From Ceratodon purpureus (lineage: Eukaryota > Streptophyta > Bryopsida > Pseudoditrichales > Ditrichaceae), in contig CM026424.1 in assembly GCA_014871385.1 (NCBI GenBank), forward strand, positions 20,303,321 through 20,367,320: 64,000 nucleotides of DNA. The letters are read 5' to 3'. This document shows positions 1 through 64,000 of the stretch, piece by piece; the stretch's first letter is position 1; the number at the start of each line of letters is the position of its first letter. Under the pieces are notes generated by a model. The model saw only the letters and a list, made by a program, of their open reading frames with translations. It did not search any database and was not told where the DNA came from. The position numbers were made by a program, and so were the translations under genes.

Positions 1-1595
1 TTCCTCGATTCACCTGCAGTAAGCCATCACGTCAGACTAAATCGTCCTCCGCATCCCCATCTGATTACAATATCCTCTTTCTACAGATACAATGCTAACC
101 AGTACTGATTTCTCTTAAATGTGTGTAGCCCGAACCTCAGAGAATAAAGGTAGTATTTAAAGAATGTAAGGAGAGGTTCAGCAGAATCAACCATTACAAA
201 GCTGGAAATTTACCTTTTTCCCATCGAGATCATTCTCCTTGCCCACAGACTCCATCACCAGCTGCTGCAAGTAACGACTGAACAGCAGCAAGCTGTCTTT
301 GTAAGGTAGCACGACCATGTCCTGAAGATAGAAAAAGAATATATTTGAAACTGTGTAAAGATAATCAAGCACGCGCAGCCGCCTGTGAACTCCCCGTAAA
401 GAAATAAGTAGGCATCAGAAATCTCTCGGCACATACTGTAATGTGTTGGATCCCCGATAAAAACTGAAACTCTAATTTTTCGAAACTGAACTGGGCACAA
501 ACAAGGATTGACCGAGGCACCTTCGCGCAGTAAACTCCGACAGTTGCCCAATACCAGCACACAGCCAAAAGTTCGACCGCCCTCCTTTTTACCTGAAACC
601 CGTGTCCTGATCTGTTAAATCTTCTCAGGTGTTCAATTTCTTTACTTACAAGACCACAGATCAAGCGTGGCGTACTCGGACGTGCTATGAAGCACAGAGA
701 AACTTGACAATTACCAAGATCGGCAAGGCACATCAGGTCACAACAAAAGATGAGAAGACGGACCCGTCGTTACAGTACATAATTGCGGTCTCATCTGAGA
801 AAAAATGAACATGTTCCTGGAGCTCCAAAACACTCCACTGTAAATATCCAGTCAAATGATGTTTTCTAAACATACTGGAGAAACCGAAGCTGACGTCAGA
901 AAGTAAGACTAACCGTGCTGTTCCCAGTGATTTCATCCATGATGCCAGCCCCGTCTAGCATTCCACGGAGATCAATGCCCTGTGATTCGTGCAAATACAT
1001 TAGAACTCAGGATTACAACAATTTGGAACAAGTCGAAGTGGGATAGATAGTGATCCGGTTATCAGTAGACAGTAATAGTGAATCATAAAACAATTTGCTT
1101 ACTTGCATAGCAGCTGCTAGCAATCCAACAGCAGACATCTCAGATGTTCGACCTCCGACCCAGTCAAACATGGGAATTAACCATGCAACGCATCCTTCGA
1201 TTTTGGCAGAATTATCCAATAACGAACCTTCTTGGGTAATGGGAACACCCTGCCAAGTCCAAGAATAAAGAATCAAGGACCAAGACGATCAGGCCAGTTA
1301 CAAAATAAAGGATAACAGGCCTACTCCAGCTTCTTATCAGAGCTACTAAATTCTCCAGCATGAACTGTCATTACATCCCCAAGTCAAATCACTTCCAATT
1401 ACTCTAACTCCAACAGAATGCCAAGAGCTCTGACATCCCAGGTTTTTCTTATCTATACAAGCATAACTTAGCTAGTTCGGAAGTCGGCACCTATAACACT
1501 TGCCAACCCACCTGCTTCGAGAAGTCAAAACCCCCATCTCGAAAGGCTTTCTGCACTTCCAACAATCAGTTGCGAGTTTCTGGCGTCCCACCACC
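1..1595 (-). pseudogene. PGI: Glucose-6-phosphate isomerase (plastid type) copy, interrupted, runs off left edge
   Basis: Central exons of glucose-6-phosphate isomerase, the enzyme interconverting glucose-6-P and fructose-6-P. Exons read on the minus strand are 1512-1595, 1103-1249, 914-979, 521-592, 214-321 and 1-13, all with GT-AG borders and compatible phases. Recognisable family blocks are [50 protein letters not shown] and [21 protein letters not shown]. In the first exon the expected Gly codon after TPETRN is TGA (1567-1569), an in-frame stop. The 5' part of the gene (substrate-binding N-terminus) is not upstream: CCT7 sequence begins there instead, its stop only 11 bp away. I infer a truncated copy rather than a working gene. 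The 3' end lies outside the window, so completeness on that side is unknown. Confidence 0.85.
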
Positions 1596-1605
1596 CTATA
1601 AAGGT

Positions 1606-4600
1606 CTACAAGTGTTGGCAATACGTCAGGCAAGCACGTGCCACCCGAATGCCTCCCATACCTCGGGCTCTGCCACCGCCCATACCTTCAGCTTGGGCAG
1701 CCTCAGACTGCACGGAGAACATTTCTAGTTAGTTCAATGTGGCAATTTAAAAGATGAGAAATGAAAAGGTCATACAGATCAGCGAAATGCAACACCTAGG
1801 AAATATTTGAATCTGTCGCAGCCATGCCTAGTGTACAGGAAAACAACCAAAATGCTGTCGCAAGGAAGGACTCGTATACCTTGGGGTTCTTAATTGTCTC
1901 ATCGACACTGAGGACAATGCAAGCTGCCTCTGTTGCAGCAGTGAGTGCATTAATCTGCATCAAGCAACACTTTAATGAGTTCATACACGTACTCGATCAA
2001 GCGTTTCTTAACGGGCAAGATGTAACCAAGAAAAACATGTGCGAAAGCTCAGGTGAGTAGTTACTACGAAATCCATGAAGAATGACCAAGCACGCGCATA
2101 GCAGAAAATAACCAAAGATTAATCTATCGTCATGCAGATTTGCTATCCAGAAAATGGAGATGCATGCTGATAACAAAGGAAATCCCACCTTAACAAGAGA
2201 AGGTTCCCAGACGAAGCTGGCAAATGTATCAATAATTCCACCAGAGTTGATGTCTACTCCATAGAGAGCAGCCTCCCCTGCACATTGTTCACAATTTGTA
2301 ACGAGAAGCAAGTGACAAAATAATTCCCGCATAATACATCATGTCTAAGGAAATCAATAAACTACAGAAATCACAAGGTTCAATGAAAAGAAAAACCTCG
2401 CGCAGGTCTGGGCAAACAAACATGTAGTGTTTTCATTCCACGTAGGTACCTGAAGCCAATGCATGCTTTTGCCTCAGCTTGTTGAGCACATCAGTCGCAT
2501 CAAATCCAGCATTACCACACAGCTGTCTGGGAATAACCTGAAAAGCGACACAAGTATTTAGCTTAATTCAACCAACCATCCAAGTTCAGAATTCAGTAAT
2601 TATCCAAGAATGAAGATTCAAAGGGTGCTCAAAATTAAAGACCAAAGTACCTCAAAAGCCTTTGCGTACGAGTTGATAAAGAGCTGCGATTTGCCAGCAA
2701 TAGTCCGGGCATGTTGACGCAGAAAACGACTAAGCTCCATAGAAGCAAGAAGCTTGCATGTCAAAATCAAGCATCCAATTGCCTCTCCCAAATTTACAGC
2801 TCGGGTACTGAAGTTCGTGCAACCCAATAATATGATACCCACGATATCTCAAGTGTCAACATGCTCTCACCAGACGAAAGGTTGTAACAATTTACTTACA
2901 TCAATAGCACCACCTCCAGCGACAACATTTGAATTCTTCAACGCTCTCCTCACAATCATAATGGCATCATGTAGACTGCGCTCGGCCTCCTCAATGAACT
3001 GCACAGAACATGTTTCTTCGAACATGAGCGTAAACTACAAAAGCGTGAGAGGTAACCCATGTTGAGTTGATAGAGTTATATGTCCTATAAAAAATGAAGC
3101 CACTCTAAAGTGCAATCTAGAAGTAAATATTGACAACCATAACTCTCAGGCTCCCTTGACGCTACAATTACGGGAGTCATACAAATCTTCATTTCATGAA
3201 TGGATTCCGTTTATCTCACCTGATCAGCACCTCCACGGAAGACGATGGTTGCCGTCTCACCACCTGGGCATCCAGTGAAGATGTTAAACCGCTCGTTGCC
3301 AACTTGTCTTTCCTCAAAAACTTCGCATTGGCCAAGCACCTGCAAGGCGATTTCGCGTTACTCGACATGCACCAAAACAGCATGAAAGATTGCAAAATTA
3401 CACACTGAAAATTTTGATAAACTTCAAAATAAGAGCACTTTAAAAATTCAGAGAGACAGAGTATTGATGGCGAGAAAATATGCTTGACATTTAAGTAATG
3501 AATTGAACAAGCATCTATACATGAACTATAAATAATACAGTTGAACTTCATCAATAAAATTGAAAAAAAAAGGCTTCCTGTCTCTCGAGCAGGAAAGAAA
3601 GATTCGTATACTTACATCTGGTATGACATTATTCACGGTACTTTGTACTGAAGCGCCAGTAGCTGTAGCCACACGATGTAAATCTTCTTCCATCACACGA
3701 CCAGCGCAAAAGATATCTCGGTCGGCAAAATACTGAGTGCCCAAGTCTCCAATAGCTAACCGCGATAGCACAATCTTCGCACCACTCTTTACACACTTGT
3801 CAAGCTTGTCATATATAATGTTCCATTCGGCATCTACAATAGATTGATACTGAGTGGGATCCGGAAGCCTACAAGACCAACAAAAGAAGGTCAACACCAA
3901 ACTGGAGTTTTTCAATTCAGAAGACAAACTTGAACAACCTCAGCTTCCGAATCTGAAGATATATAGGCAACAAAGTGGTGCAAAGCATATGCGTCAATAT
4001 GCTAGAGGTGCATACACCAATATCAGAAGAAACAAACGCCAGGATTCAAAATTACTGTAGGAAAATCAGATCAATCGAACAACTCATTCGAAAACTTCGA
4101 CTAAGCATCTCTACGATTGGACAACAGACATGCTGCAGAGGGTGAGGTGCAAGAGACGCAGACAGAACTGTGTATCTTGAACCTAACTTCAGCGTTCTTT
4201 TTTTCTGACTGAAGCTCAAGCTCAAGAATCAGCAGAAGAATTTTTGGGTTGTCGAATTTCTTTGGCTGCTGTTCGAATCCTGCGTAGGAGAATGTTCTCT
4301 TGAAAGCGACTCCATTTACCAAAAACGAATCTCGCATTGTTCCACCTTGCACCTGTCCGAAGACAAAGAAAACTGAATTGGAGTCCACTTCTTCAACTTA
4401 CAAATCCGAGCCCCATGAAAACGGATCTAACATGTACACGGCGTACAGTGATAGTCCATCGATGAATGCCATTTTCACTTATAGAAAATCCCCAAGGTTA
4501 TCTCTGACTATTAAAAAAAAAAGTTGATTTGCAGCTGTTTTCCGAGTTCATTTACAAAAGAGAAACGGACGACGTGAGAGAATCGTTACGTCTTCGAAAG

Positions 4601-5560
4601 AGGTCGGATGACTCTCCTAAACTCATAATGAAACAAGCATTTGAATGCCCTGTTCACCAGATCCGCCTGGCGAATACAGGTTAACGAAACATTCAGTTCC
4701 TTTTTTAATGATTGTTCTCAACTCGTAGCTGTTACCTTTTCAATGCCGATCATGTTCAGACGGCTGTCTGCTCCTAGGCTGGTAACCGCATCAACCACCA
4801 TTCTTGCAAGAAACTCTTTCTCCCCTCCAACAAGTTTCGAGCTCAAGGTAGTCGCAGCACACTTCTCCAACGGACTCTTCTTCTCAGTCATGCTCTTCCC
4901 TTCGATGCTTATTGGCAGCTCTTTTACCTTCCTAACAACCAGGTTTGCTGCAGTTCGAAAAGCCCTAATAATTAGCTGAGGGTGCACTTCATCTTCGATA
5001 AACGGCTTTGCCTCCCTAAGGAACTCTAGAGCCAGAAGAACCACAGTAGAAGTCCCATCCCCGACCTGCGGATGACGAGTTGCCCTGGATCAGCACTGAA
5101 GTCTAAACTTCCAGAGTGGCTCTCCACAGAAAAGGTAAAAAACTTGGAACTCTTCCACTTCGATCGAACGAGTGTAAAACCACCGCAAAGAAACAAAACC
5201 ATTTACATTTTAATAGAAATGTTTCACAGATGGGGAGAAACCAATACAGTAAAGACGCGACATAAAACTGCACCAACACGCTGCAACGCTCGCCACACAT
5301 ACCTTTTTGTGCTGAGACTTGGCAATATCCACGAGGATCTTGGCGGCAGGGTGCACAATATCCAGAAGCTTGATAATAGTAGCTCCGTCATTAGAGATAG
5401 TCGTCCCCTTGTCATCGTGCACAAGCTTGTCCATCCCCCTGGGCCCCAACGTGGTCCGCACCACATCGACAACCGCAATGCACGCATTGATGTTGCTGAT
5501 GAGTTGCGCCTTCCCTTGCGACACATCGGTCCCCTCTTTCAACAAACTGATTTGCGGTTG
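1606..5560 (-). CDS. CCT7: T-complex protein 1 subunit eta (CCT7), 5' exon missing
   Basis: Group II chaperonin subunit; in its family it folds cytosolic actin and tubulin inside the eight-subunit CCT ring. Eleven exons keep one frame: 5303-5560, 4736-5065, 4183-4352, 3616-3868, 3220-3339, 2900-2998, 2651-2752, 2450-2537, 2189-2277, 1880-1954 and 1606-1707. Motifs include [27 protein letters not shown] (ATPase Asp kept), [24 protein letters not shown] and VDETIKNPK. The first exon shown starts at [10 protein letters not shown]; there is no in-frame ATG, a stop lies upstream, and a transposase gene ends 200 bp further on, so the normal start exon is absent. Oddities are LLAS inserted before MELSRFL, KSQHKK where KSQDSE is usual, and a tail (after [12 protein letters not shown]) that drifts into what looks like G6PI sequence. 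It may be a chimeric gene copy rather than the housekeeping locus. Confidence 0.8.
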
Positions 5561-5763
5561 CTGATCCCTTGGCACTTCTTCTATCAAAATGTTCGACCAC
5601 AGAGTCCTCTTCTGAATGGGCCTTTCTCATAAGCGTCGTGCTGTCTAAATCTCCTGAGGAGAGCATGCCCCTCAGTCATGCGGCTGATTTCCATCTCACA
5701 CAACTTCAACACCCGTATGCAGCTCAGCTCACGGTACGATCTCTGTCACTGGGTCCTAGGCAG

Positions 5764-8700
5764 TCAGTGTGCATTGTATGCCTGCCGTTCTTCCACATTG
5801 GACAGTATTGCCTCCCTCGTATCTGCGCTCATTTTGAAACGGGGATTCCTCTTCTTGCTCTTATACTGAACGAGCTCCACCCTTGACTGCACTACCAAGT
5901 GAGAGTAGTTGAAGGCCTTCGGCTCGTCCTCCAGAAGCTCGTACCTGTAGGAGCCTGCTTCTCGGCCCACACTTGGAAGACGTCTATAATAAGTTCCGCT
6001 AATCAACATCGTATCCGTCGGCCATGTGCAACCCCATCCGTCAGTGAACGTTCTACTATTCCTGTGCACGGGCATGTCGCAGAGCACTAAGAAGAATCGG
6101 TCCCCGTGCTCTGGACGGTCAGTGTACACGACATATGTATCTCCGGTCTCGACTCTCTCTGCCTCATCATCGAGGTCTGCCTCATCCTCGCACTCGTCAA
6201 TTAGGTCATCGACGAATTCCCCCTCTCTGACATGAGAGCCCCCCTCGCCCACTCCAGGAAACGTCTCTCTCGGCGCAGATGTGCTCGCCTCACCCGCACC
6301 GCAATGCCGACCATCGACTGCGGCACTGGTCGTGCCTCCAGCATGTACCGAGAGTCTTTGAAGACGGGTCCCGGTGCCATTCACCTACGAACAAGAACAA
6401 ATGCCCACATGACGGGATTCACATCAGCCCCAACGAATAACAGATACTTCAAGACATGGGCATCATAATGTGGAATGCAGAGCATTGCTCAGTAACTACT
6501 GAAGTACTGAGGCATGCGAAAAGAAACAGCAAGTGACTCACTGGGGTAGGAGTCAGGGGCTGCAATACTTTGAGAGCCCAGTGCTTTACGTGATGTTGTT
6601 TCGCACACAGCATAGGGTTGTCGTCCATACATTCCAGGCAGAAGCATGCAAGCTGCCGAATGTGCAAATACGTGACATTCGTGGGTGAGACGGAGGACAC
6701 AGAATGCACTGATCTCGTCCCCTCTACCGGACGACAGTCCAAATCCCGACTTCTATCAACCGAAGTTGGATCTATTAAATGGAAATATCGGATCAGAGTC
6801 CTTCGCACATTCCCGTATGCCCGATGCTCCTCCTGCTCCTTTCGGTTGCAGAAACTCACCACGTCAGCTGCAGTTTGGAGCTTAGTCCTAGAGTCGAAAT
6901 TCATTTCCTCATTTCGAATGGCACACTTCAGCATAGCTCCTGCCCCGTCGTGCAGACCCTTTCCGTGCCCACTTCCAAAGTATGACCACACCATCCTACA
7001 ACCGTTGGGCAATTCAGGCATAACAGTGGTCGACGGGTACCTGAAAACCCATCACACGAATTGATGAAATTTATTGCATCGTCGCAGCTATACAGTTCGA
7101 CAAGTATGGGAATCAGGAGGGAGAAGTCATAGGCAAAATTGGATTGGCCATACCTCGAGACGTGGTACCAGCATCTCCGGGACTTAAACTGTGCCGCACA
7201 ACCATCCGACCATACAATGTGCTCATTCGGTCTGAGCCCTCTTTCCGTGATATGCCTCCAGTGCAATGCGAAGCAATGCTGAACGAAGAGGGTATCATGC
7301 TCTGCCCCATCACTAATATAATAGTGATACTCCGTGAGCAATTTCGAAGCACCTGATCTTGGGTCGGCAATGTAAGCAGGATTCCATCGATAGCAAATAT
7401 GCACTAGGATCGTTATCTGGTGCTGGAGCCAGTGCATGGACTGAATCTCCTGATAAGGCTGGAACGTGTAGTTCTCTGCGAAATCAACAGCAGACAGAAT
7501 AGAGTCAGGGGGGAAGGTATCAATTGAAATCTTGTACTGTTCCGCTTGCCACTTAGCTATGTAGTTGTGTGCAATAAACGCCCTCAACTTCGGCCTCAGG
7601 TAATCCAAGAACACTGGCGCCCCGGTTGTCTTGTACATCATACGGAGGACCTTGTTCTCCTTCCCCGCCCGATTGGTCCCATGAACGACCGTCTCGAAGT
7701 TATGCCACTGTACCATCAGATCAGTACTCTCAGCCGACTCCCGGGGACATAACTGGAGCATGTCGACGCCACATACCTCACACAGTCCCTTGATACAGTC
7801 CGGATCGTGCCACCCATCCTCCTGCACAGGGCAGAGAACACTCATCCACATATCCGTCAAACCTGTGAAATGTGTCAACTCGGCATGGCATGTACTCAAT
7901 TGCTCAACTGCAGCGGGCAGAGCTGAAGTTGGTGGCTTCTCGCATACATCGCAAGGGCAGTGGCAGTGCCGCCCGTGTATACCCTTCGTCGCAGTCCGCA
8001 TATTATTCCACCCCACCCGTAGCTCCGCAATCTCACAATGATATCGACACGCACAGGTATTCCTCTCTTTCAATCTTCTTACATAGTAAGGCTTCAGTAG
8101 CTCAAATGCCCGTAGCCCCACCCTCCTCTCCTCGTTCGCTTCCCTGAACCGCGCATGGAATTCCAACTGCGCATCACGTACAGAAGGAACACCGCACATC
8201 AGCTGAGTCTGGTTTTGACCGGAAATGTTCCCCATCCAGTAACCTCGCCCGGCTGTTCATATACGCCCCATGAGTGCCGTATGCACACCGGTGAAGTGCT
8301 GCGACGAAACCCTAAACCTTCCTCTCTTTCCTTACTCCCCTACAGGATTCATCAACTATCTTGAAATCGCCCTTTAAATGGGTCTGCCTTCAGTCAGACG
8401 TTCCGAAGCCCGCACTCACGGCCAGAACACGCATCGTACGCCTTACTCACAGTTTCAACAAAGTAATTAAATGACGATCCTCGGCTTCGCCACGTACGGT
8501 GACGACGCTCGACCTTGACTAATCTAGCACGAAGTCCCCGCGCTCCGACTTCACCTTCCTGCGTCGCAGTCTTCCTGTACCGAACTTCGCCGCGACAGGC
8601 ACCTCGTCTTCCAAATTCGAAGAATCATCTGAAATTTCATCAGGCTTCTCAGCATCGGCTGCGTCACCCTCAGAATTCTCAATATCATCAGAGAGCGCCG

Positions 8701-10805
8701 GTTGACAATCTCCCTTCACATGCACAGCAGGCCTAGCCATTGTAACTTTCGGACCAACAGAATCCGGATCATTCTCAACAATCGCGCCACAAGCGTCATC
8801 CCGGATCCCCATTGCAATTCCTACACTAAATCCCTCGAAATGGTACAAAAATTCGCACTACAATGAACTCATTAATGCAGGTAGCAAATGAGAAAGTGAT
8901 CCTGGAATCCCTAAGAAATGCTTTCATTTTCAGCACCACGTGAAATTGAACCGGGAACGGTTCTTCAAAGAGCAGCTCCTCTACTTATGTGACGTTATTG
9001 CGCAAAAACGGAAGCAACATCGTGCTTCATGTGAAGAGTCCACCTCCCCGGAACCGATTGGAATCGCTACACCGAATATCGTCTACAGAACGGAATTTCG
9101 CACTAGACTGAACTCCGCGATCCAGCTCTTCGCGAGCAGGAAGAGAGAACCTGATCCTGATCCCGTAACAAATGTTTTCTCCACCGCGTCGATAATTCCA
9201 GCGCAGAGAATCTCTTCTGCTTCCGACTGACACTAATGCATACAGTGCAACCAAGACTCTGCTTCATAAGGCGAGTCCACCTCCCGAAACCGACTGCATC
9301 CACTCCACCAAATCCCGTCCAACGGTGGCAAAGCATCGCGGCAAAAACAACTCCTCACTCCAGCTCTTCGCAAAACATGGAGACCGAAACTAACCCTAAA
9401 CCCCTACAAAATGCTCCATCTGTCGCTCCACCACATCAACTCCAACCGCAACTACTTCTCCAAAAACCGGCTCATCAGCTTCTAACTATCGAAAACGCGC
9501 AAAGAGCGACCAAACCTGCGCATAGGCGAATGACCGAATCTAAGGAACCAGGCATGACGACTCTGTACGTCTAGCAGAAAGCGGGTGCGAGGTGTGGGCA
9601 ATGCACTCTTTTACCTGTGAGACTTGTAAATAATGCGTCGCATGGGTCTCGTGCTCCTTAACTCCAGTCCTTCGTCTCTTCACGTCTTTCTTGTTAGGAG
9701 AGACAGTAGTCTCCGTCTCCCACCAGGAAGAGACGGCTGACGTCTCCTCTTCACTTAGGGCATCGCTACGTCTTTTTCTGCTCCCCCCAGCCCACAGGTT
9801 CTCCCCGGTCTCATCAACCTCAGCTCGCCTTTGGTATGCCTTTCGAACGAGGTACCGAGACGCTCCCAGTGCCCTGCCAATCTTTCGCTGCGACTCACCG
9901 CTCGACACAGCAGCCGTCAGGACAATGTTCCTCATCTTTGCTTTGCCTTGTATGATACCTGATCGCAAGGTTTGCAATGCCCCTCGCAGACTCTGTACTG
10001 TTGTGGTAGTGACTGAGCGCAACTTCAGAACAGCGGCGGTCAATTCCGGGTCTACAGCGCGGATACGTTCGTCAGAAAAATAACGGCGCATCACAATCTT
10101 TTTCTCCTCGTCCGAGAAACCTGCATCCAACAGGCGCATGAGTTCGGTGACCCCCTTCGACGCTGCCCAAGAGCACTTCCGGTTGCGTGGAGTCGCTCTT
10201 TCGCCCTCGATGTCGTCTCCAGTAGCCTCTCCGGAGTCAGTGCTCTGCGGTCGGTTGACAGTCTCGTCTACTGCTTCCGTGACGGTCGGCGTCCCACCTC
10301 CGTCCCCTTCCTCGCCATTCTGCCCCTGAACCTCCTCGACCTCGGGTTCCGCAATCGGGGTCTCCTCTTCAGGCTGTGTCCGTGAAGGCCCCTCGCCGCT
10401 CCCCCCATCCACTGTAGCCCCGACCTCATCCGGGGTAGACCTCAACCGCCATTGACGGTGGTGATTTCTCTTCTGCGCGAGCCTGTTTCAGAAGACCACG
10501 AGTCAATTAGGGCGCTTACCCAAATTAGCTCAGGTTCAATTTTGGCAGGACGGTTGAAGCGCTACGAAGGCCTCTGCATAGGTCCCTCAACAAAGACAGG
10601 CACCTTACGATAACAACGTCATGCAGTCAGATTGTGCAACCATTTCTGATCTCGAATAGTCACTGGAGGGGTACCTGAGTTCGTTCAGTCTATTTTGCTC
10701 AGCCTCCTCGGCAATCTGTCGCTGTCTCCTTGCGCTGGCCTCCAATCTTTGTTCCCTCCGCTGGGGTTTAGCGGGCCGTCTCCGCACATTTTTTTGGTTA
10801 CCCAT
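5764..10805 (-). CDS. DDE-transposase-like protein with C-terminal BAH-like domain
   Basis: Mobile-element protein of an uncharacterised eukaryotic family with an RNase-H/DDE look. Proposed exons are 10675-10805 (ATG, very basic, MGNQKNVRRRPAKPQ), 9615-10482, about 6542-8210 and 5764-6384. Order of parts: a basic N-terminus; an acidic stretch; a helix-turn-helix-like segment (GESQRKIGRALGASRYLVRKA); then FELLKPYYVRRLKERNTC. A DDE-like core follows, with VDFAENYTFQPYQEIQSMHW, IVWSDGCAAQFKSRRC and WSYFGSGHGKGLHDGAGAMLK. The last exon has a BAH-like pattern (GDRFFLVLCDMP, DGWGCTWPTDTMLISGTYY, HLVVQSRVELV). Near 7,000-7,040 the frame must change between SCDGFSG and the GHGKG block; a tiny intron or a 1-nt frameshift would explain it. 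No terminal repeats were identified. Family recognition is from memory of recurring motifs; activity is unknown. Confidence 0.65.
8519..8812 (-). CDS. Small acidic-to-basic ORF inside an intron of the transposase-like gene
   Basis: An uninterrupted 97-codon frame from an ATG (MGIRDDACG) to TAG, lying in the intron between transposase exons 9615-10482 and about 8210. The middle is acidic and Ser-rich (ALSDDIENSEGDAADAEKP), and the end is basic (GTGRLRRRKVKSERGDFVLD). I do not recognise the family. The composition resembles a chromatin-associated or nuclear protein tail. It could be an alternative exon of the surrounding gene, a captured exon or a chance frame. The flanking stretch 8,850-9,560 is a partly duplicated sequence (a GAGTCCACCTCCC-type block recurs near 9,040 and 9,270) with no convincing exon. 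Confidence 0.3.
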   Translation of the reverse strand: MGIRDDACGAIVENDPDSVGPKVTMARPAVHVKGDCQPALSDDIENSEGDAADAEKPDEISDDSSNLEDEVPVAAKFGTGRLRRRKVKSERGDFVLD

Positions 10806-12067
10806 CCCTACAATTTCGCACAGAACCGAACAGCCTCAGTAGTCCTTCCTAAGACCATCCTGACTGAGTTGCCATTATCGTATACGAACCTGTCCCTGGC
10901 CCGCAGAGCTCTTCACTCCGTGCTAACTGACGGACAAATCTGAACTGCACTGTACATGCTAGAAATTCCGAGAGAGTAAAGATCATTTTGCCACACCAGT
11001 GACCATGAAACGTCACTACGAAACCCACGTTTCCTCCCGAATTTTGCATGGACTGGAGTCTGACTCACGAACAGCACCCGAAGAAAATTTCCAGATGGTA
11101 GAGACTTCCCGTACCTCTAGAAGCTGATATGTGTATCTTCGCTACGAGTCAGTTCTCTCCCCACGTCCTGAAGTCCGCATACTCCCGGCACCGCAGGTCG
11201 TTCACTTCGGAGCTCTGAAGTCCCTGAAAGCAACTCCCTCTACAATCGTACCGTTCATCCGCTGGGCACGCTGAGTAGCAGCTCCGCACAACCAAGCCGC
11301 AAACGTGACACATTCCAGGATGTCAAACGGACTTTACCTTGTGTGTCTGCTTTAGGCGCACAACCCGAGACAACCACAGGCTACCGTGAAAGACCATCCC
11401 CTTCATCCTTCTGTTACCTTGATTCAGAATTCCGTCATCAGAGTGCAACAAGCACATTACCTAACTCTGCTCATATGGTCCCAATCGGATGCCTGTAAAC
11501 ACCTCAGGGCACTTTCTATGTGATCAACGCCTAGGACTTCTCCTAACATTTCAAAATTACTCACTCATGCCAATGAAAACGACAATGATACCACGCATAA
11601 CACAGCATATCACAATTTTGGTGACAACGTGAGCACATCCGAACTCAGAGTGCTATATCAGTGGGAGGTGGGAAATAGATACCACTGTGACCAATGACTG
11701 TCATGTCACGCTACTCATATTACTGTCTGCATCATCGCTTCAAAGGCAAAGTGAAACTCCTTGATAACGTCGTTGTCTTCCAGAAACGGGAGAAAAGACT
11801 TGCATGTACACGCAATTTTACCGAATGCTACAACTTGATCACCGCTGTCTCGCAATTCCCTCGCTTGTACACGGCGGGACTCCAGAAAGATCAGGAGAAC
11901 CTGTTCTCCGACAGTCCAGCAGGACGCATCGCCTTCGTTTGCAACCTCCATTGTCGGCACATCGAAATCAGGGGCCGAGGAAAGAACAGACGATGTGCAC
12001 TACTACTGACGGGCAATTCTTAGACCGGGATTCTCTATATTTCTGTGCGTACCTTCACGTACCCTTA
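10806..12067. other. Intergenic, no supported gene
   Basis: No exon or RNA gene is supported. A minus-strand open frame at 11,715-11,960 (includes VPTMEVANEGDASCW and FLPFLEDNDVIKEFHF) has coding-like composition but no recognisable family and no clear splice borders. It could be a remnant of a captured gene. Confidence 0.4.
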
Positions 12068-12791
12068 ACCTATGCCTCTTCCAGCACCTTCAGAGGTGCC
12101 TTCTGAACTCCTTCAGCAGACACATCCCTGCTTATGTTCATATTCTCCACCTGAACAATCAAGGAGCTTAATCAATCATACTCCCCCACCAGGGTAGACA
12201 CCACCAATGTGCATCCACACAGGAGCATACGAGCACGTATATTTCTGACTGTAGCTCGTAACCAATGTCCAACGAAGAAGCACTTTTATCATACCTTCCT
12301 TGTTTATTTTGTCAACGTCGTTGATATGAACAATCCCCTGTTGAGTGGCTTCGGCTTTGAATTCTGCTGCCTGCGATAACAGTAAATAGGTCGGAAGAAT
12401 ATGGCTTGTCAGTCTTAGGAGCTCAACGTGAAAGTAGCCAGCCATAAGTAGTCACTGACATCACATCCCACGACATGACTTATGCTGTGTGCCGTAGAGG
12501 CATTTTCAGATAAGTACCACGAAGAATTTGTATAACATAGTTTCCACATCCTCTCCCACGTACCCTGCCTAGATGATTACAAGTACACATAACAGTACAT
12601 GTGAATATACGAAAGAAGTGTACGCATTTTCTGAAGGTCACCAGTTATAAGTAAGTACTTCTAGATTCCTCACATTGAAATCGCAGGAAAAGAGTGGGCA
12701 GTGAAATAACCTGGGTGAGTGTCGTAGCATCCGCAACGAGCGAGGGTACGTCTATGAATGTGGCCAGGGTCTTGGCTAGTTTGTGTCTTTC
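12068..12791 (-). pseudogene. clpX: ClpX ATPase exon remnants
   Basis: Three exon-like blocks in the order expected for ClpX, the AAA+ unfoldase of the mitochondrial/plastid Clp protease. Block 12711-12791 reads LAKTLATFIDVPSLVADATTLTQ, the segment after Walker A; the GSGKT Walker A itself is lost (ERHK in its place). Block 12295-12370 reads AAEFKAEATQQGIVHINDVDKINK, where the Walker B acidic pair DE has become ND. Block 12068-12127 reads DVSAEGVQKAPLKVLEE. Splice-like borders remain (TAG before 12791, GTTATT after 12711). Both nucleotide-binding motifs are damaged and the N-terminal zinc domain and the C-terminal half are not visible, so this is a decayed fragment with its introns retained. 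Confidence 0.7.
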
Positions 12792-15700
12792 CTACAAAGC
12801 GAAAACCAAAGGAATGATCCCGAAATCAATGCTGGAAGCAGCAATATGAATACAGATTATGATATTGACAATGCAGGGCCAGATTCAATCTGCAAGAAAG
12901 TAAGACTTCTCCCTCGAACCCAAAAGTAACTGCATATGCCTTACTAATTGATGCTCGATTAGTCCCACGTGTGCTCCGTCAGCAACAATGGGTACATGGG
13001 GACCGCTAGTATTTATTTTGTCCCCCTAAACCCTATGTAATATGAATTCACATGATTCAGATTTTTAGCCTCGGATATCCATAATCCGTAAGATGCTTCA
13101 TAGAATGTCAAACTCCATTCGCATGCCCCGTGGGATTTAGAGCAAACTTTCCTCCACATTCCAGAAATTTACGAAGAGCACATACCTTGTTCTTGCAGAA
13201 TTCAAGTGATAGGCTCGGTGCCATAAACGACAATGGCCTCATAGGGTTCCTGATGTTTGATACTCGGCATCGTGGCGCAGTTTTCTCTGTACTGTTTGTT
13301 TCGGATGTGTTCCTGCAGTGGCGTTCTTTATCGGCAGCTCTCTACAACACCCCTTCCTACTCCTCGCTTCGTCGTCCCGTTCACCCCATACAAGCACTGC
13401 CCTAACCCTAAACCGTAGCCAGAAGCGTTGAATCAGCGACCCGTAATTCAGACAATCTACTGTGACGTATTTGACGAGGCTTGCATATCGTAAACCCCTT
13501 AACCAAAATAAGAACACCAATTTCTGAGGAGCCTAGGTGACCGTAGGTTTACCTGTGCCAGCTGCTACGACGCTCGGACCGCTTCTGCTTCACAGGAAGA
13601 CCTCATATCCTAAACCCTTCGTCTGGCTCCGTGCATAACACAAAATAACCGATGAAGTCCACATCCAGTTCGTTGTCGCCCCTTGCCTGCGTTGTACACT
13701 GCGCGCACCGGCTGCTTCACCACTTCGGTTTCGGCACCTTCGCCCCCGTTCACGCCAATCGTGCTCGTATCGAACCCCCTCAGATAGACCAAATCGACGT
13801 CACCGTAGCTGGTACTAATCTGACGTTGCTCTGTCCCCAGGGTTGGTATCAGTTCATTGCACAACCGAAAACGCTAATCGACGCCTTCGCAGAATCCATC
13901 ACCCGGGTTCCCAAATTCTCCGAATTCGACACCGCTCTCGACCTCCGAACCCTAATTGCTGTCTAAACCTAATTCGGAGCTCAAACCCTGGCCTGAGCTC
14001 CAATTCGATTCTTCCGATCAGCAGCATCTTCTCCGCATAATCCCAGCATGTGCTATCGCATTTACTCCCCCCCCCCCTCCTTCATTTCGAATATCGTACC
14101 ATCACATTCACTGATCCAGTTGGAGCTTGTGGCATTTCAGATGCTCTCAGAACATTTCCTCCGCCAAACTGGACTTCTATGAGGACTGTCCTGTCAGGCG
14201 GTTAAGGCAAGGGACTGTGTGCAGCCATTTTCGAGGCCTCAGTAATGAGGTTCCCAAAGAACAGCTCAACCACCGGGTGAGGCGTGGCACTCTCCCGAGG
14301 CACTGCCGTTCCAATGCCACTTTCCACACAGTGATTTCGAAGTGGACTTACATTTTCCAAATTATGTTTTTTTGAATTTTTCTTTTTTTGAACCCTCCAC
14401 GTCACTCTTAAATTAGGGGAGAAATATTCGAATGCCTCAAATTTTCACTTTAAAGCACAGAAAAGTTTCGTTCTAAACAGCTCCCCGAAAACACCAAAAC
14501 GAAACTTTTGAACTCTACAAACTCCCAAGGTACGCGCTCAAACCCATTTTGGGAACCGCAATTCACATTGGGGGGGTACAGTGCAGTCAAAAGTGGTTTC
14601 CGACATTCCTCCACTCTTTTTTGTCCACTTCTTCAAATACCGGTTTTCACTTTGGATCACTTGCCGCGACTCGTACGGCATCATAAAAGCCTCACAACGG
14701 TTCCAAAATTTCGTACACTCAAGATAACCGAGTCTACTTTCTATACCCGAAGCCCCTTCCAACATACCATAAAATTATATGTCACTTTTCTCAATGTTTA
14801 CAACAATGGCTGAAAATGGCAATGAGCTAACCACTTTTGTGGTACACTTTATTGTGCTTCCCCCCTAACACTATTCGCGACAACGCTATGCGTCCGGAAG
14901 GCTACTGTAGAATCACGGACGAGGACCAAAATAGAGAGGATTCCATGCGAAAATGAAACCACAAGCACAATGGAGCACATGAGATATGTCGGAACGAAGA
15001 ATGTGCTGAGGCAAAAAGCACAACGCCCAACCCTCATAACAAATGAGACTCATACAAGGCACGGGCATACCTCAGGGAGTGCGGGACGGAGCACGGGAGA
15101 TGTGGCAAAAGAAGTGCGGATCAAACGCATGCCAAATGCTGAACTTATAGTCGGAAATTGAGACTTCCTCAGAACGGAGTAGGGCGAAGGCAGGCGACAT
15201 GGCTAGCCCACATCCGAGATAGGTGGTAATGAAAGTATCATGGGTTTTACATAGAAGGGAGGTACGTCAATCTTCTCATCGCCAGTCATTCGAGGAAAGT
15301 GTGATTGACAGCGACTGGGTATGGTTTCGTGGTGGGCACTTCGATCGCATCTACCATCATCATCTGCCTACACCATAATTCATTTCAATAGAATGACGTT
15401 TGAGGGATACATATCCACGAAATGAAATCATTCAGCATTGTGATGTGAAGTCCCTTCTTCGCGTTCCATCATGCTTGTTCTCCAGGTGATGTCGCAGTGA
15501 AGTGACCCTATCACCATGTCGTCAGGTCTACTGTTATCTCAGCCCCGTCACACAACTGAATACACGTCTCAGAAAGCCCTGTCTTGGTTCACAGCATACG
15601 GGTATCATCGGAGGCGACCTCTGAAGTGCCCGACTTATAATGGGTCTAAGCACAACTGGCCTCAATCTGCTCCATTGTTGGAATAAGTAATCGCGATGTT

Positions 15701-17089
15701 GTCAAACATCTCATCTTCAGAAATTCTTGCATGACTGGCATGCCTCTCTGAAGTAAAAAACAGACCCCCACTAATTCAAAAGAAGGCAGAACACATCCAA
15801 ATAACTGCAGTTACCACGTGTGGATGTCAGTTGCGAATTGAACCTGATTTAACAAGCATTGCTCAATTGTTTTCCACATCTGCCTACTCAGGATGTCTCT
15901 TCAGGCAATTCGTAATAGCATAGGCATTCAATTACAATGTACAAAGGATATGCTAAACGCTGAGTGTAAAATGACTTTGTCATCCCACCATTACCTATCT
16001 CAGTGGGAGAGTACAAAGAAAATCGGAATGGAAAAACAATTCAGTATTTGCAAGGAGTCGATGTTCTGAATCAATACATGCAATTATATCATCCAGCACA
16101 CAAGTAATAAGAGAATTACTTTTCTCCAGTGAGTATGTGACGTACAAGTAGAGTATAATACGTACTTGTACTGGGGAAGAAGCTCTTGTTTTTCTTTTCA
16201 ACAGTAACGGTGACCACCACATTTGTGCTCATGAACCCGCCTCCACTGTCTATCCTGGAAATACAATCCGCAGCATGCCGTACTGATTATGAATTTCAAC
16301 AAATGGTACTGTACTGTAAAATCTACTAGCATATACTCCACTGATTCCTATGATACTGTGCGGATTCAGAACGTTGACATACTTATAATGACACCCGTAT
16401 TGTCAATCGAAATATAGGAATTCCTAACGTCATCCTTCAATGCTGATATATGAGTTCATAATATATAGAGAACGATACCTCTCTTATTCAGTGACTGTGA
16501 CTGCGAGTATGCTCCTGTACGTCACTGATACTTTATTCATCCCATTCTCTCATATGATCCCAACTCCTGCACAGGTTGCGTATAAGCCGAGTTCATGAGA
16601 AACAATCGTCAAATACTTTAAAACAATCTGCTGTTAGGATGGGTCCTAACACAATCACATTACAAATTCAAAAACACTTTCTCTTGCATATCAAAGAGTC
16701 ATTATAGCATAGAGACCTCTACATGTTCGATATGAAATGAAGTGTGATACCTGTACATTTGGCATAAACCACGCACTGAAGTACTGAATTCTGTACTGAA
16801 GAGTCTCAGTTACTGACCTACTTCAGAATGTCACCCAGTACGGAGACATCCTCCTGTATCGTTTGTTCCTCTTTGCCATGAAGGGTACATTATAACCTGC
16901 AGATATATGCCGAAACACAATGAACAGCGTACCGGAGCAGAAGAATTCCTCTACGTAGTACAAGAACGTGTACAATGAATACAGCTCTACCTAGAAACAC
17001 TTCACACCCTCAAGGATGGAAACAAGGGTCTTCTGAACTGTTAGAACTCAACATTGCGTTAGGCTATTCGGATCACAATACTCATTTCA
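12792..17089. other. Long intergenic stretch without a supported gene
   Basis: No confident coding exons. There are short TTTAGGG-like telomere motifs on the complement near 13,025, 13,402 and 13,607, a run of 11 C near 14,066, and one minus-strand frame (about 16,000-16,140, SLITCVLDDIIACIDSEHRL) that looks coding but is unassigned. Stop density and lack of splice-bounded frames suggest decayed repeats. Confidence 0.4.
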
Positions 17090-17835
17090 GAATTCGTTCG
17101 CGGTGTCCCATGTGCTCGTATAGTGGAAAGGAACCGTTGTCGTATCCACCTCCGTCTCTTCCATTTCATCGACAGGATCCGTCTCCTCCTGTAGAGTGTC
17201 CTCCTCATCCAACGCCTCCTCCGCCAAGACTTGGTCCACCATGGCGGCTGGAATAGGCTGCGGAATTTCCCCTCCCGGACCTTCCACTATGTTGTCGCCC
17301 CCTTACGTTGGAGAGCAGTACCGCATCTAATCTTCCAGCTGCGCTCAGTGTCTCTCCACCTTGTTCGGAGGTTACCCTTCTTGACCGTGGCTCTATCTGC
17401 CTTACAATCTTCCACTCGGGGTCACAAACGTCATCCACAAAGTAAACCTGAAATTACAAAATCCCCGTGTCCATGATTGGACAGACGTTCACAAAAGAAA
17501 GAGAGCAATGAAAACAACGTACTTCACTTTCACAAAGATGAATCGAAAACACGCGGAGCCTCAAATGAATGCCACAGCTGCTGTACTTGGTTCGGAAACA
17601 CATAAGGCTCAACAGGAGGTGTTTGTCTTGCAGCATATTTCACACACCAGAAACCATGTTCATCTTGGCGAATGGTGGGATGACCATGGATATTAGGTTT
17701 AATCCACGAGCACTTTAATGCTATAAATTTATGTATTCCATAGTCGACTACAACGATGTCCTTTATAATTCCAACATAGTTCAGTGCGGCCTCGACTGAA
17801 CTATGTCCATTTGGCTCACACGGTTCTCCAGCCAC
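17090..17835 (-). mobile_element. CACTA (En/Spm) transposon remnant, DUF4216 region
   Basis: Minus-strand translation matches the C-terminal DUF4216 module of CACTA transposases: NYVGIIKDIVVVDYG, FIALKCSWIKPN, DEHGFWCVKYAARQ and PYVFPNQVQQ, then after a non-coding gap (about 17,450-17,575) VYFVDDVCDPEWKIVRQIEP, ending in an acidic tail (17,087-17,287). In the family this part follows the TNP2-type transposase domain, which is absent here. The junction after PNQVQQ has no proper GT donor and several frames are interrupted, so it is a relic. No CACTA terminal repeats were found. Confidence 0.7.
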
Positions 17836-17849
17836 GCACTGAATGCTAT

Positions 17850-19100
17850 GTATCGCCTTCCCCTTCCTCTCTCATATTCCGCCTCTAAGAGCGTATACTC
17901 TCTGCAGAATAAGAAGAGAGTACATGATTATCGTAAACACATGTTACCCTTCATCTCTAAATTCTAAAACAGTTAAACATGGATTTTATCTTTTTTGGTG
18001 CAATGTTGGATCAAGAAATTATACAATAAATCTTTTAAAGTTTAAATCTAAATTTTATAGATTAATTGTCTGAATAACAAATGAAAATTTACAAGTTTCT
18101 CAAGACCCAACAATCCAATGTAAACTTCAATTCTAAATTAACAATTCTACAATTCACTACAATGTCTCTTCTACAATTCTAATGAAGCCTATGTTAAAAA
18201 ATGAGATAAAATGTAATGCACCACATTTACAAATGAGTCTCAAATATGGATGAAAATACAAATGAGTCTCAAATATGGATGAAAATACAATTTGAGTGCG
18301 CATATAAAATATAACATAGATATACCTTATTCTTGATGTATTCTACACTTAATTTTGTGCGCCTACCAATTTTTTTTTCCCATATAACACTTATAATTAC
18401 TGATTATACTTATGATGGTAACACTTATTATTGATTATACTTATGTGGATTGTCAATTAATGTGATATTCGATCAAAAGAATCAACATGCTAAAGCCTAA
18501 TACAATATGCTTCAAATTAAAAATAAAAAAATAGTTCTTTTTAAAGTGCATAAATTATATATTGGCATCAGTAAATTTATGTAAAAAAATTTAATTAAAA
18601 TTTAAAAAATCCAAAACAAAATAGAATATTATATAAATAAGAACTATTAAGTATGTCGTGCCATTCTACTATGAAATTGTATTTACTTCATATATATACA
18701 AGTTTTTTATATAGTTTTTTTTCCTAGATGAAATTTACAGTATATAATACATTAAATAATAAATAATTAATACTATCCATTTCACAAAATTAAATAAATA
18801 ACTTCTGCCACATTAACATGTTTCAATTTTTAAAACAAGCTTATTAAAAACTTAAATTCCAAAATTTCTTTATGTTGCATCAAATTACTATTTATTTTTG
18901 TCCATGGAAAAAAAATCTCTCGATCCATCTGAGTTTACAATAGAATCAAATCTGTTATCAATATTACTATTGATGTTGATATTACCATTATCATTATTAT
19001 TAGTGTTGTTATTCAGCAAAATCTTCTTGGAAATTCCAATCAAAGTAATCAGACATTAATTTATTTCTTAGAAGTAATATCAAACATACTCAATGAGGCT
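17850..19100. other. AT-rich intergenic DNA
   Basis: Very AT-rich with many homopolymer runs. It includes a short tandem duplication at about 18,228-18,290 (unit AAATGAGTCTCAAATATGGA and following bases). No gene seen. Confidence 0.5.
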
Positions 19101-19779
19101 TAAATCTGCAGTTACTAGCCTTTCTCTAGTAAAACAAAAGGTCCCCACATTCTCCAACGTGACACCAACAATTAAAATATTATATTTAATTCCCAAACAC
19201 ATGTTTCCGGCGAGACATCCAGAATTTCCTGCAACTCAAGTTCACCAAACACCTCCAATCACGGCAAACAACACACAATCAGAGAATCACCAACCGCCTC
19301 GACAAACACTTTTACACGAGTCAAGGACGACGCACTCCTTGAAACGTTCGGCATTGAAGAAGGGCGTCGAACAAGTTTACTTTGTATAACATTTCAACTG
19401 TACCAATGGACATTATGGCCACGCACTAAGTTACTAACCAAGCATATTCTGCCTCGACGACGCCACGTACTCCGACTGGAAGTATCCGAAGCCACGGTCC
19501 AAATAAGAACTTCCTGAAATCTAGAACGAGGGAAAATAATAAAGACTAATAAACAGCCGGGAAGGTGCCATGATCGACCACGGATCAGCTGCGAAACAGC
19601 AACAGCGTCGAATGCACCGAATGCACCGAATGGGCCGACTGACTGACGTGCACTGAGTGGCCGCCGTCGGCGCATGACCGTGACAATTGTGTCCCGCGCA
19701 ATCGGAGCTTTACCAGTTAGTGGCCCGGACCACTGTGTCTAGCACGGGTTGATGGCCATCTTGTTGCAAACTGCCATGC

Positions 19780-19786
19780 TATAAAT
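19780..19786 (+). promoter_or_regulatory. TATA box of the AGP-like gene
   Basis: TATAAAT, 178 bp upstream of the ATG at 19,964, preceded by a GC-rich proximal region; the expected start of transcription is near 19,812. Placement fits a plant TATA promoter for the secreted protein downstream. Confidence 0.5.
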
Positions 19787-19963
19787 CTAGAACTGGAACT
19801 ATCACAAATCACAACTTGCAGATCAACGGCTTTTGAGCAGACCTGAGTTCTTCGATCAGAGCTCATCGATTAGTGTTTGCAGCAAGGGGTAGCGATCAGG
19901 TCTCAGAAGCAGAAGGTGGTCGAACAGGTCTAGCTAGTAGGAGTTCTACAGAGCGGTTTCGAG

Positions 19964-20278
19964 ATGGCGATGAAGCAGTCAGTGGTGTTGGCAGCAATGG
20001 TGGTGCTCGTCGTGTTGATGGTTGTGCCGGAAGTGAGCGCGTCGAGGCCGTTTGCGCCCAGTTACGCGCCTGGTCCAGCTCCGGAGTATTCTGGTGGACC
20101 GATCTATAATCCGGAGTTCGCGCCCAGTTGGGCTCCGGTGTACGCGCCTGAGGGTGCATTGTCGACTTCAGTTGAGGATGCTCCTGTCGGCTCTCCTGAT
20201 TGCACTCCGAGCTTGGGACCCAGCGCAGTGGATGGGCCAGATCCCGCTTACGCCCCCGGACCCATGTCAGGCGTGTAA
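19964..20278 (+). CDS. Small secreted Pro/Ala-rich (arabinogalactan-like) protein
   Basis: Single-exon frame of 104 residues. An N-terminal signal peptide is clear: MAMKQ, then a hydrophobic core (VVLAAMVVLVVLMVV), then a likely cleavage site after EVSA. The mature part is short and rich in Pro, Ala, Tyr and Ser, with repeated F/YAP motifs (RPFAPSYAPGPAPEY, EFAPSWAPVYAPEG, AYAPGPMSG). This is the dipeptide style of arabinogalactan or proline-rich wall proteins, in which such prolines are hydroxylated and glycosylated. The last hydrophobic stretch is too short for a GPI signal. The ATG is the first in-frame one after the TATA box at 19,780. Function is inferred from composition only; there is no named family. 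Confidence 0.65.
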   Translation: MAMKQSVVLAAMVVLVVLMVVPEVSASRPFAPSYAPGPAPEYSGGPIYNPEFAPSWAPVYAPEGALSTSVEDAPVGSPDCTPSLGPSAVDGPDPAYAPGPMSGV

Positions 20279-20383
20279 GAGATTCATGTTTTACGAGTAC
20301 TGCGGACGTCTTGACCTTCGGCGAATCTTTGTTCATTGTAGGGCATTTCTGTAGAGATAGTGGTTTTTAAAAGCTCGAGGAGA

Positions 20384-20940
20384 ATCCAGGGTTTCTACAA
20401 TGGTCTTGAGATCATGGACATTGATGCAGAGTAGCCTTTTTTGGTCGTCATGAGCCGTGTGCAGATGAACTTTTCGTGTGGGAATATAAATATTGAAAGC
20501 GTGAGCATCCCCAACGAGAGGACGCTCCCTTTTGCTACATTGGTGATATAGACCTTACATTTTGCGTTCTTGTATAATTTTGTTGTTCAATTTACTAACT
20601 AGTATACCTGAATTGGAATGTACCCATTGTTGGATCGGAATGACCTCATTGCATTCGAACATGTTCGCCCTTTGATTCTGCAGCCAGTGGCCCAGTACAG
20701 CTTCTTCCGCCTCTTTTGAAGTTGAGATGTAATTAGTGCGCACGTATCAGTTACCATGACAGGGATCGGAATGACCTCATTGCAAACGAAAATGGTTTTT
20801 GAAAGCCCGCGGTGAAACCTGCCCAGGTTTCTACAATATTGGTCTTGAATTCACGGACATCGATGCAGAGTAGCCTGTTTTGGTCGTCATGAACCGTGTG
20901 CAAATGAACATTTCATTTGAGAATGTAAATATTTTGAATT
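20384..20940 (+). repeat. Diverged tandem duplication of the AGP-like 3' flank
   Basis: The block at about 20,390-20,510 (TTTCTACAATGGTCTTGAG, then GATGCAGAGTAGCCT, then TTGGTCGTCATGA) recurs at about 20,825-20,940 with roughly 85-90% identity. The phrase GGATCGGAATGACCTCATTG also occurs at 20,633 and 20,763. This suggests duplication of the 3' untranslated region. Confidence 0.7.
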
Positions 20941-21872
20941 AATTTTACGTGTTGGTTGCCTTCATACAAAAAATGAATAGAATGAATTTCGATACCTAAA
21001 ATGGATTTCGTTAGAGATAACTGTTTCAGAATCGAAACATGTACATGACAAGCTGGTAGGCACATGAAAAATTGGGAAAAGCTCGTCAATAGTTGTAAAC
21101 ATCATCGTCTCTGGTTTGAATGGAATTTTGTGGAAGCCAAAGTCTTTCTCTAGTAGAGAGTCTTCTTCCGTAGGGGTAAGCCCAGTAGCTATCTGCAATT
21201 AAATATTCCTTACGAGGTGGGCTTCTGAATTGGCTTCATAAAAAGGTAAAATGAGCCATCTAATAAACTTACATTCGCATATACAAGAGAGCCAGAATGT
21301 CCTGCATTTGAAAAAACAATTAAACACTGATAACCTCCAAAGCCCCTCGCTTCTCTCGATAGAAAAGAAGGGCTTCAGAACGCGTGCAAACCTGGTAGAA
21401 GAGGTCTGAATGACATGTTCCGCGTTTCTCAAAGCCGATGTACATTCACAAAGCCCCAGTTTCGTCAGAATTTAATGGTAAATTAAGCATCACAATTGCA
21501 TCAAAACCTGCCCAGTTTAACATCAAAACACAGCTGGTCTCATCACCACTAACCGGAGCTTAACCGCCCAACAGTACTGAAACTGATCCGGACTTAAAAT
21601 CTCACCATAGCTAGACCATTTATGAAAAAATTAAGATAATCTTCCGGATTCAAACACCAACCTGTTGTTCTAGCAATCAACGTATCGATCAAAAAAATTT
21701 GCATCTTGTAGCACGATAGCTAAAGCACTCTGAGTGTCGTTCGAGACTGCTGCAAATATGCCCATGTTTTGCAAAAATGATAAATTCAGACATATCTACT
21801 AACAAAACTGATATCGTGCATTAGATCACAGATCACCCACCTTCACTGAACAGATAACTAATGACGCTACAG
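20941..21872. other. Intergenic, no supported gene
   Basis: A minus-strand frame at 20,962-21,198 (IATGLTPTEEDSLLEKDFGFHKIPF) has exon-like composition and an ATTTAATTGCAG-type border, but I cannot assign it. Otherwise nothing is seen. Confidence 0.3.
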
Positions 21873-23145
21873 CAACTATGGCGTTCGTTTTCCCTAATTG
21901 CGAAGCGACTGGCCTGCATGGTCACCTCTTCGGGGACATCCCCGAACTCGCTCGACATCCTCTCTCACGTCAACCTTTCAAATGGAATTCCTGCTGATGT
22001 AAGTGTTTTGGTTCCCTAGTATGAATCGGTGATTAGGAATGCTTGTTTGGATTATCTTTCTACCTGAATTTCAAGAGAAAGCTCTTTGGTTTATCTGTAA
22101 ATCATGTTACTATGTCTTCTTCTTCTGAAGCCAACTTTGCAAGTTTCAGTGGATTACAGAGCGGAAACTCCTTTACAAGTCAGCAGGAAGCTTGAACTTG
22201 TCATGTATCCTCATTTGTCCCTGTACATCATCGAGTTCTGAAGTCTAGCTATCTTTTAATGACCTAGGCTTCAACCTGGGCAATTTTATTGATAGAATTT
22301 GATTGAATAATGTGGTTAGTTTTTCAAACGTGAAGTTCAACTTTGGACGTGGTTCTTGACAAGCCTAGCCTTGACGGACGACTGGTACGCTGGAGTGCTC
22401 GCCAGACTGCACATAAACGCATTTCGTATCGAAAGGGTGGATCAAGATGACTCTGAGAATATACTTGCAGCAGCAGCAGCATCAATATTGGGAGAAAGCA
22501 TTCTAGGTTCGGCTGTTTACGTCCTGCCCTCAATGTACAATCATGATTGTGGTAAGGCTCTCTTCATCCCATTGTTGTAAGTGTATCTACAGTAGTATTG
22601 GAATTAGCTGTTCTAGAAAGCTGACGAAGGTAATGTACGAGGGTTATGCCTATGAGGTGCAATAAACGCCGCTATCCCTACTTTGAGATTGCACTTGCGA
22701 AATGATAGCTGAGATGGATTGTCGAAAGAACTTAATGTTCAACATGCTGGCAAGGGTACTCAGTATTGATTGAATAACTGAACGCTGGATGCATTGATTA
22801 ATGGCAGACCCAAACGTCGATATTCTTTGGCCTGACAACGCATCAGCGAACCTGGTGGCTCGTCGGAGCATAAAATCAGGTAGAAAATCTCGCAAGAGGT
22901 TATCTTACATCAGTTTTACTCCGACAGTGCAGTAGTTCAGATGTCATTCCGAGGCTGCGATTTAATGCCAGTTTTATCCAAATCAGTCTGGTGTGTTTTC
23001 TGAGGGTTTGGTTTTGGAATCCATAGGTGAAGAGCTGCACATAACATACATAGATGCAAGCATGGCTCCGGATAAGAGGTGTAGTTTCCTAGAGGAACAC
23101 TACGGTTTTACCTGCAAATGTGCTCGTTGCAGAGATGGAGACTGA
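21873..23145 (+). CDS. SET-domain protein, ATXR4/SDG38-like (C-terminal exons)
   Basis: Protein lysine methyltransferase-type SET domain. Supported exons are 21873-21998 (KRLACMVTSS, NSLDILSHVNLSNGI), about 22369-22551, 22808-22879 and 23027-23145. Key motifs are LTDDWYAGVLARLHINAFRI, GSAVYVLPSMYNHDC (the SET NHxC motif), PNVDILWPDNASANLVARR, GEELHITYIDASM (catalytic-core Tyr) and a Cys cluster FTCKCARC before the stop. Phases match across the last three introns (1, 1). The order matches the plant ATXR4 subfamily from memory. An exon near 22,150 (WITERKLLYKSAG) is uncertain. The N-terminal SET half is not found upstream, so the gene is either 5'-truncated or has a distant first exon. It converges on the membrane-protein gene ending at 23,286. 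Confidence 0.7.
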
Positions 23146-23285
23146 AGGATTTTTATCTGCTACTTGTTGACAGACATTTTTTGGTAGGTTCTTCAGAGTC
23201 CACATTAGCTTGTGGGGCTATGGCAAGCCTCATTTTCTACGGTTTCTCGTTTCTCTAGATAATTGGACGAAGATTACTGCTAGAT

Positions 23286-23478
23286 TCACACATTGTATTG
23301 CTTAGAAAACAGGTTTCGGTGAACAACATACAGGTTTAAGCCTTCTGATAACCTCTTGCGATTGCCGACGACCCAAACTAACGCTGCAGAGAGAGGCACA
23401 ATGACGTAGGCAGCTGTTCGCAACTGTGCTTCAGTCTCTCGTGACAGGGCTCCTATGCGTGACCAATCTCCACTATAC
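23286..23478 (-). CDS. 3' exon of an interrupted membrane-protein gene
   Basis: Last exon of a gene whose other exons lie at 60,271-60,766, on the far side of the 36.5-kb element. It begins after a CAG acceptor and reads YSGDWSRIGALSRETEAQL, then a hydrophobic span (AAYVIVPLSAALVWVVG), ending at TGA (23,286-23,288). The donor at 60,271 ends in phase 2 (GG) and this exon supplies the completing G, giving VDAG-YSGDWSRIG across the junction. That continuity is the main evidence that the two belong together. I recall similar plant plastid proteins of unknown function with this GFVDAGYSGDWSRIG block, but the family name is not certain. Confidence 0.7.
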
Positions 23479-23544
23479 CTGCCACCACATGACGTGTAAC
23501 AATGTATCATTAGATTTAAAAGGGCACTGCAGCAACTCAATAAC

Positions 23545-23548
23545 TAGT
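23545..23548. repeat. Target-site duplication, left copy (TAGT)
   Basis: TAGT directly abuts the left terminal repeat and reappears at 60,064-60,067 directly after the right one. A 4-bp match is short, but it sits exactly at both TIR borders. Confidence 0.6.
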
Positions 23549-23583
23549 AACCTCATATTGATTAAAATGGCCACTTCACGTTA
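23549..23583 (+). repeat. Left terminal inverted repeat (35 bp)
   Basis: Begins AACCTCATATTGATTAAAAT and continues to CGTTA. It is identical over 35 bp to the reverse complement of 60,029-60,063. A partial echo (AAAATGGCC) follows immediately inside. Confidence 0.9.
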
Positions 23584-23773
23584 AAATGGCCGCTTGATAT
23601 ACTGTGACTGCACCAAAAGGTAAAAATGCCAAAGTGGAATAATGTTATGGTGAATACAATATGTGACATTGAAATAAATTTATTAAGAATTACAAACATT
23701 AAATTTATGAATTTAAAGAAATCAGATAAAAAGAAAAGAAAGTAGGTTCAAGAAAGAAAGGGTTCTTTTAATG

Positions 23774-23912
23774 ATAAAGAAATGTCAATAAAGATAAAGA
23801 AATATCAATAAAGATAAAGAAATGTCAATAAAGATAAAGAAATGTTGATAAAGATAAAGAAATGTTGATAAAGATAAAGAAATGTGGATAAAGATAAAGA
23901 AATGGACATCCA
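23774..23912 (+). repeat. Left subterminal 20-bp tandem repeat
   Basis: About seven units of 20 bp (GATAAAGAAATGTCAATAAA and variants with ATATC, TTG or GTGG). The core AAAGAAATG is repeated in inverted orientation near the right end, as expected for subterminal protein-binding sites of a TIR transposon. Confidence 0.85.
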
Positions 23913-23949
23913 TAAAGATTACTTTCTACTTACTTTATACATGGACGAG

Positions 23950-24075
23950 TACGCTTTTTATATCGCTTTTATAAGCCTTTTAGTTATCTTTTATATGCCT
24001 ATTATATGCCTTTTATATGCCTATTATATGCCTTTTATATGCTTCTTAAACACCCTTTATACGTCGTTTATGGGC
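23950..24075 (+). repeat. TTTTATATGCC short tandem repeat
   Basis: Imperfect repeats of TTTTATATGCC/TATTATATGCC about 20 bp apart, just inside the left subterminal array. Confidence 0.7.
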
Positions 24076-25805
24076 TAAGGCATGAACTCAATAATTTTGT
24101 TATGATTTAGGTTCCGGTCATGCTGCGTATGAGTCAAATTTTACTAGATGTAGTTGTAACTTTGGCACAACATGGAAGGTTCACTTAACTTTCTAAGAAG
24201 ACCATTCATGCTTTAGAATTCCTCATTCTTTAGGGGTACTCCTAAACCTAGAATTGAGTATCATGTGTCAATAAGAGATGGTCGTCGTTCACGTGCAATA
24301 CGAAGCTCTAGCTTCTTCCATGGTCTCTCCAAAAAATACATCTTCAATATTTATCTTTGCCAAGACTGAAGACCTCTCTTCCGGCATCACTTAGGGTTCA
24401 ATTGTATGTGGATTTAGTGTGTCAGAGATTCTCTAAGAATGTCGAAGCTATGTTCCATGGTTGATTATTTTACTTGTGGGTTTCCTAAGCTCAAGCATGG
24501 ATGCTTTGGTTTTGGTTATTTAGATGCCCCTCGCATTTAGAAATGTGAATTGTGAATTGTTTAGTCACTGAGATGCTAAATTGCTGTTGGCATTGTAGCC
24601 GCTCCCAAACCCGGGTGAGGTATGTTTTAATGAGAATGGCCACAATTGTCTGTTGTGCCATGTGCATGTTAACCTATTTATCAAGGAGCTTTCTTTCAAA
24701 GCATTCATTTTAAAAGCATTCTTTCAAATCTCCTGAAATCAAAGTTATCATGGTGAAACTATAACTCAGACGAAGATTGAACTGCATTTGACAATCTCAA
24801 ATTTTCAGCTAGCTTCAGTTCTTGGAAATAGCTAACTATCATGAAGTGTCGAATATTCATGAAGCAATGCACAGTACATCGCTCATAGACCTAACCGATT
24901 GCCTTCACAAAACTCGGCTCTTTTCCTCTTTAATAATTCAGACAATTCTGCACTCGGTACATGTTTGGGCAACGTGGATTGAAACGGTTGGACTGAAACA
25001 CAATGCTCAAACTTGGAATACCAAACACTTGGTAAAGAATTGGTGCTCATATAAGCGATACATAGCTTGTTGTGCATTTATTTACAAGAGGGTTCTGATT
25101 GAATGAACTTCCTCTCTGAAGATATACGGGAAGTGGAGATCATCTTCTACATGAATGTACCGGATAAGTATTCAAGCCACAGCAAAGCAAATCTAATCAG
25201 ACTCACAAGGACAAGCATTCAATAGTTTTGAATTCCACATCGACTCATTGATGACCGATGGATTGGCCTTTCTGTAATCAGCTTCCATGATATATTCTGA
25301 GTCCAAAACTATTAACACCCTTGGACCTCCATGATATATTTTGAGAGAAAATTACCTCAACAACTGTGGCCCCTTATTAGAAATGTTCAACTCGATTTCA
25401 ACATCAGCGGTGTGGTTCAAAAAATGCTACCCTCTAAGAGATTCTCAAATGAGTAGCAGCACAAAAATAATGACTGCATGCACCTAGAGTCGATGAGGTG
25501 CCCTTTTCTGCGCAAAGAACGAGCTGTCACATTTTGGAGCAGAAGAAGAAATTGTGGTCATTGGAAGAGGCCAAAGTAAATGAAGTGTCCAGGTTTGTTT
25601 CACCACTACCCCTAAGTCATTTTAAAATACTGAAATGAGAATAAACATACACTGAAAATACAACTTATAACAAGCATAGGTAGGTGTAAATTCAGTTTAT
25701 CGATAGCTTCTTGACCTTCATTTGTAGAATCATTGCGTGAGGACTGTGATTGTGAAAATAGTTGGAATGCTGTCTTGTAGAATCATTTGATCAATGTTGA
25801 TGACA
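24076..25805. other. Element interior, no supported gene
   Basis: Moderately AT-rich with many stops in all frames. No recognisable exon. Confidence 0.4.
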
Positions 25806-26183
25806 GATGTTGGGAATGGACAGGCAGGATGTGACCCCGGCTGCTGTAAGAGCCTGCAAATACGCCATCCGCTCAAACTCTATTCCTGCGTTTCGGACTG
25901 GTACGTCCTACATATTATTTAACATTTTGGAGGATTCTGATTAGGTTCTAGCTGCAACTACCTTTTCAGCACATTATCAACAGAGACGCTTTCACGTTGA
26001 CCACTCTATCTTATAATTTACTCAATCCCACCAATTTCAAAGTGTCATAAGCCATATGTAAATCCCTGTTTCTGTGCTTTCTAGTGTGAGCAATCACCAA
26101 ATGAAATTGAGGGTGAAGTTGGGAATTCCCCACTCTGTGCAGAAGGATTTGGACATTGAAAAAGTGAAGGCCGTCTTCCCATA
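25806..26183 (+). pseudogene. Lin0512-family gene fragment
   Basis: Two exon-like blocks with GT-AG-like borders. Block 25806-25899 reads GMDRQDVTPAAVRACKYAIR then SNSIPAFRTG. Block about 26,098-26,183 reads QMKLRVKLGIPHSVQKDLDI then EKVKAVFP. Together they match the N-terminal half of the Lin0512 family (small conserved proteins of unknown function in bacteria and plants), as I recall it. The phase between the two blocks does not agree, and the second ends in TAG where VFPYG is expected. The rest of the family domain is not visible. It is a decayed host-type fragment carried in the element. Confidence 0.55.
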
Positions 26184-28088
26184 GTAAGTCATGGGTACAG
26201 CTTATTTGATAGGAAAACATGCACAAGGCGTCTTTAATAGGAAATTCGAGAGCCTTATGGAATATTAAACGAGAGAATCTGTTAAACACTTTATACGAAG
26301 CAAATTCATAGGAGTCCTTGAACATCACCACAAACTCGCAACGACATCAAACAACGTGAAAAAGGAAGTTCAGACATTTCTACAGAAGGCTTGAGTAGTC
26401 TTAGACTTCTTGACATTTGCATTTGAGGCGATGGTCCACTGTGCCCCGCTACGAAGCTCTTGCAACTGTGGCAAAAAGCTGCGGCAAATTGTAAGACTTC
26501 AGTGCTTCAGAGCTAGCAAGATATTTTGACTTACATCACCCAATTTACAAACATAACGTAACTGATGTGGATAACAACATACCTCATTAGATTTTCCATT
26601 CTGATGAGGTCTACGATTAACCACCGTACTCGTCATCCTGCTTGTAACCGACACCAGAAATTCGACACTTAGTTCAACCTCCGTCAAGAAACCGCTTCGA
26701 CCACTTGAACACAGCCGCCTTCGCTCGCAGCCTTTGACAAGAAAAAATTAAAAAAGACAACATATAACTCCACCACCGCCTTGCAGCCGGTTCTCACTGC
26801 CGCCCAAATCAAAGACTAAGGTAGAAGTACCTATAATTAATAACTTAAGCATTTGGGCATAGCTGCACTTGTGTTATGAAAGGGGAGTTATTTATGTTGA
26901 TAGAAACATAAGGTTCCGGAAGACTGAGAATTTCTCCGAATTAATTGAGTAAAATTCGAATTACTAAAAATGTTTTTGAGATAAAGTGCATCACACCCCA
27001 TAACCGATATGTAGGTTCACCCATGACGGACAACAACAAGAGTAGTGAACAAACATAAGACTATCTAATTCCAATATAGTCACAGACGCATTCTATTGGA
27101 GGATGCATTCTGAATCTACTATTCATCAATTATCAGCTACTGGTTTTCCATTGTTATGTAACAAAGAAGCCTACTTATCTGTGATGGGGGCATTATTGGT
27201 TATGGGTACTCCTACCTTAACTAACCTATCTCTGTCTAACCAGTCAGCAAGCTTCAGCTCCGTTCCTTACCTCTCATACTCATGCCTTCTAAACCTTACC
27301 TAGCACACACCTAACCCACCCAAGCAAAGATGCTCCTAACTCCACAGTCACACACACACAATTCAGAGCCATCCGGTGCTTATCCATTTTGGAACAAAAA
27401 ATTAAATTAAATAAAATAGAAAAATAAAAATAGGTAATGAAAAAATAAGAATGAGAAAATGAAGTAAAGGAAAAACAATAACACTTGTAGTATTGAAAAA
27501 TTTAGCAATAGCACTTGGAGGCACTAAGTGAGGGTTTAAAATTGAGAATAGGTGTAACGTGAACAAATCACTCAAATAAGGTCACCATCCAACTTTAGGT
27601 GCATATAACAATTCAATACCTAATATTACATAATATATGATTTAATTTTGAATGGATATTTTTAAAATTACAATATTAATTTTGTAATGGTGTCATTTGC
27701 ACTCTGAAGCATGTGATCACTGAAAAGAAGCAATCACAATGCAAATTGATTGTGAAGATGATGGCTCCTAATCTGAAAGCTTTGGGGAAAGTAATCTATT
27801 CTGTTTCTATGCATAATATGGGACATTATATCACCAACTATCTTAGAAAAACTCTGTGAATAAGGTTTAGGGTTTAACTAAATAAAGATGTAAATCCAAG
27901 TATGAAACTATCTATAATGAACTATCTAGAATGAACTATCTATAATGAACTATCAAACATCGGAACAATACATTATGCCTAATCCCTCACTAAAAGTAGT
28001 CCTAGCCACTAATGTTAACAATATGCCTTATTTTGGCTTCTTGTCTCTATTCTTTACTATGTTCTTCGGGAGCACAATGTGTGCTTCT
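26184..28088. other. Element interior, no supported gene
   Basis: AT-rich sequence with one block of short A-rich repeats (27,400-27,480) and a triple GAACTATCTATAAT-like repeat near 27,905-27,955. No gene seen. Confidence 0.4.
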
Positions 28089-28502
28089 TTAATGGTGTTG
28101 ATGATTGGAATCTGCGGTTTCACAATTACATAGCACGGAAAAGGTTTAGATCAAATCATGTTTGGGAAATAGGTAATGAAAGCAATTATAATAAGTCAAA
28201 GAAATTAGGCTTACCCGCAAATGTTGAATCAGCGTCCTCAGCAAAAGCATCGCGAGGAGAATCTGAAGAATCAGTTTGAGAAAGAAGAGGTTGATCACCC
28301 TCCGGGATTGTCAATGTAGAGGCCAGTCTTAACATCTTCAAGGAAAAAGATTCAAGAGATTATAATCTTCACAAGCGTATGAAAACATGTTGTTGTGTCA
28401 AACTTTGCCAACCATTAGGACTTCAGACATTAACAAACTCTACACCGGTTGCAATTTAGATGACTACTGAGTTTAGGGACTTACCATAAAGAGACCGGCC
28501 AT
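28089..28502 (-). CDS. Possible small three-exon protein (about 54 residues)
   Basis: Exons 28485-28502 (ATG, MAGLFM), 28215-28335 and 28089-28111 have good GTAAGT/GTAAGC donors and AG acceptors. The middle exon has clear coding character (MLRLASTLTIPEGDQPLLS, then DSSDSPRDAFAEDADSTF). A TATAAATA lies on this strand near 28,650. No known family is recognised; the product would be short, Ser/Asp-rich and probably disordered. It sits downstream of the ParB-MTase gene on the same strand and could instead be extra 3' exons of that transcript. The last exon is weak. Confidence 0.35.
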
Positions 28503-29315
28503 GGTGGATGTTGCCAACCTTTTCTTGAATCTTGATTATGTTTTCATCTAAATTATAGTCATGAAGTTCTAGGCAACGTTTAATATAGCAATTCCAAATT
28601 TTGTTACTCTTGATAGTGGACATGATTGACTAATAGACCCGCGAAAATATTTATATCTTACCTTTCTATCATCGTGTATTTGTATTGAGATAGCTGCTCT
28701 CACTACATTGGAGTCACTGAGAGATGTACGGATTACATGACTGTGATCGTCAGACCTTTTAACCTGGATAAGAGACAGACATTTTCAGATAAGAGTAGTA
28801 ATCATTTTCAAAATTGGCCAAAGATTTCATTAAGTACAAAAAAACAATTACATCAGTATGTGGAGTTTACATCCTATAAGGCACTTTTTCGTGGATTTAT
28901 GATCCTATATAAATCCAAATATACGTAAAGAAGTTCTTCAATTTCCTACATCCTTGTATATACCTCTTCGTATATACTATCCAAGACTGTAAGGATAATA
29001 TTCAGGGTTCTGTAAGAAGTTAAATACTACCGAAGGAGTATATGGTTTCTCCAAAAAAAAAGATATTCTGAAAATCAAAATTTTCGAGAACATCAACACT
29101 TTCGAGAACGTCAAAACTTTTCAGAATGTCAAAACTTTCGAGAAAGTCAAAACTTCTATCACCGTGTAATACACTTAAAGTATAGATTTCGAAAGTATGA
29201 AGATAATGTAAGAGATGGACATTATCAAGTAGAATCAACCGAGATGATAAACAACAAACTGGACTCGCCAATATCTTGCTATCTCAGGAACTACGATCTG
29301 CACTCTCCAACTAGT
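28503..29315. other. Intergenic between small gene and ParB-MTase gene
   Basis: Contains short imperfect repeats of TTTCGAGAA(CG)TCAAAACT at 29,080-29,155 (unit about 20 bp, four copies). No gene seen. Confidence 0.5.
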
Positions 29316-32300
29316 TCATATTCCAGGGGCTGTCGAGGGTTCGCCAATTGCAATATCCACCTGGTCGGATGTGTCGTTGCCATCTACTGTGACAATTACC
29401 TGTTTAGAAGAAACAGGTATCAGCAACAAGGGGGCGAAGCTACATACCGTGTGTAGCATCAAACTGACTCAGTAGCAAAGGGTCTGGGGTGCAGGGGACA
29501 AGGTCGGGATCCACTCTAGAAATGGGACTCACCAGGGTGTCGGGAACTGGGACGATGGGTGTAGCTGGTGTAGGAGTGGGCAATGGCAAGCGAAGTGGAG
29601 AACCAGCGTTCGACACTCCCGACTGGATCTCGGAGAGGTTTCCAGGCCTAGTGGATGGATCTGGAATAGGGAGTTGCACTCGGCCAGCCGCAATATCTGC
29701 ATACAACTTGGCAACCATGGCTTCGTTCTGAGCTTTCATCTCTTCCTGTACAACTTTGAGCTTCTTGTTGACACGCTCGTCTAGCTCACGATCCAGCTCT
29801 GCCTTCCTCTTCCTCATCCATTGCTCCTCAATGAGCTCAGTCTTCATGACAACCCTAGCTTCCTCTTCTAGCGGTGTGTGAAACGAGAAAGAAGCTCCAG
29901 CACTACCTGGCCCTGAAGATGTCGGAACATGTGATGAGGGCTCTGGTTCTGGCACACGCTCCGGCTTCCTCGGTTCGGGAGTTGGCATGTTCACGTGCGT
30001 ATTCCCAACCCGATCCACGGGTCTAACACCCGCTTTAGGCCAGATGCAATTGTACCTCCGTAGCAGCCTGCCACGAGTGAGGTCGTCGTCCTCGTCAGAA
30101 TCAGTGTCACTTCTTAGGAAAATCCGTGGCGGTGCAGGCCTCGAAAACTTCTGTACGAACTCCTCCTCATCCTTTGCCAAAGCCTCCTTCTCGGCCTCCT
30201 TTTGCGCTGCCTTTCTCTTCAACTCGACCTCCCTCGCGGTTTTCCATGCCCTTTCTGCCCTGCGTGCATCATCGCGGTCGGACACATGCGTAGTGTCCAA
30301 GCACTCCGGGGTTGAACTCACCGCGCAGTCGGTAGCAACGAGCGTCTCCACCTGAAGCGCTGGTGCGTTCTTGTCTGCGGCTTTCCTATTGTTCCCCACC
30401 TCAGCCTGCAACTGCGCATCCTTCTTCCCCACGCTCCCGATCTCCCCTAAGTCCATAGATTCCTCCTCACGGCCGTGGTGGTAAACATCCTGAGCTGCGC
30501 GTGCTTCTCCACCCTCCGTCGGTGCCGTTACCTGGGCACGTCCCGAAAGGAACAAATTGTCATGCTCGGGTGGTTCGCGGACGCCAGGAGCGGTCTGAGT
30601 CCCTGCGCCAACGTCCGCGACACGATGTTGAACTTTAGCAGATGCAGCGTGGCTCGTGAGTGGTGGCTCGCCACGTGATCCACTTCCCGATTGCGCAGGT
30701 GCCATCTTACGCGCCACAACAACGATGTCGGGCTCATCCTCCTCCCAAGGTTTCTCGGAACTCTCTCCTTCAACAAAGTGCACCTGAGAAGGCCCAGCTT
30801 GAGTTTGCGTTCCGTCCACTAAGTCTCCGTGGTCGACGTCAAGCTCCACCTGCGATTGCATCTCGTTGTGGAAGTCCTCGCGACCACAGCTTCGAGCGCG
30901 TTGTTGCTCCTTTCGTTGTATCTCCGCGCACAGAGAGCGCAACGCCGAATCCTGTCGAGCCGCGGCATTGGCAATGGCCGCAGCTGCCTTCTTCGACAGT
31001 GGAGTACAAACATAGGAGTCCACAGTCGGGTACTTATCCACTTCCACCCTCTCTATTTGACTTAACGTATCGTTGACGTCCATGTGCTTCGACGTCGCTC
31101 CACCGAAGCGGTCTTCGCTCACCGTCGTGTCTGAGTCGTGCGAGTCGCAGATGTCATTGTCTGCGGATTCTGACGGAAGAGAGACGATGTCGTCGTCGTC
31201 ACTCTCTTCCGGCGGAGAAGGTCTTCCGCCTCTGTTCAACGCAGCTTCGACTCCACGGGATGTTTGGACGTCTACGATCGGAGGTTGAGGACCTTGGGAT
31301 TCGTGGTTTGATGCACCGCCGCCAACACTGCTCTGCGAGAGGCGTACGTCCCGCCGGTCTTCTTCTAAGTAAAATCCTCCGATGACGACATCTGGGTGAA
31401 TAAGGAAATTCACATCCCGTTGCACTAGTTCTGGGTCGTACAAGTTAGCTCCGTCTCCGCTCACGTTTTTGGGGACTGGAAGGTAGTATCGACGCCACAT
31501 GGAAGGTGCCTCGACGACGGCTTTGCTTAGAAGTTTTTCGCTGCGCTTCCGAATTACCTCAAAGGAAATTGAGTTCCGTTTCAACATCTACAGAGACATG
31601 TCCGTCGTTAGTTCATCTTAAAGGAGAAGCCTACAATACTATGTACTTTACGAACTGAAGTTCGTAAACCGCCAATGAATCAGACTGATTCGTACAACTG
31701 GAATGTACTTGAATGAGGACCAGAGAAACAAGGAATGCAACATGAGAGAAGTTTTAGATTAAATTTATTTTTTTAATTTGAATGAATATTCAAACAGTCT
31801 TTGATAAAAAAACTCCTAGAATTGAAATCTGACTGAGCGTCGTGATACTATTGTTACATATGTTAGTGATTAAATTACTAAGTGCCATTTAAATTCAAAA
31901 CACACTTGTGGAAAGCCAGATAATCTTGCTATAAAAAATTTATATCATTAAATTATCTAAAATTCATTACAAAAAAAGAATGGCGAAAGACTAGAGTGAA
32001 AAGAGTGATGAAATCGACAATGCAAATTGGATACGAGTAGTTTACGAACTTAAGTTCGTAAACTGAAGTTCGTAATATTGCATTGCTCAGGACTTAGTAA
32101 AATTTCATAACGCCATTCTACAACTCATCCAGAGTCAATCAATGGTAGCACTAAGTTTCCGTTTGTAGAAATTCCTACTTTAAATCAAAAAACATTAGTG
32201 CAGAACATGTTCTAAAACACAACAAACAAACAATACCATATATATAACTTACCCGACATGCTCTGAGTGCCTTCGATCCTGCAAAGCCGAGAATGACATT

Positions 32301-35300
32301 GTCATTGACGTGAGTGTGAGTGGCGATGAAGCGGATGTAAACCTCCATACGGAGCTCGTCGAGGCTTAAGGTATCCTTGTGCTCCGCACGGTAATACTCT
32401 TGCTTATCGAATTGTGCTCCTTTTACTTTCTCCTCTCCGTAAAGATCCGAGCGGTACTTAATCGTTCCGTTGCTTGCTACATAAGCCACCTCCAGGTAGG
32501 ATATTTCCACTTCGGGAGATTTATGTTTGTATCCAGGCTCACCGAGAGAGAAAGTATATGCCAGTCGTTTACATCGATGGCCGGGAAAGAAGTGGCTCCG
32601 GATGATGTCGACAACGTTCCGTCTATCTTTCTGCGTGATTATCATCCAAGCATCGTTGGTCTTGAACCCCATTTTGAGCCCTCTAATCTCCATCATTTGA
32701 AGAATCTTGTTCCAACTAACAGTCATCTCCATCTCTGCCGACACCAACGGAAAATTCCGTAGATCAAGTATCCCCGCGCCCAACTTTCTGGGGTTCACTC
32801 TCCACTCCAACTCCGTCACGAGATTTCCACTGACTCCGAAAGACACGGTAGAAAGCGAAAACCTACCATCCTCTTTCCACGGGACGAAGACACTCCAATT
32901 TCCTTCTGCAACCGCTTCGCTCCGTGTCTGATTGACAAGGGCCATGTCGATTTTGACGAGAACTTCTTTCGGGGGAAAGTCTGGACTCTTGCGGTTTGCG
33001 GCAATTGTTTCGCTGATGAATGAGTCCGCGCCATCCGTAAAGAAAATGGCCTGCATGATAGTGGACGAGAAACACTTTTCTTGTTTCCACTTCCTCCACT
33101 TAGTCTGATCAATATGCTGGTTCTCGTCGAGGAACATGTTGGACGTCTTCCGCTCGAAATACATGATCCGATCTCCGATGGCCTTTACGATAACGTCCTT
33201 CCACTTTCGTCGCTCGCACCATTTGTCGAGTGGAAGAGCCCGCGTCCATTTTTTTGGCGCTTTTCCGAGATATATCCGCGGTGGATTGCTCATGATATGG
33301 TCTGCAGCCTCACCGAGATTCTCCATGCTAGCACTTGCCAATCCCCGGAGCAACGTTCCGGTGACATGGCACAACGACATCAGATCGGCGGCGTTTGGCG
33401 ACTTCTTTATCTCCTCCTTTGTGTCAAGATCTATCAACTCTCCCGCTTCATATTTCTGAAACACATCCTCCCATTTCTTCCAGATATGATCTGGCGACAT
33501 GATAATCTGGCGCTCTCCGCGTTTCTCCCACTCGACTCGGATTGGTTTGTCCGGGTTATCTTGCTTTATGGTGTGGCTCAGCGACTGGCATGCGCGTGTT
33601 CGAAAAGTCTGTATAAAAAAGTAGAATGAGAACTCCAGACTAATATATATATTGACAGTATGAATAGAACAACACTTTACTATAACGATACTCTGATTGG
33701 CCTATACGGTTACGAACTTGAGTTCGAAACTTGGGAGTCGTGGCGACTGGGACAAGGAGATCACCGCGCGCCATGGACTCGCGACGTGACAAGAATGTCG
33801 CGACGCGAGAAGGTTCCAAACTTCAGCTCCTAACCTTTGAGTCACGGCGCTAGGGACAATAAAATCCCTTCGCTCCAAGGACTCGTGACGCTAGACGGAA
33901 ATCGTAGCGCGACAAGGTTACGAACTGGCGTTCGTAACGTGGGAATCGCGGCGCGCGAAATCAAAGATCAATGTGCTGGAGCCGCGAGCGCGCAAGGGAG
34001 TTCCAGCGAAAACGGGCTTCCTTACAGTTACGAACTGCCTAGTGCACTGCCCGGTTACGAACTTGAGTTCGTAACCTAATCGCGCTAGAACCCCGGGGTC
34101 GCTAAGAACTTTTTGTCCCCGCGCGCGACGCATACTCCAGGTCATGAACTCAAGTTCGTAACCTTCTTGCGACGGGACAAATTTGTAACAAGTGATAAAG
34201 TGTTAAAAAGAAAATATCTTTCCTACTGAAAAGAAAATATCTAATCTAGAGGGAAAGGATAGATTATAATGCTTGAAAATAATGGCCCCAAATTGAAAAG
34301 TTTTCGATTCTATTGAAGACTTGTTTACCTCGTACTTAGACTTTGCATTGGAGTCGGATATAGTATCATCGGTTTGTGAAGCCTTTTTTTTTTTTGGTGC
34401 AGCGTTTTTACGCACCATTGGAGGTCTTCCTTCCTGCTCCCATAGGACGCGACAATGCAAGATAGCGCGAACAAGAGACGTGAGGTGCCGCGACTCGTTC
34501 TGTCCCTCATTGCACTTAAATGAAAGTGCGTGCAAATGAGATACCTTTTCTGTCCACACTACTTGCACATCCCAGATCTTCATCTCCATAATACGTGGGT
34601 TAGTTTGACGTAGAAGAGGATCGTTAAGGCACGATAACGCGGCGTGCCAGGTGTGTTGGCCGTTTATAATCTTGAATTTCCCTGCGTTCACACACTCGTT
34701 CCAATCCCTAGGTCGTTTCTCAAGATTAGGCATCACGGTTAGTACCGGTTTTGTGTAGTTCGCAAGTATCAAGTTTCGCTTGATATCATCTGCTCCGGCC
34801 TTTTCGTAATCCCGATAGATTCTTCCTGACCGATGATCGCTTGGTTCCATGTGGGTGAGAGCAAGCTCGAATAGTTGGTCCCTTCCAAAAATGTACATAT
34901 ACTCCGACTCGCGGGCAAACTTCTCGTTCAGAAGAGATCGTTTCCTAAGTACAGCATTCTTATCTTCCCCCTGTTTAGTTTTTTCGACGCTTGAAATCTC
35001 CGTCTCTAACTCGTCAGGTATTTTGAAGCTAGGATCGAGGTCGATGACTACTGGATTTGCAGACCACGTCATCTCTGACTCCAGACGAACTTTGGGCGGC
35101 GCCGGAGCGCTAGGACGCGGTAAGATGTTTAGGATATCATCCACGCGCCCAGATGGAGTGTCCAATGTTGCGACCGATACTCCAGCTCCTGAACTTTCTC
35201 CAAGGTTGGCGACCCCCTTCGAAATATCTGGATTACGTGAATGGATGTCAGATGTACATTCCATTCTCTCCTCCTCAACTTCGTCGTGATCTTCTAATCC

Positions 35301-36206
35301 AGGATGCACGTAGAGGGGCTTAGTTGCGGGAATTGGCGTCGGCACCGTCGGTTTCGCACGACTCTTTTTTGATGCCATTTGCTTTGGTCGCGGCACTTTT
35401 CCGGGTAGGGAAGGTCCAGGTGCGGGGATAGTGGCGGCTGGCGTTGCTGGCAGGACCTGTTCGCCGACGTCTCCACTCCCGACGTCAAGACTTTGACTGT
35501 TGCGAAGAGGAAATGCAGACCTTCCTGGGAGAACACTCTGCGGGGCAGCTCTAGCTCGTTTGTCAGGTACATTTTTGCCTTTTTTAAACTCCTTGAGGTC
35601 TATTTTTCCTCTTTGTTTACTTGGTGTGACTTCTTCAGAGTTTTCCATTTCCTGATTCCTGTTCGCACTCTTGCTAGTGAACCCCGCGGCGTGACGATCG
35701 ATCAACTTCGATAGTTGACCCCAACTCGCTCCGACGTCAATGTTCTCCGGATCCAACCCTTCAAGCTCCCCAAATATCTGGAGAATGTATGTTCGCCACG
35801 GCTCCAAAAGCCCGACAGAGATTTCGAGAAAATACTCAACATTGAATGGGTGACTCTCCTCAGCTTTGATAAACAACTTCGCGATAGAATCGTTTCCAGC
35901 CAAAGTGACGATGATGAAACCTGGCATCGTGATCACTCCGAGAACAGTGGTCGAACGTAGCGATTTCCAGTGGTAATTTTTCTCCGACTTCAACTTCCCA
36001 ATTGCAAGTGTAAAATTACAACTGTTCCTGTCAGCGCTTGATTCTGGAGTGACAGACCACGCAGAGCGAGTAAGACCATTCATCGTCACCGCTATTTCTC
36101 CGATGAAGACCTCTCTTTTTAAGGCCTCGTCGAGATCCGTAAGTGGAACCTCCGTTAAGTACGGTGACAGACGTGGTGACTGTTGCATGAACCTGTTCTC
36201 CTCCAT
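29316..36206 (-). CDS. Predicted ParB/Srx-like plus DNA-methyltransferase-like fusion protein
   Basis: Proposed exons are 34329-36206, 32253-33608, 29448-31587 and 29316-29386, with GTAAAC, GTAAGT and GTATGT donors and matching phases (0, 0, 1); about 1,814 residues. Residues 1-180 are an unassigned globular region. Residues 180-400 are Pro/Lys-rich and disordered. Residues 400-600 are ParB/sulfiredoxin-like: KPVLTVMP, FKIINGQHTWHAAL (about 512-525; GQHR in relatives) and ALSFKCNEGQNESR. The second exon is like a permuted beta-class DNA methyltransferase: WNKILQMMEIRGLKMGF, a SAM-type motif NVILGFAGSKALRAC (about 1064-1078), then across the intron NSISFEV. The expected DPPY site reads DLRNF, so catalysis is doubtful. 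The C-terminal 700 residues are acidic, charged and coiled-coil-prone, likely nuclear. ATG at 36,206 is the first in-frame one after an upstream stop. Fold calls are by eye. Confidence 0.6.
31648..32075. promoter_or_regulatory. Inverted sites in intron 2 of the ParB-MTase gene
   Basis: Full sites TTACGAAC-N4-GTTCGTAA at 31,648-31,667 (spacer TGAA) and 32,042-32,061 (spacer TTAA, a perfect 20-bp palindrome), the second followed by an extra half-site (GAAGTTCGTAA). Confidence 0.8.
33710..34161. promoter_or_regulatory. Inverted sites in intron 1 of the ParB-MTase gene
   Basis: Sites at 33,710-33,729 (one arm changed), 33,918-33,937 (spacer TGGC), 34,055-34,074 (TTGA) and 34,142-34,161 (TCAA; left arm TCATGAAC), plus a half-site at 34,027. 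The intron is unusually GC-rich for the element and contains repeated CGCGACG-like words. Confidence 0.8.
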
Positions 36207-36290
36207 TTCTGCGAGTTCAATGGCGTTGAGAAGGTAAGTACTACTTTCACTTAGTTTTTCATGTTTGTTTGTTTTAAAAAAAATACAGAT

Positions 36291-38555
36291 TTGAAGGAGT
36301 GGTGTTGGATGTTACGAACTTCAGTTCGTAACTTAGGAGCAAGCATAACCAGGTTTTAGGTCCTCTATCAAGGACCTGGCGCTATTATCTGGACACCCTC
36401 ACATCCAGGTTACAAACTTAAGTTTGTAACCGACGTGCTGAAATCTGTACACCTTCACACCTTGTGTTACGAACTTAAGTCTGAAACCTCATAGTAAGGT
36501 CTGGATACCTGTAGATCTAGGTTACGAACTTCAGTTCGTAACCTCATCCAAACATGTACACTTTTACCCCTCGATTACGAACTCAAGTTCGTAATCTCAT
36601 GCTAAGGTCTGGATATATTTTTAGAATGAAGACAGAGTTCCTTGTTACAAACTTAAGTTCGTAACGCTTGCGTTACGAGACGTTATTCTCACAAACATCA
36701 CGGCATGATAGAAACAAAATGGTTATGAGCTTTTGTAGCCGCTCAATCTTTGTTTTGGAAAATGAGGTTGTATGTTACGAACTTAAGTTTGTAACCTGAT
36801 AGCGCACATGCGGCTGTCGCACACCCAGGTTACGAACTTAAGTTCGTAACTTCAGGGTAAAGTGCTGACATTTGCAATTCCGGGTTTCGAACTTTAGAAG
36901 GGACCCACTGCTAGAAAATGACGAGGTTTTCATTTTTCAGCATGTTCTTCGTTAGTCATTGCCCTTGTTTAGGATAAGGAGGCTGCAGTTTACGAACTTA
37001 AGTTCGTAACCCAATGCTAAATAATGAAAATAATTTCAAAAAAATTTGAAGGAGTGGTATTGGATGTTACGAACTTCAGTTCGTAACCCAAGAGCAAGAA
37101 TAACCAAGTTGTAGGTCCTCTATCAAGGACCTGGCGCTATTATCTGGACACCCTCACATCCAGGTTACAAACTTAAGTTTGTAACCGACGTGCTGAAATC
37201 TGTACACCTTCACACCTTGTGTTACGAACTTAAGTCTGAAACCTCATAGTAAGGTCTGGATACCTGTAGATCTAGGTTACGAACTTCAGTTCGTAACCTC
37301 ATCCAAACATGTACACTTTTACCCCTCGATTACGAACTCAAGTTCGTAATCTCATGCTAAGGTCTGGATATATTTTTAGAATGAAGACAGAGTTCCTTGT
37401 TACAAACTTAAGTTCGTAACGCTTGCATTACGAGACGTTATTCTCACAAACATCACGGCATGATAGAAACAAAATGGTTATGAGCTTTGGTAGCCGCTCA
37501 ATCTTTGTTTTGGAAAATGAGGTTGTATGTTACGAACTTAAGTTTGTAACCTGATAGCGCACATGCGGCTGTCGCACACCCAGGTTACGAACTTAAGTTC
37601 GTAACTTCAGGGTAAAGTGCTGACATTTGCAATTCCGGGTTTCGAACTTTAGAAGGGACCCACTGCTAGAAAATGACGAGGTTTTCATTTTTCAGCATGT
37701 TCTTCGTTAGTCATTGCCCTTGTTTAGGATAAGGAGGCTGCAGTTTACGAACTTAAGTTCGTAACCCAATGCTAAATAATGAAAATAATTTCAAAAAAAT
37801 TTGAAGGAGTGGTATTGGATGTTACGAACTTCAGTTCGTAACCCAAGAGCAAGAATAACCAAGTTGTAGGTCCTCTATCAAGGACCTGGCGCTATTATCT
37901 GGACACCCTCACATCCAGGTTACAAACTTAAGTTTGTAACCGACGTGCTGAAATCTATACACCTTCACACCTTGTGTTACGAACTTAAGTCTGAAACCTC
38001 ATAGTAAGGTCTGGATACCTGTAGATCTAGGTTACGAACTTCAGTTCGTAACCTCATCCAAACATGTACACTTTTACCCCTCGATTACGAACTCAAGTTC
38101 GTAATCTCATGCTAAGGTCTGGATATATTTTTAGAATGAAGACAGAGTTCCTTGTTACAAACTTAAGTTCGTAACGCTTGCATTACGAGACGTTATTCTC
38201 ACAAACATCACGGCATGATAGAAACAAAATGGTTATGAGCTTTGGTAGCCGCTCAATCTTTGTTTTGGAAAATGAGGTTGTATGTTACGAACTTAAGTTT
38301 GTAACCTGATAGCGCACATGCGGCTGTCGCACACCCAGGTTACGAACTTAAGTTCGTAACTTCAGGGTAAAGTGCTGACATTTGCAATTCCGGGTTTCGA
38401 ACTTTAGAAGGGACCCACTGCTAGAAAATGACGAGGTTTTCATTTTTCGGCATGTTCTTCGTTAGTCGTTGCCCTTGTTTAGGATAAGGAGGCTGCAGTT
38501 TACGAACTTAAGTTCGTAACCCAATGCTAAGTAATGAAAATAATTTTCAAAAATT
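36291..38555. repeat. 755-bp tandem array (3 copies) packed with inverted sites
   Basis: Units start at 36,291, 37,046 and 37,801 and are nearly identical; units 2 and 3 are the closest pair. Each unit holds about ten TTACGAAC-N4-GTTCGTAA-type sites at 50-130 bp spacing, of which about eight are well conserved (spacers TTCA, TTAA, TCAA). Some carry matched changes in both arms (TTACAAAC with GTTTGTAA). The array lies directly upstream of the ParB-MTase start codon, in the place of a promoter or 5' intron. A possible acceptor (CTCGCAG) sits just before the ATG. Confidence 0.9.
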
Positions 38556-38785
38556 GAGAGAAAGGAATCCAATTGAGATTGAAACAGACTAGAGGAAGCG
38601 CTTAGAATCCGTAAGCACAGACTACCATACACTCACAAAAACAACACTCACAAAAACAAGCGGAATACCTGCTTGTAACTTAAAAGCTTTTCACAATCTG
38701 ATCTTCACTTGGGCACTTATCTTCAACAACAATCTGAACCATAACATACTCCAAACATCAATACCAGCTGAAGAAAGGTGGAACT

Positions 38786-38793
38786 TTATACAA
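38786..38793 (-). promoter_or_regulatory. Candidate TATA box upstream of the 755-bp array
   Basis: Minus-strand TATAAAG (GATTGTATAAAGTTCC). If the array is within a 5' leader or intron of the ParB-MTase gene, this could be its core promoter. Position only; weak. Confidence 0.2.
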
Positions 38794-39153
38794 TCCAATC
38801 TCAATCTCATCCATCGGGTATAAAAGAATACATATTATGAGCCACAAAAGGAATGAACCAGCCACCCAGAACTTGATTCTTTTAATATTACAGTATGAGA
38901 AGATTTTAAGTGCATGGGAATGACGATGAACCAACACTTCTAGTACATATCCTAGGACCACTTTCTACTGACAAATTCTTGAGCTTCAGTCAAGAAAATC
39001 TAAAACAGTATTTTGGTTTCTTTCTCAAATTATTCTCAAAACGTCATCTAGTAGCTGCGGTATAGAATGGAAGTGCGTCTCATTACATCCTAACTATCGA
39101 ACAAAGTTGAAAAGAGTTTTGTGAAACATGTTACTTCAAATGAACTCGCTTAC

Positions 39154-39613
39154 CACTCAACGCAGAATTGAAGAAAGCGCTATTGTTTGAAAGACTTGAC
39201 ACGGACTGTCCTCGCCAAGCTGCCAATACAGCCTTCACTCCTGATTCCACGTACAATGCAACTGCGTACACTTTCACATTTATAAACGCTACCTTCTTCT
39301 CACGTACACCTGCATAAGGGCAGAATAAAACCAGTTATATCTCAGCAACCTTGTTTTCCTGTCACTACTTAACAAACAAAAAGCTTTCATTAAGACGAGC
39401 CTTCAACTACTGGTTATATCTTCTTAATTTCTAAAATCAAGGCACTTGAAAAAACGTTGAAATAGTATGATCAATTTATTTAAATGTCACATTTGAAGTT
39501 GACAGTGTAAAACGCATTCATACCTGCGCCAGCAAAGGCGAGTTGTGTGGAGCTGCCAGGAGAGGTAAGAGATGCTGGAAATTTGACACCAGTTACTGAC
39601 TCCACAAACGACT
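39154..39613 (-). pseudogene. Chalcone-isomerase-like (fatty-acid-binding type) exon pair
   Basis: Exon 39524-39613 reads SFVESVTGVKFPASLTSPGS then STQLAFAGAG; exon 39154-39309 reads VREKKVAFINVKVYAVALYV then ESGVKAVLAAW. The phase-1 junction gives FAGAGVREKKVAFINVKVYAV, the signature strand region of the chalcone-isomerase fold, closest to the plastid fatty-acid-binding/CHI-like branch as I recall it. Splice borders are intact. The helical remainder of the domain is not found downstream and no start exon is evident upstream, so it is best read as a captured fragment in the element. Confidence 0.65.
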
Positions 39614-40611
39614 CTGCACAAGCCAAAGAAACAGAATGTCAGAGAGAGCAAGCTGCATCGAACACACCTCCTATCAGCTCATATCTGCCCAATTAGAATC
39701 AGTATAAACACACGTCTCACTCGGACAAAACCAACTGCCGATTTTTGAGAAAAAAATAAAGGACAATTTTAGGGTACGCTTCTCCCTCCACAGACCAACC
39801 GACCATTATTCACAACACCATACTCCGATCCCTCGAAAACACACACACACACCCACTCTAAAAAATCCCCCCAAGCTTCCATTAATGAAACACAACGCTA
39901 AAAGGGCAAAGAATTAATTAATTAAACACATTAATTAAGCAGCCAAACGCTAGAAGGGCAAGCAGGTATCAGGTCACATGCCATAACACAGAAATGTTTA
40001 CCGTTTCAAGTAATGAAGAGCTGATGGCAGCATCTACTAATCTGCAGCCCTCCAACTCCGAAACCAGACAGTCCCTCGACCTCCACCAGAAAGTCAAATG
40101 AAACCAAAAAAAAACCCTCCAAGGCTGAAGCCCTCCGCAGCTCACTTCCGGCCGAGTGAATAGCAACCAGCTCTTCGACTCTCCAAACAGCAAGGTCAGG
40201 TGTCACTACAAAGACTAAAATTCGGGAAAAGAAGAAAACCCGATGAAGTCTGCAGACAGAGTATCAATACATTCTATATTATTACCACTAAGTCGTTTGC
40301 TGCTCCGAATTCAAAGTAAATAGGTCTCTTATCTGAAACAAGAATGTTGCTGCAACTCCATTCTCACAAGCAGAGTAAAGACAACATCCAACGTCCTATC
40401 TCGCAAAAATCTTTCCACGTACATACTTCTCTACCCGCAAAACTTCTACATCACTTCGCAACCTGAATTGCAGCTGCGGAAGAGTTACGGGAGTGACCTG
40501 GTAGAGACACTAGACGTGAAGGATGTCAGATCCCTGCGCCACTTCTGCAACTACTCGCTGTAGCTTCCGCTCAGCCAAATCTTCACCAGAATGCACAACC
40601 CTAACATCGTC

Positions 40612-40752
40612 GAAACTCCTCAACCAACCTTCGACAGCTTCAGGCCGAAACTCCTCAACCAACCTTCGACAGCTTCAGTCGATTCCGTAAGCACCAAACA
40701 ATCTCCACAACACAAACAACGCCCAGCAATCTCCACAACACAAACAACGCCC
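40612..40752 (+). repeat. Two short direct duplications
   Basis: A 34-35 bp duplication (GAAACTCCTCAACCAACCTT, then CGACAGCTTCAG) at about 40,612 and 40,648, followed by a second (CAATCTCCACAACACAAACA, then ACGCCC) at about 40,699 and 40,727. Confidence 0.85.
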
Positions 40753-41209
40753 GAAAGTAGCACCGCAACACGCGCGCCGGCGGGAGAAGCTGTCGGTGTC
40801 GAGAGAGGGAGAGAGACGGTAGGGTTTAGGGCAGCGTGGGAAAAGATGAGCTCGGGCAGGGGAGTCACGGGCAGGGGAGAGGGAAGTCACGGGCGGGCAG
40901 CGAAGGTTTCTGGGCAGAGTCTCGGGCCTCGGCTTGGACTCTCCAACGGCAATAGCCGCCACCCGTACGCTGCCTTGCATTTAAGAGCGCAGTCATGGGG
41001 AAACCCCTTGCTTAATAAATACACAATTGGACATGTTACTCTGCCCGCCATTAATGCGAAGGAAATAATTTTTTAAATGTTTCATAACTCCCAACGTTAA
41101 GTTAATGAAGTCTGCTCTCACAAAATACAGATAAGATTTTAGTTCCATATCTATTCCCTAAGGTAAAGGGTTGTATTCCCTAAGATAAAGGGTTGTATTC
41201 CCGAGCGGG

Positions 41210-41342
41210 TTGCAATCATAAATGGAAGATTAAAAATCATAAATGAAAGATTAAAAATCATAATTGGAAAATTAAAAATCATAAATGGAAGATTAAAAAT
41301 CATAAATGGAAGATTGAAAATCATAAATGGAAAGTCAAAGAT
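41210..41342 (+). repeat. 21-bp minisatellite
   Basis: About six units of ATCATAAATGGAAGATTAAAA with small changes. Confidence 0.85.
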
Positions 41343-42125
41343 TATATATAGATATGCGGTACATAGACCGAAATCTCCTCTTTGAAAATCCAAAAATGAA
41401 AATTAAAGACCCACAAATGATTTTATAATATATCTTCATGAAATATATATAACTCAAATTAAGTCTTCAAATATATTCATAAAAAAGCCTCATGTCGTCA
41501 AATATATTCATAAGGTTTGAGAAAAACACAAGTTATCAAACCTTTGAAGTATATTTGTAAAATATATTCATAATGGGGAGAAATATATATTTCTACAAAA
41601 TATAAGAGAAGACAAGTGAGATAATATGATTTCAACAAGTCATGTATCTTTAAATACTATACTCAAGCGATAAAAATAGGAAAGATGTTGTTGAAAGTAA
41701 AATACACCTCATACTTACAATTATCTTTTTTCATGTAAAAGAAAAATTGTTTTCAAAAAAAATTTATAAAAAATAAAAAATTGACTTTCAAAATAAAAAC
41801 AAAAGTTAATAAATACTACAATCAAGCCTTCCAAAATAAAAATAAAAGTTAGTAGATAATAAAAACATAAAGACTTCCAAAATTAAAAAATATTTAGTAA
41901 AAAACATATCAATCTTCATATATGTTTAAGTCTTCAAATATTCATAAATATTTGTGAACAACAGTCAGTCTTCTACAAAACATAAACAACAAGGTAATAT
42001 AGAAGAACGTTGCTCTATGGAGTGAAGAAGGAAAGAACTTAGAAAACAAATGAAATTAACAAAGGAGCAAGTATTTCCATTATTAAATTTGTAACATTTT
42101 ATTATGCCCCAAATTCCACGCTCTG
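41343..42125. other. AT-rich element interior, no gene
   Basis: Repeated AAATATATTCATAA and TCTTCAAATA words; no coding signal. Confidence 0.4.
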
Positions 42126-42129
42126 GAGG

Positions 42130-42960
42130 ACAAGTGGAAAAGACGGAGATAAAAGAAGAATATCGATGAGAACAAAATTTAAAAAAATGAGAGAGGATGG
42201 AGAGGATAAAGGGGCAGAGATTAAAAGGGGGCGGGGGTGAAGAAAGAATTATAAAACAATAGAAAGACATAATCTAATTAAGAAAAGAGAAATACATAAG
42301 AAAATGGAGATAGGATTTGAAGAAAGAAAAGAAGGGAAATAGGATGAGAATGAAACACTATTAAATTAAAAATAAAAATAAAAAGCAAATAATGGAAATA
42401 GGATGAAAAGGAAATAAATTGAATTAAAAATTAAAATAAATAAATGAATAATGGAAATATGATTTTTAAGGAGAGAAAGAGGGAAAATAGGGTGGGAAAG
42501 GAAGTAAGAATAGAGATAGAAATAAAGATGAAAGAAGGGAATAGGATGAGAAAAGAAGTAGAGTAAAAAAATAAAAAATAAAATAAAATAAAGAATATAG
42601 AAGGAAGTTTGCAAATAGGATTTTGAAGGAAAGAAAGAAGGGAAATAAGATGAAAATAAATAAATAAAATAAAATAAAATAAATAAATAAATAAATAGGA
42701 TGAAAAGGAAACACTATTAAAATGAATGGAAATAGGATTTTGAGAAGAAAGAAAGAAGGAAAATAGGACAAAAGGGAAACACATCGAAGACAAGTGGTAA
42801 GAGGATTTTGAAGGAAAGAGGATGAAAAGGAAACACTATTAAAACAAATAGAAATAGGATTTTGCGAAGAAAGAAAAAAGAGGTATAGGATGAGAAGGAA
42901 ACATTATTAAAACGAAATGGAAGTAGGATTTTGAAGGAAAGAAAGAAGGGACAATAATGG
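42130..42960 (+). repeat. Long purine-rich tract
   Basis: About 830 bp whose plus strand is overwhelmingly A and G. It is built from degenerate GGAAAGAAAGAAGGGAAATA and GGATGAAAAGGAAACACTATT modules. The opposite strand therefore reads as long meaningless Phe/Leu/Ser open frames. Confidence 0.85.
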
Positions 42961-43322
42961 ATGGATTAAAAGCTACAATAAATTTTTTGTTAGCTCGAGC
43001 TGCACGTCGAGGATGGGAAACTGATGATCTGGGGAGTAGCCTATTTTATTTTTTTATTTTTAAAAAAAAATTAATTTTTAATCTCATCAATTGATAATCA
43101 AATAGTGTCGTAATGATGTGGTGAGTAATTTTTTGTTTTTTATTTTTATTTTTAATCTCATCACTTGTTAATCAAAGAGTGTTGCCATGATCTAATCAAT
43201 TTCTATATTTTTGTTGCACTGCGGATTTGTTGTAACCTATATAGGTGATTGATGAAGTATTAAAATAAATGAGTGATGAAGTATTAAAATATAGAGTAAT
43301 TTTCCTGTCATATTTTACCTTA

Positions 43323-44330
43323 AAGTTATCCATGTTAGATGTGGTTTTTGATGTACTGTACGAGGAGGATTGCGGAAGTCTCCTCTATTTACCACTACAT
43401 GATTTTTTAAGAGCACTTGAAAAGGATTGTTGTTGGAGACCAACCTCGCATCATTGCAGTATTACCAGGTATAATTATGTTTTTTAATTTTTAATTTTTT
43501 AAAAAAAATTTAAATTTTTAGTTTTTAAAAGTATATTCTCCGTATTCATATAATATTGTAATTCTTTCTCTTGCATTTCTCTAAATAACTTTATTAATTT
43601 GAAAATCATTGTATTGAAGATGACAAATTTTGGAAGTGGTCTATCGAATCAAAGGATCAAGAACATCTATCCACATTTTTTTATGGATGTTGTGGAGCGA
43701 GAGTGAGTAGATTACAACAAATTATGTTAAATTAAAAATTTTGCAAAAATAGTATTATTTCTGTCAATTTTTATGTTTATTGATTTACATTACATTTTAG
43801 ATGATTATAAGCATACATTTAATCTTTTTGCAGAGATGAAGGAATTGTTGTAAAGGATTTGAAATTAGAGTGGAGTCCTGATAATAAGGATGGAAGGTGG
43901 CTCAAGCTTAAACTTGATTATGTGGATCAGACCTTGACCTACTTATTTTAGGTAAGACTAGCCTACTTATTTGGTGATTGATGTATTTTGTTTTTGTCTT
44001 CTTTTCTTCTTTTCAGTGTCCACTTGTAATATTCTTCTTTTAATTCATTGGACTAGTATCATTCATCTAATTTGTGTTACAAATTTTATTTTATTTAATA
44101 TTCTATCTAATGATTTACTACAATGACAATTGTAGGAGGCTATTTTAGAAAAGGTAAAACAGCGAGGCAAATTGGTTCATTTTTACTTGTTGTCAAAGAT
44201 CAGTCTATTTCCAAAGTGGAACCTTCAAATTTTTTAACTTTTTGTAGATGTCGTAATGACCTTTCAATAACGAGCAAAACGACCTTCAACAGATACTCAT
44301 GCCTTACATTGTGTAAGACTAGTTTACTCT
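43323..44330 (+). pseudogene. LIG4: DNA ligase IV-like remnant
   Basis: Blocks in ligase order. About 43,323-43,468 reads MLDVVFDVLYEEDCGSLLYL, the family AFDVLY motif. 43,630-43,702 reads SKDQEHLSTFF then MDVVERE. 43,834-43,951 reads DEGIVVKDLKLEWSPDN then GRWLKLKLDYV, the ligase motif IV/V region (EGxVxKD and the Lys motif). 44,123 onward reads TIVGGYFRKGKTARQIGSFL and FLTFCRC. Ligase IV joins broken DNA ends in end-joining repair. The second block has seven T where a nearby duplicate (45,650) implies six, breaking the frame, and the third ends in an in-frame TAG before its donor. The adenylated-Lys domain and BRCT repeats are absent. Decayed copy. Confidence 0.6.
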
Positions 44331-44756
44331 TCTAAATTTTCCATTGAAATCTGATTTTACTGAAATATGTGATACTTAAGTTCCATTAAATAATATGTTA
44401 TGTTTTTATTCGGGAAGAACGAGAAGCTTACTGTTACACCTTCGGAGTATTTGATCAGAGGCAGCCCTATGAGCGTCTAGATTTTCGGATATTTCAACCA
44501 AAGATATGGGTGTTTAATATTTTATTATAAATTTATTACATGTCACAAAAAAAATTTGTTATGTTTTTGACTTTTTGTTTTTTTGCAGGTCAAAGGTATT
44601 GCAAGTTTATGAAGAAAACAATATATTCTAGATTTGTAAGTCAAAATTACTTTCCATTAATGGACATTGTAAATTCTTCCTTTGTTATAACAATTGTTGT
44701 CATTTATTGCCAGGGCAACCCTAACAGCATCTCACAACAAAAAGTATGCTCATGAA

Positions 44757-45065
44757 AATGCTTGTGCGCCCACTAGATTTGGTGCTGTGGTTTTTTTTTT
44801 AATAAAACGCCTATTCAATTTCCTATGGAATCGATAGTATTTTAATTTAATACTTCACTTTAGAAGCAATATTAAGAAATATTATGTGAATAAATTATGT
44901 TCCAGAAATTGATATTTTTAACTGATTAGATGTAATGACTAAATATTTCGTAATTAAAATTTCAAATTCTGTTAAATTTAATTTAGAACGATTACATGCC
45001 AAATTTTGCCATAGACAGATGACATGCAAATAATATGATAGTATCACAGCAACTACTCTAAACAT
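44757..45065 (+). repeat. Segmental duplicate, copy A (partner 47,185-47,490)
   Basis: Shares long diverged identity with 47,185-47,490: CTATTCAATTTC against CTATCCAATTTC, the identical word TCGATAGTATTTTAATTT, and ATTTTGCCATAGA then GCAAAT. Together with the ligase exon pair this marks a duplication of a roughly 2-kb segment. Confidence 0.75.
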
Positions 45066-45624
45066 AATTCTTAAAACAGATAAAAATCAATGAAAATATA
45101 TGTGAAAAGAAAATAATACGAATAAATAAATTATTCCTTAAACTCTTCAGTAATTTCTATATATATAATTTTTAAAGATAAAACTAAAATTGCTTCTATA
45201 TAATTTTGATATTGTTCTAAATCACCAAATATTTAAAGTATTAAACTAAAAACCATAAAACTCCTTTGAGATAAATTACATTTCCAGCTCAGGCTTCATC
45301 ACCACGTCATCATTCTTTCTTTCATTATTACAAAATTATTGGTATGTTCTTTAAAAGTATCATTTCTTACACTAAGAACACTAAGAATACGAGCCTCTAT
45401 TAGTGCTTTATTGTAGCAACATAAGGAAATTGAAAAAGTAACATCACTACATTTTTGTTTCCATTCTTGTCTACCAATTATCTTTTTGAAATATATATTA
45501 TTAATCTCTGCATAAATCTTAAAATTCGCTTCGAATTGTGAAATCCTAATTATGTGTGTTATGGATGGGGAATTGTTGGTATGGGATTATTCCGAAGAAA
45601 GGTACAAATCACACACCCACAAAG

Positions 45625-45690
45625 GTCCATTAAACCAAAGGATCAAGAACATCTGAACCAATTTTTCATGGATGTTGTGCAACAAAGGTG
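45625..45690 (+). pseudogene. Second DNA-ligase-IV-like exon copy
   Basis: AAGGATCAAGAACATCTGAA and following bases read KDQEHLNQFFMDVVQQ, ending before GTGAG. This is the in-frame version of the block at 43,650, and it shows that the ligase region was duplicated about 2 kb apart. No further ligase exon follows. Confidence 0.6.
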
Positions 45691-46189
45691 AGTTCACCCT
45701 TTCTAAAAGGAGGTCAAGAGGGATCTGTGAATGTACCTTCCTTGTTTCAATGTCAGCTTCTCGCCATAAAAACAAAGTTTCAGAGAGAAGGGAAAAATGT
45801 CACATTTTTGGCAAGAACAGATGGATTGTCATTGACCTTCAAATGATCCGCCTACACATTGAACATACAACACGTAGAGGAGAAATTAAGGTTCAATGCG
45901 GTGAACATAAATCCTGCAACAATCTTCATCACTGTACTGTATCTACGTCCTTGAGCTCCCAACATTTGAATTTTTCGCTATTGAAGATTTCTATAAGGTT
46001 TTTAAGAAAGATCTAATCTTAATACATGTTCTACAAGAAGCCACCGTAGGAACTCTTAATCGAAAATAATTTTAATAGTTGAATCAAATCATAAAAATCA
46101 TCTAATGTTAAGACAAATTAATGGAATCAGTTCTCGTCCACGAAAAAAAAAAGAAGTTTAGGCAATTTTAACGGCGAAATTGATGATGA

Positions 46190-46640
46190 ATTTAAGAAAG
46201 AATTGATGAAGAAATTAAGGAAGAAATTGAAGAAGAGATTGATAAAGAAATTGAGGATTCAGTTGAATAAAAACGTTAGGGAACATTTGAAGATGCAATT
46301 CAGGAAGAAATTGATGAGGAAATTGAAGATGCAATTAGAATATGAATGAAAGAAGAAATTAAGGAAAAAATCGAAGAAGAAATTGATGAAGAAACTAACA
46401 AAGAAATTGAGGATACAATTGAATAACAACTTGAGGAAACAATTAAGGATGCAATTCATGAAGAATTTGAGAATACAATTGAATTACAGCTTGAGGAAAC
46501 AATTAAGGATGCAATTTAGAAAGAAATTGAGGATACAATTGAATAAGAACTTGAGGAAACAATTGTAGATGCAATTCTGGAAGAAATTGAGGATACAATT
46601 GAGGAAGAAAACGAAGATAAAATGGGAAGTATTTGAGGAA
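46190..46640 (+). repeat. Minisatellite that once encoded an acidic coiled coil
   Basis: Repeats of 15-bp submodules in a unit of about 60 bp (GAAGAAATTGAGGATACAAT, then TGAATAACAACTTGAGGAAAC). One plus frame reads EEIEDTIE, LEETIKDAI and similar, interrupted by occasional stops. It lies inside copy B of the duplicated segment. Confidence 0.75.
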
Positions 46641-47184
46641 TAAATAAAGGAATAAATAGAAGACAAATGATGAGGTATACAATTTTGGCAATCCTACGAC
46701 TTTGTACATATTTACATATGGATGAAACTGACGGTGGACACCGCAGCTGATTTCGATTCCAAAGTGGAGGGGATGGATGGAACTATTGATTCAATCTTGC
46801 TTGAGATGTGTTCTACGGTAATAGGATGAAAAGGAAGTAAATTACATACATATACAAAAATAAGGAATACAAATTTAATAGTCTTAACTTCAATTTAACA
46901 TGAAGCTGTTTTTCATATAAGTAATACATAACAAACTTAAATTGAAACAAACTTTAGAAACAATAATTATGATTTTTGAAAATGTAGTAGAAAGAGATTC
47001 TTGAAACAAGGGAAAGATGGGTTGAAGCAAAATCAGAAAAGCATGAAAGAAAAATATAATTGTAAGCAAGTTCTTCATAATAAAAGACAATAAACGCAAA
47101 TGTAATAGTTACATATGTACAAAATATCATTGTAATATTAAAAATAAAACGTAACACATTAAATCAAATGTTATGTCCCTTTTG

Positions 47185-47490
47185 GAGCTGCTTGTGCTTC
47201 CACTGGATTTGATCTTGTAATATATTGTTTTTTAAAAAGCCTATCCAATTTCTTAATAAATCGATAGTATTTTAATTTGGTACTTTACTTTAGATGCAAT
47301 ATAAATAAATATTACTTCAAAAACAATGTATCAGAAATAGGTATCTTTCACTTATCAACTCTAATGGATAAATAATTCGTGATTGAAATTTCAAATTTTG
47401 TTAAATTTAAATTAAAAAGATTATATGCTAGATTTTGCCATAGATAAAGAACGTGCAAATAGTATGATGGCACCACATCAAGTATTCTAA
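47185..47490 (+). repeat. Segmental duplicate, copy B
   Basis: Counterpart of 44,757-45,065. Confidence 0.75.
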
Positions 47491-47743
47491 ATATAGTTTT
47501 AAAAATAGATGCAAGATTATAAGACTTTGTAAAATATCCTTGAAAAACTTCAAGTGGAATTTTAACTTGTTTTCACTATATATTTGTAGGACTATATTGT
47601 CAGAAAGTTGAATTTAACTCTAAAGGACAATTGTCTTCAAATGGGTTTTTTTAAAAATTTGGGCCAATTCCTAGAATTCCAATTTAATTCGTAAATCTTT
47701 GAAAAAATCAATGTAGGTAGGCATTTTGAACAGGTTTGTGTAA

Positions 47744-47745
<2 letters not shown>

Positions 47746-47776
<31 letters not shown>

Positions 47777-47777
47777 C
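47746..47777 (+). repeat. Poly-T run (about 27 T)
   Basis: Uninterrupted T tract followed by AT-rich sequence. On the minus strand it is a poly-A tract, so it could mark the 3' end of an old retroposed copy. Confidence 0.6.
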
Positions 47778-48104
47778 TATAAATACTTGATAATGTCATG
47801 TTTGAGGCTTCCTCCCAAAAACAACTTTGAGTGCATATTGTTCACTCTACAAAATATCAAAATTTTCTCACTATTTCGGGCAGTGTACAAAGAGAACTTC
47901 TTTTTCCCTTCATAAAAGTTAGAAAAAATCCTATTTTGGATTTTTTCTTTTTTTCAGTGAAAATATGGACATCAATCTTTACTTTGATCATTTGGATTGA
48001 AACTTTATTGAATAATGGAATTTCCAGGAAAGAAATAAAATTTAACACTCTTATGTATTCAACTTCAAAAAAATATTGTTTTCAATATGCTACACTTGAC
48101 TTTT

Positions 48105-48690
48105 TGGTGTAATTTTTCTTATAAAAGTACCTTACTTAGTCTTCTTTGAGATGCACCAAAACCCCCAAAATCTATAATGCAAAAAACCTAAGAAAAAAAT
48201 AGTTATAGTGTGTCAACCTAGTCAAAACTCTTGTCACAGAAGTTATGAAGGTTTAAGTGTCAAACGCTGCTCGTCGGGCAGCTGCTGAAATTTTCTAAGC
48301 CACTGTGAATGCAGCAAATTCTGCCCAAAACTGCCCAAAACTGCCCAAAATTGCAAAAATCTGCGAAAATCTGCCCAAAGAAGAAACTTTGAAATTCCAC
48401 CAAAAATTGAGATTTTGATATTTTTCAAAAATAAAAATTTCTATGTATAGAGAAGGCAGTAGAGCATGTTCCCACCGTTTGGATTTTTAATCCAATTTTT
48501 TTTCATATGCTATTCTTATTGTCCAAAAACGGCCTTTGTTTGTGAATTTCAGCATACCCCCTAGTGGAAAATGATTTTTTTGGAAACCTTCCACAACTTT
48601 TTTGAATATAATTTTTCTTAATAAAATTAGCTAACTTAGTCTTCTTTGACGTGCATCAAAACCACCAAAATCCATAATGCAAAAAAATGG
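48105..48690 (+). repeat. Diverged 85-bp direct repeat pair and CTGCCCAAAA microsatellite
   Basis: TAATTTTTCTTA, then CTTAGTCTTCTTTGA, then CATAATGCAAAAAA occurs at about 48,110-48,185 and 48,605-48,690. Between them, about 48,307-48,345, are tandem CTGCCCAAAA units. Confidence 0.75.
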
Positions 48691-49110
48691 TTTTGTGGGC
48701 CTTCAAAACTCTGCTGTCCCCTTTTTTCGCAGTGAAAAAAAACTTGATTTCCTACTTTGAACGTTATGATCTTGCAATTGGTGAAGAATGAGTGTGTGAG
48801 ATTTGGTGGACATGTAGACATGGAAGTTAGCTACAAGATCTTACGGTTAGATGTACCAAAAAAGACCCCAAGTTTGCAAAATCCGCCTTGCTTTGAAGAG
48901 GGGCTGTTTTGAGGCAGTTTTGATGAAAAATACCCTCAGAATTTTAGGGGTTAAATGACTTTCATCATTTTAGAAAGAAACTATAGCTTGAATGTATTGA
49001 AATAAACAAGTTCTGAAACAAATGTCTTATAATTGATAATTCCAGTTATGAAAATTGGCAAAATAAGATTCTTATAACTATATTATTCAAAATAAGAAAA
49101 CTCAAGATAG

Positions 49111-49345
49111 TACTTCCTCCGTTTCGCTAAAAGACCTTTGATTGATCTGTCTCGAAATAAGATCGTTGTTTCTAAATTTGAACAATTTACTTCTAAATTT
49201 AGTAAACTTGTTTCTAAATTTTTCCACTTATTTCTAGAATTGTCCATTTAATTCTAAATTTTTCCAACTTATTGTTAAATTTAGAATTTCCAATAAATTT
49301 GATATTATTAGCAAACCGAGGTCTTTTAGCGAGACGGAGGGAGTT
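49111..49345. mobile_element. Stowaway-type MITE
   Basis: About 230 bp with inverted ends: left CTTCCTCCGTTTCGCTAAAA, then GACCT; right AGGTC, then TTTTAGCGAGACGGAGGGAG. The CTCCCTCCG start is the hallmark of Stowaway (Tc1/mariner) MITEs. The left end is preceded by TA; the right TA has drifted to TT. It is nested within the giant element. Confidence 0.85.
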
Positions 49346-51220
49346 CAATGTTTTTAATTTTTCTACTCAATTTCAACTTCAACTGATTCAACAAGTCGAA
49401 AATAAGTTACAAGTAGTTGTATTTCTCTCCATATTTACTCCAGGTGAAGAAATGCATATTATTGTTAACAAACAACCTTATCATTCTGATGGCAAATAAT
49501 TTTAAGAAACAAAATGATGTAAACTTTTTTTTATGGACCAACATCAGACCTTGGAAATGAAGTATCATTGATGATCTAGAAGAAACAAGATATTATGGGT
49601 TCGGATCCAAGCCATATTAAACATATGCATAATTTTGAAAATGACCATACGATAAGTTGGTTAAAATGAATAATATTATAATCAATTGTAGAAGTTTGTC
49701 AACTCTGTTATATTTTAAGATGTTGTTAACTTATCCTTTGACAAGCAAGGCTTGAGATTGTAAAGGTATAAGTACAAGTCAACTTGGTGAATCACTTGAA
49801 TCTAAAGAGAGAATGTTGTCGATATGGTCTGAATGAATATATTAGTATGAATGTGTCTTCATTATTGAGCTTCCAGTCATTATAATTATTTTATAAATAT
49901 TTTGTTTGAAACCCTAAAATTAGTATTCTTATTCTATTGAAGAAGTAGAAAATTAAATCAAGGGTTGTATTTCAAAGAGGGAAGTTGTAGATTAGCTAAA
50001 GAAATTGTTGCAATAAAAGTACCAACTTAATTTATAAAATCAAGATGAATTGTTTGTTACACCAATTTACTTTGATAATCTATTATAATTGTAAGATGAT
50101 TAGTTAATTTTACTCATGTAAAGCATTACCTGTCTCTTTTGTAAGGTTGCTCACCAACTTTAGTGACAAGTATGAACCCCTAAAGGTCCGGAGTGTTTTG
50201 AGACCTCCTGGACCCGAAACTGCAAATTTTGACTACCTTGTAGAAAATGATGTATGTTTCCAATAAAATTTTCTTTTCTGGTATTTTCAACCGTAAGATC
50301 TTCAACCTAACTAATTCTACTAGCACCATGTCAAATTTCAACTATTGGATCTTTACCGCTTGTGAGGTTATATGTCCAAATTTTATTTTTATTTTTTACT
50401 TTTTATTTTTATTTTTATTTTTTTTTCTGGCTTTCTTCAAAAGGCATAGTCTAAATGGTGCCAAGGGAGACTTGATGATTGTTACTCCAAACATCTTGCT
50501 CATAGTTTTTTCCATATAGGTAACTAAGTTGGGCACCTCCATGCAAAATCTTGAAGACTTCTTTTGACTTTTTGGCCTTCATGCAAATTATTTTCTAAAA
50601 GTAGGTACAAAATCCTCAATATGGTAAAACTTAAATAACATTAAATTTTTTTGGTTCGCAAAAAAAGTGAACGGTGAAAATTTACATCTATGAGTTTGTA
50701 AATTTTGGAAGAAAAAAATTTGAAATTTATTAAATCTCAATATTTGAATTTTTTTGAATATTCTCACACGCAGTATTTCAAAAAATATTAAATCCATAAA
50801 CATTCACAAATTTCACTACGCAGCGTATGTCAATACACCCTATGTATCACAACATATGTTAATACACCGTAGTCATATTTTTTTTCCCCACTTCTACAAC
50901 TCCGAAAGTACAAATCATGAAATCAGAGAACCATTTCTGTGAATCTCCTCCGTTTAAAGGAACTCAAATTTTGTGGAGGATTTTCCTTCATTCAATAACC
51001 TAATCATTTTCCCTTTACCTCCCCCCATGACCCCTCCACCTCGGCTCCTTTGATATCCGTGCATAATTCCTTTACCATGAATGGACACATAGTCCAATGA
51101 AGTCGCCGCCATCTCCCAATGCTCTCATTTAATTCGTCGATTTTTATTGCCTCCTTCGCGGGCAGGGTTGGGCAGATCTTGAATTCCTATGTCGGGCAGC
51201 CCAAAATACTCCTCACAAGG
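49346..51220. other. AT-rich element interior, no supported gene
   Basis: Long T and A runs; no exon with a recognisable product. The GC level rises from about 50,980 toward the promoter. Confidence 0.4.
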
Positions 51221-51225
51221 AGGGG

Positions 51226-51233
51226 TATAAATA
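51226..51233 (+). promoter_or_regulatory. TATA box of the DUF7869-type gene
   Basis: TATAAATA in a GC-rich context (GAGGGGTATAAATAGTCG), about 1.2 kb upstream of the ATG at 52,422. The palindromic sites begin about 190 bp downstream, within the presumed leader. Confidence 0.55.
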
Positions 51234-51420
51234 GTCGAGTCCATCATTTGTATGTCTCTTTCTTGCTGTCCCCTCCCGACTCTCACGTCGCGTCCGTGTC
51301 AGTGTTGACGTCTATCTGACGTCACCGTGTCCAGTCCGCCAGGACTGACAAGGAGGTAGTGTCAGTGACCAGTCTGTCAGAGTCGTCAGCTGACAGTGAC
51401 GTAATCACTGACATGGCCGG

Positions 51421-51922
51421 TTTACGAACTGCCGTTCGTAAATTGAACCACGCGGTGTTGGTCAATCTCACATCCCAGTTCCATGTCAAGGTGGCGGTTT
51501 ACGAACGCGAGTTCGTAAACTTTAGTACGCATCGTCGATCCATCTGAAATTCCAGTTCCTTGTCAAGGGTACGGTTTACGATCTTAAGTCTGTAAACTAT
51601 AGTACGCTCTGTCATTTCTAATGGCATTCTTGTCACTTGTGTGAGGTTTTCTTTTCATGTACACGTAGGGCTCATGTTATGAAGATACATTAGTGACCAT
51701 CGTAGAGCAATGGATTTTCCCTAACCGTAATAGCCAGAAGAAGTGGGTCCTAGGTCACGAACTGAAGTTCGTAACCTTCTTAGTGCGCATAATCGTATTT
51801 ACTTTATCGCCAGAAGTAGCTCCATAGGGTTCTATAGAGGTGGCCGTTAGTAGCTTGTAGCGGAGCCGTCTGATCGCTACAGCCGAAGAATTGTCGCTTC
51901 GGTTACGAACTCGAGTTCGTAA
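51421..51922. promoter_or_regulatory. Cluster of five inverted sites in the DUF7869-gene leader
   Basis: Sites at 51,422-51,441 (spacer TGCC), 51,499-51,518 (GCGA), about 51,576-51,595 (degenerate), 51,755-51,774 (TGAA, left arm TCACGAAC) and 51,903-51,922 (TCGA). All keep the 4-nt spacer. Confidence 0.85.
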
Positions 51923-52421
51923 CCACCTTGACATTGCTAGTTTTGGCCGTCTCATTCTAGATCTCTCAGTCACTGACTTAATCTCATCATCCCAATGTTT
52001 CTTGAGAATGAGATGTATGTGGTTCCTACCTTCAGTCATCGTGGGATTATTTAATTCGTGTGGGTTCTACTATTTGGTAGCGCGTGAGCTTGCAATCTCT
52101 CCCCTCACATACATCCTCGACTATACCCTCTGAACTTTCAATCAATCTCTTCTGCCCCTGTTCACGCTTCTCCGTTCTTCAACAATGTTGCATGTACTCT
52201 AAGATTGCTCTACCGAGGTATGTTGACAATGTATACCTCATCATTCCTTTATTTAACTGTGCTCCATTCTCCGCTAACCGATTCAGCGTAACATCTCTCC
52301 ATACATGCTAAGCCCATCGTTGAGCTACAATACGATTTGAACGTGATAGGTCCTTTATGTGTTTGGCGTGCAGGTAATCCAGAGCATCACAATTTTTTTT
52401 GGCCTGAATTAGGACGCAACA

Positions 52422-55400
52422 ATGAGTGGAGAGACATCGCGAAGGCGAATGAGGCATCCAAGCCTCAACCATCGGATGTTGCTCTTGTCAGGATCTTCTA
52501 CCGAAGACGATGACGATTACTCTCCCAGCTGTGGAGTAGAAGAATTCAGTGACTCCGAGACAAATACGAGTGAAAATCTCTCCATTGGGTGGGTAAGTTT
52601 CTACATCAAAGCGCAAACCATGATTACAATTTGTGTGTCGAATAGTCCAATATTTCCTCCAAATGGCATTGATTCTTTGTAAAGTAATCTATTATAACGC
52701 GCTGTTAAACTGAATACTATAATCCTTTGGAGTTGTCCATGACTTCCATTTGTACATGTATACCATACCTAAAATACAAACCTCACATTATTTGAGAGAT
52801 TATCATGTTTGAAGTCCGACAAAACCATCTTTCCTTCAAACTAGAATGAAACACGACTCTTTATGTTGTACAGATAACCACTCACTGAAGTAGCTGTGTG
52901 ACTGACACTGAGATTTTTGTTTGGAAGTGTATTACACTTGCTTTTGAGTTTCCTTTAGATTTGTCCGTTCTTCAAATTGTGGGGAACATTATTCATCACA
53001 TTTCAACATGTCACATTTCATGTAGAAAACCTAGTTATGGATAGAGAATCTCGCATGGTGAAATAATTGTATTAACAGTCCAAGAGACACTGAAACATAC
53101 TTCGCTTCCTCTTTTACATGCAGAGGAAAGTAGAATGAATAAAAACAATATCTCAGATTGTGGTAAACTTGTGAAGGCTACATAACAATAATTAAACATG
53201 TGCGCATCATTATGATAAATTATCATATATATCGGCAGCTTCTTTAACATTTCGGCGGGTTGTAAGGGTGTTATCAAATTCAAATAATGAAAGTCTCCTG
53301 GATTGCAATAGTGAAAAGGTTAAGAAGTACATTTTATAACCTGCTTATTAGTGCCAATAGATTATAGTATGTGGAGAAGATGAGAGTAGAAAATGAGAAT
53401 CTCTGAAAGTTCAAGTTGTCTTTGTTCCTAGTTCTCGCGATTAGAAAAAGAGTGAGCGGGTTATGAACAAGCTTGGAAGAAAATTAGATGACAAAGTAAT
53501 TGAATTAGAACGAAGTAAAAAAACACATATTTTTTTTCATAAACTCAGTAAGCTTGTCTCCCCTCCAATGAACTAGAACGTCAATGTTTCTTCCAATAGA
53601 ATTGACGCGTGATTTTCATAATTCTCTGTCCACATAAGCTACCTAGATAAGCCGAGAATAGATGACATGAAGTTTGCAAATAACATATAATTCAATGCAT
53701 GCATATAGGATTGGATATTTTTTTTCTTTAAAGTCGTATGACTAACGACCTTGAGGCAAACATTGACCTTTCTTTGGGCAAATTTACTACAAGCATTAGA
53801 AAGAGGATCTGATGCTCTTGTTGTAAACCACGGAGAGTATTTCAAAGATAACTAATGATTGAAAGGCGTCGAGTGTTCTTCCTGCCTTTACGAACTTAAG
53901 TTCGTAAACTATACAGCCTGCATCCTTTATCGCCACACTTTGGATGACCAAAATGCATGTGACGGCTGAAGAGGTCTCTAGTGTTAATTTTGATTTATCA
54001 CTAAGGCATGAGGCTCAAATGTTGTAGGGGCATTTAGAACTAAGCCTATAAGAGGGCCATGCATTGTACCTTCTGCATTGCTAATTGGTAATCATTTTTG
54101 TGGGAAGCCAATGTGAGTATTTGAGCTTCTTTCCAGGAAATGGAAGTGTTCATAGTACGTACGAGGATGAACATAATTAAAACAAAACTGGTGCACATTA
54201 AAAGGATCATATTTGTTTACTTTTTGAAGTGTTATGTTTAATTCCAAGGCATGTTTAACTTCGTTTTAACTCTGCCTGTGAGTGCAATTGGTGACCTACG
54301 ACCTTTTACCTTTGAAATTGATTGTCTCTTGTGATTTGACTCGGAAATTTATGAAAAAAATAGATAGAGCTTGCTCTCTTCTCTTTGCCTTTGCTCAAAA
54401 AATCTCAGCACGTTTGACTGCACCTACAACCCAATGAACTAGAACGTCAATGTTTCTTCCAATAGAATTGACGCGTGATTTTCATAATTCTCTGTCCACA
54501 TAAGCTACCTAGATAAGCCGAGAATAGATGACATGAAGTTTGCAAATAACATATAATTCAATGCATGCATATAGGATTGGATATTTTTTTTCTTTAAAGT
54601 CGTATGACTAACGACCTTGAGGCAAACATTGACCTTTCTTTGGGCAAATTTACTACAAGCATTAGAAAGAGGATCTGATGCTCTTGTTGTAAACCACGGA
54701 GAGTATTTCAAAGATAACTAATGATTGAAAGGCGTCGAGTGTTCTTCCTGCCTTTACGAACTTAAGTTCGTAAACTATACAGCCTGCATCCTTTATCGCC
54801 ACACTTTGGATGACCAAAATGCATGTGACGGCTGAAGAGGTCTCTAGTGTTAATTTTGATTTATCACTAAGGCATGAGGCTCAAATGTTGTAGGGGCATT
54901 TAGAACTAAGCCTATAAGAGGGCCATGCATTGTACCTTCTGCATTGCTAATTGGTAATCATTTTTGTGGGAAGCCAATGTGAGTATTTGAGCTTCTTTCC
55001 AGGAAATGGAAGTGTTCATAGTACGTACGAGGATGAACATAATTAAAACAAAACTGGTGCACATTAAAAGGATCATATTTGTTTACTTTTTGAAGTGTTA
55101 TGTTTAATTCCAAGGCATGTTTAACTTCGTTTTAACTCTGCCTGTGAGTGCAATTGGTGACCTACGACCTTTTACCTTTGAAATTGATTGTCTCTTGTGA
55201 TTTGACTCGGAAATTTATGAAAAAAATAGATAGAGCTTGCTCTCTTCTCTTTGCCTTTGCTCAAAAAATCTCAGCACGTTTGACTGCACCTACAACCCAA
55301 TGAACTAGAACGTCAATGTTTCTTCCAATAGAATTGACGCGTGATTTTCATAATTCTCTGTCCACATAAGCTACCTAGATAAGCCGAGAATAGATGACAT

Positions 55401-58400
55401 GAAGTTTGCAAATAACATATAATTCAATGCATGCATATAGGATTGGATATTTTTTTTCTTTAAAGTCGTATGACTAACGACCTTGAGGCAAACATTGACC
55501 TTTCTTTGGGCAAATTTACTACAAGCATTAGAAAGAGGATCTGATGCTCTTGTTGTAAACCACGGAGAGTATTTCAAAGATAACTAATGATTGAAAGGCG
55601 TCGAGTGTTCTTCCTGCCTTTACGAACTTAAGTTCGTAAACTATACAGCCTACATCCTTTATCGCCACACTTTGGATGACCAAAATGCATGTGACGGCTG
55701 AAGAGGTCTCTAGTGTTAATTTTGATCTGTGACTAGTGTTATTTTCCCTTTCACTCATTGAATGACTATATGTTGTGGGCAACCTTTAGGAGACACCCTT
55801 AACATCAGAGATTTCTGAGGATGAGAGGAACGATGAGCATGTGGACATTTCCCCAATCCCTGAGTGCGATGACATTGCAAGAGAAGATTGGAAAGGGCTC
55901 ACGGTGGAAGCAAGGCACGAACATGGGACAAAGTTTGCCACCGTTCTTGTAACGGCGACAAATTATTCAATGTCCGTTGATGGTGAAAATGACCTGGGGG
56001 ACTATCAATTTGGCGTTGTGGTATACGAAGTATTTGAAGGTGATTCTATCCTGATTGATCGGTGCATTAGTTGGCCTGTCCACTTGCTCTTTTATAAGAA
56101 TGTTAGCGTGTACGATCACCTTCGAAAACATGCTGTTACTATGAAAGCCAGCGAGGACAAAAGATTGGATCGAAAAGGAAAGCGCACATACGATATCACG
56201 AATAGACCTTCGAAGGAAAAAAAAACACAGGAATGGAGAGTTAGCAACGAGGATATATCAAAAATATACTTAGTTGAATGCTGCCATCGGCATTGTACGA
56301 GGGCTTTTCCCGCCGAGACCGTTCGAACGCTTCGATACGAGATGTACCTAAACAACTCGGAAGAGAAGCGGTTGAAGAACCTTGAAGTACATCGAACAAA
56401 ATACTGTTCCACTGATGGAAAAGATGCAGTAATGCTTGAATTCAAGGAAGTATGCATTAAAGGATGGAAATTGATTCATGGTGTCGCGGACCGAACTTTT
56501 CGACGTTACCAGAAACAAGCGGAATCAGGCGAGCGAGGCCGACCACATGGCAATCTTGGCAAGTCTAAACCTAGATCTTCCACGTTACAAGCTACAGAAA
56601 CTTTGCGGACAATTTTGGATGGACTTGCGGACCAAATGCCATATACCTGCACGCTTCCTTCGGGAGAACGTGTTCCACAGAAGGTCCTCCCAACAGGAAT
56701 TCAATGGACCCAGTTCCTCCCTCAAATAAACAAGGTGCTTTACAACTATATTCGCCAATTACATGTATTTTATTCGTCAATGTTTGTATTAAGGGCCTAA
56801 GGGATCTAAATATTTTTTATGTTGCTTGGCAGGTGAACGAGAAAGTTGGTCTGAAATCCATCTCCCCTACTCTTCTAAGCAAGATCCGTACTACAAAGTA
56901 TGCGGATTACAGGATAAAAAAAAGATGGGATTCGTTTTCAAGGTGTTCAAAATGTGACTTGTACACAACCTTGCGAAATGCAGCCGCTCGTGGATCAAAG
57001 GTGCAAAAAGAATGGGCCATTAAATTTAACAAGCATACTAAGTGTCAGTGGGCAGCACGGAATGTGTACTGGTCGGATCGACTTCACTCCATAGACCGTC
57101 CCATGGAATTTGTGTCTATTCTCCATGACAAGATGGACCATTCGAAGACTGCACTCCCATGTTTAAAACACCGAACGAAGGACCTCGATTGCTTATTGAA
57201 GCTCCCAATATCGGTGGTTGGCATGTATGCCCATGGACACGGTGATGGAAGGTATGCACACTACACCGTAGATGTTTTTCCGATCGACAGTAACTTCACA
57301 ATAGGGTCGATTGCAAAACTCTTACGTGATCTGGAAGAACAACCAAAACAGTATAGCAGATCACTTTTTGCGGAGAATGGTAGCAACCCTTTGTATGAAG
57401 CACTACTGCGTGGAAAAGAAATTTGTTTACCATCACTGGGCGAACCGAACGACAATCTAAGAGTTCCGCAAGATCTTCCTCCTGTCTTACATGTCCAGCT
57501 AGATAATTGTTGGCGCGAGAATAAAAATAGATTTGCATTCTGTTTCTGGTCGCTCTTGGTGGCGAAGAGGATTGTCAGAGAGGTTGTGGTGTCTTTCATG
57601 ATGGTTGGACACACCCACGACGACATTGATGCTTCATTTGGGAGGTGGAGTATGATCTTGAGGGCAAAAGACCATCCGACCCTACCACTCCTGATGAAAT
57701 CCTACATGGACCTAGACACAAACGGTCCCATGATTCCGCATCTTATTGAAGAAGTCCCAGACTTCAAAAGGTTCATCGCCCCATACATTGCCTCCACACA
57801 TAATACGAAGCTCCAAGGGCATAGCAAAGGCAGCCAATTCAGATTCTTTATGCATGAAAATGGATGGCCGTTGATGCAATATAAATTAGCTTGTACGGAG
57901 AAACAATGGAAACCCACTCACGTACCTGGTATCAAGCTTTGGAAGGAGGATAATAGAGGGATGCCAATTCTCCCCCCAGAGGACGCTGAACCGTTGGCAG
58001 TGAAACCTAGGAAACTCAAACACATCGATGACTTATTAAAGGGTATCGAGGGTTTCATATCTCATTATAAGAAACTTCGAAGAGCAGATGTGTCTCCAGT
58101 ATTCAAATCGCAGCAGTCCCACTATGTGCAGTATTGGACCGGCATTCGAGATGCAATAAGGTCAATGAATGGTCTCCCACCAAGTCTAAATCAAGAAATT
58201 TCTCCCGAAGATTGTGACAATGTCGAAAACACGACCGCAAGCGCTTCGGAGGACAGTGATGGTGAAGAAGACCATACTGAAGAAAGCAACAGGGTCCGAA
58301 CCTCGGAAGGAAGAGTACAGTCCATGAACGAAGAACCGGCGAATGCATCGAACTCACAACCTATCATCAACTCGAATGATAACATTCATAGGGATATCAC

Positions 58401-58957
58401 ACTGAGATTTGGATTCTGGCCAAAAACAAGACTTTCGGAAGATGTAGAAGCTCTGCGATCAACTACGTACGCCCCACCGATGCGACCTCCAACATACGAG
58501 GCCGACGTAGAATCAGAAGATGAAGCATATATTGGTGCTAGGGACGGCAGACCCCCCCCCTTCGTTTAGAATTGAGAATGACATACGAAAAGGTTTTTTC
58601 GTATTTGTTAGACCGGGTGAGGGTTGTGATGAACCCATATGGCTTGGAAAAGTCATGACGCATCCCCAACTGGATGCTTTATTACCCAAGTATAAAGAAT
58701 TCAAGGTTCGATGGTGGATACCGAACAACAATATCGCGGCAGGCCCTGATGCGTATCGTGGGTGGAACACAGTCCCCATGTTTACATATAAACTAGACCG
58801 CAGCACTAAGACACAGGATAGTATTTCGACAGATGCCGTTCTTGCTTCTTGGAAACCGGTAGCCAAGGGTCTAGTCCAATATGCTCCAACTTTGCAAATC
58901 CAATTTGCCATGGACAATCTGCGCAAAATCCTCGAGTTTGAAAGGAATCAGACCTAA
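52422..58957 (+). CDS. DUF7869-type transposase-like protein, frame broken at a C9 run
   Basis: Exons are 52422-52592 (MSGETSRRRMRHP, acidic, 57 residues), 55790-56734 and 56833 onward; donors are GTAAGT and GTGCTT, both phase 0. After an N-terminal domain comes a Trp/Arg-rich region (KGWKLIHGVADRTFRRYQK) typical of the family. The core has VVGMYAHGHGDGRYAHYTVD, LHVQLDNCWRENKNRFAFCF and VSFMMVGHTHDDIDASFGRW, with conserved Asp/His resembling an RNase-H-type nuclease. Frame 1 stops at 58,569 right after nine C (58,552-58,560). Losing one C would continue into the frame ending at 58,957, which encodes the expected C-terminal module (GFFVFVRPGEGCDEPIWLGK, RWWIPNNN, GWNTVPMFTY). This is a real frameshift, slippage or a base-calling error. 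Likely the transposase of this element; the DUF name is from memory. Confidence 0.7.
53566..55726. repeat. 866-bp tandem array in intron 1 of the DUF7869-type gene
   Basis: Units start at 53,566, 54,432 and 55,298 (2.5 copies, nearly identical). Each holds one perfect TTACGAACTTAAGTTCGTAA palindrome (53,888-53,907; 54,754-54,773; 55,620-55,639). The array ends just before the acceptor at 55,789. Confidence 0.95.
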
Positions 58958-59570
58958 ATCTCATATATGAAGCTTGTTTACATCCAATGTAAAACTAGCA
59001 CGATATTTATTATACTGTACAGTGTATTACTCATGAATCAAGTTTTAGAAAGGGTGTAATGTGCACAGCCTTTTTACCTTTCATACCTTTTGATGGAAAA
59101 CATTATCGCAACGTATTTGCTCCAACACTGCTACATTAGTACTATCGTTCCACCATTATGATAATTTATCACCCCTCTTTATAAATCGCTTCCATGAACG
59201 ACGAATATATCTACGGACCACAGAATAATTAAGACAGGACTCTGCACTCTCTCTACTAAAATACCAATTCAATATCATTTCCATTCTTGAAACAAGGTGT
59301 TTTTTTTAGATTGCTATAAGTGTTGGAAGTTGCTCTCCCATTTGGAGTTGTCGTTCTTAGCTTCACTTAGAAGATGCAGATGCCTTATCCACTTTCATGA
59401 ACTGAAACTGTACTCAACACAACTTTCTTGGATACCCTTGGCTTAACAGTTCCCCACTCTCCAGTTTATGAAGGTGACCTTCCGAATTCAATGTTTCCAC
59501 AAACACTTATCCTTCAACGTTTGACAAGTTTTGATTAATTCAAATTTTTGTTGATATTGACAATTCTCTT
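58958..59570. other. 3' flank of the DUF7869-type gene
   Basis: No gene; presumed 3' untranslated region and terminator area. Confidence 0.4.
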
Positions 59571-59571
59571 C

Positions 59572-59880
59572 AATAACTACTTTCTTTTTCTTACTTACTT
59601 TTCTTTAAATGTAAATACTTTTCCTTTATTTAATACTTTTCTTTTATTCCATACTTTTCTTTCAATATTAAAACTTTTCTTTTATTTATGCTTTTCTTTC
59701 AATATATGAACTTTTCTTTTATGGAATTGATTTCTTTTAGTATAAGCACTTTTCTTTTAATTATCAATTTTTTCTTTTAATTATCACTTTTTTCTTTTAC
59801 TCTAGACTCTGTATCTTTCGAAACTATGGCATTTCTTTCTATGCACATACATTTCTTTCCCAATATTTTCCATTCCTTAC
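59572..59880 (-). repeat. Right subterminal repeats
   Basis: Repeats of ACTTTTCTTTTATT-like units on the plus strand (AAAGAAAAGT on the minus) and three AAAGAAATG words on the minus strand (59,830-59,870), mirroring the left subterminal motif. Confidence 0.75.
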
Positions 59881-60028
59881 AATTTAAATAATAAATAAAA
59901 CTCCCATTATTCCACCGTGGCATCCCTTTTCACGTCCAAAAGTATGACTAATTACCAAATCCCTACTATTAACAACCCCCTCTAAGGTTTACTTTTATTA
60001 TTATAGCCAAATAGTGTGACACTCCATA

Positions 60029-60063
60029 TAACGTGAAGTGGCCATTTTAATCAATATGAGGTT
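60029..60063 (-). repeat. Right terminal inverted repeat (35 bp)
   Basis: Reverse complement identical to 23,549-23,583; ends CAATATGAGGTT and is followed by TAGT (60,064-60,067). Confidence 0.9.
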
Positions 60064-60270
60064 TAGTGTAATACCCTAGTGTGAAATGGGATGTACGGTT
60101 GTAGTCTCAATGTTTTTAAATGTTTACGAAGCAATGAAGCCCTATCTGAAATGGCAGGTTCCATCAAAGCAAAACATTTAACTCTTTTGCAATCTTGACA
60201 ACGGTTAGTGTCAACGGTCTTGAAGACAAGGAATAATACAACGTATCTTTAAGAAGTAGCAGCAGCTTAC

Positions 60271-60766
60271 CCAGCGTCAACGAATCCAAGAGTAAGAATC
60301 ACAACACCAACCTGGATCCAGAACTCCAAAGCTGCATAGAACGGCTTGTTGTCGTCCACTTGCGGTCCAACTTTGCCTTTCTCTTGAGATTATCTAGCAG
60401 TCCGCTTCGCCCATGCTCAAAGCCTAAGTCTACTTTTCTGCCAAAACCCAATCGCAAATATGCTCTCATGATCACCCGAGAAGGATGATTTTGTCCCATT
60501 GCTGCCAAAGAATGTTGCTCTAGAAGTGCCGAGTCGACCAATCTGTCTGTGTCGACTTCATGAAATCAGAGAAGCAGTGCGTAAGTACATCAATAGATCA
60601 CAAGCTGCTGAGCCGTCCAGACAAAACTATAGATGATTTTCTGCTTCACCTCACCTCGAATCATATATATGCTACCATCTGACAGAAAATCAAAACTTGA
60701 TTACCTCCAACAGATTCGCGTCGCAGCACCAACCGGAAGCGCAGACATCAAAATGGATGTCGCCAT
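60271..60766 (-). CDS. 5' exons of the interrupted membrane-protein gene
   Basis: Exon 60705-60766 (ATG; MATSILMSALPVGAATRICW, a transit-peptide-like start) has a GTAATC donor in phase 2. Exon 60,271-60,542 (RLVDSALLEQHSLAAMGQN, then later VDDNKPFYAALEFWIQVGVV and ILTLGFVDAG) ends at GTAAGC. The hydrophobic ALEFWIQVGVVILTLGF is a likely membrane span. Its third exon is at 23,286-23,478 beyond the giant element. Within the second exon the frame must shift by one between the NLKRKAK region and GKVGPQVDDNKPF (about 60,365), either through a very short intron or a frameshift. Predicted plastid location is inference from the N-terminus. Confidence 0.6.
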
Positions 60767-61247
60767 GATATCATGTCCAAAACAGGCGAACTTGCACCTT
60801 CCAGGCTAGTAACTATCCTACTCTCTCATGGCTCCGTCGGCTCCTCAATCAAAATTGCAAAACCAAGAACCCCTAAGTTAGTGGCACCAAGGTGTCCACA
60901 GAACTAAGACAAACACACCGAGCACAGAAGGCTCACCAGGGGGAGAATGTGCAAAAACAATCAAAAAACGATCCACAGTCTAACCTAAAAAGATAAAACA
61001 GATAAAAATACTGCAGCGGAAGTGGAAGGAGTCAGCAAGCAGCAAAACGCATGCAGTCATTCTACTGTCACCAGAATCGCATGCAGAATGAAACCAGAGA
61101 GAGGCCCCAGGGAGAAATTGAGTGACAAGAAAATCATACAGTAGAAGGTCAGTGGGTATTTAATCCAAATTTTATTGAATCTTAAGAATTACTAATCACA
61201 TAAAAGACTTTACAAGATATTCCTCTAAATTTTGTTCATCAATTTTA
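60767..61247. other. Intergenic
   Basis: Promoter-side flank of the membrane-protein gene and 3' flank of the zinc-finger gene. No further gene seen. Confidence 0.4.
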
Positions 61248-62618
61248 TTAGAGTCTTGAATCTTTGGACTTTGGAATTTCGGAATCTTCTGGAAATGAAG
61301 ATTCATACTGATTAGGCTCTTGCTTTAGACTTGGATTTTTGGAATCTTGTGGAAGTGAAGATTCATAGAATTGACTATAGTGTTGATTTGGACTTGGATT
61401 TTCGGAATCTTCTGGGAGTGAATAGTCTTCGGAATCTGGTGGAAGTGGATATTTACATTGATTATAGTCTTGATTTGGACTTGGATTTAAATCTGAATCT
61501 TGTGGAAGTGAACATGCACATTGATTAAAATCTTGATTTGGACTTGGATTTTCGGAATCTTGTGGAAATAAATATCCACATTGATTATAATCTTGATTTA
61601 GACTTGGATTTAAATCAGAATCTTGTGGAAGTGAATATCCACATTGATTATAATCTTGATTTAGACTTGGATTTAAATCAGAATCTTGTGGAAGTGAACA
61701 TGCACATTGATTAAAATCTTGATTTGGACTTGGATTTTCGGAATCTTGTGGAAATAAATATCCACATTGATTATAATCTTGATTTAGACTTGGATTTAAA
61801 TCAGAATCTTGTGGAAGTGAACATGCACATTGATTAAAATCTTGATTTAGACTTGGATTAAAATCTTGATTTAGACTTGGATTTAAATCAGAATCTTGTG
61901 GAAGTGAACATGCACATTGATTAAAATCTTGATTTAGACTTGGATTATGAGAATCTTGTGGAAGTGAGTATCCATTATAAACATAAAATTGACTATAGTA
62001 TTGATTTAGACTTGGATTTTCGGAATCTTGTGGAAGCGCTGGAATAGCAATAAAATCTTCATTTGGATATGAATCTTGATTAGATTCAAAATTTTGAAAT
62101 TGATTTGAAGATTCTCCTATTTCCATTTGAATCTCTTGATTTGAAGCTGTATAATAATTTGAAGATTCTCCCCTTTCTATTTCAATGGTCTTTTGTTTTT
62201 TTTCAACTGATATCCGCATCTTAAAAGGAGAAAAATTCTCTTTACATTTCATACATCTATATCGTGGTTGAGCTTCATTATCGTTGTTCAAACCATAAAA
62301 TTTAATATGTTCTGAAGACTTACACTTAACACACACTTTGCGCTGATTTACAAACCTTAGTGGTTCCATTTTTGGTTCTTTTTTATATCCATTCAAATGA
62401 TGCATTCTTTTTGGATAGGGATTGAAAAGTTTTGCTTTGAACTTCTTGCCCTTTTCTTTAGCTTCTTCTTTGCCTTTTCTTGTACAATTTAAGCACTCAA
62501 AACGTGGTTGCTCAGTTTTTTTGTTATTATAATATTTAAACTTAAAATTTTCCGGTCCACTTTTACACCTTGGACATGGTATCATTTGAGGCTCACCTGA
62601 CTCTACAGCTTCTTCCAT
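61248..62618 (-). CDS. Double Dof-like zinc-finger protein with Pro/Asn/Gln repeat tail
   Basis: Intronless frame of 456 residues from ATG. Two tandem zinc fingers resemble plant Dof domains (C-x2-C-x21-C-x2-C). Finger 1, at about residues 15-45, reads CPRCKSGPENFKFKYYNNKK then EQPRFECLNC (23 residues between Cys pairs). Finger 2, at about 95-125, reads CVKCKSSEHIKFYGLNNDN then QPRYRCMKC (22 residues). The YYNN and QPRF/QPRY signatures are Dof-like, but the spacing is longer and the RYWT tail is absent. Between them are basic segments. From residue 200 there are about eleven 19-21-residue repeats (SLPQDSDLNPSLNQDYNQC) of Ser, Pro, Asp, Asn and Gln, like a disordered activation region. A DNA-binding transcription role is inferred, not shown. 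Confidence 0.65.
   Translation of the reverse strand: MEEAVESGEPQMIPCPRCKSGPENFKFKYYNNKKTEQPRFECLNCTRKGKEEAKEKGKKFKAKLFNPYPKRMHHLNGYKKEPKMEPLRFVNQRKVCVKCKSSEHIKFYGLNNDNEAQPRYRCMKCKENFSPFKMRISVEKKQKTIEIERGESSNYYTASNQEIQMEIGESSNQFQNFESNQDSYPNEDFIAIPALPQDSENPSLNQYYSQFYVYNGYSLPQDSHNPSLNQDFNQCACSLPQDSDLNPSLNQDFNPSLNQDFNQCACSLPQDSDLNPSLNQDYNQCGYLFPQDSENPSPNQDFNQCACSLPQDSDLNPSLNQDYNQCGYSLPQDSDLNPSLNQDYNQCGYLFPQDSENPSPNQDFNQCACSLPQDSDLNPSPNQDYNQCKYPLPPDSEDYSLPEDSENPSPNQHYSQFYESSLPQDSKNPSLKQEPNQYESSFPEDSEIPKSKDSRL
61290..62040 (-). repeat. Coding 57-63-bp tandem repeat in the zinc-finger gene
   Basis: Near-identical units encoding SLPQDSDLNPSLNQDYNQCG or LFPQDSENPSPNQDFNQCAC alternate, with higher-order repetition of pairs. 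Several are identical at DNA level, implying recent expansion. Confidence 0.9.
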
Positions 62619-63347
62619 CTTCTTTTGAGAACCTGAACGCTTATTTTCTTCAGATTTTTAATTTTCAAAACTATTTAACAGCCTTACAAAGAGAACCCAG
62701 TATTCAATATATCTAACAGTATTCAAACAATGCACTCGGGAACATCAAAGACTTGTCAAATAAAAAGTACAAAAACTCATTCAAAATATATATAAACTCT
62801 GTCTAACAAAGTGACAAATCTATAAATATTAAAAACACAAATATAAGTAAAATAAAACCATAAAGTAAAATAAAACCACAAAGTCAAATAAACCATAAAG
62901 TAAAAGAAAACCAAACAATCATAGATTACAGCGACTCGATTCAGGTTCGTTTCCGATCCTCACAAACATAGGTTCGTTACCGAGCCTCATCAATCGTTAA
63001 ACCAAAAACCGTCAGTACGCCTTAATCCGACATAAGCTAAAATTCTGCAGATCCTGTAGTTGAAATGTATTCAGTCTGTAGATAGTTTTGGTTTTGGGGT
63101 ATAGTGACGGGTTTAGGAATCATCGCCTCCAGTTGGAGAAAACACACACACAGCGAGAGTGTTTTTCATTTCGGAGAGACGTGTGTTTTGATCGTGGTGT
63201 TGCGGATTTGCGCTGTGTTTTTAGAAGCTGGATTCGCACACACTCGTATTGGTCGTGAGCTAGTTCTCATAAGCGAGCGTTCGGTGTGCTTGGTGCACTT
63301 GGATTTATTTCGTGGAGTTTGGTGAGCTCGTTTTTCGGTTTGGTGCG
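62619..63347. other. Intergenic (divergent promoters)
   Basis: Lies between the minus-strand zinc-finger gene and the plus-strand SEC61-gamma gene, so it must hold both promoters. The left half is AT-rich (TATATATAAA near 62,787); the right half is GC-richer with the 5' leader of SEC61-gamma. An AAATAAAACCATAAAGTA repeat occurs at 62,848-62,905. Confidence 0.45.
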
Positions 63348-63441
63348 ATGGAGGCCGTCGACACCGTGGTGAAGCCGATGCGGGAGTTCGCGAAAGACAG
63401 CGTGCGCCTCGTCAACAAGTGCCACAAGCCGGATCGGAAAG
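63348..63441 (+). CDS. SEC61G: SEC61 gamma subunit, exon 1
   Basis: ATG begins [19 protein letters not shown] and continues [12 protein letters not shown], followed by a GTGTGT donor in phase 1 (AAA G). This is the cytosolic helix of SEC61-gamma (SecE homologue), the small tail-anchored subunit of the ER protein translocation channel. KCHKPDRK-E is nearly invariant in plants. The single membrane span should be in exon 2, beyond the window; 63,442-64,000 is intron. First exon and start are clear. Confidence 0.9.
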
Positions 63442-64000
63442 GTGTGTTGTGTTTGTCGTGTAGGATTTTCGGGAACTGAGGGCTTGCCGTTATGTGTGGT
63501 GCTTTTTTGGAGGATTTTGGTGTCGAGGTTGTGATCTAGGGTTTTGTGTTCTGGGGTTGCTTCGGGGTGTTTTGCGTCGTGGCGGAGTGGATGGTTGCAG
63601 CTCGGCTGGAGATGTCTTTGGTGTTGCTTCTATGTGTAGTGATGTCGTCGTTTTGGATCGCGTCACCTGTTGGTTTGTTACGGGGCGGGAGAGAGCGGGA
63701 GATGGTTTTAGTTCAGAGTGTTGAACGAGCTGTATCGGTTTAGCGTATCGCGTCTTGAATCGCAGTGAGCTTGGGATTGCTTTTTTAGGTTTTTGCAATT
63801 TGACGAGTCTTCGCATAACCAGCCTTATTTAGGTGTGAGTTTTACGGGATTAGCGTTACATGACGAGAGACAATCTACGTTGCATAATTAGCTGTTGTGG
63901 GAGGTTTCGATCTGAGAAGATGCAGATGGTTGGCGCCCTTGCTTTTTGACAAGTCGAAGGCACTCTATTATCTCTCAGCGTCAGTCTTTTGAAGCTGGGG

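Follow-up and report, generated by a model that had tools for sequence, protein, structure and literature searches.

A giant terminal-inverted-repeat element in the moss Ceratodon purpureus carrying a gene for a predicted DDD transposase and a divergently oriented gene with a predicted methyltransferase-like domain

A 36.5-kb element, exact at both borders, occupies positions 23549-60063 of the 64,000-nucleotide stretch of Ceratodon purpureus DNA analysed here (the window). It has paired ends with target-site duplications (TSDs), sister copies at other loci, a divergent pair of genes (T and P) that recurs and, in P, an excess of silent changes. We consider it highly probable that the element belongs to a family of giant terminal inverted repeat (TIR) DNA transposons, likely moved by cut and paste by its own predicted DDD transposase, T, and probably assisted by P. 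Plant cut-and-paste transposons usually carry little besides their transposase; here, the mobile unit spans tens of kilobases and includes a second gene, which recurs at 38 loci.

The two ends of the element comprise the following features.

23545..23548: TAGT target-site duplication, left copy, read from sequence
23549..23583, + strand: left TIR, 35 bp
23769..23904, + strand: left subterminal 20-bp tandem repeats with AAAGAAATG
59596..59860, - strand: right subterminal CTTTTCTTT/CATTTCTTT repeats, mirroring the left ones
60029..60063, - strand: right TIR, 35 bp
60064..60067: TAGT target-site duplication, right copy, read from sequence

As an earlier note on this DNA had described, the TIRs are perfect (35/35), beginning and ending at exactly 23549 and 60063, with TAGT directly outside each. 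Allowing up to 3 mismatches, the 35-bp TIR occurs in the 64-kb window only twice (expected 0), at the two element ends. The mirrored subterminal repeats of that note were also recovered: AAAGAAATG is found six times on the + strand (all within 23776-23904), twice on the - strand (59830 and 59850) and nowhere else in the window.

A 161-bp left-end query gave 42 matches in the same 362-Mb moss genome, so that a single occurrence of the TIR pair, one of two counter-cases raised beforehand, was rejected. The other, an assembly join between the two ends, is unlikely because sister copies on other chromosomes carry duplications of their own. Four of these sister copies are giant (30-42 kb); one, the C11 copy, is 97-98% identical to the window element across about two thirds of its length. 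Derivatives of 139 bp share the TIR start of the giant elements. Exact 4-bp duplications flank eight of the nine elements with both ends read, in eight different words, and the duplication copies of the ninth agree at 3 of 4 bases. Six of the eight exact duplications contain G or C besides A/T, GACT having two. In two copies of a second subfamily, the 8 kb of sequence read from each did not contain the P-side end. Family members at other loci with different exact duplications, the 139-bp derivatives and the 38 divergent gene pairs described below all uphold the proposal of one giant TIR element. That it was previously unrecognised is consistent with the matches listed from open-licence PMC papers, a scope outside which Repbase and the subscription literature lie.

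Such copies might instead have spread by segmental duplication or recombination, each TIR and TSD pair being inherited from one old insertion. This would suit a subset, as the 29.9-kb C54 copy has the same flanks again on C8, C70, C103 and C39. The other elements, however, lie on five chromosome-size contigs and differ in both their flanks and their 4-bp duplications, and we regard this explanation as very improbable. A 12137-bp spacer is seen twice among the C54-type copies; a 2.5-kb piece of it had no Rfam match at gathering score and so gave no support for its being rDNA.

The two large genes face outward, as had been noted, with P on the - strand and T on the + strand (55790-58957).

29440..36206, - strand: gene P, whole, predicted exons
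34329..36206, - strand: gene P, first exon (predicted), 626 codons, with invariant INGQHTWHAA
32253..33608, - strand: gene P, second exon (predicted), 452 codons, methyltransferase-like fold by AF2 model and structural alignment
29440..31587, - strand: gene P, predicted third exon with a phase-0 acceptor identified in the sequence
55790..56734, + strand: gene T, predicted exon, N-terminal part, splice sites read from sequence
56833..58569, + strand: gene T, predicted catalytic exon, DUF7869 (PF25273, E=2.7e-42)
58552..58560, + strand: cytosine run where the T frame is lost in the window copy
58570..58957, + strand: gene T, C-terminal part in another frame, recognised by eye from the P0001 and P0002 C-termini

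All four sister copies searched have both the donor motif of this first T exon and the acceptor motif that follows it, and the C11 and C3 sister copies have the T frame open at the cytosine run. As its frame is lost near the C-terminus, the window copy is probably non-autonomous now, or else the assembly is wrong at the homopolymer. Four aspartates of T (D102, D138, D224 and D266, numbered from 56833) are invariant in 52 sequences, and D102/D224/D266 form a candidate catalytic triad, the choice of three following the predicted fold. The T model resembles DDE transposases and integrases in its predicted RNase-H-like core. This fold comparison (VIA) covered VIA-listed folds, and 25 of its 50 rows are uninformative helix matches, mostly near residues 394-449; Foldseek by itself returned no match to the T structure below E 0.1. 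The T sequence had no relevant match among solved structures in the PDB, and the 52 T proteins matched DUF7869 only in Pfam, with no transposase family at E<=5 (filters on). DUF7869 was named in no paper among the open-licence PMC literature searched. The mobile unit and its recurring second gene supply this domain of unknown function with a likely function and a genomic context.

Gene P had no match in Pfam, and its sequence had no relevant match among solved structures. Modelling (AF2) with structural alignment gives its second exon a predicted beta-class methyltransferase fold, and this exon has relatives in distant families. Canonical beta-class methyltransferases carry the motifs (D/N/S)PP(Y/W/F) (for example, DPPY) and FxGxG. 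Neither is found in P, which by eye has the degenerate catalytic DLR[NH]FP and cofactor FAGSK at the corresponding places; such degeneracy favours a pseudo-enzyme that reads DNA over an active methylase. The INGQH[TS] of the first exon is a ParB/DGQHR-like motif by eye only: no profile of ParB/DGQHR-type families in Pfam or NCBIfam matched P. The phase-0 acceptor of the third exon is conserved in both C11 and C3; the first residues of that exon extend the methyltransferase-like motif (by eye), and the remainder has no known domain. P is under purifying selection, silent changes exceeding replacement changes between distant copies.

P lies within 45 kb at 39 of the 75 scored T loci and is divergent from T at 38 of these 39 (control mean 0.9), a position kept down to 22-33% P identity; the T and P halves of elements are mosaic. 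An improbable alternative is a non-autonomous giant composite, in which a T-only transposon carries P, the arrays and the interior as passive cargo and P has no role in movement. It draws on the 36 of 75 scored T loci at which P was not found within 45 kb, on the 139-bp miniatures, which move with ends alone, though in trans, and on the lack of known domains across most of the interior. Passive cargo, however, would keep neither the position of P, the same at 38 loci, nor the bias of distant P copies towards differences at silent sites, and is disfavoured for this reason.

Between and beside the genes lie two repeat arrays and a long AT-rich region.

36289..38553: three 755-bp tandem copies, just upstream of P
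38554..53564: AT-rich interior, much of it common to the C11 and C3 copies
53565..55735: 866-bp tandem repeat, 2.5 copies, just upstream of T

The 755-bp array holds 27 of the 41 TTACGAACTNNAGTTCGTAA palindromes, and the array in front of T has three palindromes spaced 866 bp apart. The earlier note's picture of an interior made of repeats and host-gene debris is confirmed for these arrays but not for the debris: of the interior open reading frames of at least 150 aa (nine), six were scanned against Pfam and T alone matched. The three left out (29882-30355, 33024-33629 and 34837-35289) run antisense to P. In both C11 and C3, much of the AT-rich interior recurs at 93-99% identity, so it is part of the element. 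A search of the element for tRNA or structured RNA cargo found none. An origin from a virus, as in Polinton/Maverick elements, would also accord with the TIRs and the size class. Among the six scanned reading frames, however, all uninterrupted and of at least 150 aa, none matched a family of polymerases, capsids, proteases or retroviral-type integrases, nor any other viral family. The element also has a TSD of 4 bp and a TIR of 35 bp, and we hold this origin to be exceedingly improbable.

For the transposon that we favour, T is predicted to bind the TIRs and the mirrored subterminal repeats, to excise the element and to insert it at 4-bp staggered cuts. P, through its methyltransferase-like domain and ParB-like motif, would bind element DNA, most likely at the TTACGAACTNNAGTTCGTAA palindromes clustered before both genes, and this binding could draw the distant ends of the element to each other or regulate expression; its methyltransferase-like domain may thereby help the element to move. 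More tentatively, such elements might constitute a new superfamily, one of giant two-protein transposons in mosses (about 24-42 kb), with a DUF7869 DDD transposase back to back with a methyltransferase-fold DNA reader that recognizes an element-specific palindrome array, joining distant ends or preventing silencing, and with gene halves acting as interchangeable recombining modules. In a moss, it becomes testable how ends separated by 24-42 kb are handled by a transposase and why the partner with the methyltransferase fold is retained.

By its features, Sola appears to be the nearest superfamily. Sola elements have a DDD transposase and are present in plants, and T has invariant Asp at its candidate triad positions. 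The element may therefore be a giant offshoot of Sola and not a new superfamily, a possibility that stops short of being probable, affects classification only and is compatible with the explanation favoured above. Sola1-3 share the 4-bp duplications seen here with exact borders, those of Sola2 being AT-rich (AWWT, ATAT, AAAT and ATTT) in the passages seen of PMC3627910. These quoted duplications are AT-only, however, against G or C in six of eight here; the likeness is one of features and not of protein comparison, T matching DUF7869 and no transposase family in Pfam; and neither large size nor a P partner is described in the passages of the Sola literature consulted.

T is a member, by profile, of the moss PF25273 proteins (such as KC19_3G000300 of Ceratodon and A9RIR0 of Physcomitrium), the relatives listed being 42-72% identical to it; their link to a TIR, a TSD and a partner gene comes from the present analysis. 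Mariner (Mos1) transposases and retroviral integrases resemble T in the predicted RNase-H-like core and acidic triad positions, but T has no match by sequence in the PDB or among Pfam transposases, and the mariner TSD is TA, whereas that here is 4 bp. The 52 T proteins gave no profile match to KDZ, hAT, MULE, CACTA, PIF/Harbinger or piggyBac (E<=5, filters on), whose TSD lengths also disagree with 4 bp. The modelled second exon of P is like M.BceJIV, MboIIA, CcrM and RsrI in fold and, by eye, in motif order, but the DPPY and FxGxG of beta-class amino-methyltransferases are replaced. The abstracts and passages seen on Starships, Teratorn and Terminons, which class Starships by a tyrosine recombinase, Teratorn as a piggyBac-herpesvirus fusion and Terminons as retroelements, make no mention of a T–P gene pair; what these elements have in common with the one described here is the carriage of tens of kilobases in a single unit.

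The element at 23549–60063 is bounded by 35-bp inverted repeats, identical at every base, with TAGT immediately outside each; the repeat occurred twice in the window versus 0 expected (≤3 mismatches). The left end holds six copies of the subterminal repeat AAAGAAATG on the + strand and the right end two on the − strand, with none elsewhere in the window; the element's two gene blocks are oriented outward. These are P (left, methyltransferase-like by model) and T (right, a DUF7869 protein and predicted DDD transposase). The perfect repeats, duplication at the exact borders, mirrored subterminal repeats and outward-facing genes reported in the earlier note were all confirmed.

That note had also called for a same-genome search for the terminal inverted repeat (TIR) and an alignment of copies. 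A 161-bp left-end query returned at least 42 matches genome-wide, many covering the TIR alone. We examined the sequence of four copies (on contigs C11, C3, C12 and C7 of the assembly), two further left ends and 20 end regions.

Elements for which the two ends were read at the same locus, with target-site duplication (TSD)
C4, window 23549–60063: window element, 36.5 kb, TSD TAGT
C11:12899159–12933460: C11 copy, 34.3 kb, TSD ACTT
C12:8259174–8301271: C12 copy, 42.1 kb, TSD ATAG
C7:16457943–16491449: C7 copy, 33.5 kb, TSD AAAA
C2:19889892–20048142: C2 element, 158 kb between ends (presumably including later insertions), TSD TCTT
C54:1696–31627: C54 element, 29.9 kb, TSD GACT
C2:7651308–7651446: miniature element, 139 bp, TSD TACT
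C7:9705406–9705544: miniature element, 139 bp, TSD ATTG
C10:6152682–6176499: distant element, 23.8 kb, flanks AATT and CATT

Exact 4-bp duplications flank eight of these nine elements, the ninth being C10, whose flanks agree at three of four bases and whose TIR starts with the same AACCTCATATT as the window family. This count leaves out 14 of the 20 end regions (unpaired; six repeat the C54 flanks), the lone left end at C7:1000708, C3, and the T-side end at C12:9848465, a distant copy with no P-side TIR in the 5 kb examined. A second subfamily is represented by five T-side ends; their TIR is related, the copies cease to resemble each other at it, and their flanks differ. No P-side end of this subfamily was found within the 8 kb examined in each of two copies.

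At ≥90% identity, the C11 copy matched 33534 and the C3 stretch 28493 of the element's 36515 bases; long shared blocks were 97–99% identical (one 7-kb C11 block, 94%). The interior moves together with the ends. Because copies have independent duplications, whole 30–42-kb units have transposed, as the single giant TIR unit proposed earlier would have it, and the window element belongs to a genuine family of giant TIR transposons with two genes, one that has multiplied recently. The enzymology of movement is predicted, and we infer the role of P. The 139-bp miniature elements share the TIR start and have their own 4-bp duplications, so the ends alone are probably sufficient for movement in trans.

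The C3 ends look like a single element split by inversion or assembly misjoin: the right end (5043057) is flanked by AACT and the left end (5337500), 294 kb away, by its reverse complement AGTT, and a run of N starts at 5086244. The 29.9-kb C54 member recurs with identical flanks on C54, C8, C103, C70 and C39, with a 12137-bp spacer seen twice, apparently one insertion that was amplified as part of a roughly 42-kb tandem array; for 2.5 kb of this spacer there was no Rfam match at the gathering score. Pairs of P copies 37.8 kb apart (C6:18039821 and 18077616) and 10.4 kb apart (C7:2190993 and 2201352) suggest tandem or internally duplicated elements.

The unit of the element is the T–P pair. 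Of 1195 first-look candidates the T search scored 75, giving 76 rows, of which 75 were kept after removal of a 58-residue fragment; at least 63 P rows from one search and at least 80 from another were used for pairing. P lay within 45 kb at 39/75 T loci, divergently in 38 of the 39, against a mean of 0.87 and maximum of 4 with randomised P positions and strands (500 trials). For 36/75 T rows, no P was found at the search sensitivity used. The association is probably old, since pairing persists at loci whose genes share only about 50% (T) and 22–33% (P) identity with those of the window.

Between the window and C12 copies, pS was 0.71 and pN 0.20 for P exon 1, and dS 0.067 and dN 0.009 for T exon 2; C7 gave a similar pattern. 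In the closest copies changes were few and gave little sign of constraint: window–C3 omega was 0.38 (T), 0.44 (P exon 1) and 1.08 (P exon 2). At ≥90% identity, C12 covered 7944/8064 bases of the T end (52000–60063) and only 506/21452 of the P half (23549–45000), and C7 covered 7101/8064 and 0/21452. The two halves thus differ in history, and recombination between elements has taken place, with a switch point near 52 kb. Some copies are decaying, as P exon 2 has one stop in each of C12 and C7 and the C7 T has two.

The palindrome TTACGAACTNNAGTTCGTAA occurred 41 times inside the element and 0 times in the remaining 27.5 kb, versus 0.06 expected per window (3 mismatches allowed), a copy number inflated by a 755-bp tandem repeat. 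Sites lay in the tandem array before P (27), in predicted P introns (6), at 51.4–51.9 kb (5) and before T (3); sister-copy stretches held 24 (C11), 32 (C3), 19 (C12) and 11 (C7). As a site, TTACGAACTNNAGTTCGTAA hints at being bound by a protein, for which P is a candidate. Long tandem repeats lie directly upstream of both genes (755 bp at 36289–38553; 866 bp at 53565–55735), their repeat copies 98–99.7% identical and their copy number varying between sister copies.

The window (C4:20303321–20367320 of the 362-Mb assembly) lies on a different chromosome from C6, the V sex chromosome by locus tag KC19_VG078600; C3 carries Ceratodon purpureus protein KC19_3G000300. Left of the element, minus-strand ORFs (5764–6384, 6449–7051, 6928–8256 and 9540–10487) resemble by eye a second, degraded transposon, as in their WSDGCAAQF motif, with no Pfam match near cut-off. 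Just to its right is a Dof-type zinc-finger ORF (61248–62657; PF02701, E 1.3e-14) with a tail of 63-bp tandem repeats.

Passages of a 2019 giant-transposon review (PMC6431247) mention neither moss nor Sola. The word DUF7869 is absent from open PMC papers, and among the matches listed from that literature there was no matching giant or novel moss transposon and no matching ParB or methyltransferase genes in transposons. The Sola transposase triad is DDD. Target-site duplications of Sola2 are 4 bp, according to passages of PMC3627910. The 4-bp duplications and candidate Asp triad of the window family agree with these features and point to Sola, a likeness by description.
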